Part shown: one piece after another, positions 1-64,000 of the stretch | Layout of the letters: every line of letters begins with the position of its first letter | Position numbering within the stretch: position 1 is the first letter of the stretch | Assembly (NCBI GenBank): GCA_019096195.1 | Contig: JAGTXK010000103.1 | Span: 496,001-560,000 of the forward strand | Length of the DNA: 64,000 bases | Source of the DNA: Boletus sp. NGJ | Taxonomy: Eukaryota; Basidiomycota; Agaricomycetes; Boletales; Boletaceae | Reading direction: 5' to 3' | Program-made: the position numbers and the translations under genes | Notes under the pieces: generated by a model | Told to the model about the DNA's origin: nothing | The model's input: only the letters and a program-made list of their open reading frames with translations | Database searches by the model: none

Positions 1-513
1 GAAAGTGTCATTGTCTGGGTCATTTTCACCAATGTCTGTGTGCTGAGCCACAGATGCACCCTGGGCCTCCACAGTGGTTGAACGAGAGAATGAGTCAATG
101 GCCCTTTTGGCCATTTGCTTCTTCATGACCACAGTGTCATCTTCATCAGAGGGTTCATTGACATCATCTGTGATGCATCTGAGGCCATGTGCATTACTGA
201 ACAAGAGCCTAGTATGATATTGTTAGAGATGGTTTGAGAGAATAATCAACTTACTTATTATAGTGCACATAAAGGTTGTTTGTCCAATTCTCGTCAGCTT
301 CATCAGCAATAAATGTTGCAATTTTGTAATAAAAGTCAGGGAGTTTGAACAGTCCATTGGTGTCCATGAATTTGGCTTGAAAACAGATGCTGAAGTGAGT
401 CTAAACTTATTGATCAACACTGTAATATACCACAATGAAATAAAAAAAACTTACATGTGTTGCAGCATATGCAATATGGTATGCATTGACGTCCATTTAT
501 AGTTCTTGGACAT
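1..513 (-). CDS. Unidentified intron-containing gene, partial (runs off the left edge)
   Basis: I do not recognise the product. Three exons read on the minus strand: 513-455, 389-255 and 208-1, joined by short introns with GTAAG donors and AG acceptors (454-390 and 254-209). The phases match, so one frame stays open to the window edge. Exon 2 is rich in aromatic and acidic residues (FKLPDFYYKIATFIADEADE) and exon 3 is acidic and serine-rich. The ATG at 513 is a guess; an earlier start is possible. The gene is divergent from the Plavaka transposase at 728, about 215 bp away, so it may be cargo of that element or a neighbour sharing its promoter region. Similar short-intron hypothetical proteins are common near Agaricomycete transposons; function unknown. 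Confidence 0.45.
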
Positions 514-687
514 TACTACAGTGGTAGGTGGATTGGCGCTTGAAGTGATTCATCCGTGCATGTAATATATAGTCTGTGACAGTCATGTTCTAACTCCACA
601 TCTTCCTGAATAGGCTTATCATTCTAACCACATTTTCTAGGTGAATTGACAAAAATATGGCTTGAGCCCACTCACCACATGTCACTC

Positions 688-696
688 TATAAAATA
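688..696 (+). promoter_or_regulatory. TATA-like box of the Plavaka transposase gene
   Basis: TATAAAATA lies 32 bp upstream of the ATG at 728, the first codon of the zinc-finger exon. The position is plausible for a core promoter in a gene with a short leader. This is inference from sequence alone. Confidence 0.3.
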
Positions 697-1193
697 GTGA
701 GCACATTTTTATTGTCTCTCCCCTGACATGGTTACCTGCCTAGATTGCGATACATCTTTCAACTCATGCAAAAAGCTCTCATCGCATGGTGCACAGTGTG
801 CTAACAGCATCACTCTATCTACCATGATTTATGAGTGCAAGCGTAAGTCTAAACACTTTGGATCTGGTAACTACCAGGGGAAAAGGTTCTGTTCTCCCCC
901 GATGGAGCATGTCTCTCTTGCTCCCAAGTCACCAGTAGCAGGACCAAGTGTCCCTTATCAAGATGACACTGGTATTGATCTTGGGGATTTGGTCAGTGAT
1001 CATGAAGTAGATAGTATTTCTTCGAAGATGTCTTGCTTTCATTTGTTACTCAAATCCTAGGTTTTGGCTTGCAGAGTAAAGCCACCACCTATTGTGTCTG
1101 ATTGATCAGGCAGGCACATTTGCATGCCTGCTTGGTTCCCGGACTATTTGCCAGGCAGTGCAACTCACCTTGCACACGTGCCCCGTCTCATTA

Positions 1194-2806
1194 CAGTAAC
1201 TCCAAAAACCCTTTCCATGCTAACCCTCAATGTGGTGCGCAAAGCACACCACCACACACTGTGGGAATTCCGCTTAGCTTTGGTGGAGTTATAAATATTA
1301 CATACTCTTGGCTATGAGATTGCTCCCTAGGTCATGTGATTTGGTCCACAGGCTGTGGAGATATAATCAATATGAAACAGTAATACCATGGAAAGGGTTT
1401 TTGCACTTTTGAATTGAAAAGGGTATTTGGATATTATCAGTACTTGGTATAGCCTCCTTTTGCTCTAAGCACTGCCTGAATCCTCCTAGGCATGCTTTCA
1501 ATCAATTTCTGACACTCCTCCACTGGTATCCTATCCCACTCCACTTGAACCCTTTCCCACAATTCATGAATTCCATTAGGGGGGTTTTTATGCTTTGCAA
1601 GGCTCCTCTTCAGACAACTCCAGAGATGTTCAATAGGGTTGAGGTCAGGAGATTGTGCAGGCCACACCATAGTACTGAATTCTTGCTCCTCTAGCCAGTT
1701 CTTGAACAGCCTGCAGGTGTGCTTGGGGTCATTGTCCTGCTGAAAGATAATGTTAGGAGGATTGAGACCATAATACTCCAGGATTTGCTGAAGCTCATCC
1801 TTCAAAATTTGAAGGTAGAGGTCCTCATTCATCCTACCATCAATCTTAGTAGCAAAGCCAACTCCCTCCCAAGTCATATAGCCCCACATCATCAGAGAAC
1901 CTCCTCCAAACTTGAGGGTTCCATCCACCAGCCTATCACTAAGCCCCTCACCTGCCCTCTTCCATGCCCATTTACGCCCATCTGACCCTAGGCGATTGAT
2001 TTTGGTCTCATCAGACCATATCACCTTCTTCCAATCATCCATAGTCCAATCCTTATGTGTATAGGCAAAATCCAAGTGAGCCTTGCAATGCCTAGTAGAA
2101 AGGAGGGGACATTTGGACTTTACCACAGCTTTCATACCAGCTTTCTTCAAGTGGAGGCGGACAGTATTGGCAGAGAGGGGTTGGTTGATGATATTGGTGA
2201 GGGCTTTGATTACTTGGACAGCATTTTCAGCTTTCCCAGAGATGATTAGATGTTGGGCATGACGAATGTTGGTGAGAGAAAGCTTGGAAGGACGACCCCC
2301 AGGAGCTTTGGGAAGGGCAGAACGCTCTTTGGAGCGAAGCTTGAATATGGCAGAAGGGCTGACACCAGTTTGCTTGGCAATGGCTTCACCAGAGCAGCCA
2401 GAATCAAGCAAAGAGAGAATTGTGCTTTGTTGGGGAAGGAAGAGGGATTTGACCATGGTGGTGGTTGAGAATCAAAAAGTGTGTGAACTTTTTTAAGCTC
2501 AGACATGCTATTTATATGTATATCTTTGTTTGCATGAACAAACAATGGCAAATATGATATAATTTGACTAAGATCCTAGCCATCAGTTCAAAAGTAAAAA
2601 AACCCTTTCCATGGTAGTACTGTTTCATATTGATCATATCTCCACAGCCTGTGGACCAAATCACATGACCTAGGGAGCAATCTCATAGCCAAGAGTATGT
2701 AATATTTATAACCCCACCAAAGCTAAGCGGAATTCCCACAGTGTGTGGTGGTGTGCTTCGTGCACCACATTGAGGGTTAGCATGGAAAGGGTTTTTGGAG
2801 TCACTG
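1194..2806 (-). mobile_element. Tc1-like DNA transposon A, complete
   Basis: A 1,613-bp element is flanked by TA at 1,192-1,193 and 2,807-2,808. Its ends are CAGTAACTCC and, inverted, GGAGTCACTG. The terminal inverted repeats are about 210 bp (1,194-1,403 and 2,597-2,806). Each arm carries the CAAAAACCCTTTCCATG motif at its outer end and its reverse complement at its inner end, so an arm can fold on itself. The transposase fills most of the interior. Element B at 9,218 has the same architecture and nearly the same length. It is inserted in the Plavaka element between its zinc-finger exon and the next exon. Its intact reading frame and clean ends suggest a fairly recent insertion. Confidence 0.9.
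1437..2456 (-). CDS. Tc1-family transposase, DD34E, apparently intact
   Basis: A 339-residue uninterrupted protein. A helix-turn-helix lies at about residues 10-45 (SLLDSGCSGEAIAKQTGVS), followed by a basic GRPSKLS linker and a second HTH-like region. The DDE catalytic domain has D149 in VIWSDETKINR, D241 in FQQDNDPKHT and E276 in SPDLNPIEHLW; 34 residues lie between the second Asp and the Glu, the Tc1 spacing. It cuts at the element's inverted repeats and inserts at TA. The length is normal for Tc1 transposases (about 340). The start is the only in-frame ATG before the HTH. The stop lies 34 bp inside the left inverted repeat. All catalytic residues are present, so the protein could be active. 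Confidence 0.93.
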   Translation of the reverse strand: MVKSLFLPQQSTILSLLDSGCSGEAIAKQTGVSPSAIFKLRSKERSALPKAPGGRPSKLSLTNIRHAQHLIISGKAENAVQVIKALTNIINQPLSANTVRLHLKKAGMKAVVKSKCPLLSTRHCKAHLDFAYTHKDWTMDDWKKVIWSDETKINRLGSDGRKWAWKRAGEGLSDRLVDGTLKFGGGSLMMWGYMTWEGVGFATKIDGRMNEDLYLQILKDELQQILEYYGLNPPNIIFQQDNDPKHTCRLFKNWLEEQEFSTMVWPAQSPDLNPIEHLWSCLKRSLAKHKNPPNGIHELWERVQVEWDRIPVEECQKLIESMPRRIQAVLRAKGGYTKY

Positions 2807-3603
2807 TACATTAACAGCATGTCCTGCATGTCAGTCAACCTCATGTTCCTTTCTCTGAGTCTCCTCCCTTTTCTCGTTCAGGTGATGAAATGCCTCCTTC
2901 TCACTCTGATTCATCCTCTCTTGATATTGTTTCCTTACCACTGAGTCAGATTCCTTTGAATTATATTGAACCTATCCTACTAAGCCAACACATATCCCAG
3001 AAGAGACTTTAGAGAAGGCTTGCAAGGCTCCAAGTCTCCACAAGGGCCCCACTATCAAAGGAAATGCCAGGCAAGCTTTTCTTGACATTTCCAGTGCTCA
3101 TATCTTCCCAGATGACATCTTCACTCCATTTTCAAATCCAACATCTGGCATCTTTACAGTATGGAATTACTCTGGTTCACAACTCAAGTCTGCTTTGGAG
3201 GCTGATCGCTTTTCACAACTTCAGCAAGACCCATATTACAAGATGGAAGAACTCAAAATCTTCTCACTTGCCTATGAGATGAAACAACTTGATGAGTTTC
3301 TTGACTCAAAAGTAAACCCATTCCACTTAGATTATGGCTGGTGCAAACCCACCATGGAGATCAAGCTACCTAAAGAAAATGCACCATCCCCTTCTAAATC
3401 CAATAGCCCTTGGATGAAAATCAATGAAATTTGGCACTGAGACTTTCTTGCTATCATCACTAATGTTTTTCAGAGCAAAGCTGGGTTATTCTTCCATCTG
3501 ATGCTGTTTAGTCAACAATGGGGGGTTCGTGAAGGCAAAGTCATTAACATTTTTTCAGAGGCCTATGCTTCCACTGAAATATTAGATGCTCATGGAGAGA
3601 TTA

Positions 3604-3860
3604 CTGTCTTTTTCATGTGACTTGTCACCCTGTGAGAAATTACATCAAAAAACCTGCATCACCTTCGGTACTCTCTAACTCCCTGATATCTGTTTGAAAT
3701 TTGTCAGAAATGATCCCATTTGACTTGGACAAGTTGAGCACATTCATTAATCAAGTACTGAAGAGAAAAATTGATGTTTTGAAATTTTGGAATTTCAGGG
3801 ATCTTGGAATTCACTGATCAGGTATGTCTGGCCTTCTCTGTGCTGTCTGGAGCTTGAAAT
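3604..3860 (+). repeat. Left terminal inverted repeat of the 4.9-kb element
   Basis: This matches 8,270-8,527 in reverse complement over about 255 bp, with best conservation at the outer ~90 bp and the inner ~50 bp. It differs mainly by transitions, consistent with methylation-driven decay. Confidence 0.85.
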
Positions 3861-4049
3861 CATGCTGTAGATATGCCATAGATTCAGAAAACAAGTACCG
3901 ACATTGAATGGGCAATCATGTAGATGCTCAATCATGTGTTGGGAACTATGGATGATCACATGTAGTATGGCAGCCTAGCAGTATATTGCCAATACAAAAA
4001 CATGCAACATATTTGAAAAGACAGGCTAATGGCCACAAATTGTATGATA

Positions 4050-6808
4050 CTAATCATCAGTAGTAGGTAGAACATGCTTTCCTGCATTTATGGCCAATAT
4101 GTTCAAGTCTATGTATGATCTGATGACAAGTGCAGTCCCAACCTCAATTCCCAGCCATGTTTGAAGGTTTTCCACTGAGACATAGTTACCTGAAAGTTGA
4201 GCAATGTCAAGGAATCCCTTCACTTGTAGAATTGGTCCAAAGGCAGAAAAGTTGGTGAAAACATTGACATGTGGATTACGTTGTAAGCATTGATCAAGAA
4301 ATGAAAACCAACATATGATGTTGGGAAATGGCACAGTCTCAGATGAATCCTCATTTGGTAGATCCACAGTGGAAAGGGATGGTGTCATTGGGAGAGATGG
4401 TGTGATGGAGTGTGGGGTACTATGGTGGACAAATGGGAATGATGATCCTAGGGATGCAGGTAGATATTTAGGATAGTTTTATTGGACACCCCATGGTGTG
4501 GCAGATGGCACGACAATTATGGGAGGGAGATATGAATATGGTGCAGCAACAGGTGGTGGCCCTGGAGCTGCAGGTGCAGGCTGCATTGTATGGCCAGCAG
4601 TTGTTTCAAGCTCATCTTTTAACTTCAAAATCTTTGTTAATGAGAGCAAACTCAATGGTTTTTCATCAACTATTGCAGTTCCTCACATCTAATTCATGTG
4701 TGAAGGTTAGTCACATGTTCAGAAATAGGATCATGAAATGCACATACTATCTGCAATGACCAAGCCATGATGTGATTGTGACAGAATCTAGGAGAGGGCA
4801 GAAATTGCCCAGGACTCAGCCACTGCCTAAGAGGGCGGAAACAACTGAGGTGTGTGTCAGTGAGCAGAGACTATATATACTGTGGGTGAAGGTATACTCA
4901 TATTATGTTGTGTGTAAGCGGGTCTGAAAAAAGTGTGTAATATATGCTGTAAGCGTTGGCTAAGAAATAATAGAAAGTCTAAGTGTGATAAAAGCTCATT
5001 CCAGGTTTGGAATGAGTGCAGGAAATTTTTGGAAACAGTTTCGGAGCAGTTCCAAGATGCTAGTCTTGGAACCTATGGAAGGGCATAGGAAAATTCCAGA
5101 AGTACCTTCGGGACCAGTGGTTCTGGTATATGATTCTGAAGTGACACTTCCAGGCTCAGAAGTGGTGAAAACAGAATGATTTGGAACTTGATTATGGACA
5201 AATATTGTCAGATTGTGTGTCAATGCATAACAGTTGCTTGAGTTCTTGGCACAGTAACAATAGCTCAGATCCCTTTGAATGAACATCACACTGGTATTGT
5301 TTATGGAGTGCTTTGATACAGTCTTGCTGTTCATCAAGCTCCACCCAACTCATTTGATGGCATCCAAGTCTCTTTTGATGAGAATCCAATGGGTTTTGTG
5401 ATTCCCTTCTTGCCCTAAAAAGATACTAATGAGTGATAAAAAATGATTTGAGCATGCACATACTGCTCTACAAGCATTTGCAGTGGGTAAATGAGTAGGC
5501 AGCTCAACTGGCTCATCATTTCCTAAGTCCTTGAAGACCACAACAACAGGCTAGAGTGGTTAAGTTGATAAATTGCCACTGGGGAGATATTGAAGTATAA
5601 TGAGTGGTTGCATATGATCTTTGAACATCTCTAACTCCTCATCTGATTGTATTGATGTGGATAGTGCCTTGGTCTTGTTAGAATCTCAATCGATATTGCA
5701 GCTGAATGTGTCAAGCATGCCAATTCAGTTTTTCTGCAATTATCTCACAAAGGTCTTCAAGCGAGATTGACAATAGTATAGTGAATGGAATGCTTGATAC
5801 CTTCAAACCTTGAGATCACTGAATGCTATATTGAATCTTGAAGACTGGTCATGGTTTGTAAATTGGATAGTAAAAAATAACTCAATCACGTACCACATGT
5901 CTTTGGATTGTTTGGATTGTTCGAATGCATGGATGTTGTCACTGGAATATACTTTCCCTTTCCTTTAGATTTCATTGGCCACATTTGTTGAGCTAGTGTC
6001 CGAGGCCTCTTTGCTTGTGGTCTAGTATTAGAAAGTCGGCAAGGAATTATAGCTAGTGGATCATTGTCTGATGACTCATCCTCTATGTTCAACATGTTGT
6101 GGTCTTCACCATCACTCTCTATGCCCGATGGCTCTAGATCATGATCATCTTCATAACGTAAACTGGTGAGAAACTCTTTTGTGTCTGAGTTTGTATCATC
6201 GGTGCCAGTCTTATCTATGTGATTGCCCTTGAAAACATTGTCAAAGTGGTCATAAAATTTGGACAGTGGTGGAGGAAGTGACTCAGGCTTGTTAGGTAAC
6301 GATTCATCATCCACTTCAGAAACAGATATGAGATCAGCTGAGTGGACAGCCTCATGAAGAGATGAACTTGGGTGTTAATGTTTGCCCGATTTCACAGAGT
6401 CTACAGATCCAGGGGGCCTTAATGGGCATACAGACTTCAAGCCTTGAGTAGTGGTTGTATTTTGCTGGGTCTGAGAACAGCTACCTTGCCGCTTTCTCCT
6501 AGGATTGATAGTAGGTTGGCCAAGGTCAAGAGGAGGGGCACTATTGCCACATGAACAAGTACAAGTCTCTTGAATTGTGCAGTGCTCAGAGTGACCACTC
6601 TTAGTGCATTTTTTGCATGCAATAGCACTGGATGCAAAATCACAGCACACCTTGCACATGCAACAAGTCGAGCATGCTTCTTGTTTGGCTTGTAGCACAT
6701 GCATCAGCACTAGTAAACATATGGTACTAGAAAATAGGATATACTATGCTTACCATTGGTAGTAGCCTATACTGGATCAGCAAGCTTCTTCTGTTTCCTG
6801 GGAGACAT
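4050..6808 (-). pseudogene. Accessory protein of the 4.9-kb element: Cys-rich N-terminus, acidic middle, SAM-like C-terminus
   Basis: The first exon starts at an ATG at 6,808 (MSPRKQKKLADPV) and carries an in-frame stop, followed by an intron. The next long exon (about 6,710-5,886) encodes a Cys-rich region with repeated CxxC pairs (CSTCCMCKVCC, CKKC, CTCSCG), an in-frame stop near 6,375, then an acidic stretch and a basic patch (KRPRTLAQQMWPMKSKGKGK). The middle (about 5,600-4,900) is poorly resolved. A proline-rich exon near 4,500-4,600 precedes the C-terminal exon (4,388-4,050), which reads PNIICWFSFLDQCLQR and LQTWLGIEVGTALVI. This resembles the SAM-like C-terminal domain of Agaricomycete transposon-linked proteins. 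The role is unknown; by position it may help the neighbouring transposase. At least two stops make it a pseudogene here. Confidence 0.5.
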
Positions 6809-7104
6809 AGAGTCAAATGGTAAATGTCAAAGCTTGAGAATGTAGCAATGTACCATGTAGCTTTTATCCAAGCAGCCTTGTGTTTTGTGAGGCTATGTAT
6901 GAGCACAGCCTTGAATTGAGTTGGTTATTCATGAGATGGATCTTGATGTGTTCAAGGAAAGTATTCGGAAAGTTGATGTTGGTTTTACATACATACTATG
7001 GATTGCAATGAAACAGAAGTCACAATAAAACAACATCATAGAAGTAACAACAACATATTTGTACTCTGCACATATCCACAGTGAGAGTATCAACTGTATG
7101 AATC

Positions 7105-8264
7105 TTAAGGCATGATTGAATACAGTGCTTCCAACAACATGATATAAATGTCCTGATCTGACATATCCATCATCACCAATCGAGTGTACTCTTCATTGTG
7201 ATGGAGATGATATTTCATTGCCAAGAATGTGAGTTCAATTGGATTCAGATTGGGAGAGTATGGCAGTAAAAATTCACACCGCATTCCTCTTAAGTGACAT
7301 TGGCACAAAATCAAACAAAAAAATGAGTCATACCTAGACTTGATGAGTTCTATAATATCAGGATGCTTGTGGATTCAACAGTTACCCATGACAATAACTG
7401 AGTTTGATGCGAGAAAATGGTTCCATATTGTCCAGGAGTCACTTGATGAATGATATGAAAGAATTTGTGCAAAATGATCCTTTAACAATGCTGTCATGTA
7501 AGATCCCATCATAAAGTGAGAGTGCTGGAAGAACTGAGAAGCTACAAAACAATTAGTTGACCAGAATATATTGATGACACCAACTTACTGCCGACCACGC
7601 ACAACAAATGCTTTGTGTTGAGCCTTTGTCCCTTTGATTGACCAGGCCATGGTATGTTGTGCAACGATCAACAGAACTTTCATCAACAAATACAAGCTGT
7701 CTAGCTTCATACTGGCCAATGCAAGCAAGGTATTCTAGCTGTTTGTGTGCAGATCTTTCTATTGTAACCCGTGAGATCTAAGCAACACAGTACCATTGTA
7801 TTGCATGTATTTGAACTGACTCAAGACACACCTTTTTCATGGTAAACCCAGCACTACGAAGTGTGCACCAGACAGATGAAAGTGAGATGCTCACTCCACA
7901 ATTTTGGGCCAAGATCTCACAGAGTTCATCCAAATATAAATCTGGAGATTTTTGCATGGTACCCAAAAGAAACTGCATGGGTAGGAAGGTGAGGAATCAA
8001 GCAATGGCAATGTATATAATATGAAAAGCTTACCTCAACATCACTGTCATGAAGGTGCTTGCTTCTGACTTTCTTTGCTATTTCTTCATCCCTTTTGTCA
8101 TTTGGTACCATTCCAGTTGCATGGAAGTGGGAAAGAACTCGCTGGACCATACGAGTTGAGAGATTGAGGCACATTCCAATCCTCTTGTGATCCAGGAACT
8201 TCAAGAGGCACATGATTGCCCATTGGATGTCGGTGCTTGCTTTCTGACCCTGTGGCATGCCCAC
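7105..8264 (-). pseudogene. IS630/Tc1-mariner-type DDE transposase, decayed
   Basis: Intron-containing gene read from an ATG at 8,264. Exon 1 is HTH-like (STRMVQRVLSHFHATG). Exon 2 carries LYLDELCEILAQNCGVSIS and SVWCTLRSAGFTMKK, the second helical domain. The next exon has the first catalytic Asp in LVFVDESSVDR. A later exon reads VIVMGNC where the family has VIVMDNC, so the second catalytic Asp is Gly here, and it is followed by an in-frame stop. The last exon has the Glu in YSPNLNPIELTF. Spacing from the second catalytic site to the Glu is 34. A frame shift lies just after the first Asp block. This copy cannot catalyse transposition. Confidence 0.75.
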
Positions 8265-8269
8265 AACAC

Positions 8270-8527
8270 TATTTCAAGCCCCAGACAGCACAGAGAAGGC
8301 CAGACATATCTGATCAGTGAATCCTGAGACCTCTGAAATTCTGAATTTTCAAAAGGTTGAATTTTTTCTTTAGCACTTGATGGATGGATGCGCTTGACTC
8401 GTCCAAGTCAAATGGAATCGTTTCCAACGAATTTCAAGTAGATGTCGGGGAGTTAGAGAGCACCGAAGGTGATGCAGGTTTTTTGATGTAATTTCTCATG
8501 GGGTGACAAGTCACATGAAAAAGACAG
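8270..8527 (-). repeat. Right terminal inverted repeat of the 4.9-kb element
   Basis: Inverted partner of 3,604-3,860. It keeps more CpG sites than the left copy and ends at GAAAAAGACAG directly before the TA duplication. Confidence 0.85.
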
Positions 8528-9217
8528 TAATGTGCTTCTGTGCAAGCCTACTGATGATATGGAGCATGTAGTCACTTCTCTGATGGTCTGGTCTGATTCC
8601 ACCCAAATGACCAACTTTGATGACAACTCAATGTGGCCATTTTACCTTTCGTTCGGAAACCAGTTGAAGTATTCATGAGGGAAGCCCACAGTGGCAGCAT
8701 GCCATCACTTAGCTTATATCCTCAATGTCAGAAAAAGTACAAAGTTATGGTAAACTCCTTCTAAGGTGTCTAATTTGTATAATCTCTATAATTAATTACA
8801 ATGTTCTTACAAGGGTAGGTCTGGTGGGCCATTTGTATCGTGCATGTGCCAATGTGCCAGCAGCATCTTTCTTTTCTATTTATGTCAACCTTCTCAATCT
8901 GATGGTGATGGACATCATCAATCCTCACTTTGACAGTAAGCAAATTCACTCACGCATTTCCTTACTTACACTTAACATTTCCTTTAGCTTCCCAATGACT
9001 TTCAGGATGTCTATCACAAGATTTATGGAATCTCAGCAAGACAAGATGTTCTTACTCACTACAAACATGATTTATTTCAGGCAATATGGGATCTACTCCT
9101 CAATGAGACATTTATGGATGCATATCATAACAGTATTGTCATCCAATGCGCTGATGGAATTACTTGGCAGTTATACCCTTCTTTTTTTTTCTATTCAGCT
9201 GACTACCCAGAGAAGTA

Positions 9218-10817
9218 CAGTGGCTCAAAAAACTGTCCACATGTTTGGTCATTTTTCACTAAATGCGTTATTCCCCAATAGCCCCTAACCCTTACCCTAA
9301 CATATAGGTGTATGCAATAAAGCACTGACCCTTGGCTTTCTATCCATCAAGGCTTTAAGACATATGAATAAGCATTGATGAACTGGCAGCCATTTCAAAA
9401 CAATGACTCATTCGGACAGTTTTTTGACTCTAAGTTTTCGATTACATATATTGGACCCTAGCATGCTGTAATATGATTACATACATTTGGTAAGGCTTCT
9501 ATTATGTCACCATTATGTAACTGAGTGTCAGACAACATATATAAACCCCATCATTCCATGTTTAGTTTCCCACCATCACCATAAAACCCATTTCCATCTC
9601 TCAAAAAAACAATATCATCTCTCTCTCCTCTCATGGGCTTTCCTCTAGGAAAATCTCTGCCCAAACTGGCCTAGGGAAGTCTACAGTATGCCAAGTGCTT
9701 CAGGAACTCCAGCCAGAGAAGACTAGGCTTCTTGGTGGCTGTCCTTCCAAGCTTACCTCTACCAACAAAGGAGTTATTGTCCAGCAAATTATTACTGGCA
9801 AGGCCAGGAATGCTGTTCATGCTGCCCAATACATCAATACCATTATTGATACCCCTGTCTGTCCTCAGACTGTTAGAAATACTCTCAAGGAAGCCTCCTT
9901 AAAGGCTGTGGTAAAGAAGAAAAAGCCACTGCTTTCTAGTGGTCACAAGAAAAGAAGATTAGCCTTTGCTCTCAAGTACCAGCATTGGACTGTGGAGGAC
10001 TGGAAGAGAGTTATATGGTCAGATGAGACCAAGATCAATAGGATTGGGTCAGATGGGCAAGAGTATGTGTGGAAAAAGAAAGAAGAGGGGCTTATTGCTA
10101 GAGAGGTCCAAGGCACAGTCAAGTTTGGAGGAGGTTCACTGATGGTATGGGGCTGCATAGGGTGGAATGGAGTGGGGATTTTGAGTGAGGTGGAGGGGAG
10201 AATGGATGCTGAACAGTATGTGGCCATATTGGAGCAGGGGTTGCTGCAAAGCATGGAGGAATCTGGAATTCCAGAAGATGACATTATCTTTCAACAAGAT
10301 AATGATCCCAAGCATACCTCTAAAAGAGCCCAAAGATGGTTTGAAGAGCAAGGAATCAAGCTTCTGGACTGGCCTGCACAATCTCCAGACCTTAATCCCA
10401 TTGAACATACTTGGAATCACCTCAAAAGATGCCTCTCAGGTTATGAAAATGCTCCTACAGGTGTTCATCAATTGTGGGAAAGAGTAGTGGAGCAGTGGGA
10501 AAAGATTGATGAGGAACAGTGTCAGAAATGGATAGAAAGTATGCCTAGAAGGATTGAAGCAGTTATCAAGGCCAAAGGAGCTCATACCAAGTACTAGATA
10601 CCTAGATAAATTTAGAGTCAAAAAACTGTCCAAATAAGTCATTGTTTTGAAATGGCTGCTAGTTCATCAATTCTTATTCATATGTCTTAAAACCTTGATG
10701 GATAGAAAGCCAAGGGTCAGTGCTTTATTTCATACACCTGTAAGGGTTAGAAGTCATTGGGGAATAACGCGTTTAGTGAAAAATGACCAAACATGCAGAC
10801 AGTTTTTTGAGCCACTG
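9218..10817 (+). mobile_element. Tc1-like DNA transposon B
   Basis: A 1,600-bp element is flanked by TA at 9,216-9,217 and 10,818-10,819. Its ends are CAGTGGCTCAAAAAACTGTC and the inverse. The inverted repeats are about 212 bp (9,218-9,430 and 10,610-10,817), and the AAAAAACTGTCC motif recurs at the inner end of each arm, as in element A. It is inserted in the Plavaka transposase gene right after the SADYPEK block, in the first bases of an intron (GTA). It is the same family type as element A but clearly different in sequence, so it is not a recent sister copy. Confidence 0.9.
9566..10597 (+). CDS. Tc1-family transposase, DD34E, near-intact (start codon not found)
   Basis: The frame is open from 9,566 to the stop at 10,597. 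The helix-turn-helix reads HGLSSRKISAQTGLGKSTV at about 9,632-9,690, ahead of the first non-ATG start candidate at 9,695, so coding must begin upstream of that point. I see no in-frame ATG before the HTH; the start may have been lost or may sit in an unrecognised exon. The catalytic residues are present: Asp in VIWSDETKINR, Asp in FQQDNDPKHTSK, Glu in SPDLNPIEHTW, with 34 residues between the last two. The DDE domain is complete and free of stops. Activity depends on whether a start exists. Confidence 0.85.
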   Translation, partial: FPTITIKPISISQKNNIISLSSHGLSSRKISAQTGLGKSTVCQVLQELQPEKTRLLGGCPSKLTSTNKGVIVQQIITGKARNAVHAAQYINTIIDTPVCPQTVRNTLKEASLKAVVKKKKPLLSSGHKKRRLAFALKYQHWTVEDWKRVIWSDETKINRIGSDGQEYVWKKKEEGLIAREVQGTVKFGGGSLMVWGCIGWNGVGILSEVEGRMDAEQYVAILEQGLLQSMEESGIPEDDIIFQQDNDPKHTSKRAQRWFEEQGIKLLDWPAQSPDLNPIEHTWNHLKRCLSGYENAPTGVHQLWERVVEQWEKIDEEQCQKWIESMPRRIEAVIKAKGAHTKY

Positions 10818-13010
10818 TATCTGATTTCATTATTACATTTGTCTATCTAAATTCCACTTTATTAGGATATTGATCTCAGAAATAAAGTTCCTTGGAAAAA
10901 CACCATGTCCTTGGTGCTTAGTGAAGAAATCTGATCTCACCAAGATGAATATGATCCATGACATCCAGCACTGCAAGCGTCAGCCTTGGATTGATATGGT
11001 TCAGTAGCAATGGCAGATCGAGATAGCATGTAAGTTTATTTTTGAGAAGGGTGTTGGAATTGACAGTGCACAAGTCTAGGCCCTTCTCAAGGAGGGGTCA
11101 TATGTCCCTACTATTGTATGTTATCTTTCATCACTATAATCTTGCAACATACTGATATTCTAAGAACACATTCTTTGATCGCCTTCTCAAGTTTAAATTC
11201 AATTTTTTCAAGCTTTTAGTGATTGACCAACTACATGAGTTTGAAAGTGGTGCATGAAAGGCAACATTTATACATTTACTATGGATACTCATCATGGAAG
11301 GGGGAAATATGATTCAGGAAATGGACAAAAGGTATATGATAGGTTCTAGAAAATTACATACTTATCTTGATTCCCAGGTATCATGCTGTTCTGACATTTG
11401 GTCAAGGAATGATTCAGAAGTTTGCAATGAATGCATCAGCTACATATAAAGCAGCTGGCCACAAGAGATTTTGAGGATCTATTACAGATATGTTGTCAGC
11501 TCAAATGAAATAATATGAAACTAATTGTATTGTTTGTAAGTATGCAATGCCCATTTTTGATGGTCTCTTATCTGCTCCTCACAACTCCATTGTGTAAGAC
11601 CTCCTTTTTGAGCTTGCAACATGGCACACATATGCCAAACTATGTCTACACACCATGGATATCCTCAATTTCTTCAACACATCTGTGAGATCACTCAGCC
11701 AAACAATACATAAGTTTTTGAAGATAACATGCGAAGCTTATGTTACACTTGAACTCCCCGGAGAAATGGCTGCACATGGTTCGTGAGCTGCGGCAGTTGC
11801 AAGCAAGAGCAGTACCTCTGTTTCCTAGAAATCAACAACAGTAAAGTGCAAGAAGCTAAACTTGCAAACCTACAAGTATTACACATTAGAGGATTACCCA
11901 GATACTATTTGGCAATGAGGTACTACAGACAATTACATGACACAACCAGTAAGTGTTCTACAGTATTAGCGAAAATGAAGTATTAATCTGTTTTAGAGTG
12001 AACTGGAGCACAGGCATCTGAAGTGCCGATATATGTGAACATTAAAGATGAAGACATTAACCCTAGCAAGTATGAGCAAGCTTGAGGCATGCAAGTGTTT
12101 TGTTGCACTCATGCTTAAGGAAGTTGAGGAAGGGGGCTCTAAGGGTGAAGAAAATGATGCAGTGTAGAAAACTAGAAAAGAAAAGGGGAAATGAAAGCAA
12201 GCATCTCCATTTGACCATTATACTATTGCTGAGTCAGAACGGACACTGACATCACTACAAGAAAACTGAGCGACCAAGGTAAATCAAGCTATTGTTTAAG
12301 AGTCTCTACTGCCAACACTCATTTAGGACTTTATAGATCATCTTAAAGATAATCTCTTGAATCAAATCCAATGCCCCAGAGAATGAAATGGAGAGATCAT
12401 CCATTTCACAGATACCACATGAGACAATCTTGTTGTCATACGGAATGCATTTTACAAACACAAGACTCTATCTATCAATTACACAACTTACGACCTATGC
12501 CGCAATCAAGATGTCATCAACCCTCAAACATGTGCTGACATTATGGTCCTGTCATATGAGACAGACTGCAATCGACATCCATACTGGTATACATGCATAC
12601 TCAAGATTTTTCACATCAACCTGTGATATTATAAGGAGCATTCACATTCTAATGAAGTACAGTGTAAAGATATTTTATTTGTCCATTGGTTTGGGCATAA
12701 TCCAATCCACCCTTGCATTTTTACTCTTGCCGCCTGCCTCACATCAGATTTCTAGCTGAGGAGGATTCAGATGCATTTGGATTTCTGGACCCTGACGTGG
12801 TGATCTAAGGAGTTCATCTCATTCTGAACTTCTCACAGGGTCAGACAATCAAACTACTTGACAGCCACTCAATTGCACAACAAGAATCTAAGGGAGGTGA
12901 TGATTGGTTGTCATTTGATGTGAATATTAGTTGTTTAAATCATTGGTATTAAGTCCATTGTAATCCTACTATCTCAGATTTGTCGATCATGATATGTTCA
13001 TACATTATCA

Positions 13011-13250
13011 CACATCAGGAAAACTGCAAAAAGTCTGAATTGACTGGACTGGACTGGATTGACTGGAGCCAGTAAAATCAGTAATTCAGAAGGCCAGAAC
13101 TCCAGCAGATCAGTGAACCAGTTATTTCAGAAATGCAGACATTCAGCTAAACAGTCAGTCACAGACTGTCAGTACTATTTAGTGACACAGTATTCCAGTC
13201 AATCCAGTCCAGTCCAGTCAATTCAGACTTTTTGCAGTTTTCCTGATGTG
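13011..13250. mobile_element. Palindromic MITE with perfect 57-bp arms
   Basis: The arms at 13,011-13,067 and 13,194-13,250 are exact reverse complements over 57 bp, around a 126-bp centre. Outer ends read CACATCAGGAAAACTGC. The arms contain repeated ACTGG units. There is no coding capacity. It sits between the end of the Plavaka core frame (near QQESKGGDDWLSFDVN) and the acidic tail exon, so it inserted into that gene. I see no obvious target duplication. Zero mismatches in the arms point to a young insertion or to arm correction. Confidence 0.75.
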
Positions 13251-13624
13251 GGGGCAGTGTTGGTCATGTGGTTACATGGCATTGGGACAACTTTCTTCAG
13301 TCAGATGGGGATGAAAGGGAAGAAGGTGGTGTTGAGGAGTCAGAAGATGAAGACAAAGGTTCTGAAGACAGAGAGAATCATGTAGAAATGTGTGGGGGGG
13401 ATGGAGATGGAGAGGAGGACAGGGGCAAAGTTGAAGAGGGCAAAGAAGTTGAAGAGGGCAAGGATGTGGCAGCCAAAGAAGGAGAGGAAGAGGAAGAGGA
13501 AGAGGAAGAGGAAGAGGAAGAGGAAGAGGATGACAATGACATATACTGTATGAGCATGAGGGGTATAGTGCTCTGTAATGCAATGTCTTGTTCTGCAAGC
13601 CAAATGGCATTGGCATCTGATTAA

Positions 13625-15352
13625 TGGCATGATATTGAGTGATGTCCAGCAGAACAACGAAAAACAGACTTATAGCTACTCAACGAAAGTTCATATTCGA
13701 CTATCGACGGACATAGAATTGTAGGAGAGTATATATATGTACGCCGTAGGAGGGACGATATCGTCAGAAGACGATCGTGTGCTTGAACGCACGTGACGAG
13801 CACGAAAGACGACGTCATAGCGTATGTTACCGCGTCGGCGAGGGGAGCCGCGACTCGCGATTACCTTATCGGGCATCAGCGGAGTTTGACAAATTTTGTG
13901 ATGCATTTCAAACTTTCAGGTCGGCATTCTGGCATGCGAAGCTCTTGACGGGCCCTCACAATTCTTCTTGTGGATTCAAGGCACACCTCTCCAATTTTTT
14001 TCGAGTCTCAATCCATTGAACTTCATGAACTATAGACCTCACACCACCAGTGTTTGCAACACTGGTGCCATGATAGTAGTATCAACCCGTCAGCAAGGTC
14101 CCTGAAAGCATCGCCGTCCCTAGTAACTTACATGGGAACGGCTGGCGTGACGCGGTGACTGGACTGGCCCGGTGAGCTCGGTCCTTGAAACTGACACACA
14201 AAACCACTGGACTCGTCTTAACTGAGGTCGGGTATGTGCTCCTCTTATCTCGGCACTTAATATTTTCAGTGGCTTTAGGCGTTCGGCAGCCATCGTTTGC
14301 GTCCGTCTCGTTTCGTTTTAGATTCCTACCATTTGGAAGGCGGACGAACGCGTTCGGCAGCGTATTTCGTTTCAAACTGGTGGCTCACACTCTCGTTTCA
14401 CTTTGAATAGTCTACCTTTCGTCTACTCCCATCGCCATTACAGAATAGTCCGAAATCTCAGCCTACTACTCAAACATCAATGACTCTTAGTGACAACACG
14501 AGACAAGATACGCCGAATGAGAAGGCTCTTATAATGGCGCAAGTGGAGCTCCACAGACGACGGAACACTTCTTGATGTCTTGATAGGCTTCGTGTGCCGT
14601 GTGCTGGATCCTGATCACTATCTGAAGTTGGCCTACGTGTGGCTACTGTGTGGCTACTGTGACGTGGGTAAAAACAGGGCAAGGTCTTTTCGTAATGGCT
14701 CGCTGGCTCGTCCAAGTTTGCAAACAGTGGGAATTCAAAATGAAACGAAACGGACGCAAATGAGCGAAAATGGAAGGCTGCCGAACGGGCCCTAAAAGTT
14801 GACCTCGCTGAAATGATCCGGGAGATGGATTGGCTCGACTTAATATCCGGACCACAGCTCGCTTGCACGCAAAATGTTAAAAAATGCATATCTAAATTTT
14901 TCGCATTGGATATATTGCAACATCGCTGGGTCCGAGGGAATGAATGAAGGTCAGTGAACACTACGCCAAATATTGGCAGAGGGCCAGTGCAGTGCATTGC
15001 TGCCACAAACAACCACTCGTCGACAAGGTGATACCGATCTACCTCAAAGATGGCCTTTGAAGTCACATCGCCGAAATTGCGAATGTCGTACATTTTCATT
15101 GACAGAGCTCGAACTTGAAAATCGACGAATTCGAGGATGTCTTGGGTCTCATCACCTGACGAAATAAAATCCGAGCGGTGAGGGCAGCAGCCAATCTGCC
15201 TCTGAGTCCCTTCCTTACATCGCCATCTTGTGTCAGGCGAGTGGGCAATTGTGTCTTAGGCAATACGTATAATTCACGATTTCCCTCAGATATTACAAGC
15301 TGCTTAATGCACGACACGACACAATCGATATGCTTGGGACCATTCCTAATGA
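13625..15352. other. Host intergenic DNA with no recognisable gene
   Basis: Base composition changes near 13,630 from AT-rich and CpG-poor to GC-richer with frequent CG. Several open frames exist on both strands, but none has a recognisable domain or convincing splice structure. The stretch holds the left copies of a CGTTCGGCAGC-bearing inverted repeat. Confidence 0.5.
14196..14797. repeat. MITE-like repeat with CGTTCGGCAGC-bearing inverted ends (copies 1 and 2)
   Basis: The sequence from 14,276 (TTTAGGCGTTCGGCAGCC, then TTTGCGTCCG and CGTTTCGTTTT) is mirrored at 14,690-14,797, which ends GGCTGCCGAACGGGCCCTAAA. This gives a roughly 520-bp unit with imperfect inverted ends possibly flanked by TA. 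The DNA to the left (14,196-14,276) also belongs to a longer inverted repeat with 16,393-16,480. Confidence 0.45.
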
Positions 15353-15650
15353 TTAATAGCAACTTGGGTCATTAATCCCAGTATACGCCACCGCGAGGTT
15401 GCTAGAGAGACCGCGACAGGAGAAAGCATCGTCAGCGAAACGACCACACTCTTGGAAGCCACTGAGAGTGACAGGAACGAAAGGAGTACATACGGGCCGT
15501 CGGCTGCGTAGATTATACAGGGGCTGATGAGTAATGTTAATGAATACGCTCGTCAATTGTTTGCAAATGGGGGTACCCACACCCTGGTTGCTCTGGGAAG
15601 GGCTGCTGCAGAGACGAAGGCAATGCAGAGGGCGAGAACATTGAATGTGC
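15353..15650 (-). CDS. Possible small secreted cysteine-containing protein
   Basis: Two exons read on the minus strand. The first (ending at 15,583) encodes a hydrophobic signal-peptide-like run, VLALCIAFVSAAALPRATR. A 59-bp intron (15,582-15,524; donor GTGTGGG, acceptor CATCAG) follows. The second exon (15,523-15,353) encodes a mature part with four Cys (PVCTPF, FQECGR, FSCRGL, DPSCY) and a stop. Phases match. The N-terminal start is unresolved: an ATG near 15,720 followed by a GTATAT donor does not splice in phase. If real, the product is about 80 residues, in the size range of fungal small secreted proteins. No family was recognised. Confidence 0.3.
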
Positions 15651-15720
15651 ACACTGGCCGAGATGACGATGGTACACTACACACAAAAATATACCTGAAG
15701 CTTGGCAAACATGTCAGATG

Positions 15721-18077
15721 ATGAATCCGAGACAGGTAGACCGTAGAAGAGAAAGAATGAGTTCTCTGGAGGATGAGCGAGAGACCTGGCGATTTTATAG
15801 CGCAAGGATCGTTTGAATGATACGTAAGGTGAATGGATTTAGTTTCGCCTTCTGGCAGAGACGGAGCCCCAAAGTGACATTTACGACCGCCACTGGCAGA
15901 TGTGAGCCAGCTTCCTGAATTCAGCTGCGATCGGCGGGGCTCGGTGTAACAAGTCGTACATACTTTGACGCGATGAAGTCGACCTTCAAGCCCTACTAAT
16001 AACTTATAGTTAGTAGGGGCCCCCATGGGACACTGAACAAGGACCTCATCTGATAGTGATCGATTGATCACTGGGACAGCTATACCATACGAAGCCTGTC
16101 AGACTCGCCAAGAAATGCCGATGTCTGTGGAGCACTTGCCATTGTGAGGTACGTTCCCGTTCGGCGTTTTTTGTCTCGTGTTGTCACTAGGAGCCATTGG
16201 AGTTTCAGTAGCCTGACATGTTCGGACCGTAATGGCAGTGGGGAGTAGACTCGGATGTAGTACGATTCGCCGAAAGATTATTCAGTGACACCTATGTTGA
16301 AACGAAATAGCTGCCGAACGCGCTTGACGGTCCGTTTCCAAACAGTGTATTCCGAAACGGAACGAAACGAGCACGAACAAGGCTAACGAGCGCCTAAAGC
16401 CACTGAGAATATACAGCACCGAGACATTCCGAGGAGGAGCACCCCGTTCCGATTAAGATGCCAGTGAGTCAAGTGGCTTCGTGTGGAAGGAGGGTTTTGT
16501 CGGGCGTATCCGTCCAGGCACCCTACAAGAATTAGTTGGCACTTTGTCCCACGCACCTCTGTGATTGGTCACGTTTATTGACCGTCGTGCTTCCTCGAGT
16601 TCTTTGACCGCATCGTCTCAGACAGAATTGACCGCTATGCACTTTCTCCATACGATCAATCCGATAGGAGAAGAAAAAGGGACAATGTAGTGCTTGTTTT
16701 TTTGTTATTCTTGACACTTACCTACATTACTTTAGGTTTGTTGTCAAGAGTCCATGAGTTCGTGCTCAGGCGCTCCGTGAGGAAAATGCGTTCCTCACGA
16801 TGTGGACGAATACCCGCTGTATTACGGATCCTTTATAGTGCAAGTATTGTCCAGTGTTTCTCAACCTGTTTCTGGACGCAAAAAACAACAGCACCGTGAC
16901 GAATAAATGCTGTCGATTAAGGGTAACGATACTCGTATCGAACGTGACTGGCCGAGCGTGGTCCGAGTCTCCAAGAATATCGTCATGCGATGTCTGGACA
17001 ATTATCGTAAGGGTTCTCAACGGACGCAGCAGTTTAGTGGGTATGCCGTATGTGCGTGCTGCCAGCCGGATGCTTAAAGTGAAAGCGCGCGTGGCGACCG
17101 TGACCCGGTCGTCTTGACGTCCTAAGAAATTGCCAGGTATTGGGTTAGAATCATTAACGACAATGACCTTGTGATATTACAGAGTCTAAAGTCTGGCGGT
17201 TCGACGAAATTCCCGATCCCGAATCTCGTTTTGCAACTCTGACGAATGCACATGATTTGCAATAGATGTCATGTCATGGTCCACGGCCCCAACTTCGTGT
17301 TCGATACGAATAGTGTCTTCGTTCACCCTGCGGAGTGCGACAGCAGACTTCCGGACGGACAGATCGTCGAAGTGGATGTCATGACAGTAGCATTCAAAAT
17401 GTACTTTCCCTTGCTTGCTTTCACTATAACACATTAATACTCGTAGTTACGAACTTCAACACGGGTGGACTTTCAAAGCAAACCAGAAAGAGCCTAATGG
17501 TGCGCGAATTAATGCCATATGCCAACTACGTCAAGAATTGTCTTATCTGCCGATCGACTCCAGACTCCAACGGCCGCGGATCTGAAAGGGAAGAGAAACT
17601 TGCTGCAGATGCTCCTACTGGCCGGTCACCCTCCACGGAAAACACTGACTGTTGAGGCTAAGAGCTACATGGAGGTCAATGATTGTCGTCTGGAATCGTC
17701 TTTTGTTCTTGTCGGTCGATGGAGAAACCCAAGGCAAAACTCACTGCAATCAGTATCATTAGCATGATTCCGTTGTATCTATGTTTTTCCATAACCACCG
17801 AAATCAGTTTTCTTGACCCTTTATCGTATTTGCGACAACTCGAATCACATTGTGCTTTGGAGGGAGTCAGGGACTGGCGCTCGCGCCACTAGGATGGCGA
17901 AATACTGCGCACCAGGTTACAGTGAGCTCAGAGCAAGTTCAATTTAGATTTTTGTTAAAGTAAATACTGGTGCACGCAGCAGAGTCAGTGGGTCACTGGC
18001 AAGCTAGACAATGATACTCATCCTCGGTCACAATGCATTGTACACAGGAAGTACCCACAATCACAGAGACAATGATA
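15721..18077. other. Host DNA with no recognisable gene
   Basis: About 2.35 kb of CpG-rich sequence. Short open frames on both strands look random. The only structure I can support is the third copy of the CGTTCGGCAGC repeat at 16,294-16,480. Confidence 0.45.
16294..16480 (-). repeat. Third, inverted copy of the CGTTCGGCAGC repeat
   Basis: The reverse complement of 16,294-16,480 aligns with 14,196-14,380, sharing TGCTCCTC, TCTCGG, TCAGTGGCTTTAGGCG and GCGTTCGGCAGC in order. By eye the copies are about 75-80% alike. They may be the ends of one 2.3-kb element or two separate insertions. Confidence 0.45.
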
Positions 18078-18733
18078 TTATAGCACCAAGGACCGTCGAG
18101 CGGGTCTTCTTCGCACATTCGGAACGTTCCTCCCATGTTCCCATACCATGTGCTCAGGAGTGGCCGTACTCCCGAACTTCACTTGCGCATTCAGGTATTC
18201 TGTAATTGGTCGCTCGGTTTCGGGGATCTGCTGAATATGAACGAGGTCTTGCAAGGTCACCATGAGAGCAGGGTACTTGGATAAAAATGAATACGCCGTG
18301 GTTTCAACTCCCGCAGCATAGATGCGGAGGCAGCGGTCATCGACATCCCGCTCTGGGAAAGTAACGGAGAACGAGGATGGCTGACCAAGGTCGGCCAGAG
18401 TGGCGATATAAGGAAGCGTCTCGGAATCGGAGGCAGACTGGTCTTTCTCTTCGCCGCTCAGGTTTTTATGTCGGCGGGTGATGGAATGCAGAACGTATTT
18501 CGAATTCGTCGATTCACGAGCCTTGTCGGAAATGAGAATCTGCGACATGCGCAATTTCACTGACGTTTTTTCGGGGCCACCTTTAAAATAGATCGGTATC
18601 ACCTTGGACTCGAAGACCTCGAGTGTTGTAAGGCGTTTCGCCGGGAGGGTCGACTACCTTCGTTCAGTCAATAAGTTCTCTGCATGACGCAAATCGCGGA
18701 GAAGAATAGGTGCACGTACAGATTCGACTTCAT
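18078..18733 (-). CDS. Gene U, unidentified protein (whole copy at arm A)
   Basis: A two-exon model fits. A short exon from an ATG at 18,733 (MKSNLY) ends at a GTGCACC donor. An intron of about 62 bp follows, with acceptor GGTAG, then a 576-bp exon (18,653-18,078). The joined frame is phase-consistent and gives about 197 residues, with STLPAKRLTTLEVFESK leading into VIPIYFKGGPEKTSVKL and later FPERDVDDRCLRIYAAG. I do not recognise a family, and there is no clear membrane segment. It lies about 125 bp beyond the RRP45 stop on the same strand. The arm boundary at 18,604 cuts its second exon, so only the first 17 residues of that exon are shared with the other arm. Confidence 0.4.
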
Positions 18734-18857
18734 GGAACCATCGGTACTGTCGTCATTGCAGCCACTCTCAACTATACTGAGACCACATGCAAACAACAGC
18801 CATTTTCACGAGCTCTGGCATTCGCAGAACCTGTCGACTACTTTTTTATTGCGGAGC

Positions 18858-19959
18858 TTATCGTACCTCGACCTTGCGTTCTGCCCAATCTTCTCGTAAC
18901 CGAGCTTCGACTAACTTGTCCAAATCTTTCGCGATACCTACGGCGACGTTGAGCAGCCGCAGAATCTCTTCCGGTGCCGTCGACACGCCGCCCGCTTTGT
19001 GCAAGACACATATCTCGCGCTGCGCGTTGAGCGCGATACTCATCGTTCCAGCACTCAGCCTTTGTTCCAGCAGCGAGGGATCTACGACAGGACGCGTCGT
19101 CGGATCGGGGAAGAATGCAAACGTGATGCAGAACGGCGTGTGGTGAATAGCAAGCGGTACAGGGGCGCGCTCTTCTGGCGCATGCTACGATAACAGGATG
19201 CGTGTTCAGTTCAATAGACGACACCATATCCCCCAAGGCGAGGGGTGATATACGAACCACGATGACGTCGTCTCCGATGACCTCGACGTCTGGTCGACGA
19301 AAATGTTTCAAGGCGACGATCCCTGCGAGGCAGGCACAGTCGAGCATGTTTCCTGCATCGGCGAGACAGTGCACCGTAAGGCGGAGGTGCCAAACCTAGC
19401 AGTCCGCGATTTTTAGTGCGTCAAATGGAGGTACAGTACGGACATGACGAACGCGTTGTCCGGCGAGGATGCAAAGAGATTCCTTGTCGATCGCGTCGCT
19501 CCGCCTCAGAACCTTGTCAAGCATCCGTGTCATCGTGACCTCATCTTCAGACGGCCTGCCACACCCAAACGCACGACGATAAACACTCAGAAAATAGAGA
19601 TCAGATCGTACGGCCTACCGACCGAGTTCGTAATCGACAGAGGCCATGGGCGAAATTTCGGAATGGAGGGTGATGATGCCCTCGAATGGGCGTTCGGGTG
19701 GCGGTTTGACCATTTTCGCATCGACATGGGCGATAACACTGCGTGGAATGTGTTGGACCTGCGCGCACGAAGCTGGTCGATGTGTTCGTGACACGCACCG
19801 TGTCTTGCCAAATGTGCATTCGACCCAACCTAATTCTGACCCGAAAGTGAGCGTCGGTGTCCGTAGTTCCAGTGGATCGCGTCCATCAAGACGGAGCGAC
19901 TGTCTCAAAGCCTCGTATGTGAACTCTTTCTCGGGTATTGAAGGAGATTGAGGACGCAT
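18858..19959 (-). CDS. RRP45: Exosome complex component RRP45 (RNase PH fold), copy A
   Basis: A five-exon gene encodes about 283 residues. Exon 1 starts MRPQSPSIPEKEF and carries LRLDGRDPLELR and FGSELGWVECTFGKTR. Exon 2 reads VIAHVDAKMVKPPPERPFEG and HSEISPMASVDYELGR. Exon 3 reads RRSDAIDKESLCILAGQR. Exon 4 has ADAGNMLDCACLAGIVALKHF. The last exon has PVVDPSLLEQRLSAGTMS and LNAQREICVLHKAGGV, ending ERKVEVR. This order is diagnostic of the RRP45/EXOSC9 subunit, a catalytically inert RNase PH-like ring protein of the nuclear and cytoplasmic RNA exosome. The length is slightly under the fungal norm. It is divergent from TRM112 with 96 bp between starts. All exons are open, so this is the working copy. 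Confidence 0.92.
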
Positions 19960-20055
19960 GTGTTACGAGGTTGAAGTCGTCAAAGAACTCTGTTGCTTAC
20001 GTACGCACGGCTTAGGACATTCTCTTTCGTACCACTGGCATCCTCACGCTGAATC
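19960..20055. promoter_or_regulatory. Bidirectional intergenic region between RRP45 and TRM112
   Basis: Only 96 bp separate the divergent start codons of RRP45 (19,959, minus) and TRM112 (20,056, plus). Any promoter elements must be shared or lie inside the genes. I see no TATA box. The same spacing is kept in arm B (41,888-41,983). Confidence 0.5.
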
Positions 20056-20611
20056 ATGGTCCGTTTGATCACCCATAATTTGCTTGCTTGCCATGCAAAG
20101 GGCTGCACCATCAACAACTTTCCATTGATATTGCAAGATATCCAAATCGAACTACGCGAACAAGAGTTCAATCCCGATTTTATCAAAAATATCCTTCCGA
20201 GGCTCGAATGGCCTGCCCTCGTCGGTGCAGCCACTTTGGCAGGTGTTCGTGTCTCTTCATCCAGCCTTACTTTCTCAAGTAGATGCTGTAGGTCGGAGAC
20301 ACTTCTCTACCACCCGAGCAGCCAGAGATGACAGACGATGAATTCTTGCAAAAACTCCATCACGTCCTCCTCGAGGTGTTCCACCGCGTCTTGTTTCCGA
20401 TCCGTCCCGTGATTGCTTACCATGTTGCACGTGATACGCAGATACACGTCGTCGAGGGCGTGATGGTATGTCCAAATTGCAAGCATTCCTACCCGATTTC
20501 GAATGGCATTCCCAACATGGTGAGTTCCTACGTTACATCCTCTTTGGCCTGCACGGCCATAATTGCACATTACATTATTCGTAGCTATTAGCAGAACATG
20601 AAATTGGTTGA
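20056..20611 (+). CDS. TRM112: Multifunctional methyltransferase activator TRM112, copy A
   Basis: A four-exon gene encodes about 130 residues. Exon 1 reads MVRLITHNLLACHAKGC and FPLILQDIQIELREQEF, then FIKNILPRLEWPALVG. Exon 2 reads VGDTSLPPEQPEMTDDEF and LQKLHHVLLE. Exon 3 reads IHVVEGVMVCPNCKHSYPIS. The last exon ends LLAEHEIG. The zinc-binding Cys pairs C12/C17 and CPNC are present. TRM112 is the small partner that activates methyltransferases acting on tRNA, rRNA and release factors. Introns use GTTCGT, GTGTTCC and GTGAGT donors in consistent phases. Its stop is 12 bp from the end of the convergent unresolved reading frame at 20,624. Confidence 0.92.
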
Positions 20612-20623
20612 TGCTGGTCAACA

Positions 20624-21700
20624 TCAAATGTTCTTACCGACCCGGACACGATCAGCTGAATTCGATAGGAACCTGTGAGTGGTCCCGGCATTGCAAGTAG
20701 TGGAGCTATCGATCAGTTGCTGTATTTCCATGAAGGTCGATATCGACACCATCTGTGGTTTCATTATACTCTGCATTGCCTTTTCGACATCAGCACTCGG
20801 TGCTGGAGTGGACGTGTCGTCGAATGTAATAAAAGCACACAACAATAGCTCAAGATCTTTTAATCATCATCACAAACGACGAGCTAGTTTCCCATCAAGC
20901 CGAGCTGACCAGGTGCTGAGAAGAATACGAATGTTGTAATTGGCTAATATACGGGAGTGTCACGATCGTATCGGTCACCCACCAACTTGCGAGGTAATAC
21001 GTATACTTGCTCGTTAGCCCAAACCATCCAGTCGCACCACACTCACGTTGATGTACTGATCCCGAACCAGTTCACCCCGTCGTTCTCCCACATAGTAGGC
21101 ACGGTATGGTTGACACTCTGCACTGGGTCCAAACCATCTAGCGTGAGTTGGGCCACGTTCCTAGAGCTCGAGCACAATCATTGCTATATCATGGGAGAGG
21201 GTCGTCGGTGGTGTTCATCACGGGCAGTCCAGCTCACACCGAAGACGTTGGTCCATTGCTTACTTCATGTCCTCCCAAAAGTTCTGAACGTAGAAAGGCG
21301 AAACCATCCTGCGATGAGTGATGCCCAAGTTGCAGTGGAGCGAAACAGCGTCCAAGTCTCAGCTGCCCCTTGACGTTCGACGTCTAGATGAACTCCACTC
21401 TATGGTTAATAATATTTTTCGGTGTCGAGTCCTTGTACGGACGACTTGCCGCCATGCACGACAAGAGTGGTTCGGATGATAACTTGTGACCTTTTAATTC
21501 CGGTCCAACGGCGTCGCAGGATGACACCGTAGATGGCTCGCCACGCTGTTTTCTTGATGCTCAACGGAATACAGGTGTCCTCGGAACGCCCAGTCCGGAT
21601 GCGTTTTATGGATGTATATAATAGTGCACGCATACCGCTCACCTGGCGAGTCGGGATATATGAACTTACACTCGCAGCGCCATAGGATCGTTCTCTATTT
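20624..21700 (-). other. Probable intron-rich gene on the minus strand, not resolved (arm A)
   Basis: Several short open stretches look coding, such as one ending at 20,624 that contains FDDTSTPAPSADVEKAMQS, and one near 21,100 (in arm B orientation) reading DGLDPVQSVNHTVPTMWEND. I could not join them into a gene or recognise a family. The same pieces occur in arm B at 40,250-41,319 with a few substitutions and an indel, so selection on them is unclear. Confidence 0.3.
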
Positions 21701-21910
21701 TGCAAACTTCGCTGGGATTTTTATTTCCCGGACGGGAGCGAGCAGGGCAGAATTCGATGGTAAGTTGCTCACACGAGTCGCCGATTGATGGAAGCAATGA
21801 GTGCAAAGGAAAAGGCAATGGAACGGCTTTATTTGGTCATCAGCACCTACAACATGACGTGACCAATATCTCAGCTTCATCTCTAGTCGTCTATGGCGCC
21901 AGAAACCTCT

Positions 21911-24900
21911 TTATTGTACCGTGAGTGTGGTATTGAGGTACACCTCCTCGCTTGTTCCCACAAAGATGCTGAAATTACCAGGCTCGACCACCCATTGGTG
22001 GCTAGACGAAAAAGGTAATGATAACGCAGATCAGTTTGTTTTTTGAGGGTGAGGATGTACTGATGAGGACTTGCCTGAGAGACCATACGGCAAGCTGACT
22101 CGACACCACCGGGATGGTTACCGTCTTCGATTGTCCCGCACTACAACCCACCGAGTCAGCGAGACAGGGATAGATGAACACCATGCCAGACTCACGGGAT
22201 GTCCACCTTGGTGAAGCCGATCAACTCCATGTTCGGGGTGACGACAGAGCTGAAGAGATCTGTCATGTAAACCTATTTCGGGGACAAACGCATTGTCGGC
22301 TCAAAAACGCGATCAATTTCTTGCTGTCCAAACTGACCTGAACGACCTCCTTGCCATGCATCGAGCCAGTGTTGTGGACTGTCACGGTCACGTTGAAGTC
22401 CTCGTCCGTTCCGATCGTCGAACAAGATAGCTGCAAGTCGGTGCTGAATGTTTCTGTGAGTACACACCTGGATGATCGGAGTGGGGAACGGTTTCACGCA
22501 CTAGTTGAACGTCGTGTAGCTCAGTCCACGACCGAAGCTCCATGTTGGAACGGGGATGTCAAGGACATACTAGCAGTATCCTGGGTCATAGGAGAGAGGC
22601 TGTGCACATCGAAGGACATTACCTGGTGTCCAAACAGGAGGGAATCGTTCGGATAGATCATGCCAGGGTCGACCGGCCGGCCGCCTTTAAGGTAGTTGTA
22701 AAAGACGGGCGTAGTGGCAACGCTTCTTGGAAACGAGACAGGGAGTTTGCCTGCCGAATGGTCAGCGATGAGCATGGAAGGACTGGTTGAACGACATTGT
22801 CATGCATACCAGACGGGTTGACTACTCCAAAGATGATTTCGGCGATGGCGAGACCGCCCAGCTCCCCTGGATAGAACTGCTGGACCACGGCGTCCACGTC
22901 TGCCATGCAATCAGAAAAGTTAAGGTAATCATCGGAGATGGCTTACTCTGTTGAATCCAAGGGTTGGTTACGGGCTTTCCGCTCACGAAAACTACGATCG
23001 TCGGAGTACCAGTGGCTTGAATGGCCTGTACCAGCGGGAACTGCGCCCCTACGAGACTCAAATCCGATAAATCGACATGTTCGCCCGTCGTCGCATTCGA
23101 TCCGGGAGTCCACAAGAGTGTCTGGTCCAGCGACCACGTGCCTACCATGACAATGGCGACATCAGATTTCTTCGCTGTTGCGATCGCCTCGGAAAACCCT
23201 GACTCGTCGTTCGACCAGAGCTTGCAACCTTCGGCAAAGTTGATCTTGACAGATGTATTGGCGAGGAACTCAGTGAAACCTTGAAGCGGTGTTATGCCGT
23301 TGTTTGATGCATTGAAGAAGACATAGTCGCCGAACTGGTACTATGATGAGAAAAAGTCTTGGTGTGGAGAACGGCGAGGTCGCCCACCGTAACTCTGTCT
23401 GATTGTGGTCCTATGAGCGCAATGGAATTGATATCGGTGCTCAAAGGAAGTATGTTGTTATTGTTCTCAAGGAGAACAATCGCCTCTTGTTCCATTTGGT
23501 GGAGAAGGTCTCTGGTGGCCTGTGTTCGCATTGTAGAAGCATAATCAGGGTAGGGATATGGATCTGAGAGCACAATTGAGCGCAACTCGTATTCATATAG
23601 TCAGACATACTTTCGAAAAGTCCGAGGGCGAGCTTGGTTCTGAGGATGGTCTTTACAGTTTCATCAACATAACTAACATCCACCGTTCCGCTTGCAATTT
23701 GGTCTGGAAAATACATTAGATAGGAAAGTTGAACGATTGGCACGAACCTGGCAGTGTAAGGTAGGTGTAGGTGCCACCACCCATTTCACCACTGAGCCCG
23801 TTCTCGAGCGTGAGCTTTGCGGCACATTCCCTCGTGGGACAAATTCCATGGAGAGTGATTAAAAAGTCCACGGAGCCTGCATCGGAGGTGACAAAGTATT
23901 TGTAACCCCACTCATCACGAAGCTACATTCGCTGTCAAGAATATATCATCGCGATCAAACAGTCCATAGCTTACAATATCAGTGAGCAGATCTACGACAA
24001 CTGTCAGCAACCTGTCCAATAATCAGGATACAACATACATTTGTTAGCGACATTGGGGAACTCCATCATAACTTGCATAGGCAGTCATTATCGACAGCGC
24101 GTCCAAACACGCGTAGTTGAATGGCTTGAGGTAATAGGTCCGGAGTTCACGCTCTCCTCCAGTGACTGGTGCAAGATTCCTGAAATTCTCAGGTTACCCT
24201 AGTTATCTATGTCAGCAATTCTTGAACTCACAATCCTCCATGTGGGCTACCATAGGCCGTGAAGTGTTTACACGTCGCAGCAACGCGAGCAGTTGCTGTG
24301 TCACTGACATTGCGCCGGCGCCCAGATTGGACACCAGTAACATATGCGCGACCCATCTGACTTGTTCTGACAACTTATTGGTGACCGTACGGATGTGGTT
24401 GAGGGCGGAGACGTACAAGAAAGGATCTTCACCATAATTCTCCTCCACTCTACCCCATCGAAGCTCCCGGGACAAGTCAAGAACAGGGGCAAATAGCTGA
24501 GAGTAGCCCAACCCTTCTGCTTCTGTGGCGATTGTTCTGGCAGCCTCTTGCAAGAGGGGAGCGTTGAAGGATGCGGCAAGACCGATTGGGGACGGCCATG
24601 TTGTTCCGTTATCCGTGAACCCATGAAGCCCTAGTGCGTTTTTGAAATCTGCTAAAGTACTCCACATGATAGGATAATCTCACCCTCAGACTGGATGATG
24701 GCGGGTATACCAAGGGTGGTGTTCTCCATCAAGTACTGCTGTCCGATCATGATGGCGTAAACGATCTTGTCCCAAGGAGCGAGGTAGCCAGCCCAGATCG
24801 CTCCTGCTTTATACTCCATCATTTGTTCCTACGTCGATAAAGTGAACGCTGAAAACATGGATAAGAAAGCACACAACGTACCAGACCAGTCTGGTTATAT

Positions 24901-25237
24901 GTAAGCGTATTGTCCAGTGGGTCTGTCATATTCATCCATCCATCGATATCACCCTGGATGCTGCGCCCCGAGTCTAAGAGCCACATAAACACGACGAGGA
25001 AAGGACAATACTCACAGCTGAGCAACCTTCTCTTGTACTGTCATCCTCGGTAACAGATCGTTCACCCGGTCTTCGATCGACGCATTCGGATTCTTGTAGA
25101 TAGGAAGTGAGCCGTCGTGGTTGGACCCTCTCGCTTCGACAGAGAAATGCAACATGATTGACAGCAGCGTTTGACAGTGTTACGACTGAGACCACCAAGA
25201 TAACCCAAGCAGGAGCCTGGGGGAAGAACTTGTTCAT
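21911..25237 (-). CDS. Glycoside hydrolase family 3 (beta-glucosidase/xylosidase type), whole copy
   Basis: A many-exon gene encodes roughly 770-780 residues. N-terminal blocks are NASIEDRVNDLLPRMTVQEK, then LHGFTDNGTTWPSPIGLAAS and LFAPVLDLSRELRWGRVEEN. The catalytic nucleophile Asp sits in VTSDAGSVD (codon 23,881-23,883). The C-terminal half has QEAIVLLENNNNILPLS, VMVGTWSLDQTLLW, VVQQFYPGELGG, NPSGKLPVSFPRS, WSFGRGLSYTTFN and a fibronectin-III-like end closing TLTVQ. Such enzymes release glucose or xylose from short saccharides, usually outside the cell. The 5' end is uncertain: an ATG at 25,237 (MNKFFPQAPAWVILVVSVV) looks like a signal peptide but is out of phase with the mature frame, which can also start at an ATG at 25,155. 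Positions below 23,218 are duplicated in arm B. Confidence 0.85.
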
Positions 25238-25769
25238 GTTGGGTGTCCCCGTTGAGTCCAGATAAGCGACTCGGCATGTTTCTTGCACCCATTTATGCTG
25301 GATCTAGCTCCCGAAATTATCGCAGGGAATCTCTGGCACGCTAGAGACGAAGAACGTGGCGAGTAAAAAGTTGAAACACTCGGAAGGTATATGACAGGAT
25401 CAATCGAAGACGTAACGAGAGGCGGGTCGTTGTGAATGGCCGCATCAGGTTTACAAATTACCCGACAGTAACCACATTCAAAGCGGTTCGTCGAAGGATG
25501 GTGGTGGCTCTGGTGAGTGCGTACATCGGCTACGTCGGGTAGACGCATGGTGGGCCATCGAACAGTGGCACCTGGTCTAGTAAACTAGATGAGATTTGGC
25601 GAAAGCGTTACACGCCGAGTCTCGTTCCCACTGCCCAGAGGAAAAGATTTCTCTTGCCAGTGATTGTTTCAAGTTTGCGCCGTTTCGAGACCTTATACTA
25701 ACCGACCATCCGAAAATTTCTCGGGATTGCTTATTATAGTAACGGTTTGCGACGAATTTGACGGTTTCC

Positions 25770-26336
25770 TCGGGCCAGTGCTAGTACCGCCTGCCCAACG
25801 GGCCCTTCTTCAGTGATGATGCTATCGCCATGGAAGACGTGCACATTGCTATGCGTACACTCGGTTTCAGGCCGAGGCATCTCTCGTCTATTTTGACCAC
25901 CCTCGTTGCTATCTTCCTTTTGAGCAACATTCAGTTCAGAGGCTGATGCCAAGGATGTTTCCGCGTCCGTCGCGAACATTCCCGTCCTCGAGCATGTTGC
26001 ACGCCTCCTTGGTGTCGCGCCGGACGACCTTGCGCAGACGTTGACGAAAGGAAATCTGTACCGTCCTTCTCAGCGTCGAGCAAAGTGCGATGCAACATGA
26101 TTCACTCATGCGATCTCTACGCCATTCCTTTTGCTTATTTCGTCGAAATGACGAATCACAAGATTGCCCCTGCAAACCATGATGTTCTTTCCACAGCCCA
26201 GCTGATTCTCTTCGACCCTCCTGGTTTCCAGAATCGCGGTCCTGCAGGCACCGGCGGCTCGATGATTTTCACGGGAACTGCTCCCCTCATTTCCGCCCTT
26301 GGCCAAAACAAGTTTGATGTGCTTTGTATCCTATAA
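25770..26336 (+). pseudogene. Chitin synthase fragment (myosin-motor-like domain)
   Basis: Read on the plus strand in shifting frames: YRLPNGPFFSDDAIAMEDV, TLGFRPRHLSSILTTLVAIF, ADAKDVSASVANIPVLEHV, LLGVAPDDLAQTLTK, TVLLSVEQSAMQHDSLMR, DLYAIPFAYFVEMTNHKIAP, FDPPGFQNRGPAGTGGSM and TAPLISALGQNKFDV. This order matches the myosin-head-like domain at the N-terminus of basidiomycete class V-type chitin synthases, which extend hyphal-wall chitin at the plasma membrane. Only about 190 residues' worth is present, with at least three frame changes, and neither the rest of the motor domain nor the synthase domain is in the window. It is a gene fragment, ending where the NACHT relic begins on the other strand. 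Confidence 0.7.
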
Positions 26337-26344
26337 GTCTCTCC

Positions 26345-28160
26345 CAGTCCTTCCAGAAGGGTCTTGAGCACCCTCCGAATTTCCGATACCGATGTGCACT
26401 TGTCGAGTGTGTCGATCTGACATTGTACCCAATGGAACCTTTAACACAAACTCGTGAGTCTAGGCAGTGAACATGTAAATTATTGCTCCTTACATCCTGT
26501 CTGCCTTCGCACACACTTGAGATTGGATCTCCTCTTTTAGCTTCCCATCGAATGTTCTCAACCGACACCGTGAGTCGAGCTCCCTCGTAACATGTAGCAG
26601 GATATCAGCCGACAGTTCGTAGACCATTTTGTCCATGGAGATGCACGGAAGATGGGAAAGCATCTGGGTGATGTTCTGCAGAGGCCGACTCGTGACAAAG
26701 ATCTGTACGTCACGACTACTCATGGTGAGGCCATCCAGGAGGGTCTCCATCTCTCTGCACTCATCGAGTGCGTCGACAACGACGAGGGGCTTTCGAGGAC
26801 ATAATCTCCCAACCCTCGACAGATAGTGTGGCAGTCCTTTGACGGTGTAGAACGGATCTACTCGACTGTCGGCACCCTTGAGTAGCTCATCCAGGAAATC
26901 TTCCGGGTCGATTAAAACGACACGGAGGGATGCTATCAACTGGGCGAGAAGGGAACGCGTCACTTCTACAGCACTCGTAGATCGTCCCGTCCGAAAATCA
27001 CAATAGAAATAGGCCAGGATTTCTCCCTCCGTGTTTGTGAGGTCATCGATGGACATATGAACTGCTTGAGTGGTCAACAACTCTGCCTCAGTAACAGATG
27101 CCCTAAACGCACGCTAAAACTGATTTGCCAGCACCAGCTATGGTCAAGTTCGTGTCAGTAACGGAACCATTTGGATCATCGAAACCGTCGCCTGTCCCCA
27201 GGAGCGACAGGAATGAGTCACTCTTCCTTCCATGATCTATATGCATCCGTAGCAGTAGCCACATGCATGTATCGGATTGACGTATCGATGACGTTTCTCG
27301 ATGTTTCCGAGAGCACTTCACTGCGTCGAGTACTTTCAGTAACTTGTTCAGTTTCTGGGCTGGGTGTGCGATATCGTCAGTGAGACCTGTCTGTCCTGCA
27401 AACAGTTACTCGCACATACAGACAATTTCCTTCCTCTGATCTTCCATCATAATATCTTTCCTCGAAGTGGCTGGAAGTTCCTCCTGGTCGTGCACACGAA
27501 CCCCTCTGGTATCATTGAAGATCAGCTCAGAGCACGACCCCGCCACGAGGTCGCAACACTTACCCAATTGTAGAAGGGACAGCCTGTCTAAGAACCTCCT
27601 TGTAGTTCCTGTGCAAAGATGTGGATCATGAGCTCATCGAAATACTCAACACTCACCAGATGTCCGTTGTGAGCAAGAAGTGAAAATGCGCCCTGTGGGT
27701 ATAGAAAAGCGTCATGGCCGTATCGATGTCATCATCTTGGTGCCCGGATCTCATTGGGGTGAACCCAGTGAATGCTTGTGCATCATGATCGATATCGAGT
27801 AATTTCTCCATCTCTGTCAACGTTTCTAAACATGTTTCGGGTTCGCGACCGGACAGCCAATCCAACAAACGGTCATTGAACATATACTGACGACACAGCA
27901 CTGGATTGTCGAAGACTTGGAGGATGGCCCGTGAGGCATTGGCAATTGTCTGGAACTCGAATTCGAGTCAAATGAGAGTGTTGTCCGACTTGTCCGACCC
28001 TTCTAGTAGTGGAATACCGACTCGTAGCGTTTCGGACGTGTGAAGTGGCCAGCACGATGGGTTGTAGGGCACTTTTTGCAGAGTCCATCATGTAGAATGG
28101 GGTCGTGCGTGGTCTCATTCCTGTGGAGCATACCTGGTTCTGTGAAAGGTGCACCTAGAC
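26345..28160 (-). pseudogene. NACHT-type STAND NTPase gene, decayed and truncated
   Basis: Minus-strand exons include an N-terminal helical part (MFNDRLLDWLSGREPETC), a Walker A site in AGAGKSVLA, the region TEGEILAYFYCDFRTGRS, a Walker B site in RKPLVVVDALDECRE, a sensor-like VQIFVTSRPLQNIT, and after an intron a stretch corresponding to RWVQCQIDTLDKC and LKTLLEGLGETYRI. These are standard blocks of Agaricomycete NACHT NLR-like proteins, which act in self/non-self recognition and programmed cell death. Frames break just after Walker A and between the N-terminal part and the P-loop. The C-terminal repeat domain is missing: sequence changes to the chitin synthase fragment at about 26,340. Confidence 0.7.
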
Positions 28161-28462
28161 CACTCCAGTCTAGACTTCAGTCCAAATATCTTCCGAGTCC
28201 CGCGTGTTGTGGTTGTGTGACGATTCTGCGTTGGCTCAGACAGGCGTCTTTGGCTGATTCCGACGAGTCTTGCAAGAATGGAAGTGAAGGAAGGGCATCC
28301 CGATCCAACCTACACTGTCGGCCAAGTAAAAAAAAAAGAGTAGACGGGTGGTTGTATTATTTGTGGATATTTACATAACCATAATATTTCGTGCAGTAGT
28401 GTTCCGAACATTTTCGCTTGACATATTCAGCCGACACCGTTCAACATCTAGATTCTGGACGT

Positions 28463-31400
28463 ATGGCGAAGTCTGCCGAGAACGAGAAGCCCCGTATGCA
28501 TGATGCAGCACGGGATGGTGCTGGCCCTGATATTCCCCAAACTACTGGGAGTGCCGTAGCCAACTCATCTACCCTCACCACGAGCTTACGAGGTTTGGTG
28601 GGCCTAATTGCCCTCCTCTGCTCGCTCTACATGGTAACCCCCGGAAACCGTCTTGCCCCAAATTTTAACGAGCCTCGCAGCGATGCAGTTGATCACGTGA
28701 ACCCGTAAGGATGGGCATCGTTCTGTGTTGCTCGTTTAACTTTCGTAGACTGATAGGAAATGGTGGAGACTCGCCGAACGGCTCGGGAGGGATGATTCCC
28801 TCTACTGCGCCACCATTCGCGATGACGCGATGGGTTGCACAGACGAGGGTGAACTTTGTTTCCGTCACACCATACAACTACACAGACACTTCTATCCACG
28901 GCTTCCAGGGAACTCATCAGCCTGCAATCTGGATGGGTGAAAGCGGCCAGGTCACGGTGAGCCCTGGTGCTGGGAATGTCCGTTCAAAGTTCGAGGATCG
29001 TGGTATGGCGTTCAGCCATGAAGGGGAGGTAGTCTCAGCCAGCTATTATAGCGTCGAATTGGAGGCTACTGAGGGTGGTAAGATATTCGCTGAACAAACT
29101 GCAAGTGGGTATCATGTTTGTTGGGATTGTGCACCCCAGGCTGATTCGTACATGGCTTCTTGTCTGTAGCTTCTCGTGTTGGACATCTACGTTTCACATT
29201 TACGAATACGAATACTCCCTACGTCCTAGTGGAAGCTACGCGAGCCTCTGTGATCGGCTCATCGAACCCTAACAACCTCACGTATCCAGAAGGAAGTATC
29301 GTCATTGACCCCAACCATCTAGAGATCTGTGGAAGCAATCCAGAGAGGCAAGACTACATCATTGCGCCTACTTCTACACTTGCCACAAAATGGAGTGGGT
29401 ACTTTTGTGCTAGATTCGATCAGCCCTTTGCTTCATGGGGTATCGCACAAAATGGAAGCGTGGCCCAGAATCAGAGAAGCGGTGCTGGTGCCATGTTGTC
29501 TGCTTATGCTGCGTTTAACCCAACGCTAACGTGGGTCAACGTCAGAGTCGCGGTTTCGTTCATCTCGATCGACCAAGCTCGACAGAACTTGGAGACAGAG
29601 ATACCGGATGGCCAGTCTCTCGAAGAAACAGCAAGGAACACTCGTGCTGCGTGGGCTGAGAAGCTTGATAGGATCAAACTCGTCGGGGCGACGAAAGAAC
29701 AGAAAGAAATCTTTTACACTGGATTCTTCCATACCCTTCAAGTAAGTCAGCTGGTGATAACTCTGTATGTCTCCTCATCCACGTAGTATCCTTACGAACA
29801 AGATGAATACGGACGATACTACTCTGGTTATGACGACTCCATCCATGAGGGTATATCTTATACCGGTTATTCCATCTGGGTGTGCTAGATTCGTCCGCCT
29901 TTTCACTCTGATGTTAAATTACATCTAGGACACGTATCGGGCAGCATGGGCGTGGCTTATCCTTCTCGCCCCAGAGAGAATTCCAGGAATGGTACAGAGC
30001 ATGATTCAAGACTACACAGAGGTATCTAGTCAATGCCCAATGTGATTGCTTGCTCAACCATTCTTTCCGCTGAAGGGTGGCTGGCTTCCAATGTGGAAAA
30101 ACATCATAGGTGAGATAGCTTTTCACGGGCCTAGAGACTTATTCTGAACTCAGTAAACAGAGACGAACATCATGGTAAGTGAACCCATCCCTACCATCTC
30201 GTGTCACTGAGTAAGTACATCCAGGTTGCCACACACGCGGACTCGCTCGTTGCGGAAGCGGTTCTGAAAGGCTTCACTGGTTTTCACCTTGATGCTGCAT
30301 GGGATGCGGTATATAAGGATGCTACCGTACCCCCATTAGACGACACAACAACTTTGTGAGGTCACTACATGTGTATTGATGATTATCTGACAACTATGTA
30401 GGTATGGCGACCGCGAAGAGGCATGTTTCGCGATTAATACACAGTTCCGCTGAATGAACCTTATCTTTAGTTCGTTGACTACGAAGTGCGTGCAGGTTTA
30501 TCTTCCGTCTACAGGCAAAAGGGTTGGGTTGCCGATGATATCCACACCGAGTCTGCTTCCCGCACCCTCGATTATTCTTGTGGGTCTTTTTCAGTGAGCC
30601 ACTGATGGGGTCAGCCTAAGCACTATCCCAGACGACGACTTTGCGGTTTCTGTATTAGCCGGCCTGCTCAACAAGACCAGCGAACAGGTGTTTTTCCGAG
30701 AACGTGCAATGAAAAATCTCTTTACTATCTTCAACCCTACAACTGGATTTATGGAGGCGAGGAATGCAAACGGAACTTGGGCAGGTCCAGATAATGGATG
30801 GACAGAGGGCGATAAATGGGCATACACATTCGATGTGGTGCATGATGTCCCTGGGCTAATCAAGCGTAAGGGCGGAAATAAGAGCTTCGTCGAATTTTTG
30901 GATGAGCATTTCGATGGTGGTGAGTGATGATGATTCGTGGGTGGAACTCTTGGAGGGCTCAATGTCAACTTGGTAGGCCATAATGATCATACGAATGAGG
31001 TTACAATGAACGATAATAGTATTGCCCCTACTGACCGAATTTACCACAGCCTTCCCACCACATTCCCTACCTCTATTCGTTGGCCAGCGCGGCGTCTAAA
31101 ACACAGACTCGCGTTCGTGAGATCGCGGAATCGAACTACAACGCAACCGTCAACGGACTATCCGGGGTAAAGGCATACGACACTCCTCACTTCTCAGCTT
31201 ACCTCAAATTCCCCAGAACGAAGACTGCGGTCAGATGAGTGCATGGTATCTCTTCACCGCGCTCGGATTCTACCCCGTGAATCCTGTATCAGGCGAATAC
31301 GTCGTTGGGAGGTATTACATTCTTTTTTTTTTTCGGTCGCTCCATTCCATCACATTAACATCTTGCGTTCAGTCCCTTCTTTGACATGGTCTCGATCGAT

Positions 31401-31601
31401 CTGCCGTCATCGGGCAACAAATTAGACATCGTTTCCCCCGGAGCAACGTCGAAGCCTTACGTGCACTCTCTGAGCGTAAACGGTCGCGACGTGGAGCAGC
31501 CCATCATCCGACACGATCAAATCGCGCAGGGAGGCGTCTTGTCCTTCCAAATGAGGGATACGCCGCAGTCTTGGGCGAGCGAGTTGACGTTCCAACAGTG
31601 A
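28463..31601 (+). CDS. Glycoside hydrolase family 92 alpha-1,2-mannosidase, membrane-anchored
   Basis: A gene with many short introns encodes roughly 850 residues. The N-terminus has a cytosolic tail and one hydrophobic segment (GLVGLIALLCSLYMV), so it is probably a type II membrane protein. Domain blocks are VNPLVGI-like through IGNGGDSPNGSGGMIPS, then FTNTNTPYVLVEATR, ARFDQPFASWGI, YSGYDDSIHEG, YTGYSIWDTYRAAWAWLIL, GGWLPMWKN, GHNDHTNE followed by PSHHIPYLY, NEDCGQMSAWYLFTALGF and a jelly-roll end LPSSGNKLDIVSPGA. GH92 enzymes are calcium-dependent exo-mannosidases. One intron near 30,420 appears to use a GC donor (GAG|GCATGT). An ATG 45 bp upstream (28,418) is an alternative start. No frame damage seen. 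Confidence 0.88.
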
Positions 31602-32264
31602 ATCGGTGAATCATTCACCGTCTTTTCTGGAATGGAAAAGAAAAGCATTTAAGCCCATGTGCTCGGAGATCCCATCATGTAAGCGAGTCGCCGACTTGAT
31701 GAGCGTTTGGATTCAAGTATGCTACGATGTCGTTTTTTGTTCGAGAGCCAAATTACTCTACGTTGTAGGAGGGACCGCGCTGCAAGCTCGTTTATATAAC
31801 CTGCACTTTAACGAGGTTGGATGAAGGGCATGTTGCATGAGTTGCACCAACCCACGTACGGGGCCACTGAGTGACTGAGTACGTACTGCTTTGTATCTTG
31901 AAGATACAGCGCCCCACAATCGGTGCCAGTGGATGAGAATACGACGATCCACAACCCACCCCTTGGATCGTAATCATCCGCTAAAATTCCTGCCTCATTT
32001 ATCAATGAAATTTCATCGGTGGAGCATGGGTCAATGCGATTACACGTCGTCCATTCGATCTCAGCATCAGATGTTTCACGCAAGAATGTCACCATATATA
32101 TTGTAGCTCGAGCTAGTACAGATATGTACACCTGAAAAAACGGCTGCTCGTAGCAGACTCGGCTCAGATGAGGCGTTCATCCTTGTCCATCTGAATCCAA
32201 TACATCCAGGTCAGCAATAAACCCACGCGAATGAAGACACCAGACGACGTACATGCTTTCGTGC
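31602..32264. other. Intergenic DNA, nothing recognised
   Basis: A 107-residue minus-strand frame (31,808-32,131) has no recognisable domain and no splice or signal features. Confidence 0.4.
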
Positions 32265-33700
32265 TTACCTACTCACGCAAGGCACACATCGTAACGTTGG
32301 CAGATTGCGAACGAGGAGAGTCGAGACGAGAACGCACTGAGACCAACGATCACGTTCTGTAGCTCCTGAGGCTTGCCACTCAAAGTTCTTGGGATGTGGA
32401 TGTTCCGGGTGCCTGCGCCGTAACGCGCCTGTGCATCCAGCGTCGTAGCAGAATAGCCTGAGTGTGGTATCGCCATTTCCACCGCCGAGCAGGTTCTTCA
32501 TCGTACGTCAGAAGTGATCCTGGGGTGCAGGTTGAACGTGTCACCAGAGTAGCCTACACGACGACGACACAGATTATGCGTTGTTGAATATGTAGAGGTT
32601 GTATAGGAGAACCACCGTGACGGAGCTGGCCGCTCTTTAGAGTTGCAGCGAGGGCATCCTTATTGCAGATGGCGCCACGGGTAGTGTTGACCAACCATGC
32701 ACGCATATCAAATGAACACATCAGAATTGAGTTGGGTACTACATACGGGCTTGAAGTAGTTGATGAGGTCAGCGTTGACGAGGCCCTGAGCGCCTTCGTG
32801 CAGGAGACACGTCACACTGAGATCCAAATTCTGTGAGGTCATTGAGAGGGCGAGTACCAACGGCTCGAGCAGCAACTATGAAGAGGAATGGATACGTTGT
32901 ATGGTACTGTGGAATTCTATCTTACCCTCTGGGAGAGGAGCATAGCCATAGTAGAGAAGCTTTTTGGCGTCAAAAGGCCTTAAGCGTCGGAGGACACGGT
33001 AACCAATACGACCAGCACCGATAATACCGATCACCGCGTTCGATCTGGATTGAACAAATCAGCCTTCGAGCGAGAGGTCTTCGTATAGCGATATTACCTC
33101 ATCGGATGAGACAAAGTTCCTGACGAGAATAGGCATCACGATGTGCTCAGCGACGGAGGTAACATTGGATCCAGACCTTTGAAATTAATGATCACGGTTA
33201 CGCCCACAAATCACGGCGAATGAACTTGCGCCGAGAACCTAAATGTTCTTCTTAACGGCGGCGTTCATGTCGATTTGATCAGAGCCGACACCGGGGGTGA
33301 TACAGATGTTGAGATTCTGCGCCTGAAAGAGTGTGGGTACAAACAACACCAATAAGATGGTATGGAGCTCACCTTCTCCGATGGAAAGGGGTGGTAATCA
33401 ACACTTTGGTGTCCCGGAACTAGCTGTTTGGACCCGCTTTATCAACTTTGACCTACAAAGAGATCGAGATACCGCAAGGGGCGGTCTATAAAGGCAACAT
33501 ACGGTGTATTCACGACCAAGAGACTGAAGCCAAGTGCGGAGACCATGCTAAATGTATCAGAGAATGAGTGAACAGGTCTAGAAGACGTAGAGACGGCGAC
33601 CGATCAGGTTCTCGATGGTTCCCAGAGGACGGGGCTCAGCGGCGGGCGCTTTACCACTGTGATACATGAGAGCGAGAACTTTCTTCGTAATTCAGAGGTG
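32265..33700 (-). pseudogene. NAD-dependent formate dehydrogenase relic
   Basis: Recognisable blocks read on the minus strand, in order but in different frames: AEPRPLGTIENLIG near 33,620, LNICITPGVGSDQIDMNAAV near 33,270, NVTSVAEHIVMPILVRNFV near 33,130, [18 protein letters not shown] near 33,000, LLHEGAQGLVNADLI near 32,780, and KNLLGGGNG followed by GYSATTLDAQARYGAGTR near 32,430. Formate dehydrogenase oxidises formate to CO2 with NAD+; the Rossmann glycine motif GAGRIG is visible. Frame breaks and missing parts, including the catalytic His region, show it is not functional. It lies beside the poly-A tract at 33,921, but the introns appear to be retained, arguing against a retro-copy. Confidence 0.7.
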
Positions 33701-33920
33701 GAGTGAGGAACAGAGAAAAAAGAAATGGGGGAACTAACTGGGGAATAACGGCGTCGTTTTGTACGGGTTTGACCGGGAGGTAAGCCCACATCTGACGTGA
33801 CCCAGATAACATTGTTCTCCAGGCCATGCCAGACAACTCAATCATAAGTACCCAAATTTGTGTAACTTAGTATACAGCAGGTGGACCATACCTTATACGC
33901 AGCCCGGCCTGCCATTGCAG

Positions 33921-33946
33921 AAAAAAAAAAAAAAAAAAAAAAAAAA
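33921..33946. repeat. Poly-A tract of 26
   Basis: An uninterrupted run of A between the formate dehydrogenase relic and the peroxidase gene. Such runs are prone to length error. Confidence 0.9.
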
Positions 33947-34240
33947 CAGGATTTCAAACTCAGCCGGGCTGTGACACTTTTGTAGAAAGTACTGCCACAA
34001 GCGAAACGACGAGCATACGACATTGCAAGCTAAGGACAAGTACATATGCACATTACAGTACGAAGATACGAATACGCTATTAAACAAAGACTAAAAGTGT
34101 GAACAAATGGTCCAGTGGCGGTATGTATACGTGCAAATAGATATAAGCGGTTGTAAAGTATGAGCGAAAAGCGTATTGGGCATAGATCAAAATAAATCAA
34201 CGAAAAAACAAGACTCATCAATTGTTCATTCGAGATAGCT

Positions 34241-35121
34241 TCACTTCGTCTTTGCCGTCTCATCTGTCTGAGACCCGGTTTCGTCGTCCAGGGGGTTGTG
34301 TATCTTTCCCTCTTTCATATTTTTCATCCGTTCTCGTATGACGGTTGCCATTTTGTAGGTGTGGTAGAGGCCCTGGGTGTGGCTGGGCGTCCAACCGTCA
34401 GGTAGACGTTCTTGTTGTACCCATAGACGCAGTACGTCCATGTCAAGGCCATACGTCCCCGCGTTTTCTCCACCTAATATACCAATCGCAACCGCCATCT
34501 CTCCCCGTGCAATCTCCGCATGGACGCCATCCAACGGCCGACACTCCGCTTCTCGCTTCACCCGAATGTTTGCGACATCCTCGAGTGTCATACGACCAGG
34601 CTGATAGCGTCCGCCTCGCTCAAGAGCGACATTCATGAGTGAGTCGTTCACTGGGATGGGTGCGTATTCATCTTCTTTGTGTGCATCCACGTGGAAGAGT
34701 GAGGCATCATGCTCAATCAGGTTGTGACGCGCGAGATCGGCGAGCGACATATTACGATATTGTGCCAGGAGGAAGAATCCACCAAAGGCGAGAAAGTAGG
34801 CGAGGACGCTGGATAATTGGTACCCCTCCTTGAGGCCCCTAGCGATATCGAATACGCCAATCCTCTTACCACTCCGTGGTCTAGATGGTACGAACGCGGT
34901 CAGAGGATGCAGAAACGAAACGACGTGTTGGAGAGGACTTACAAGAAGCCGTGGTTGGCCAGGGTGTTTAACGCTGGGCAAGGCGACCTGAGGTCACCGG
35001 GTTGTGGGGGGCAGTAAGCGTGTGTGTTCCCTGTTATGGGACATACACCAGACGAGTGTGCATGGTGGTCGTGAGCAGCAACTGGAGAAGCCAGCACGGG
35101 AGAGACTGGGCAGGACATCAT
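34241..35121 (-). CDS. Haem-thiolate peroxidase (chloroperoxidase / unspecific peroxygenase family)
   Basis: A two-exon gene. Exon 1 (from ATG 35,121) reads MMSCPVSPVLASPVAAHDHH and ends RSPCPALNTLANHGF; a GTAAGT donor and CATCTAG acceptor join it to PRSGKRIGVFDIARGL. The axial haem ligand is Cys48 in the PCP motif. The distal-side signature is EHD in NLIEHDASLFH, followed by PIPVNDSLMN. The protein is about 245-250 residues, the size of the short peroxygenase group. These enzymes use H2O2 for oxygen transfer to aromatic and aliphatic substrates. No strong signal peptide is visible, which fits many short forms. A hydrophobic stretch (LAYFLAFGGFFLLAQY) lies inside the fold. Minus-strand TATATAAG at 35,203-35,196 is a candidate TATA box. 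No damage seen. Confidence 0.88.
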
Positions 35122-35195
35122 GCTCGTTGAATATGAGAATGAGAATGGAAAGATACTTGATAGATGAGAAATGAGTTGGGGTCAGTGAGTCGGGG

Positions 35196-35203
35196 CTTAT
35201 ATA
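35196..35203 (-). promoter_or_regulatory. TATA box of the haem-thiolate peroxidase gene
   Basis: TATATAAG on the minus strand, about 75 bp upstream of the ATG at 35,121. This is a normal distance for a fungal core promoter with a short leader. Confidence 0.4.
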
Positions 35204-38200
35204 CGGATGACATTACTTCCGGGTATCAGTAATATCATAGGTCCCCTTCAGGACGAACCCAAGCAATACTTTAACGAGCTCACTTGCCAAACTAAAACTG
35301 CTCGTATTAGTGCACATTTTTAACCCTAATTAGAGCCGAATGCGAATACGTACTAGACAAAAAAAATGATGGGACGCACTTGAATTTCGTTGATATGGGG
35401 ACTCTGCGGCTTGAATGGCGGGGCTCGTATCGCAGATGCGGCCGGAGCACAGCAAGGGCACAGCAGTTCGCATTGGGATCTTGATGACCCCAGTTCCTAG
35501 CAGTCATCCTGGGGTCAAAATTGACCAGAGAGAGGCTGTGGTGACTGGAAACATGAACTCATGGCTACATTGTCTGCAAAGTGCCGCCGTTGGCGTGAGA
35601 TTTTTACACAGCATTCGCATCAGCGGAAACCAATCGAAGAGCTTCTACGATACAAACATCCTTCTCTAGGCAAAGTTACGTCCACGCAACTTTCACGGCG
35701 CCGACCGTCTGCCGTCCTTGTCTCAGGTGTAACGACCCTGTTCCTCCAAGATTTTCATCTGGTCAAGCTTCAGCCCGCGCCTCCTCGCCGCCGTGGACGC
35801 GGCGAAACAGCTGCTTTCGTCTTGCGCGATCACGGGGCAGGGCATATCAATGGGTATCACCGCAGATACGGTACGCATGGCTGAGCTCCCTTGTTCCACT
35901 CATGGTTTGATAAAACATACGCTATGTCATTGCAGTACGACCTCACATTGACCTACATAGGTCCCTTGATGCGGCACGCACACGATTCGTAATCACGTTA
36001 TGATTGTAGATCTTGAGCGAAGAGAGCTGACATCGAGCGCTGATCAACACTCGCGTGGTCACGTCAATGAGCGTGAGACGAGGCCAGCGCGGTACTGTCT
36101 TCCAGGCCCTCCATTGTTCCCGTATTCCCACCGCACTTTCACCTATCGAATCCAAGAATTTTGACAGACATACGTCGTTTCTGGAAGGGAAGACACAAGA
36201 TGAACGTGACACAGCATGATCCTGAATCGGGGAAACATAGACCCAACCGATGGTAGCGGCGGGAGCGGTCAGGTCATTTTATCGCACCTCAAGCCTCAGG
36301 TGTCAATGGGTTTGCCACGCGTGCATGCAAAGTTATCCGCGTGAGAATGGTCTCGGTGCTATACTGCCGGTGGATAGATGTAGAATTTTCTATGAACCGT
36401 GGGCATCTTGGCAAGGTCGACCGTCGAACTGACAAGTTCATACAGAAATTTCTGGTGGAATCCTGCCGCTCAGGTCCTGCTACCCCGCCACAGTGGTGGA
36501 GTTTCTTGGCCGAAAGACTATCATTACCAAATCTTTACGTTCACAAGGTCATGGGTCGGTGGTAATTGCAGGCTGCACCCTGCATGGTCGTCCCTCTCCG
36601 AGTGTCACGCCACTGGAACTCGATCCTACAATATATCGTAACAGTTGGGCTTGAGCAGGGGAAACCGTTCCTCATTACGACTACCTTTTGGCCCATCTGC
36701 CACTTTCCTAAGTAATTGTTTTCTGAGCATGGGTAACGCCAAGTGATGTACATAGCTCGGCGCGGACCTCACCGGGTATCGATTTACCAATGAACAGCCT
36801 TAGTAACTAGGTGTGCCTTTTCTTGAGGAAAAGGACTATTGCACAGCCCAAAACTTCCAGTACTAAGACATACTCCATTGCTCAACTTTCGGCGAGTCAC
36901 ATTTCGAGTCATGCAAAGACTCGTAGCTGTGCGAACGCCATACAGGTACTTGGTCCTTTCATAACGCTGGGACCCGCCATGCCGCCATCAGACGTTCACA
37001 TTCCATGTACATACCTCCACGGTGATCCGACTAGTGACGTCGGGATCGTCTCCTACTACCATATTCTTTTATATTTGATTTACCGCGCACCGCGCACAAA
37101 CTGCTGTGAAACATCCATATGCCAGCTTGCACAGCATATGATGGCGGGTTCTTCCACTGCAGCCCAAAGGGTCTACTGTTATCGATATAGCCAATCTGGA
37201 CAGTTATGGGTTGCTATCATTTTGGCTATGTCACTGAGGTCCGGGTGGCATTGTACCAGCTCTTATGGCTCATCCGAGTCACTTGCATATCACGAGTGCC
37301 CATGTACCGAGGTTGTGATACTCCGTCGTCCTTCGTGGGTCGGACGTACCGTTCCCGGCCCTCGATCCTCGGCGACGTACAGCCCTTGCGGTCACATCGA
37401 AAAGGCAAAGTTTCTGATCGGAACGGTCTGCTGTGGCCGAGTGTGCATACACTTTCAACGGGTTCGTTCAAAGTATCTTCGACTGAGGAAATTTACAACG
37501 CTGTGCGAGGCACAGCATGTAAAAATAAGTGATTTTTGATCTAGAACGGTATTCTGCTGGGTCCCCTGTATGATTCGACGCTGCGTAAGTGTTGATACAC
37601 GTATGTCATCACAATGAATTTGACGGTGGGGCTGTATCTCGCCTACTTACCTTCCGTCCGGATACAATAGCTCGTGGCAGTGCCATCATGTTTGGACGAC
37701 ATATCCTTTGTCAACATGCTTCCATCGGTCTTCTATGGTGTGTGTGCATCATGCATGGTCCCGGATATCGGTAGTTTCCGAGCCCGGAGCTGACCAAGTC
37801 CCTTGGTGTTGATGACGCCGTTGGATACAGGGAACGCTATTGTGACGGCGCGGATCGACTTGCGGGATCTGACATGCAGGCTGAGTAGCAACGCCACTTG
37901 TTGCCCTATGACAAGTCCGAATTCGCTACCAACCGTACTGCAGCCGCATGGATAGTCCCTTGGATTGCACTGCGGGAGACATGTGTTTCGTTTACGATTG
38001 CCAGATACGGGAGGTGGCCATCAGCTGGGCATCTGAGAAACGGCGTAGGCTTGCTTGTCAACCTAGGAAAAACTAATGGCGGTCGGATGACTCTCACGTG
38101 GTCTTACGGGAATTCCCGAACCGGCATACTACTAGGGGCCAATGCGGGTGGATCCTGACTCGGACGCTCTCCGCCGGAAGGTACTCACCGGTGCCAGCAG

Positions 38201-38767
38201 TTCACTCATCACTACTATGCACTGGCACATCCCTGCACATCCACGGATGATCCACCATATTGCACACCTACCTCAAAACAGCATCCAATCTCGGAGCCCA
38301 AGGACGCCGAGATCGGCTACATATTGAAGACGGTCGGTATCTTCGTGGTCCTCGGAATGACTTCTAGTATGTGCCGATTTGTTGGGGGGCCAATTTTGAA
38401 GGAAATGATGACTTGAAAGCCGCGCGTATTCCGATGCGGAGTAGAGAAGCTCAGGTATCTCCAAGCTTTAAAAAATCGGTTTGAAACTGTGGGGTCGTGG
38501 GAGTGTCTCGCTCATTCTTGCTGGGAACCACACGGAGACATGGAGGATAGGCAACAATGCTGGTGTGGCCCAAAAGTCAAAATATGCCCTGTGCGATCGT
38601 CAGGTGGATCGGCTGGAGCACCGTTCGCATCCAAACACACGAAGTCGTCCAATGATGGGTAGTCCTTTTTTCAATGAAAACGTCCCCACCTCAGACGAGT
38701 CGCGGTTAACTCTGCGCGACCGGTCTTCCTCTGTATAACACGAACTGCGATCCGATCGGTTTCACGC
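35204..38767. other. 3.5 kb of host DNA with no recognisable gene
   Basis: Open frames up to 242 codons (36,811-37,539, plus) lack domains, and their residue use looks random. The CpG-rich composition matches the surrounding host DNA. A minus-strand frame at 35,943-36,212 weakly recalls a cytochrome P450 segment but is too poor to call. Confidence 0.4.
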
Positions 38768-40036
38768 CTGGTCGAACGACGAGTCATGGTTTCCTTGTCG
38801 TGGTAGGCACGTGGTCGCTGGACCAGACACTCTTGTGGACTCCCGGATCGAATGCGACGACGGGCGAACATGTCGATTTATCGGATTTGAGTCTCGTAGG
38901 GGCACAGTTCCCACTGGTACAGGCCATTCAAGCCACTGGTACTCCGACGATCGTAGTTTTCGTGAGCGGAAAGCCCGTAACCAACCCTTGGATTCAACAG
39001 AGTAAGCCATCTCCGATGATTACCTTAACTTTTCTGATTGCATGGCAGACGTGGACGCCGTGGTCCAGCAGTTCTATCCAGGGGAGCTGGGCGGCCTCGC
39101 CTTCGCCGAAATCATCTTTGGAGTAGTCAACCCGTCTGGTATGCATGACAATGTCGTTCAACCAGTCCTTCCATGCTCATCGCTGACCATTCGGCAGGCA
39201 AACTCCCTGTCTCGTTTCCAAGAAGCGTTGCCACTACACCCGTCTTTTACAACTACCTTAAAGGCGGCCGGCCGGTCGACCCTGGCATGATCTATCCGAA
39301 CGATTCCCTCCTGTTTGGACACCAGGTAATGTCCTTCGATGTGCACAGCCTCTCTCCTGTGACCAGGATATTGCTAGCATGTCCTTGACACCCCCGTTCC
39401 AACATGGAGCTTCGGTCGTGGACTGAGCTACACGACGTTCAACTAGTGCGTGAAACCATTCCCCACTCCGATCATCCAGGTGTGTACTCACAGAAACATT
39501 CAGCACCGACTTGCAGCTATCTTGTTCGACGATCGGAACGGACGAGGACTTCAACGTGACCGTGACAGTCCACAACACTGGCTCGATGCATGGCAAGGAG
39601 GTCGTTCAGGTCAGTTTGGACAGCAAGAAATTGACCGCGTTTTTGAGCCGACAATGCGTTTGTCCCCGAAATAGGTTTACATGACAGATCTCTTCAGCTC
39701 TGTCGTCACCCCGAACATGGAGTTGATCGGCTTCACCAAGGTGGACATCCCGTGAGTCTGGCATGGTGTTCATCTATCCCTGTCTCGCTGACTCGGTGGG
39801 TTGTAGTGCGGGACAATCGAAGACGGTAACCATCCCGGTGGTGTCGAGTCAGCTTGCCGTATGGTCTCTCAGGCAAGTCCTCATCAGTACATCCTCACCC
39901 TCAAAAAACAAACTGATCTGCGTTATCATTACCTTTTTCGTCTAGCCACCAATGGGTGGTCGAGCCTGGTAATTTCAGCATCTTTGTGGGAACAAGCGAG
40001 GAGGTGTACCTCAATACCACACTCACGGTACAATAA
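38768..40036 (+). pseudogene. 5'-truncated GH3 copy in arm B
   Basis: Only the C-terminal part is present, from MVGTWSLDQTLLW through WSFGRGLSYTTFN-equivalent sequence to TLTVQ. The catalytic nucleophile region (VTSDAGSVD) and everything upstream are outside the duplicated segment. The remaining exons keep splice sites and differ from arm A at scattered bases (for example Tyr to His and Ile to Thr in the LFGHQ-VLDIP region). It cannot hydrolyse substrate. Sequence left of 38,768 is unrelated to GH3. Confidence 0.88.
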
Positions 40037-40249
40037 AGAGGTTTCTGGCGCCATAGACGACTAGAGATGAAGCTGAGATATTGGTCACGTCATGTTGTAG
40101 GTGCTGATGACCAAATAAAACCGTTCCATTGCCTTTTCCTTTGCACTCATTGCTTCCATCAATCGGCGACTCGTGTGAGCAACTTACCATCGAATTCTGC
40201 CCTGCTCGCTCCCGTCCGGGAAATAAAAATCCCAGCGAAGTTTGCAAAA

Positions 40250-41319
40250 TAGAGAACGATCCTATGGCGCTGCGAGTGTAAGTTCATATATCCCGACTCG
40301 CCAGGTGAGCGGTATGCGTGCACTATTATATACATCCATAAAACGCATCCGGACTGGGCGTTCCGAGGACACCTGTATTCCGTTGAGCATCAAGAAAACA
40401 GCGTGGCGAGCCATCTACGGAGTTGTCTTGCGACGCCGTTGGACCGGAATTAAAAGGTCATCCGAACCGCTCTTGTCGTGCATGGCAGGAAGTCGTCTGT
40501 ACAAGAAGGGCTCGACACCGAAAAATATTATTAACCATAGAGTGGAGTTCATCTAGACGTCGAACGTCAAGGGGCAGCTGAGACTTGGACGCTGTTTCGC
40601 TCCACTGCAACTTGGGCACCGCTACTCATCGCAGGATGGTTTCGCCTTTCTACATTCAGAACTTTTGGGAGGACATGAAGTAAGCAATGGACCAACGTCT
40701 TCGGTGTGAGCTGGACTGCCCGTGATGAACACCACCGACGACCCTCTCCCATGATATAGCAATGATTGTGCTCGAGCTCTAGGAACGTGGCCCAACTCAC
40801 GCTAGATGGTTTGGACCCAGTGCAGAGTGTCAACCATACCGTGCCTACTATGTGGGAGAACGACGGGGTGAACTGGTTCGGGATCAGTACATCAACGTGA
40901 GTGTGGTGCGACTGGATGGTTTGGGCTAACGAGCAAGTATACGTATTACCTCGCAAGTTGGTGGGTGACCGATACGATCGTGACACTCCCGTATATTTGC
41001 CAATTACAACATTCGTATTCTTCTCAGCACCTGGTCAGCTCGGCTTGATGGGAAACTAGCTCGTCGTTTGTGATGATGATTAAAAGATCTTGAGCTATTG
41101 TTGTGTGCTTTTATTACATTCGACGACACGTCCACTCCAGCACCGAGTACTGATGTCGAAAAGGCAATGCAGAGTATAATGAAACCACAGATGGTGTCGA
41201 TATCGACTTTCATGGAAATACAGCAACTGATCGATAGCTGCACTACTTGCAATGCCGGGACCACTCACAGGTTCCTATCGAATTCAGCTGATCGTGTCCG
41301 GGTCGGTAAGAACATTTGA
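40250..41319 (+). other. Arm B copy of the unresolved gene at 20,624-21,700
   Basis: The same short coding-like stretches as in arm A, in the opposite orientation, with several substitutions and a roughly 10-bp indel near 40,457. I cannot define its exons. Confidence 0.28.
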
Positions 41320-41331
41320 TGTTGACCAGCA

Positions 41332-41887
41332 TCAACCAATTTCATGTTCTGCTAATAGCTACGAATAATGTAATGTGCAATTATGGCCGTGCAGGCCAAA
41401 GAGGATGTAACGTAGGAACTCACCATGTTGGGAATGCCATTCGAGATCGGGTAGGGATGCTTGCAATTTGGACATACCATCACGCCCTCGACGACGTGTA
41501 TCTGCGTATCACGTGCAACACGGTAAGCAATCACGGGACGGATCGGAAACAAGACGCGGTGGAACACCTCGAGGAGGACGTGATGGAGCTTTTGCAAGAA
41601 TTCATCGTCTGTCATCTCTGGCTGCTCGGGTGGTAGAGAAGTGTCTCCGACCTACAGCATCTACTTGAGAAAGTAAGGCTGGATGAAGAGACACGAACAC
41701 CTGCCAAAGTGGCTGCACCGACGAGGGCAGGCCATTCGAGCCTCGGAAGGATATTTTTGATAAAATCGGGATTGAACTCTTGTTCGCGTAGTTCGATTTG
41801 GATATCTTGCAATATCAATGGAAAGTTGTTGATGGTGCAGCCCTTTGCATGGCAAGCAAGCAAATTATGGGTGATCAAACGGACCAT
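41332..41887 (-). CDS. TRM112: TRM112, copy B
   Basis: A four-exon structure identical to copy A. Exon 1 is identical at the nucleotide level. Exon 3 has one change, KHPYPISNG for KHSYPISNG, and a synonymous change lies in the QKLHHV region. Zinc-binding Cys residues and all splice sites are kept. Both TRM112 copies therefore look functional, unlike the neighbouring duplicated genes. The 96-bp divergent spacer to RRP45 is also preserved. Confidence 0.88.
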
Positions 41888-41983
41888 GATTCAGCGTGAG
41901 GATGCCAGTGGTACGAAAGAGAATGTCCTAAGCCGTGCGTACGTAAGCAACAGAGTTCTTTGACGACTTCAACCTCGTAACAC

Positions 41984-43086
41984 ATGCGTCCTCAATCTCC
42001 TTCAATACCCGAGAAAGAGTTCACATACGAGGCTTTAAAACAGTCGCTCCGTCTTGATGGACGCGATCCACTGGAACTACGGACACCGACGCTCACTTTC
42101 GGGTCAGAATTAGGTTGGGTCGAATGCACATTTGGCAAGACACGGTGCGTGTCACGAACACATCGACCAGCTTCGTGCGCGCAGGTCCAACACATTCCAC
42201 GCAGTGTTATCGCCCATGTCGATGCGAAAATGGTCAAACCGCCACCCGAACGCCCATTCGAGGGCATCATCACCCTCCATTCCGAAATTTCGCCCATGGC
42301 CTCTGTCGATTACGAACTCGGTCGGTAGGCCGTACGATCTGATCTCTATTTTCTGAGTGTTTATCGTCGTGTGTTTGGGTGTGGCAGGCCGTCTGAAGAG
42401 GAGGTCACGATGACACGGATGCTTGACAAGGTTCTGAGGCGGAGCGACGCGATCGACAAGGAATCTCTTTGCATCCTCGCCGGACAACGCGTTCGTCATG
42501 TCCGTGCTGTACCTCCATTCGACGCACTAAAAATCGCGGACTGCTAGGTTTGGCACCTCCGCCTTACGGTGCACTGTCTCGCCGATGCAGGAAACATGCT
42601 CGACTGTGCCTGCCTCGCAGGGATCGTCGCCTTGAAACATTTTCGTCGACCAGACGTCGAGGTTATCGGAGACGACGTCATCGTGGTTCGTATATCACCC
42701 CTCGCCTTGGGGGATATGGTGTCGTCTATTGAACTGAACACGCATCCTGTTATCGTAGCATGCGCCAGAAGAGCGCGCCCCTGTACCGCTTGCTATTCAC
42801 CACACGCCGTTCTGCATCACGTTTGCATTCTTCCCCGATCCGACGACGCGTCCTGTCGTAGATCCCTCGCTGCTGGAACAAAGGCTGAGTGCTGGAACGA
42901 TGAGTATCGCGCTCAACGCGCAGCGCGAGATATGTGTCTTGCACAAAGCGGGCGGCGTGTCAACGGGCACCGGAAGAGATTCTGCGGCTGCTCAACGTCG
43001 CCGTAGGTATCGCGAAAGATTTGGACAAGTTGGTCGAAGCTCGGTTACGAGAAGATTGGGCAGAACGCAAGGTCGAGGTACGATAA
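41984..43086 (+). pseudogene. RRP45: RRP45, copy B, with a one-base insertion
   Basis: Same five exons as copy A from the ATG at 41,984 to the TAA at 43,084. In the last exon arm A reads GTGTCGACGGCACCGG, and here the matching site (about 42,957-42,973) reads GTGTCAACGGGCACCGG, with one extra G. The frame shifts after LHKAGGVST and the last ~45 residues are replaced. Another difference is SEEEV for SEDEV in exon 3. The lost tail includes the last helix of the RNase PH fold, so this copy is probably not functional. A sequencing error at the G run is a simple alternative. Confidence 0.75.
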
Positions 43087-43210
43087 GCTCCACAATAAAA
43101 AAGTAGTCGACAGGTTCTGCGAATGCCAGAGCTCGTGAAAACGGCTATTGTTTGCATGTGGTCTCAGTATAGTTGAGAGTGGCTGCAATGACGACAGTAC
43201 CGATGGTTCC

Positions 43211-43476
43211 ATGAAGTCGAATCTGTACGTGCACCTATTCTTCTCCGCGATTTGCGTCATGCAGAAAACTTAAACTTATTGACTGAACGAAGGTAGTCGA
43301 CCCTCCCGGCGAAACGCCTCACAACACTCGAGGTCTTCGAGTCCAAAATAACAATGAGTCTAAGTTTTCCAGAGACCATGCATGTCGACAGGAGCGGCCC
43401 GGGCACAGGTATGAACAGCGGTATGCTACTTTTCTGTGCCGACAGGGTCTCAGAACGTCTTGCAGACACATTTTAA
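43211..43476 (+). pseudogene. Truncated gene U copy with a new tail
   Basis: The short exon (ATG 43,211, MKSNLY) and the first 17 codons of exon 2 (43,297 on, STLPAKRLTTLEVFESK) match arm A. Past 43,346 the sequence is unrelated and the frame runs on for about 43 codons to a TAA at 43,474. The intron is longer than in arm A by a short AAACTTAA-type insertion. It is the broken end of the duplicated segment, with a chance fusion tail. Confidence 0.5.
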
Positions 43477-43499
43477 TTTCCTCAAGGTAGCATCATCAC

Positions 43500-45020
43500 A
43501 TTGGAGATCCGTAGATCCTTTCCTAGCCTAGGTAATTCTTACTGTAGCTGTACCAGGATTGGCATAATATAATCCTTACTAAAGTCGTTGTATTGTTTTG
43601 ATTTTGGATGGAAAGATGGAATAGCTGGACATTGATTTATCTAAGCGGGGAACAATGAAAACGCGGTAGATCTAATATGGACCATACAATGCTGTAGATA
43701 GATTAATGTTGTCCATCGATTGTGGATGCTCCGTTGGCGATATAAAAGCGGCACGTCAACTAGTGGCTTGGTGGAGTTCATCAGCGAATTTGAAAAGGTT
43801 AGGTAATATTATATAATGACATTATAAGCACCACATTTGTCATAATCTCAATAATTATTATTAGCTGAAAGGTAATTATATATACAGGAATAAATAGGTC
43901 AAATGACATTGATAATGGCTACAAAAATTATACTAAATTGTCTTTAAAGCCAGTTTATAGTGTAAATTATAATTCATTAACATCATTTGAGTTGATTATT
44001 TAATCATATAATCTCCCTACTATGTTCTTGTCTTTATCCATGCTATACCATCTGATAGTGATATAATATTGCAATACAATCCAATACAATTCTCTGGAAG
44101 TGATAGTATGCCTCAAAATTTATCCTCAAGTTTGCAAATGGAATGTTTAATTCCATTCATCAATTATAATATAAAGGTAATCATAATAATTTATCAATCT
44201 TATTTACAGTATGACTCTTTATAAGTAAACTACCATTGTATACTACTATTGTAACTACTCAAAACTTAAAAAAGCGAAAAAATAAAGACTTACAAGTGAC
44301 CTCACACAAGTGCAAACATACCTGATTGTAAGTAAACACTAGAAACTAGAGTGACTCTTGCTCTGAGATGAACTCAAGAGACAAGAGTGAAGAAAGTTGA
44401 AAAAAAGTGAGTCAGTTTATATAATATGTACTGTACAGTACTTACAAATCTTTTCCCACACCTTCAACTACCTTAGAGTGTTTGAAAGATATACATGATA
44501 AAGGTAGTATAATAAGTAAAGGCAGAATATCATTGAATGTCAATGAATATAATTATGAATACAGTCAGATAAAACATTACCAGATATAATATTAATGCTA
44601 CTGGCATTATAAACTGTTGTTATTTATTTGTTACAATGATAAGTTGCAATAGCAATGGCATTTCTTATAATATTTACCAGATGTGACATCCATATAGCAT
44701 TTCAATACAATTCTCCAAGTCGATTAGATTATATTTATATCTTTATGAAATAACAGTAGATTGATTGGAAAGATTAAGAATAATCAGAAACCTTGACTAT
44801 ACATTATCTTTTCATGAAATATTTGTATGACTATGCAAGTGCATTGAAAAGCAATAGAAATACTTACATTTTCATATCAACTGTGGATTTAATTAGAATA
44901 TCTATCATGTCATAACGAGATAAGCATAAACCAGTGATGTTGAACAACGATATGCCCCTCAAGAGTCTCCTAGATCACTTCGCCAATGCCACTCATGACA
45001 AACATCAGTAAAAACAGGAC
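43500..45020. other. AT-rich gene-free stretch
   Basis: About 1.5 kb with very few G/C bases, no open frame of note and almost no CpG. The change from the arm B side is sharp. I see no terminal repeats that would define an element, and no tRNA or mitochondrial gene. Confidence 0.5.
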
Positions 45021-45023
45021 TAA

Positions 45024-45053
45024 CTGTCCAGTGCTGGCCAGTACTGGACAGTA
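45024..45053. repeat. 30-bp palindrome (hairpin)
   Basis: ACTGTCCAGTGCTGG is followed directly by CCAGTACTGGACAGT, the reverse complement with one mismatch. There is no loop. It stands just before the CATAGT-rich stretch. Confidence 0.7.
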
Positions 45054-45054
45054 A

Positions 45055-45265
45055 CATAGTGCTTATAGTGAGGGTCCAACTGGATAGTGGTTTGATAGTA
45101 CTATGACAGTGTCTCATAGTTTGTTCATAGTGTGGCCATAGTTTGTCATTGTCTTCTCAGTGTCTCATAGTATTCTCATAGTACTTTCATAGCAGTCATA
45201 GTATTCCTATAGTATCTCATAGTGTGATCATAGTGATGCCATAGTATATATAGTGCTTCCATAGT
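45055..45265. repeat. CATAGT-rich degenerate tandem stretch
   Basis: The hexamer CATAGT or close variants recur more than a dozen times at irregular 10-20 bp spacing (TCTCATAGT, TTCATAGT, TCATAGTATT). Similar stretches, mostly in the opposite orientation (ACTATG), occur at 45,884-45,962 and 61,290-61,450. Confidence 0.7.
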
Positions 45266-45269
45266 GGCT

Positions 45270-45410
45270 TAGCAATTCTAATTCTCATTCTAATTCTAAT
45301 CCAATTTCAAGCCAATTCTAATTTCAAATTCAATCAAATATTAATTCTACTAATTCTAATCCCAGTCCCAGTCCCAATCCCAATCCTAATTCCAATCCTA
45401 ATGATTTACA
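45270..45410. repeat. CTAATTCTAATCC / CCCAGTCCCAAT simple repeats
   Basis: Short imperfect repeats of TCTAATTC and then CCCAGTC/CCCAATC. Confidence 0.6.
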
Positions 45411-45589
45411 AAGTAAAGTGTTGACTTCATGTAATGAGTAGAGAAGGATAAAATTAAGAAACAAGAGAGTGTGGGAAAGTTTTTGAAGTCTGGCTTGTTT
45501 ATATAAGAATGGTGGCACAAACATTGGCAAACAATGTCCGCTTTTTTAACACTGAGTGTGGGAAAATGGACTTGGATATTTTTTAAATG

Positions 45590-45874
45590 TAGGTCTACAC
45601 TTTTGGTACACTTTGTGACTACACTTTTACTACACTTTGGTGTGCACTTTTGGTACACTTTTGGTACACTTTGTTTGCTACACTGTACTACATTCTGCTA
45701 CACTTTTGTTTGCTTTTTTTTTACTACACTTTGTTTGCTACACTTTTGCTACATTTGGTGCGCATTTTTGCTACACTGTATTACACTCTTTTCTACACTT
45801 TTTGTACAACATTTGACTACACCTTTGACTACACTTTTTGTATACTTTTGATTTAGGTTTAGGTTTAGGTTTAG
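45590..45874. repeat. CTACACTTTTG tandem repeats ending in TTTAGG units
   Basis: About 15 imperfect copies of a CTACACTTTTGGTA-like unit run to about 45,848, followed by nearly four TTTAGG units at 45,852-45,874. The hexamer differs from the TTAGGG-type phase usual for fungi only in repeat frame and composition, and the run is short. Confidence 0.6.
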
Positions 45875-45883
45875 CTTAAAATT

Positions 45884-45962
45884 ACTACTATGACTATGAC
45901 TACTATGGATGTACTATGAATGCTATGAAATGCTATGGTATTATGACACTATGATACTATGC
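45884..45962. repeat. ACTATG-rich stretch directly abutting an LTR
   Basis: ACTATG/GCTATG units at close spacing (ACTACTATGACTATGACTAC) run up to the first base of the LTR at 45,963. The orientation is opposite to the stretch at 45,055. Confidence 0.7.
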
Positions 45963-46359
45963 TGTCATATCCTGTGTAATTCGACAAGTCTAACTCCGGC
46001 ACTCTGTCCATAACTCCAGTGTGTTCTTCCTTGGAGTATGTCCTCATACCCTTGGACTTGTAACACCCTCACTATAGTATTCATATTTCTCCTTTCGTAC
46101 ATAACCTATGCTTCTTCATCTGTCCTAGTCCTGCCTTATAGTTGTCTCTGACCCAGTGTCTGTCTCACTTAGGAGCACTGCTCCGGCAAGGTCCCATCTC
46201 TGTTCCATTACTCATTACACCTTACGAACTCCATTACTAATACCTTCGTTCTGATCATATATAAACCCTCTGTACTACTCCTGTAAAGTTAGTTTGAATA
46301 TCAACTCTGAACACCACTCCTGTCCTCTGTCCGAGTCTCAACAACTCACTCTGATCCTC
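45963..46359 (+). repeat. 5' LTR of Ty3-A
   Basis: Begins TGTCATATCCTGTG and aligns with 51,388-51,778. It contains a TATA-like ATCATATATAAACC near its 3' part. The exact 3' edge is uncertain because homology continues a few bases past a plausible CA end. Confidence 0.8.
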
Positions 46360-47779
46360 GATGGCAAGCTCACTTTGGATGAAAGAAAGCACAGGTTCGA
46401 CAACAAGCTCTGCATGTTCTATGGCCAAGTTGGTTACATGGCAAAGGACTGTCTGAAGTCGACCTCCAGCACATCCAAGGGTTGCACCGCAACCACAACT
46501 CTGGAAACCAAACCGGAGATCTCCACCTTGGAGGCAAAAAAATAATCCGCGACCTCCATGACTCCACACAGACTGGAGGTTGAATTGAACCCACATATGC
46601 AGCTAAGGAGATTCACCTCAATACGTCCACTCTTTCCGACCCCAAATCCCTCATGCCCTCCATCTCCTTGGTCTCCTACCCAATTCCACTAACCCGGTTG
46701 ACCTGCAAGGGTATTCCTTGGATCTTCGGAGATGACTGTCGATCTGCCTTCCTTTTGCTAAAGGAAGCCTTCACCACCGCTCCCATCCTTACCCATTGGG
46801 CTCCCGATGCTCCGATGATCATAGAAACCAACGTCTTCGACTATGCCATCATCAGGATTCTTTCCATCCGTTGTCCAGATGAAGAACTCCGGCCCGTCGC
46901 CTTCTTTTCACGGATGCTCACCGCTCCAGAGCTCAACTATGACACTCATGATAAGGAGCTCCTCGCCATCCACAAGTCTTTCCAGGCTTGGAGGCACTAT
47001 CTCGAAGGCTCCAGCACCCTGATTGACGTCGTCACCGACCACAAGAACCTGGAGTACTTTGCCACTTCGAAACTCCTGATCCACCAGCAAGCCTGGTGGT
47101 CGGAGTTCCTCTCCCAATTCCACATGATCGTCCACTTTCACCCTGGATGACTTGGCATGAAACCTGATGCCCTCACTAGACGCTGGGATGTCTATCCCAA
47201 AGAGGGGGATAAGAACTATGCTGACGTCAATCCACATAATTTCTGCCCCATCTTTACACAGGAACAGCTTGCTTCTTCCCTCCACGCTACCTATCTTGCA
47301 GCTCCAGTACTCTGGGCTAGCACCCTGCTTGATATAGAGCAACTCCACAGCAACATCCTATCTGCACTCCCCTCCGACCCACTTGCCGAACTCCACATGT
47401 CCACTCCCGATCTGGACTCACGCTGGTCAGTTGATGAAGACAGCTTCCTCCATCTCAACAAGTGCATCTATGTCCCCAATGCCAATGACCTCTGAGTCCG
47501 AGTCCTCCAGTACAAACACGGCCATCCCCTCTCTGGACATTTTGGCCAAAATCAGACATTGGAACTTGTATGCCGCGAATACACCTGGCCAAGGATAAGG
47601 ACGTTCGTCAAAGAATATGTCTCCTCCTGCACCACTTGCACCCGCGCAAAGGTTCCAAGACACTGACACTATGGGTTGTTGAAATAACTCCCCATCCCAG
47701 AGAAGCCGTGGAATTCCATCTCTATGGATTTCATTGAGCAACCTGTGGAATTCCATCTCTATGAATTTCATTGAGCAAC

Positions 47780-48799
47780 TGTTACGGTTACTGAAGGGGG
47801 TACATCTTTTCCCCTTCCCTCTCACCTCCCGTAGGACTATGGGACGACCTCTTCTTCGACTCGGACCAGGGATTCCCCCGGGATTCCCCCGCAACCCCGA
47901 CCCAGGCACCGCCCCATCCGGAGCCTACCTTTCTAGGCAGTTATTCGTAACTCCCTTTTTAGGAACCTACCCGTTTGGTATGGACACCGCCTCCCTATTT
48001 CACCTGATACATGCTCTCTTCCTTTTTGACCCGATCATAGACATTGCCTCCTTGGCTATACTCTCTCACACATAGCCCAGTATTCCTACTTTCCCCATTA
48101 GACTCATGCCTTGATCCGTTTATAGTAATCTTTCATCTGCGACTAAACATTACTATATTCGTCACGAAGCCTGCCCTAGATGGGTAAGGCCTATAAATAG
48201 GGACGCGGGCCCTTCATGTAACTCTAACCTAGATCTACACTCCTTCCCATGTAATCTACTGCTTCTCCTGCTAAAGGTTCCACTTCACCTCAGAAGCCTT
48301 CTCCCGCGATCTGGAGGTGCTCACCCTCGTGCTCGTGATAATCTTTCTCATCACTTTGCACCTGTGTGCTGTCGTTGCCGTTACAGGCTTCTAAAGCTTC
48401 AGCAACTCCAATGACCAACAGAGGTTGATCGTCGTCGGTTAGGACTCTGCCACTGACCCAGCAAGCCCGGGACTCCGCCACCGGCACTCGTACATCGGGA
48501 CTTTGCCACCGATACTAGGTCCAGTAAGCCCAAGGAATCAGCAGACGGAAGGCTACTGCTCCTTGGCCTGTGCACCGGTCTGCCCACCCTTCTTATAGGA
48601 TTGGGATTCCATGGTAAATCCAAGACTCCGCCATCGGTCGTAGAGGTAACGAGAGGACTCTACGTAAAGCTAGCAGTTGGTCCCCAGTCAGAGGAAACCA
48701 TTGGGCCTCTGGAGGTTGAGTAATCCCTCAAGTCCTGCTAGTCCTATAATCCAACAGGGGGTTATATGGGAACGTGTCACATTGTTACCCGGCGTAACA
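47780..48799 (+). repeat. Solo LTR of a second family, inserted in Ty3-A
   Basis: Begins TGTTACGG and ends CGTAACA, flanked by a 5-bp duplication GCAAC (47,775-47,779 and 48,800-48,804). The 1,020-bp sequence is related to the LTRs at 55,379 and 60,190, sharing GAAGGGGGTACA near the start and a conserved block of TCCAAGACTCC, GCTAGC and TCCAGCTAGT type near the end. Confidence 0.88.
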
Positions 48800-49337
48800 G
48801 CAACTCCCCTCGTCCTCCGGATTTACCACTATCCTCATCGTCATAGACCGATTATCCAAACAGTGCATTTTCATCCTAACGTATGACATGGTAACATTCC
48901 CGGACTTGGCAAAACTATTCCTACTCCATGTCTTTTCTAAGCACAGAGTTCCCTCTCACATCACCTCCGATTGAGGTTCGGAATTCGTCTCCCACTTCTT
49001 CCGCTCACTTGGGAAAGCTCTCGACATCTGCCTCCACTTTATCTCCGGTTATCATCCTGAAGGAGACGGTCAGACAGAACGGATGAACCAGACGCTCGAA
49101 CAGTACCTCCGCGTGTATTGCAACTACCAGCAAGACAACTGGTCCGAACTCCTCCTGTTAGCGGAGTTTGCATACAACAACGCTCTGAGTGCTACTACTG
49201 GTGTCTCCCCATTCTTCGCCAATAAAGGCTATCATCCCAACGTTACAGTACATCCCGAGCGCAACCTCACCTCTGCTAAAGCCCGCGAATACTCCATTGA
49301 CCTTGATTCCCTCCATGAATACCTCCGTGAAGAGATG

Positions 49338-49855
49338 TGTTACGACTGCCTCGGGTAGAGGTAGGCGTAATCTGAAAGGTGACGAAGACAACTAGTCGAC
49401 GTCGACGAAGGGACGAGTAGCGGGGAGCTACCGGAGACACAGGCACAGGGTCTTCCTGTATGACCAAGGACACGTTAAGCCTTGGGGACGAAGGTGAGCA
49501 GAGCGTCCGTGTCAAGAGTGGGACGAGGACTCGCAGAGATCCGCAGGGAAGATGAGAGTAGATTCAGAAGGAACTACTTGCGGAGCTACAAGTAGTTCTA
49601 TGGTTTATATACGATGGTAGAAAGAACACCATGGAACGTCATGGAACAATGGTTAGTCAGCAATGGAACACGGTGGAACCCTATGGAAAGGAAGGCGGAA
49701 TGGAAGGGGTTCCGTGTTAGGTAAGTAATACAAGGTAACGGGAATGGTGGAGTGCCGGTGCGGAGTCCAACTGCATAGCGGCATCGGGGTGGTTGAGCAA
49801 GAGGGATAACGAGCGAGGAAAAGGGAAAAGGATAGACGTAGTAAGAAATGTAACA
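49338..49855. repeat. Solo LTR of a third family, inserted in Ty3-A
   Basis: Begins TGTTACGACTGCC and ends GAAATGTAACA, flanked by a 5-bp duplication AGATG (49,333-49,337 and 49,856-49,860). At 518 bp it is unlike the other LTRs in the window. Confidence 0.88.
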
Positions 49856-50430
49856 AGATGGCTGCTGCCCAAAAGCGTTACCAAGGACCCGCAGATGCTA
49901 GGCGATCTCCAGCACCAGACTTCAAAGTCAGTGACCCGGTCTTCATGAAAGCCAAGTATTTCCGCTCCACTAGGCCTTCGAAGAAACTCTCCGAGAAGAA
50001 CCTAGGGCCCTATCCAATCATTGCTCAGGCAGGCTCCCACTCCTTCACTCTCCGACTCCCCAAGTCTATGAAGTCTGTTCACCCGGTCTTTCATGTCTCA
50101 CAATTAGAACCCTCCATACCCAACACAATACCTAACCAGGTACAACCTCTGCCACCTCTGGTCGAAGTAGACGGAGAACCAGAGTACGAGGTTTTGGAGA
50201 TCCTTGACTCAAAGATAGACCAACGACACTGGAATTGCAAACTCCTATACCTCATCCATTGGTCAGGATACAAAGGAACAGATGAAGAGACGTCCTGGCT
50301 TCTAGCCACTGAACTCGGCCATGCTTTTGAACTTGTCCACAACTACCATACTTGCTATCTGGACAAACCCAGACCTCACTCCACATGATCGAACACAAAC
50401 TCCATTAAAAAAAAGAAAATAAGTAAACTA

Positions 50431-50913
50431 CTACACTTTTACTTCTTTTTCCTCTCCCTCTTCACTCTCCTCTGCATCCTCTTCTATCACCTCCATGGCC
50501 AATTTGGCCAACTCCACCTCCACTTCCTTCTCCTCCGCTTTCTCTATCTCCTCCTCCTCCTCCTCCTCACTTCCGTACACCTCCTCCACCTTCAACTCCA
50601 CCAGGCGCTCCAGTAGGGAGTTCTGCCAGTTGAGCCGCCTGTTCTGTGACTTCAGGGCATCCCGGATCTCCCGAAGGATCTCCGAGAGCCCCGCCATCGC
50701 TCCCGACCCCACCTCATCTCTGTTGGAGCCGCTAGGCCCTGCCTCGTCCCCTCCTACCCTTCTCCGCTTCCTCTGCCTCTCCGGTTGCTCATTCCCAGGC
50801 TGCCCGCACTTCGCCTTCGCATCGCGGCACTCGACGCATGACTTTGATTTCCCGGGCCTGAGTACACACTCGAGCCCCCGGCGTTCACAGCACGAGCACT
50901 GCTGCTCTGCCAA
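50431..50913 (-). CDS. Antisense zinc-cluster-like frame of Ty3-A
   Basis: A 160-residue open frame lies on the strand opposite to pol, between the chromodomain and the 3' LTR. It has a Cys-rich N-terminus (CSCCERRGLEC, SCVECRDAKAKC), a basic patch (RQRKRRR), a predicted coiled coil (ILREIRDALKSQNRR) and an acidic tail. A second antisense frame (about 51,134-51,340) begins near MSDIDDLINWSDEQ, and Arg/Glu-rich sequence of the same kind lies between the two. Basidiomycete Ty3 elements often carry such an antisense zinc-cluster frame in this position; its role is not known. As part of a fossil element I describe it only as found. Confidence 0.55.
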   Translation of the reverse strand: MAEQQCSCCERRGLECVLRPGKSKSCVECRDAKAKCGQPGNEQPERQRKRRRVGGDEAGPSGSNRDEVGSGAMAGLSEILREIRDALKSQNRRLNWQNSLLERLVELKVEEVYGSEEEEEEEIEKAEEKEVEVELAKLAMEVIEEDAEESEEGEEKEVKV

Positions 50914-51387
50914 TGCCCTCTTCTTCCCTTGTATGACGCTCTGTCGTGCCCGTACCTCCTCTGCCTGTCATTCCATTAGCTCCAATGTCCTCTGGTGCAT
51001 TGTTACTCACCCTTCTGATGGCCTCCTCCTCAGCCTCTCAACGCACCCTTTCCACCTCCTCGCGCGCCTTCCACTCTGCCTCCTCACGTACCCTCCTCTC
51101 CGCCTCCTCCTTCCGGACCTGGATCCTTCTCTTTCACTCGGAGTACTTGGTGTCGCTGAGCTTCTCGTCGTCGTCCTCCTTTTCCAGGAGCTGTTCGTCG
51201 GACCAGTTGATGAGGTCGTCGATGTCGGACATGATAGGGAATAAGGGTAATGCGGAATTGACCAGGGCACACCCTTGCCCTTTATATCCTTTTTTTGGAC
51301 TCCGATTTTTTCCTCCACTCCAATTTTCTTCACTCCGCATTGTCTCTCGCCTAGGCCTTCAGGGGTTCAGGCCTAAGAGGGGGATAC

Positions 51388-51778
51388 TGTCATATCCCGT
51401 ACAATTCGACAAGTCCAACTCCGGCACTCTGTCCATAACTCCAGTGCGTTCTCCCTCGGACTTGTAACACCCTCACTATAGTATTCATATTTCTCCTTTC
51501 GTACATAACCTATGCTTCTTCATCCGTCCTAGTCCTGCCTTATAGTTGTCTCCGACCCAGTGTCTGTCTCGCTTAGGAGCACTGCTCCGGTGAGGTCCCA
51601 TCTCTGTTCCTAATTACTCAGCTACTACTTACTCATTACACCTTACGAACTCCATTAGTAATCTCATTTCCAATCATATATAAACCTTCGCTACTACTCT
51701 TGTAAAGTTAGTTCAAATATCAACTCTGAACACCACTCCTATCCTCTGTCCGAGTCTCGACGACTCACTCCGATCCTC
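51388..51778 (+). repeat. 3' LTR of Ty3-A
   Basis: Begins TGTCATATCCCGTAC after a polypurine tract. It is followed by a short gag-like stretch (SKTSDLTTSLKSGTSDLS), so it may also have served as the 5' LTR of a second, truncated unit. Confidence 0.8.
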
Positions 51779-52171
51779 TGCTCGACTTGATGTTCGACCA
51801 TGTTGAGTCTAAAACCTCTGATCTTACTACGTCCTTGAAATCCGGGACATCGGACTTGAGCAAGGGTGCACCACATAAGGTGAAGCCAAGTCCTGACACC
51901 CTCAAGTAACTCCGGCCCTTCGGAGTTGCATCAGAGTTGTCCATTCTTAACACAAACTGTCTGTATGGGAATGCACGGAGGTGGAATTTTTGGCTGACTG
52001 TTGTTGTCGGTAGGCAGCAGGAAATTCTGAAATCTAGAAACCATATAGGCAGCCAATTTATCAGTATAGGTGATGGCCCAATTGTCAGGAATTTCAGGGG
52101 GGCTCATGGTGAAAGGAAGATCTGAGAGGATCAGGGAAAGCAGGAATTGGGAAAATATATAGAGTGGTAGA

Positions 52172-52394
52172 TTCCCATGGAAACTCATGTTTCAAGTGTT
52201 AGACGAGCCAAGCTGAGCTGCGAAGCAGCAAGGTGAGGTGTTACCAGCAGTAACTCGATAATGCTTTTACCTTGACAAGGGATTACCTTATGGGCCATAG
52301 TAGAGATATTGTCTACTGGTCATATACCACAATGCCAGCTGTGTATAGCCTTAGCTACCACCCTTCCCATGGAAACTCATGTTTCAAGTGTTAG
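52172..52394. repeat. 31-bp perfect direct repeat pair
   Basis: The sequence TTCCCATGGAAACTCATG with its continuation TTTCAAGTGTTAG occurs at 52,172-52,202 and again at 52,364-52,394. The 161 bp between them has no recognisable content. Confidence 0.8.
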
Positions 52395-52484
52395 TCCAGA
52401 TTTGAAGACTCATTCACAGCCGCCAAGGTGAGTAGATTTTGGACAGAACAATGCATTAGCCATAGCATCTCCCCATATTCAAGG

Positions 52485-53100
52485 TGTATCATATGCACCT
52501 TGCTCAGTCTCTTCTGTATCCATTGCACTAGGTCACACTTGCCCTGCTTGATCCTATTGTATGCATCAAGGTAAGTCATGCTTACACTGCTCAGTCCCAT
52601 CACATATATCGGCAAGTGGTCACCCCCACCCTGCTTGGTCCTGCTATATCCATCGAGGTAAGCCACTCTCACACTGCTTAGTCTGGTCAAATGCATTAAG
52701 GTAAGTCACCCCCATGCTTCTCAGTCACACCATATGCATTGAGGTCAGTCACCCCCATATTGCTCAGTCCCATCATATACATCGGCACTTGATCACCTTC
52801 ACCCTGCTCAATCCTACTGTATACATCAAGGTCTGTCATGCTCACACTGCTTGGTGTGGTCGTATCCATTGGTACTTGGTCACCCCCACCCTGCTTGGTC
52901 CCATTGTATGCATTGAGGTTGGCCATGCTCATACTGCTCAGTGTGGTCATATACATCAGTACTTGGTCACCTCCACCCTGCTTGGTGTGGTTGTAACCAT
53001 TGAGGCCAGTCACCCTCACCCTGCTCAGTGTAATCATATACATTGGCCCTTGGTCACTCCCACCCTGCTCAGTCCCATTGTATGCATTGACCTCAATCTT
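52485..53100. repeat. 44-bp minisatellite, about 14 copies
   Basis: Degenerate units of 44 bp, each with CACCCCCACCCTGCTCAGT, a CATATACAT or GTATGCATT core and a GAGGT/GGCACTT end. Alternate units resemble each other more (CCATTGTATGCATTGAGGT against GTGGTCATATACATCAGTAC), hinting at an 88-bp higher-order unit. Long open frames here are a by-product of the repeat. Confidence 0.8.
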
Positions 53101-53329
53101 ACTCACCCCATCAGGGGGCTGTTTCATATCTATCAATCCTTCATCTAGTTACCCTTTCCAGGTCCTTCCATATCCTACATATATGCATGTTAGGCAGGCC
53201 CAGCCATGTCTTATACATCTCATATATCTCAGGCCCGTCACAGTATCATCTGTACATGTTGGGTGTTTTGCAAGCAGGCTCACCATATGCTATGGGTATA
53301 TTTGACTGCATCATGTGTGGAAACCTACC

Positions 53330-56168
53330 TATGGATCTTCTGTAATGACCAACCCCAGAAATCGCTGGAACTCCTTCCCTTTGCAGAGTTCGCTCACAAC
53401 TCTGCCAAACACTCCATAATGGAAAGATCCCCATTCTCCTTGATCCTCGGATATGAACCCAGATCATATCCCCCACTAGGAAAAACTTTCCTCCCAGCCT
53501 TGGAACAACACCTCTCTGGATTAGAGGATGCCTGATCGGAAGTGGAAGCTGCACACAAGCTAGTGCAACAATGAATGAAAGAGAGAACCCTCTCCCATTT
53601 CATACCATGGAAACTTGGAGATAAAGTTTGGCTGGAAGCTAAGAACCTAAAACTGCAGATTCCCTCCCGGAAACTCTCCCCAAAATGAACAGGACCATTT
53701 GAAATCATACAAGTGGTATCATCCGTCTCCTACCGGCTAAAACTCCCCCCCAATTGAAGATCCACAACATATTCCACACCTCTTTATTGTTCTTCTATAA
53801 GGAAACTCCAGAGCATGGACCAAATTACCCTTGACCATGTCCTGAACTGATCGGAACGGAAGAAGAATATGAAGTGGACAGCATTGTTAACCACAAGGGG
53901 ACTACCAGACGAAGGTGATACTTGGTGTACTTGAAAGGATACACTGCTGCCGAGTGGACTTGGAAAACTAAGTCCAACTTGGGAAACGCCAAGAGTATTC
54001 TGAAGAAGTATAAAAAACAGCTCAAACTCTGAGCAAATCCCCATGCCCCAAGATCTCTCTTCCCTCTTGATCACCATCTCATAGGTCCAACATGCCCTGA
54101 TCCAAGCCCGCCTCCAAATACACTACCCTAATCTTGATATTCCCCGATACGCTGGCACCCATGAGCACTTTTGCCACATCAACTACTGCCCATATCACCA
54201 CGTGTACTAGTGAATGGCCCTGACTGCCCTTTCTCAAAGAATCCAACATCTCCCAGTCTTCGCCTGTCATGTCTTCTATGCCACTGTTCTTGAGAGTACC
54301 AAAACCCTTCATGCTCTTGAAGGACTTTCTCTCTTCTCAGCAAATGACACACTAATTCAAGTGACCCACATCTACAAAGTCTATGTGGCCCTTCACACCA
54401 TTTTCGCCAGGACTGCCTAAAGCTCAACAAGTGAGACTTCCTCACAGGGGACCCTCACCGCCACCATTGAACTCCTCTACCTTCTCTACCTCCTCCTTGA
54501 CCTTCTCTACATTGAAGGAATTGATTTCACCATATCCCTACTTCCACCCTCCCTCATCTCTCGAAATCTCCAACACATTCTCTCCATGTTGTCCAATGAA
54601 CAGAGAGAAGTCTTCTTTGCCCCCATAGATCCATCCCCAGGCAACCCACATAGTTGTAGGGCCAGAACTCCATTCCCTTTTCCCACTCAATTAGGAAATT
54701 CAAACATTAACAGAAACTGTGAGGAGACTCCAGGAACAGCTGGATCAGCAATGGAAGACTCAGAGTGAACCCCTGTCGACTCCCCCATCAACACTCCAAA
54801 TGCCTCCCAACAAAGCACCTCCACCATACCAGAACCAGCCATCTCGGAACCACCTCGGTGACTATGCCGAACCAGAACCGTCCTCTTCTCCTTGGGACTC
54901 TCCCATCCTTATACAACCCATATTTCCCCTCCACTGGGAACAGCTACAATGAGGAACCCTCTCTCTCCTGCCCTTCCCTGCACTGAACCCACAAGGGACA
55001 CCCCTCTCGCCAACCATACCAGCACAGTGGATGGTCATCCCAATTCCATGGGATTTGCCAACTGCCCCCCTCCTAACAGTTTTCTCCACTGATTTCAGTG
55101 TTTTGAATGCAGAAGTATATTACATCTACAACCTGACTGCCCTCAATATGCCTGTCCATTCTGTCACGTGGTTGCCCCTGGACATGTGCAATGTCGTTGC
55201 CCCAGATGATGATGCACTTGCTGCAGGATTATGGGACATGGGGCCTCTATCTGTCCCCTAGGAACCCAAGACCATCTACTCGACTCCTCTTGGGATCTCT
55301 TCAACTATCTTGTCAATGATGGAGATAACAGTTCCTGAGGTGGAACTTCAGAACTACAAGGAGGGTAATGTTATGGATAACGAAGGGGGTACATCTTTTT
55401 CCCTCCCTTTCATACTCCCTCCATCCCCAGTCATCGATGACTTGTTGGGAGACCTCTCATTTGACTTCTTGGAGATGACATGGGAAAGCTTCCTCATGGG
55501 AGAATACCTGGCACTCAGCACTTCCCTCAATGACACTGCCTTCTAGAGTGGTGAACAGCCATCTATGAGATCCCAGATCTCTCTGATGGCTATCCTCTCC
55601 ATCCTGTGTCTCTTTCATTTCCTGTTTTACTCTTAACCTATGCTTCATATCAGACACTGCCTCCTCAGCTATGCTCTCTCATACATAGCCTGTATCCCAT
55701 CACTCCTAGCCTCATTTCTGATTTGGTTCTCTTTCCTATTTATAGTAACTCTGCTTATGCCTATCCTAAAGGGGGAAAGCCCTATATATAGTTAGCCGAT
55801 ACCCCTGTATCTCCCAACCTTGATCTACACCAAATCCTGTGTAAATCTACCCAACTCTTGGTTCCACATCACTTCAGACATCTGTGCCCACTCTGGAAGT
55901 GTCTCTTTGCATGCTTAACTAGTGGCAACACCAATGCAGACAGGGTTCTGCACTAATAGGACTGCACCACTATCATCAAAATCCAAGACTCCACCATTGG
56001 TTATAGGAAAATCTCTAACCCCAGGGGAGACTCCACATAAAGCTAGCTGTTGGTCCCTATACCTAGGGAACTTGGGCCTAGGGAGCCATTTGCTCAAGTC
56101 CAGCTAGTCCGGTAATCAACTAGGAGGTCGATTACTCAGGAACGTGTCACAAGTTACTCAGCGTAACA
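53330..56168 (+). mobile_element. Ty3/Gypsy-type remnant (Ty3-B) with 3' LTR, broken fossil
   Basis: Parts seen: an integrase C-terminal region (about 53,340-53,760, FAEFAHNSAKHSIMERSPFS), a chromodomain-like tail (to about 54,030), a long region with a Cys/His zinc-knuckle-like frame (about 55,090-55,200, CPFCHVVAPGHVQC), then an LTR at 55,379-56,168 starting TGTTATGG and ending GTAACA. No 5' LTR, gag, protease or reverse transcriptase was found, so the 5' part is missing. It is broken, with many interruptions. It belongs to the same family as the solo LTRs at 47,780 and 60,190, and divergence from them suggests an old insertion. Confidence 0.75.
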
Positions 56169-56780
56169 GTTGATCTCCCACAGCTGAGACATGTCTTGAA
56201 CGATGATGGACCACAATTTGTTGGAGTAGGTGTCATCACAGATGACTTTGAATGCAAGCATGAGGGCAGATATGAAGAGGTGGTGGCCAGATGATCCCCA
56301 TGCAGTCGGGAATAGTCACTGTAGAAGAATGAGCACAGTGAAAGTGACTGGTGGATGCCTCATCATATGGGGTGCATGGGCTATGAAGTGAGGTAGTTTG
56401 ATTGTTAAATTTGACAATGATGTGAGGTACTTGGGACATGCAAAGAGGTGTGTAATATCTGGCATGTAGCTTGGAGGATTGCTCATGACCATGAAATGGG
56501 TTCTGGTGGTTGGAAGGCAAGGGCTTTGAGGAGGGGACTTGTCAGAATGGATGGAAGATAATAAATGACAAACACAGAATAAGCATATCGTTGCAAGTTT
56601 GATTGAATGGGAGAAAATGTATGGTACAAAACAACTTCTACATAATCTAATAGTACATCAACGGGACATTACTAATACCAGAACAAGATGGTCCAGAATT
56701 CAAAATATCTTCTTCACTCGCTTGCTAGAAACAACTGCTAGACCTTCTGGAGCAGACTTACACTTCCGTGATGTGTACCA

Positions 56781-57640
56781 TCAAGTGTAACACTCATATG
56801 CAGTCTGCATGACAGCATTGCACAGGAAACGAAGGAAGCCACTCTAGGACACCATCAAGGTTCCCATTGTTTGACAGACTTGGTCCATATACTCTGCCTC
56901 TTCGCCATGTGATTCCATCAAGGCAAGGAGTGACATTCTCAGTGCTCTGGACACATCAGTCAGCAATTGGTCGACATCGTCTGTGGAAAGGGAAGGGTGA
57001 AGTAGCTATCTGTAGATTAGAAAACAAGTATAGATGCAAGTTATGGACTTAACCCATGAGCTGAACATTCGCCTTGTTGGTCGACATTGACAATTAGCTT
57101 GCCTTGAGGAGAACACATATATACTTCCAATGATATCCGTGTAATGGATGCCCAAATGAAGTTCCTCCAAATGATTCTTGAGCCATTTTCTTGGACTGTG
57201 GGGTTGAAAGTATTATATTTTATAAGAGGTTTGGCGAGCAGCTATCATGCACAGGGGTCATCCATGGCTAGAGATTTCCACTGGGGAGATTTGTCAACAC
57301 AAAATAGGAATACAAGGTCAATGGTGGGATTTGTGGCAGTGATATCCTTGAGGCAGTCATGGGTTTTAGAGGTGGAGGTGGTGAATGTGACCTCACTGAC
57401 CCACTTTTGGATCATGAGAGGTTTGTCCATATGGTTGACTGCGAAACAGAGGTGAAAATCAGGAATGGCATGTCTGTGACTGTTTTCGACATCCTGCTGA
57501 TGTGGCTTGTCATAGGAGAGGTCCTTATTCAAAAAGATGGGTATGTCATAGTCAATCTGATTGTGACCAAATGTCAATTCAATGTCATCCTCCAAGGTAA
57601 CAGTCGACGTGATCCAGTAACATCAATGCATGCTCTCTGA
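56781..57640 (-). pseudogene. Decayed gene of an uncharacterised Agaricomycete family
   Basis: A 116-codon minus-strand exon (57,595-57,245) reads IDYDIPIFLNKDLSYDKPHQ, HAIPDFHLCFAVNHMDKPLM and IQKWVSEVTFTTSTSKTHDC. About 200 bp further on, another coding stretch reads DDVDQLLTDVSRALRMSLLA and MDQVCQTMGTLMV, then after an in-frame stop SGFLRFLCNAVMQTAYECYT, ending at 56,781. The order recalls a hypothetical protein family expanded in mushroom-forming fungi; I know of no function. The internal stop and an unclear start suggest a pseudogene. Its surroundings are transposon-derived. Confidence 0.45.
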
Positions 57641-58259
57641 CAAGTGAAGAGGACTAATGGGGAGTACTTTGGCAATGTCATTCCTCTTGACCAGCTTTAC
57701 TCCCCTGAAAATTTGGTCCCATGGTTTGGCAAGATCGCAAACACGTGCCTGTCATCCACTAATAGTCATGCAGTAACAGACAAATTCTGGCTCAACAAAT
57801 ATTGGGATAGAGTTTTTTTTCGCACTCTACAACAAGTCTAAGGAGAGGTCAGGATAGCAACCATGCTAAGCAAGTGCGACAAGCCACACTTGCTTAGTCA
57901 CTTAACTGGTTTGCAAACAGTTAAATTTCAATTGACTTCATCATACAAACTCTTTGTATTTAACCATTGTGTCTACACCAACCCCTGCCATTCATGACCA
58001 AGGAATGGCATCCCTCCTGAGGAAATATCTACTATGCCTTCCAAGAAGTTGAGGGTAGCAGCTGTGAGTCCCATTCGTCAAAGCTCAAGGGTGGGCAAGG
58101 GCAGAGATGGTGCCACTGAACAGCTCAAGAAGGTTGGTACCACTGTCACATCCTACTATCAGAAGAAACTGGATGCATTTGTTGCTGCTGGCGAGCTGTG
58201 TAACCCAATGGCTCCAAAAAGCCAAATGTGGACAAATCAGGTAAGCAAGATGTCTCATC

Positions 58260-58620
58260 CCTCAACCCTCAACCTCACTCACTGCCTCCACAATGACAAC
58301 AGCCTCACCCACCTTCTCAACATCTGGTGGCCTATGAAAACCAGAGGCAGTGGACAGATAGAGTAAGCCATATATCTCATGTTCAACATTGCACTCAACA
58401 CATTCACTTTGGTAATGACAGTCTGGAGACCTGCCGCCACCTCAACATGTGGCAGCCCATGAATGCCCGAAGTGGATGAGTAGGGTAAGTGATATACCTC
58501 AATGTCCATGCTCAACATAGTCATTTTGACAACAATAGTCTGGGAACCCTCAAGCTGCTCAATATGTGCCGGCCTCCAAAAGTAGCTAAGCTGAGTTCAA
58601 GGTTTGGATTCCAGTTGGTG
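58260..58620. repeat. Three diverged ~120-bp tandem units in a DUF6532-gene intron
   Basis: The pattern ACAATGACAACAGCCTC ... CTCAACATCTGGTGGCC ... AGTGGACAGATAGAGTAAG recurs near 58,290, 58,413 and 58,530 with many substitutions (GACAGTCTGGAGACC and AACAATAGTCTGGGAACC). Confidence 0.6.
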
Positions 58621-60189
58621 AGTTCCATTGTATAGGCACAGTCACCTAACTATGGCATGTCCATAGCCAGCAGATGACATGTTTGCTCTTGAGCAGCCTG
58701 TGCTAGCCAGGGGTTCGAGGATCATCACTGAAGAATGGAAATGGCAAGCCTTACAGAGGGACAGAGTGCTGCATCAGGATAACAGCCAGGCCAAAGAAGT
58801 GGAAAAGCTGACTTGCTCAGACAAATCTGAGTGCCTGCCAGGTGACAATGATGGTGATGAAGAGGAAGTCTCCATTTGTGAAGAATCTGAATCTAAAGAG
58901 TCTTCAAGCAGTGATGAAGAGGGTGGTGATGATTCCAGGCTAGTGTCCAACCATGAGAATAATGATATGGAAGGGGATGGTTTTGGCAATGTGTGTACTG
59001 GGTAACCATTACATTATGCACAAATACTCACTTGAACATAGATGGAAGACAAAGCTATCAATGAATCTCAGACAGAACCTGAAGTTGATGTGCAACCGCT
59101 GAGGGAAGTAAACGAGGTAAGGATTGATTCCTTAATATTAATGTTAATGAAATTTTCACAGGACACAAATGTTCTTGAAGCACATTACTCCAAAAACCGC
59201 CACCCCAAACCTTCATCTCCTGCTCGACTATAGCGTTTGCAGCAACATGCGGTGCCACAGCAGCAGAACCCAGCTGTGGACAACAATAAAGAAAGTGAAA
59301 ACAGTGTGCAGTGCTCTAGGAGAAGATGCTACTTGAAGAATGCAAAGCAGGAACATTGCATGGATCCAACGCAACTTGGGTTCTATCCACCCAAAAGGAT
59401 GGACTTCCTGGAAGATTATAAAATCAAGACTTGCACATACATTGCCATTCATGATACTTGGCCATAGAGGAAAGTGGCAATACATGGTTTTATACTGGAT
59501 GCCATTACAATGACCATACAGAGGTGGACATGCACAAATCAAACAGTTGAAAAAGGCTACTACCCAAAGTACAAGCAACAAATGTGTGAGCTTGTACATG
59601 TTCCGACATGAATCTGAAACCACACTGATATTTCATAGCTGTTTAAAGACCTTACATCTTGGCGTGGTGAGCTAAAGAAGGCTGTGGCAAGTTTAGTGTG
59701 GGCACACTATGATATATTCCCCCCCTTAGGAAGTCAACTTTCAAAGGTCAACACATGCAAACATGTTAAGCATGCAGCTGAGCATCTAATCAAGAAGACA
59801 TTGTTTGTGCACAGAGGCAAAGACCCCAAGGTATGACTACATATACTCCATCTTCTATTGTTGATTTTTTAGGGCTGCAGTAATAATTTTGGGCACCCTG
59901 CTGTTCAGAAACTCATTCATGTGTTTTTTTATGGTCATGATAAGCGTATTGGCAATGTTCACTGGGAGTTTTCAATGCAGATACCAAAGTATGCACTGAC
60001 ATTTGTGGTCACTGTGGTAAGTCCTATGTGTCCAATATCCTTCCTTTAATATTATTTTTCAGATACAATGCATTCTCAATGGGTATTTCCTTAATGGCAA
60101 GGCAAAGTTTCCTTTTTTTAGTCACAACAGTTATTATCGCAAGTGAAAAAAGTACAATGAACTGGTGATCTAGCTTAAGGGGCATGAGG

Positions 60190-61012
60190 TGTTATGGTTG
60201 TAGAAGGGGGTACACCTTTTTCCCTTCCCACTCCCCCTCCCAGACTCTGGGATGACCTACTCTTTGACTCCTACAACTTGGGATTCCCCCACAACACCCA
60301 CCCAAGCATCACCCCATTCGGAACACCCTTTCTAGGCAATGCATCACCATGGCTGTGACATAGCCCTCTATTTCACCTATATACATTTCACCTCTGATTC
60401 GATCACAGACATTGCCTCCTTGGCTATGTTCTCTCATACATAGCCCAGTATTCCAATTCCTCATTTGTCTGATGCATTTGATCTTCTTTCGTAGTAATAT
60501 TCAATCTGTGATCTCATATTACTATATGACAAGAAGCCTGCCCTAGATTGGGGAGGTCTATATATATGGGCATATGCCCTTCATATAACCTCTAACCTTG
60601 ATCTACACTTCTTACCGTGTAATCAACCCCACTCTCAGTTCCACATCACTTCAGGATCTGTGCCCGCTCTGGGAGTGATAACACTTGTGCTTGTGATACT
60701 CCTAGTAATCACGTCACACTTGTGTGGTCTCCTTGCTATCCATTCATGTGCCTAACCAGCAGCAACACCAATGCAGACAGGGTTCTGCCTAGATAGGATA
60801 GGTGTCACTATCTTCAAAGTCCAAGACTCCACCATTGGTCATAGGAACGTCCCTCACTTTTAGAGGAGACTCTACGTAAAGCTAGCTGTCAGTAACCCAT
60901 ACCTAGGGAACTTAGGCCTAGGAAGCCAATTGCTCAAGTCCAGCTAGTCTGGTAATCAACTAGGAAGGTTGATTACTCAGTAATGTGTCACCAGGTTATG
61001 AAGGCCATAACA
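60190..61012 (+). repeat. Solo LTR in the DUF6532-like gene
   Basis: Begins TGTTATGGTTGTAG and ends GGCCATAACA, flanked by a TGAGG duplication (60,185-60,189 and 61,013-61,017). At 823 bp it is related to the LTRs at 47,780 and 55,379. Confidence 0.88.
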
Positions 61013-61289
61013 TGAGGTACATCATCGTAAGTTTCAACAGAGGTGTTGCGAGATTGCATGCACAGGGGTGTATGTTCTTTGCTTCTTTTTATATGTTTAT
61101 CACACTGATGTATTTGGTATTAGGGCTGGTGGTATGACTCATAGGGACTCTGGAGATGGTGATAATAGTGACAATAAGTATTATGATGTCAACCTTGATT
61201 AGAGTAAGATATGCTTTTGATGTCTGATATCCATATACTGTTTTGACATTACTGTGATGAGTGATGTGTGTAGTTCTATGCCTGAGGTG

Positions 61290-61450
61290 ACATTATGGTT
61301 TCCACCTACACTATGAGGCACTACTAACACTATAAGATACTATAGTTTCCACTAACACTATGAAATGCTATGACTCTCACCAACACTATAAGATACTATG
61401 GCATACTATGACTATGATGACAGTACTGTAAGAGTACTATCCACATGAGC
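61290..61450. repeat. ACTATG-rich stretch next to a possible LTR
   Basis: Units such as CACTATGAGGCACTACTAAC and ACTATAAGATACTATGG recur through 160 bp and stop about 45 bp before the possible LTR at 61,498. The composition matches 45,884-45,962. Confidence 0.65.
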
Positions 61451-61497
61451 CCTCACTATGAACATGAAATGACTCTGACATTTTTCCCTTCATTTAC

Positions 61498-62454
61498 TGT
61501 AGTTAGCTAAGACTTAGCGACCCCACGAACGCTTACATAGTTACCTTATACCTAGACCCTAAGTCTAGGCTATATGTCACACCTACGTCAGACTACATCA
61601 CAACCCTATACCCGTAGAACAGTCTAGACCCCACTACATCACCGTATGTCATACAGAACACTCTAGTAGTTTCCATGCCGACCCTAAACCAAGGACCATA
61701 GGTAGTATATAAGTAGCGTAGTAACACTTGTATTTGGTAGCTTTGGAATTCCTTTTCTCTCTCTTGGATAGTGTGCTTGCACCCCTCGAGATATTAAGGC
61801 CCTTTCCTTTCAAATTCCAAAGCTACTACCTTGTCCCTGGGCTCTTCACCTCCAGACACTTCTAGCCCTCTCTCTCTCACTTTTGCCTAGTCGGCGCAAA
61901 CTTTTTGCCCGCTAGTACCACTCCCATTTTTGACCCAGACCCTCCCCATGTCCATCCTCAGAGGAACCAAGGACCCTCGTTAGCAATAAGCACAATTCCA
62001 GCCTACTAGGTGGTGGCTAGCGTGAGATCATCCTTAACTGCAGGAGAAGATAAGGAGGTACCGGTCACCATTTCTTCCCTCCCCTTCACTTCCGAATGCG
62101 TGGGCTCTTCACCACTGTTCACCCCTTGCCAGACCTCAGGCTTAGAGGAACCCGCTGGTACACATGAAGTATCCGAGTAAAGCACTCGTCGAAGCGCTTG
62201 TCTATATGCTCGTTCGGTGTTCTAAGTAAGGATAATGTTGCTATCAGGCATAGAGCACTAGCCCCGCTTCTCAAGTGGTTGTCGACCTGAGTGTACGCTG
62301 GTACTACGATAGTGTACCCAGGTTTGCGTGATCACCTGTGACATCACGCAGCTGCGATAGGGGAGTTTATCTTGCCTTCTCCCTGTGCAGCACCTTCCTG
62401 TAGTAGGGAAGTCATCCTCCGGTTCCCTCACTTCGACTCTCCCCCCTCCTGACA
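61498..62454. repeat. Possible LTR, 957 bp
   Basis: Starts TGTAGTTAGC and ends CTCCTGACA, with TATATAAG near 61,700 and AATAAGC near 61,985 in plus orientation, all LTR-like. Flanking 5-mers (TTTAC and GTGTG) do not match, and no partner LTR lies in the window, so this is tentative. Confidence 0.35.
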
Positions 62455-62483
62455 GTGTGCAATCTTTCCCGCCGTTATTTCTT

Positions 62484-64000
62484 TCAAGCTGCCTCCGGAA
62501 TCAACCCACCCCTACAATGTTTTCTGCCACCATTACGTCTGGGCTCACCCTGAATATAGCCTAGTCCTCTAAAGAGATCATCCATGAAGGCCTGGAATGT
62601 TGCCGGGGAATTACACATCCCAAAGAACATCACGTTTGGTTTGAACAACCCGAATGGGGTGAGGAAAGCTGCTTTCCACTGATCTTCAGGTTTGATCAAA
62701 ACATTATTGTAGCCCCATCGTACGTCAAACTTGATGAAGATCGACGATCCCTTTAATTTGTCCAGGAGATCGGAAATTAAGGGGAGGGGGTAGGCATTCT
62801 TGATCATGTGGCTGTTGAGATATCGGTAGTCTTGGCAGGGGCGGAGCTTTCCATCCTTCTTCTGTATGAAGAAGGGAGTGGCCTGGGGAGATTTTGATGG
62901 AGATATCTTCTCAGTTTTAAGGTGTTCGTTGATGAACTCTTTGCATGCCTGTAGTTCCAGGGGGTTTAAGGGGTATGCCTTGGCTCATTTCAGGACAAAC
63001 GAGTCTTTTAACTCAATGGCATGGTCGTAAAGCTGGGAGGGAGGTAACTTGGTGATTGTCTTCTCCATGAAGACATCTGCGTATTCTTTGAATGCATCTG
63101 GTAATGCAATCTTGGCCTTTGGTGCCTGTTGGGCGATCTTGGTAGACAGAGTGGTTCTCTTGATGACAAACTCTGGTACATCCCCATGTGTGTTGAAAAA
63201 CTTGGCCCATTGTAAGGGTGTCCAATGACAAAAGGTTTCGTAGAGTCTGTCTTGCACATACTCTTTTTCGTCGTGTTCCAGATACTGTAGCAGGTATTGT
63301 TGTTCCAGTGTTCCCAGTGGGTCCCCTTGGATCCATCAGTAGGAAGATGGCACTATGGTTACCCGTTCTTCCATCCAGTTGATATCAGGGTTCACTGCCC
63401 TGAGCCATGGAAGTCCTAAAATGACTTCATCCTTGCCACAATTGAGAACATAGAGATCCCGCCGTTCTCATATGCCTCCATAGTCCAACACAATGTTGGT
63501 CTTCTCTTTGATGGTCCCTAACTGGTTTTGGGTTCCATTGATGTTCCAAGCTCAGACCGGGTTGTCCAGCTTCCATGTGGGTAATCTCATTTTCTCCACT
63601 GCTTGTCTTGAAATGAAGCATCCAGTTGCTCCACTGTCGATTAGAGCTTTGGTTCCAACAATTTTGCCATCCTGCTTCCAGATCAAGAGAGGAATGCGAA
63701 TAGAGTTACTCTTCGATCCAGAAATAAATACAGGTGCAATTGTGTAGGAAGAGGGTGACATTGGTACACCTCTTCCATCTAAAAAGATGTTTCATCTTCG
63801 GGGGAAATAGTGGAGATTTGCGTAGCAGGTGCGGGTCTTAGGGCAAGAGAATCAATGTTCTCTTCCCATTCTATTGTGGCAGCTTCTTCCACTCATTCTA
63901 GAGCGAGGCCTTGCTCATTGAGCCTCATGTCAAAGGCTGTCTGGAGTGTCCTGAGAACTTTGTCTCGTCCATTGTTTCTGGAGATCTCTGTGAGATATTT
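62484..64000 (-). mobile_element. Ty3/Gypsy-type pol remnant (Ty3-C), broken fossil, runs off the right edge
   Basis: On the minus strand: an aspartic protease region (63,761-63,552, ALIDSGATGCFI), a linker region (about 63,257-62,985, AFKEYADVFMEKT) and the start of reverse transcriptase (62,807-about 62,560, [35 protein letters not shown]). The rest of reverse transcriptase, RNase H and integrase are absent. It is broken, with several interruptions. Gag would lie beyond the window edge. Age cannot be judged without LTRs. Confidence 0.8.

Follow-up and report, generated by a model that had tools for sequence, protein, structure and literature searches.

Inverted duplications around a spacer are known from the human germline, where 21 spacers of fold-back inverted duplications have been sequenced, ranging from 766 to 70,466 bp and being shorter than 15 kb in 20 of the 21 cases, as described in PMC3907307. 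In Drosophila mojavensis, the inversion 2q is reported with inverted duplications of 1 and 4.3 kb at its breakpoints and with a gene that was partly copied (PMC3355041). Microhomology-mediated break-induced replication, as outlined in PMC2621351, is associated with nonrecurrent endpoints and with discontinuous duplications that are mixed with deletions. Among fungi, structural variation has been described in a wheat pathogen (PMC8192914). In the open-licence literature we found no description of a fungal inverted segmental duplication with microhomology, which does not imply its absence from print; with regard to the duplication of TRM112 and RRP45, the same literature offered just work on trypanosome ribosome assembly factors.

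The locus presented here belongs to the 32.8 Mb assembly (141 contigs) of Boletus sp. NGJ and lies in a window of 64,000 nucleotides, the whole stretch of DNA that was analysed, which corresponds to bases 496001-560000 of contig C114 (867,521 bp). Its intron density and the genes present suggest a fungus and, probably, a basidiomycete. The original prediction of a 4.6-kb inverted duplication with its copies 15.5 kb apart was borne out by BLAST, by a repeat search, and by global alignment. We read the locus, with a probability of about 0.57, as a real and fairly recent inverted segmental duplication, the outer edge of which was trimmed by a small deletion; an event of this sort is ordinary in kind. 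Like the human fold-back duplications, it consists of inverted copies around a non-duplicated spacer, and its spacer would fall at the long end of the human set; however, the human cases described are chromosome-scale and proceed via dicentric chromosomes, whereas the duplication found here is small and interstitial (PMC3907307). It resembles the D. mojavensis inversions 2h and 2q, for which inverted repeats of 1-7 kb on either side and one truncated gene copy are described (PMC3355041), and the combination of duplication and deletion proposed for it recalls what is described for microhomology-mediated break-induced replication (PMC2621351). The arms, their genes and the centre are as follows.

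18604-23218, plus strand: arm A; TTG at 18604-18606 may be part of either the arm or the adjoining F gene
18858-19959, minus strand: RRP45 copy A (exosome subunit), 5 exons, open, 282 aa
20056-20611, plus strand: TRM112 copy A, 4 exons, open, 122 aa, Pfam PF03966
22808-24631, minus strand: GH3 glycosidase, pieces of PF00933 and PF01915; the coordinates are the extent of the Pfam-matched pieces
23219-38767, no strand: centre, with the GH3 5' half, an NTPase, GH92, and a family-2 peroxidase
within the centre, minus strand: GH3 5' half
26685-27053, minus strand: NTPase of NPHP3_N type
about 28750-31309, plus strand: GH92
34379-35022, minus strand: family-2 peroxidase
38768-43346, minus strand: arm B, inverted copy of arm A
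38821-39140, plus strand: truncated GH3 C-terminal piece of arm B, cut at 38768
41332-41887, minus strand: TRM112 copy B, open
41984-43086, plus strand: RRP45 copy B, altered by two conservative replacements and by an insertion of 1 bp

BLAST aligned 18604-23153 with 43346-38795 over 4,563 columns at 98.47% identity including gaps (E = 0), and the repeat search found this inverted pair too, split into 7 blocks. As seen by eye, the match resumes past 23153 and reaches 23218 in one arm and 38768 in the other, so the predicted arm limits, 18604-23218 and 38768-43346, are correct. In the global alignment of the 4,550-bp core (18604-23153), 46 substitutions separate the arms, namely 40 transitions, 16 of them in CpG context, and 6 transversions; relative to arm A, the core of arm B carries insertions at four places (6, 1, 3, and 3 nt) and has lost 10 and 1 nt at two others, and a further net loss of 38 nt lies between 38768 and 38795, beside the inner edge of arm B. 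Such an excess of transitions, and the share of them located in CpG, suggests that the differences are due to mutation and not to consensus error. Gene conversion is not claimed: in a weak test based on the clustering of differences between the arms, the longest identical run was 485 bp (P = 0.25), and the spread of gaps gave P = 0.03, or 0.17 without the cluster at 21300-21530. A DNA search of the genome with the arm listed 14 matches, the two arms at full length and 12 short ones; since this search scores the best candidates alone, the count of only two full-length copies applies to the matches scored. In the four pairings of the flanks 12601-18603, 43347-49346, 23219-30000, and 32001-38767 nothing in common was found at E <= 1e-3. 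The arms are thus near-identical, non-TE sequences in opposite orientation with unrelated flanks, which is what an inverted segmental duplication should look like. Rfam gave no match in the window at the gathering score.

Each arm had been expected to span three to five genes, and this is roughly right, as two whole genes, RRP45 and TRM112, and a part of a third, GH3, were identified per arm. RRP45 and TRM112 stand head to head with the GH3 3' part alongside; their start codons are 96 bp apart, and not a single arm-to-arm substitution falls inside that interval. The splice sites of both genes were picked by eye. TRM112 is an activator of several methyltransferases, and both TRM112 and RRP45 are usually present once per genome. 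RRP45 copy A contains RNase_PH domains 1 and 2 (Pfam PF01138 and PF03725), and its closest solved structure is that of human RRP45, the PM/Scl autoantigen (E = 6e-19); no matches were obtained in the PDB search with one other RRP45 frame and one TRM112-region frame. The 1-bp insertion in RRP45 copy B shifts the frame approximately 40 residues before the end, and PF03725 is reduced there to positions 1-49 of 67, compared with 1-65 of 67 in copy A. This insertion, located in a short run of Gs, may be due to a sequencing error. TRM112 copy B differs by one replacement, Ser to Pro directly behind the C-x2-C motif, and by two changes that are silent, and the Trm112 domain was hit twice across the assembly in a whole-genome domain search, once per arm. 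RRP45 is probably functional in copy A only, and both copies of TRM112 may be functional.

The centre holds the GH3 5' half, the GH92, and the peroxidase that had been predicted, the last belonging to family 2. At the inner edge of arm A (23218), GH3 runs uninterrupted from the centre into the arm, as seen from both the Pfam pieces and the sequence. At the junction J2, where 38767 meets arm B, the gene is truncated, and what is left of it in arm B gives two PF01915 pieces (profile 84-163 of 200, E values of 2.6e-6 and 5.5e-5), both below the curated cut-off. Because GH3 is truncated and RRP45 is frameshifted in arm B, this arm looks like the copy, and arm A looks like the original. A gene that is unbroken at the edge of one arm and truncated at that of the other is also what an inverted segmental duplication should show.

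A pair of this kind could also come from an assembly artefact or from a misjoined second haplotype: a divergence of about 1% fits the range between two haplotypes, and exact redundancies do occur in this assembly, as contig C75 equals C22 near 11 kb over 2,870 bp and C22 contains an inverted pair that is 100% identical over at least 14,532 bp. Those two redundancies, however, diverge by 0% and not by about 1%, and so they, as far as the two go, give no sign of haplotype differences of about 1%. The compared arm flanks are unrelated, the differences between the arms are mainly transitions, and the flank of arm B has an insertion history of its own, described below. The RNase_PH domain was hit eight times in the assembly, once per arm and six more times on five contigs, two of the six being pieces of one place on C101; barring these overlapping C101 loci, no second DNA-similar pair was found among the eight. 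An artefact is thus decidedly unlikely in our opinion. Large inverted repeats of this similarity had been called unusual in haploid fungal assemblies; this assembly contains at least one other, the C22 pair, which is longer than the arms, is fully identical, and may be an artefact itself.

The outer edges of the arms involve F, a multicopy gene, and the following features.

17916-18606, minus strand: 3' end of a gene of the F family, which breaks off at junction J1, the outer edge of arm A
43347-43586, no strand: z, which joins arm B to the F upstream end
43587-43778, plus strand: upstream (5') end of F outside arm B (BLAST match 43587-43766)
43779-44938, no strand: mobile-element-like insertion of 1,160 bp, which splits the F upstream end
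44996-45967, no strand: LTR-like element with the ends TGACA...TGTCA (by eye)

The outer edge of arm A is a junction inside F, which the original prediction had not recognised: the matching ends at 18601-18606 in all 14 fetched copies of the gene, and when one of these, L034, was used as a query, 12 of the 13 other copies extended 0.4-3.5 kb beyond the edge point, and the thirteenth (L049) resumed after a gap. The last 0.4-0.7 kb before this edge matches 20 other places among the matches listed, some of which are identical pairs, and a shorter piece matching the same F 3' sequence is also present within the window. With a slash marking the point of joining, J1 reads ...CACCTTG/GACTCG, F reads ...CACCTTG/TCGATG, and the flank of arm B reads ...TATTTTG/GACTCG; hence, J1 has a microhomology of 3 bp (TTG), common to F and to the sequence outside arm B. 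No Pfam match was found at E <= 0.1 either for F (three X-masked frames of one copy, L035) or for the arm B flank (three frames).

Outside arm B, z has no other match in the genome by DNA search, and the F upstream end that follows it picks up again past the insertion, at 44939-44999 (BLAST match 44933-44999), to stop where the LTR-like element starts. The insertion has GTT on both sides and two near-full relatives at 94% identity, and it is missing from the corresponding locus on contig C65; for the LTR-like element, no target duplication is visible by eye. Relative to the arm, F has the same orientation outside arm B as at arm A, which fits the order F-z-arm. Both pieces of F have their best paralogue at one locus, C65:567.3-570.8 kb. 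The upstream end is 83% identical to C65:570616-570800 (E = 1.5e-46, the next best being 3.3e-13 or weaker), and the 3' end matches C65:567266-567958 at 91% over 17916-18606 and at 94.6% over 18085-18606, the latter versus 86.4% or less in the 13 further copies fetched. About 9 kb from it, the C65 block also has an RRP45 fragment, the side and orientation of which are those expected from the F-arm order. The remainder of F was not found on the arm B side, and 35000-38767 of the window matched itself alone in the genome search, with no F front. It was also considered whether arm A had simply been inserted into an F gene, which was rejected because the F front was not found on the other side.

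Mobile-element-like sequences adjoin arm B and the region is repeat-rich, so the arms might be a mobile element or might have been moved by one. We regard this as hardly probable at all: the arm is made of host genes, it occurs at full length only twice among the matches scored, and by eye there is no target duplication at the edges of arm B. Mobile arms together with a target duplication, by which a composite transposon is recognised, were not found here.

From these results, a history of duplication followed or accompanied by deletion may be proposed. The original order, sited at arm A, would have been F-z-RRP45/TRM112-GH3-centre. Of this, no less than z, RRP45, TRM112, and the 3' part of GH3 would then have been copied and placed in reverse 15.5 kb downstream, the simplest route being a switch of the replication template or a fold-back at a break. 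In the same event or, perhaps, in a later one, a deletion of about 3 kb, a length estimated from C65, would have removed the F front and z beside arm A and linked the 3' end of F with the arm by way of the TTG microhomology, thereby fixing the outer edge, and the flank of arm B would have retained z and the F upstream end up to the LTR-like element at 44996. Compared with microhomology-mediated break-induced replication as described in PMC2621351, microhomology is read here at J1 alone (3 bp).

Several observations temper this history. At C114:605-616 kb, an RRP45 fragment and F are present in the opposite order, which counts against duplication plus deletion, as does the absence of the remainder of F beside arm B. 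Since z is without a relative elsewhere, its contact with the arm bears no independent sign of being ancestral. Further F fragments are located at 14859-15230 of the window and at 21432-21600 in both arms; with such fragments common in the region, finding F next to each of the arms means less than it might seem to.

The foremost rival, a staggered-break inversion, would give rise to the observed distribution of old and new edges as well. In it, the centre would have turned round, and fill-in of the single-strand overhangs at one of the breakpoints would have produced the 4.6-kb segment, in inverted orientation, at either side. The inner edge of arm A is old, that of arm B is new, the outer edge of arm A is new, and that of arm B is possibly old, all of which fits; one event suffices instead of two, and inversions of D. 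mojavensis are described with flanking inverted duplications of similar size (PMC3355041). However, the cut F 3' end should then continue at the reverse-complemented 38767, and the genome search found no severed partner there, although its absence would be excusable if the F front had been lost at the break. Such an inversion also requires the two F pieces to be unrelated copies that share the best paralogue and the orientation by chance. In contrast to the situation described for D. mojavensis (PMC3355041), the F pieces, as read in one genome, favour the present orientation as the original one. We therefore hold the staggered-break inversion to be possible but rather unlikely.

In another route to the same edges, the arms would have recombined with each other after the duplication and thereby inverted the centre, so that the inner and outer edges are no longer paired. 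Inverted 4.6-kb arms at 99% identity are suitable substrates for recombination, and the edge pattern agrees with it; however, an extra event is needed, and we find this route very doubtful. Duplication with a deletion at one outer edge thus remains the preferred reading.

In principle, recombination between the arms could invert the centre, which would amount to an inversion polymorphism if such recombination still takes place. A more elaborate scenario is that the centre was inverted through staggered breaks or arm recombination and segregates both ways, with a working TRM112 copy B and a broken RRP45 copy B on a shared bidirectional promoter, so that a formerly co-expressed pair would be uncoupled; this we consider unlikely. 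The duplication doubles TRM112 and RRP45, and the locus offers a readable example of how inverted segmental duplication and microhomology deletion may together shape a repeat-rich fungal region.

On the left side of the window, 1192-2808 (terminal inverted repeats of 226 bp, 96%) and 9216-10819 (222 bp, 89%) are related elements, each roughly 1.6 kb long and probably DNA transposons; further relatives were found on the window's own contig, C114, near 607 kb and also on contig C65. At 13011-13250, two 57-bp arms form a perfect inverted repeat around a spacer of 126 bp. The LTR-like element at 44996-45967, in the flank of arm B, contains short tandem repeats and has dozens of relatives across the genome.

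The multicopy gene F, about 3 kb in length, is represented in the window by the following pieces:
14859-15230, piece of F
17916-18606, piece of F, cut at the outer edge of arm A
21432-21600, piece of F

Elsewhere in the assembly, copies of F were found at loci L034, L035, L038-L040, L043-L050 and L053, with several on contigs C65 and C22. A P-loop-like motif was recognised in F by eye, and the single copy scanned had no Pfam match.

Exact redundancies were also observed. Within C22, 140001-154532 and 332001-346532 (assembled from loci L058, L044 and L059, and L060, L048 and L061, respectively) form an inverted pair spaced by about 177 kb and 100% identical over at least 14,532 bp, a lower bound as identity reaches the ends of the compared sequence; the pair is either very recent or an assembly artefact. 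Similarly, C75:91000-93869 is identical to C22:11131-14000 over 2,870 bp, up to the ends of the compared stretch, reflecting either a redundant contig or a recent copy.

The assembly also holds six degraded fragments of RRP45:
C114:445016-445713
C114:605255-605715
C65:579637-580055
C65:585401-585610
C73:912857-913010
C7:107021-107174

A region of internal repeats in the window (52496-53317, 67-77% identity) has a relative at C114:443-444 kb, adjoining the fragment there. Several of the fragments carry internal stop codons, and TRM112 was not found beside them at the loci checked; these degraded remnants suggest that this neighbourhood had been duplicated repeatedly at earlier times.
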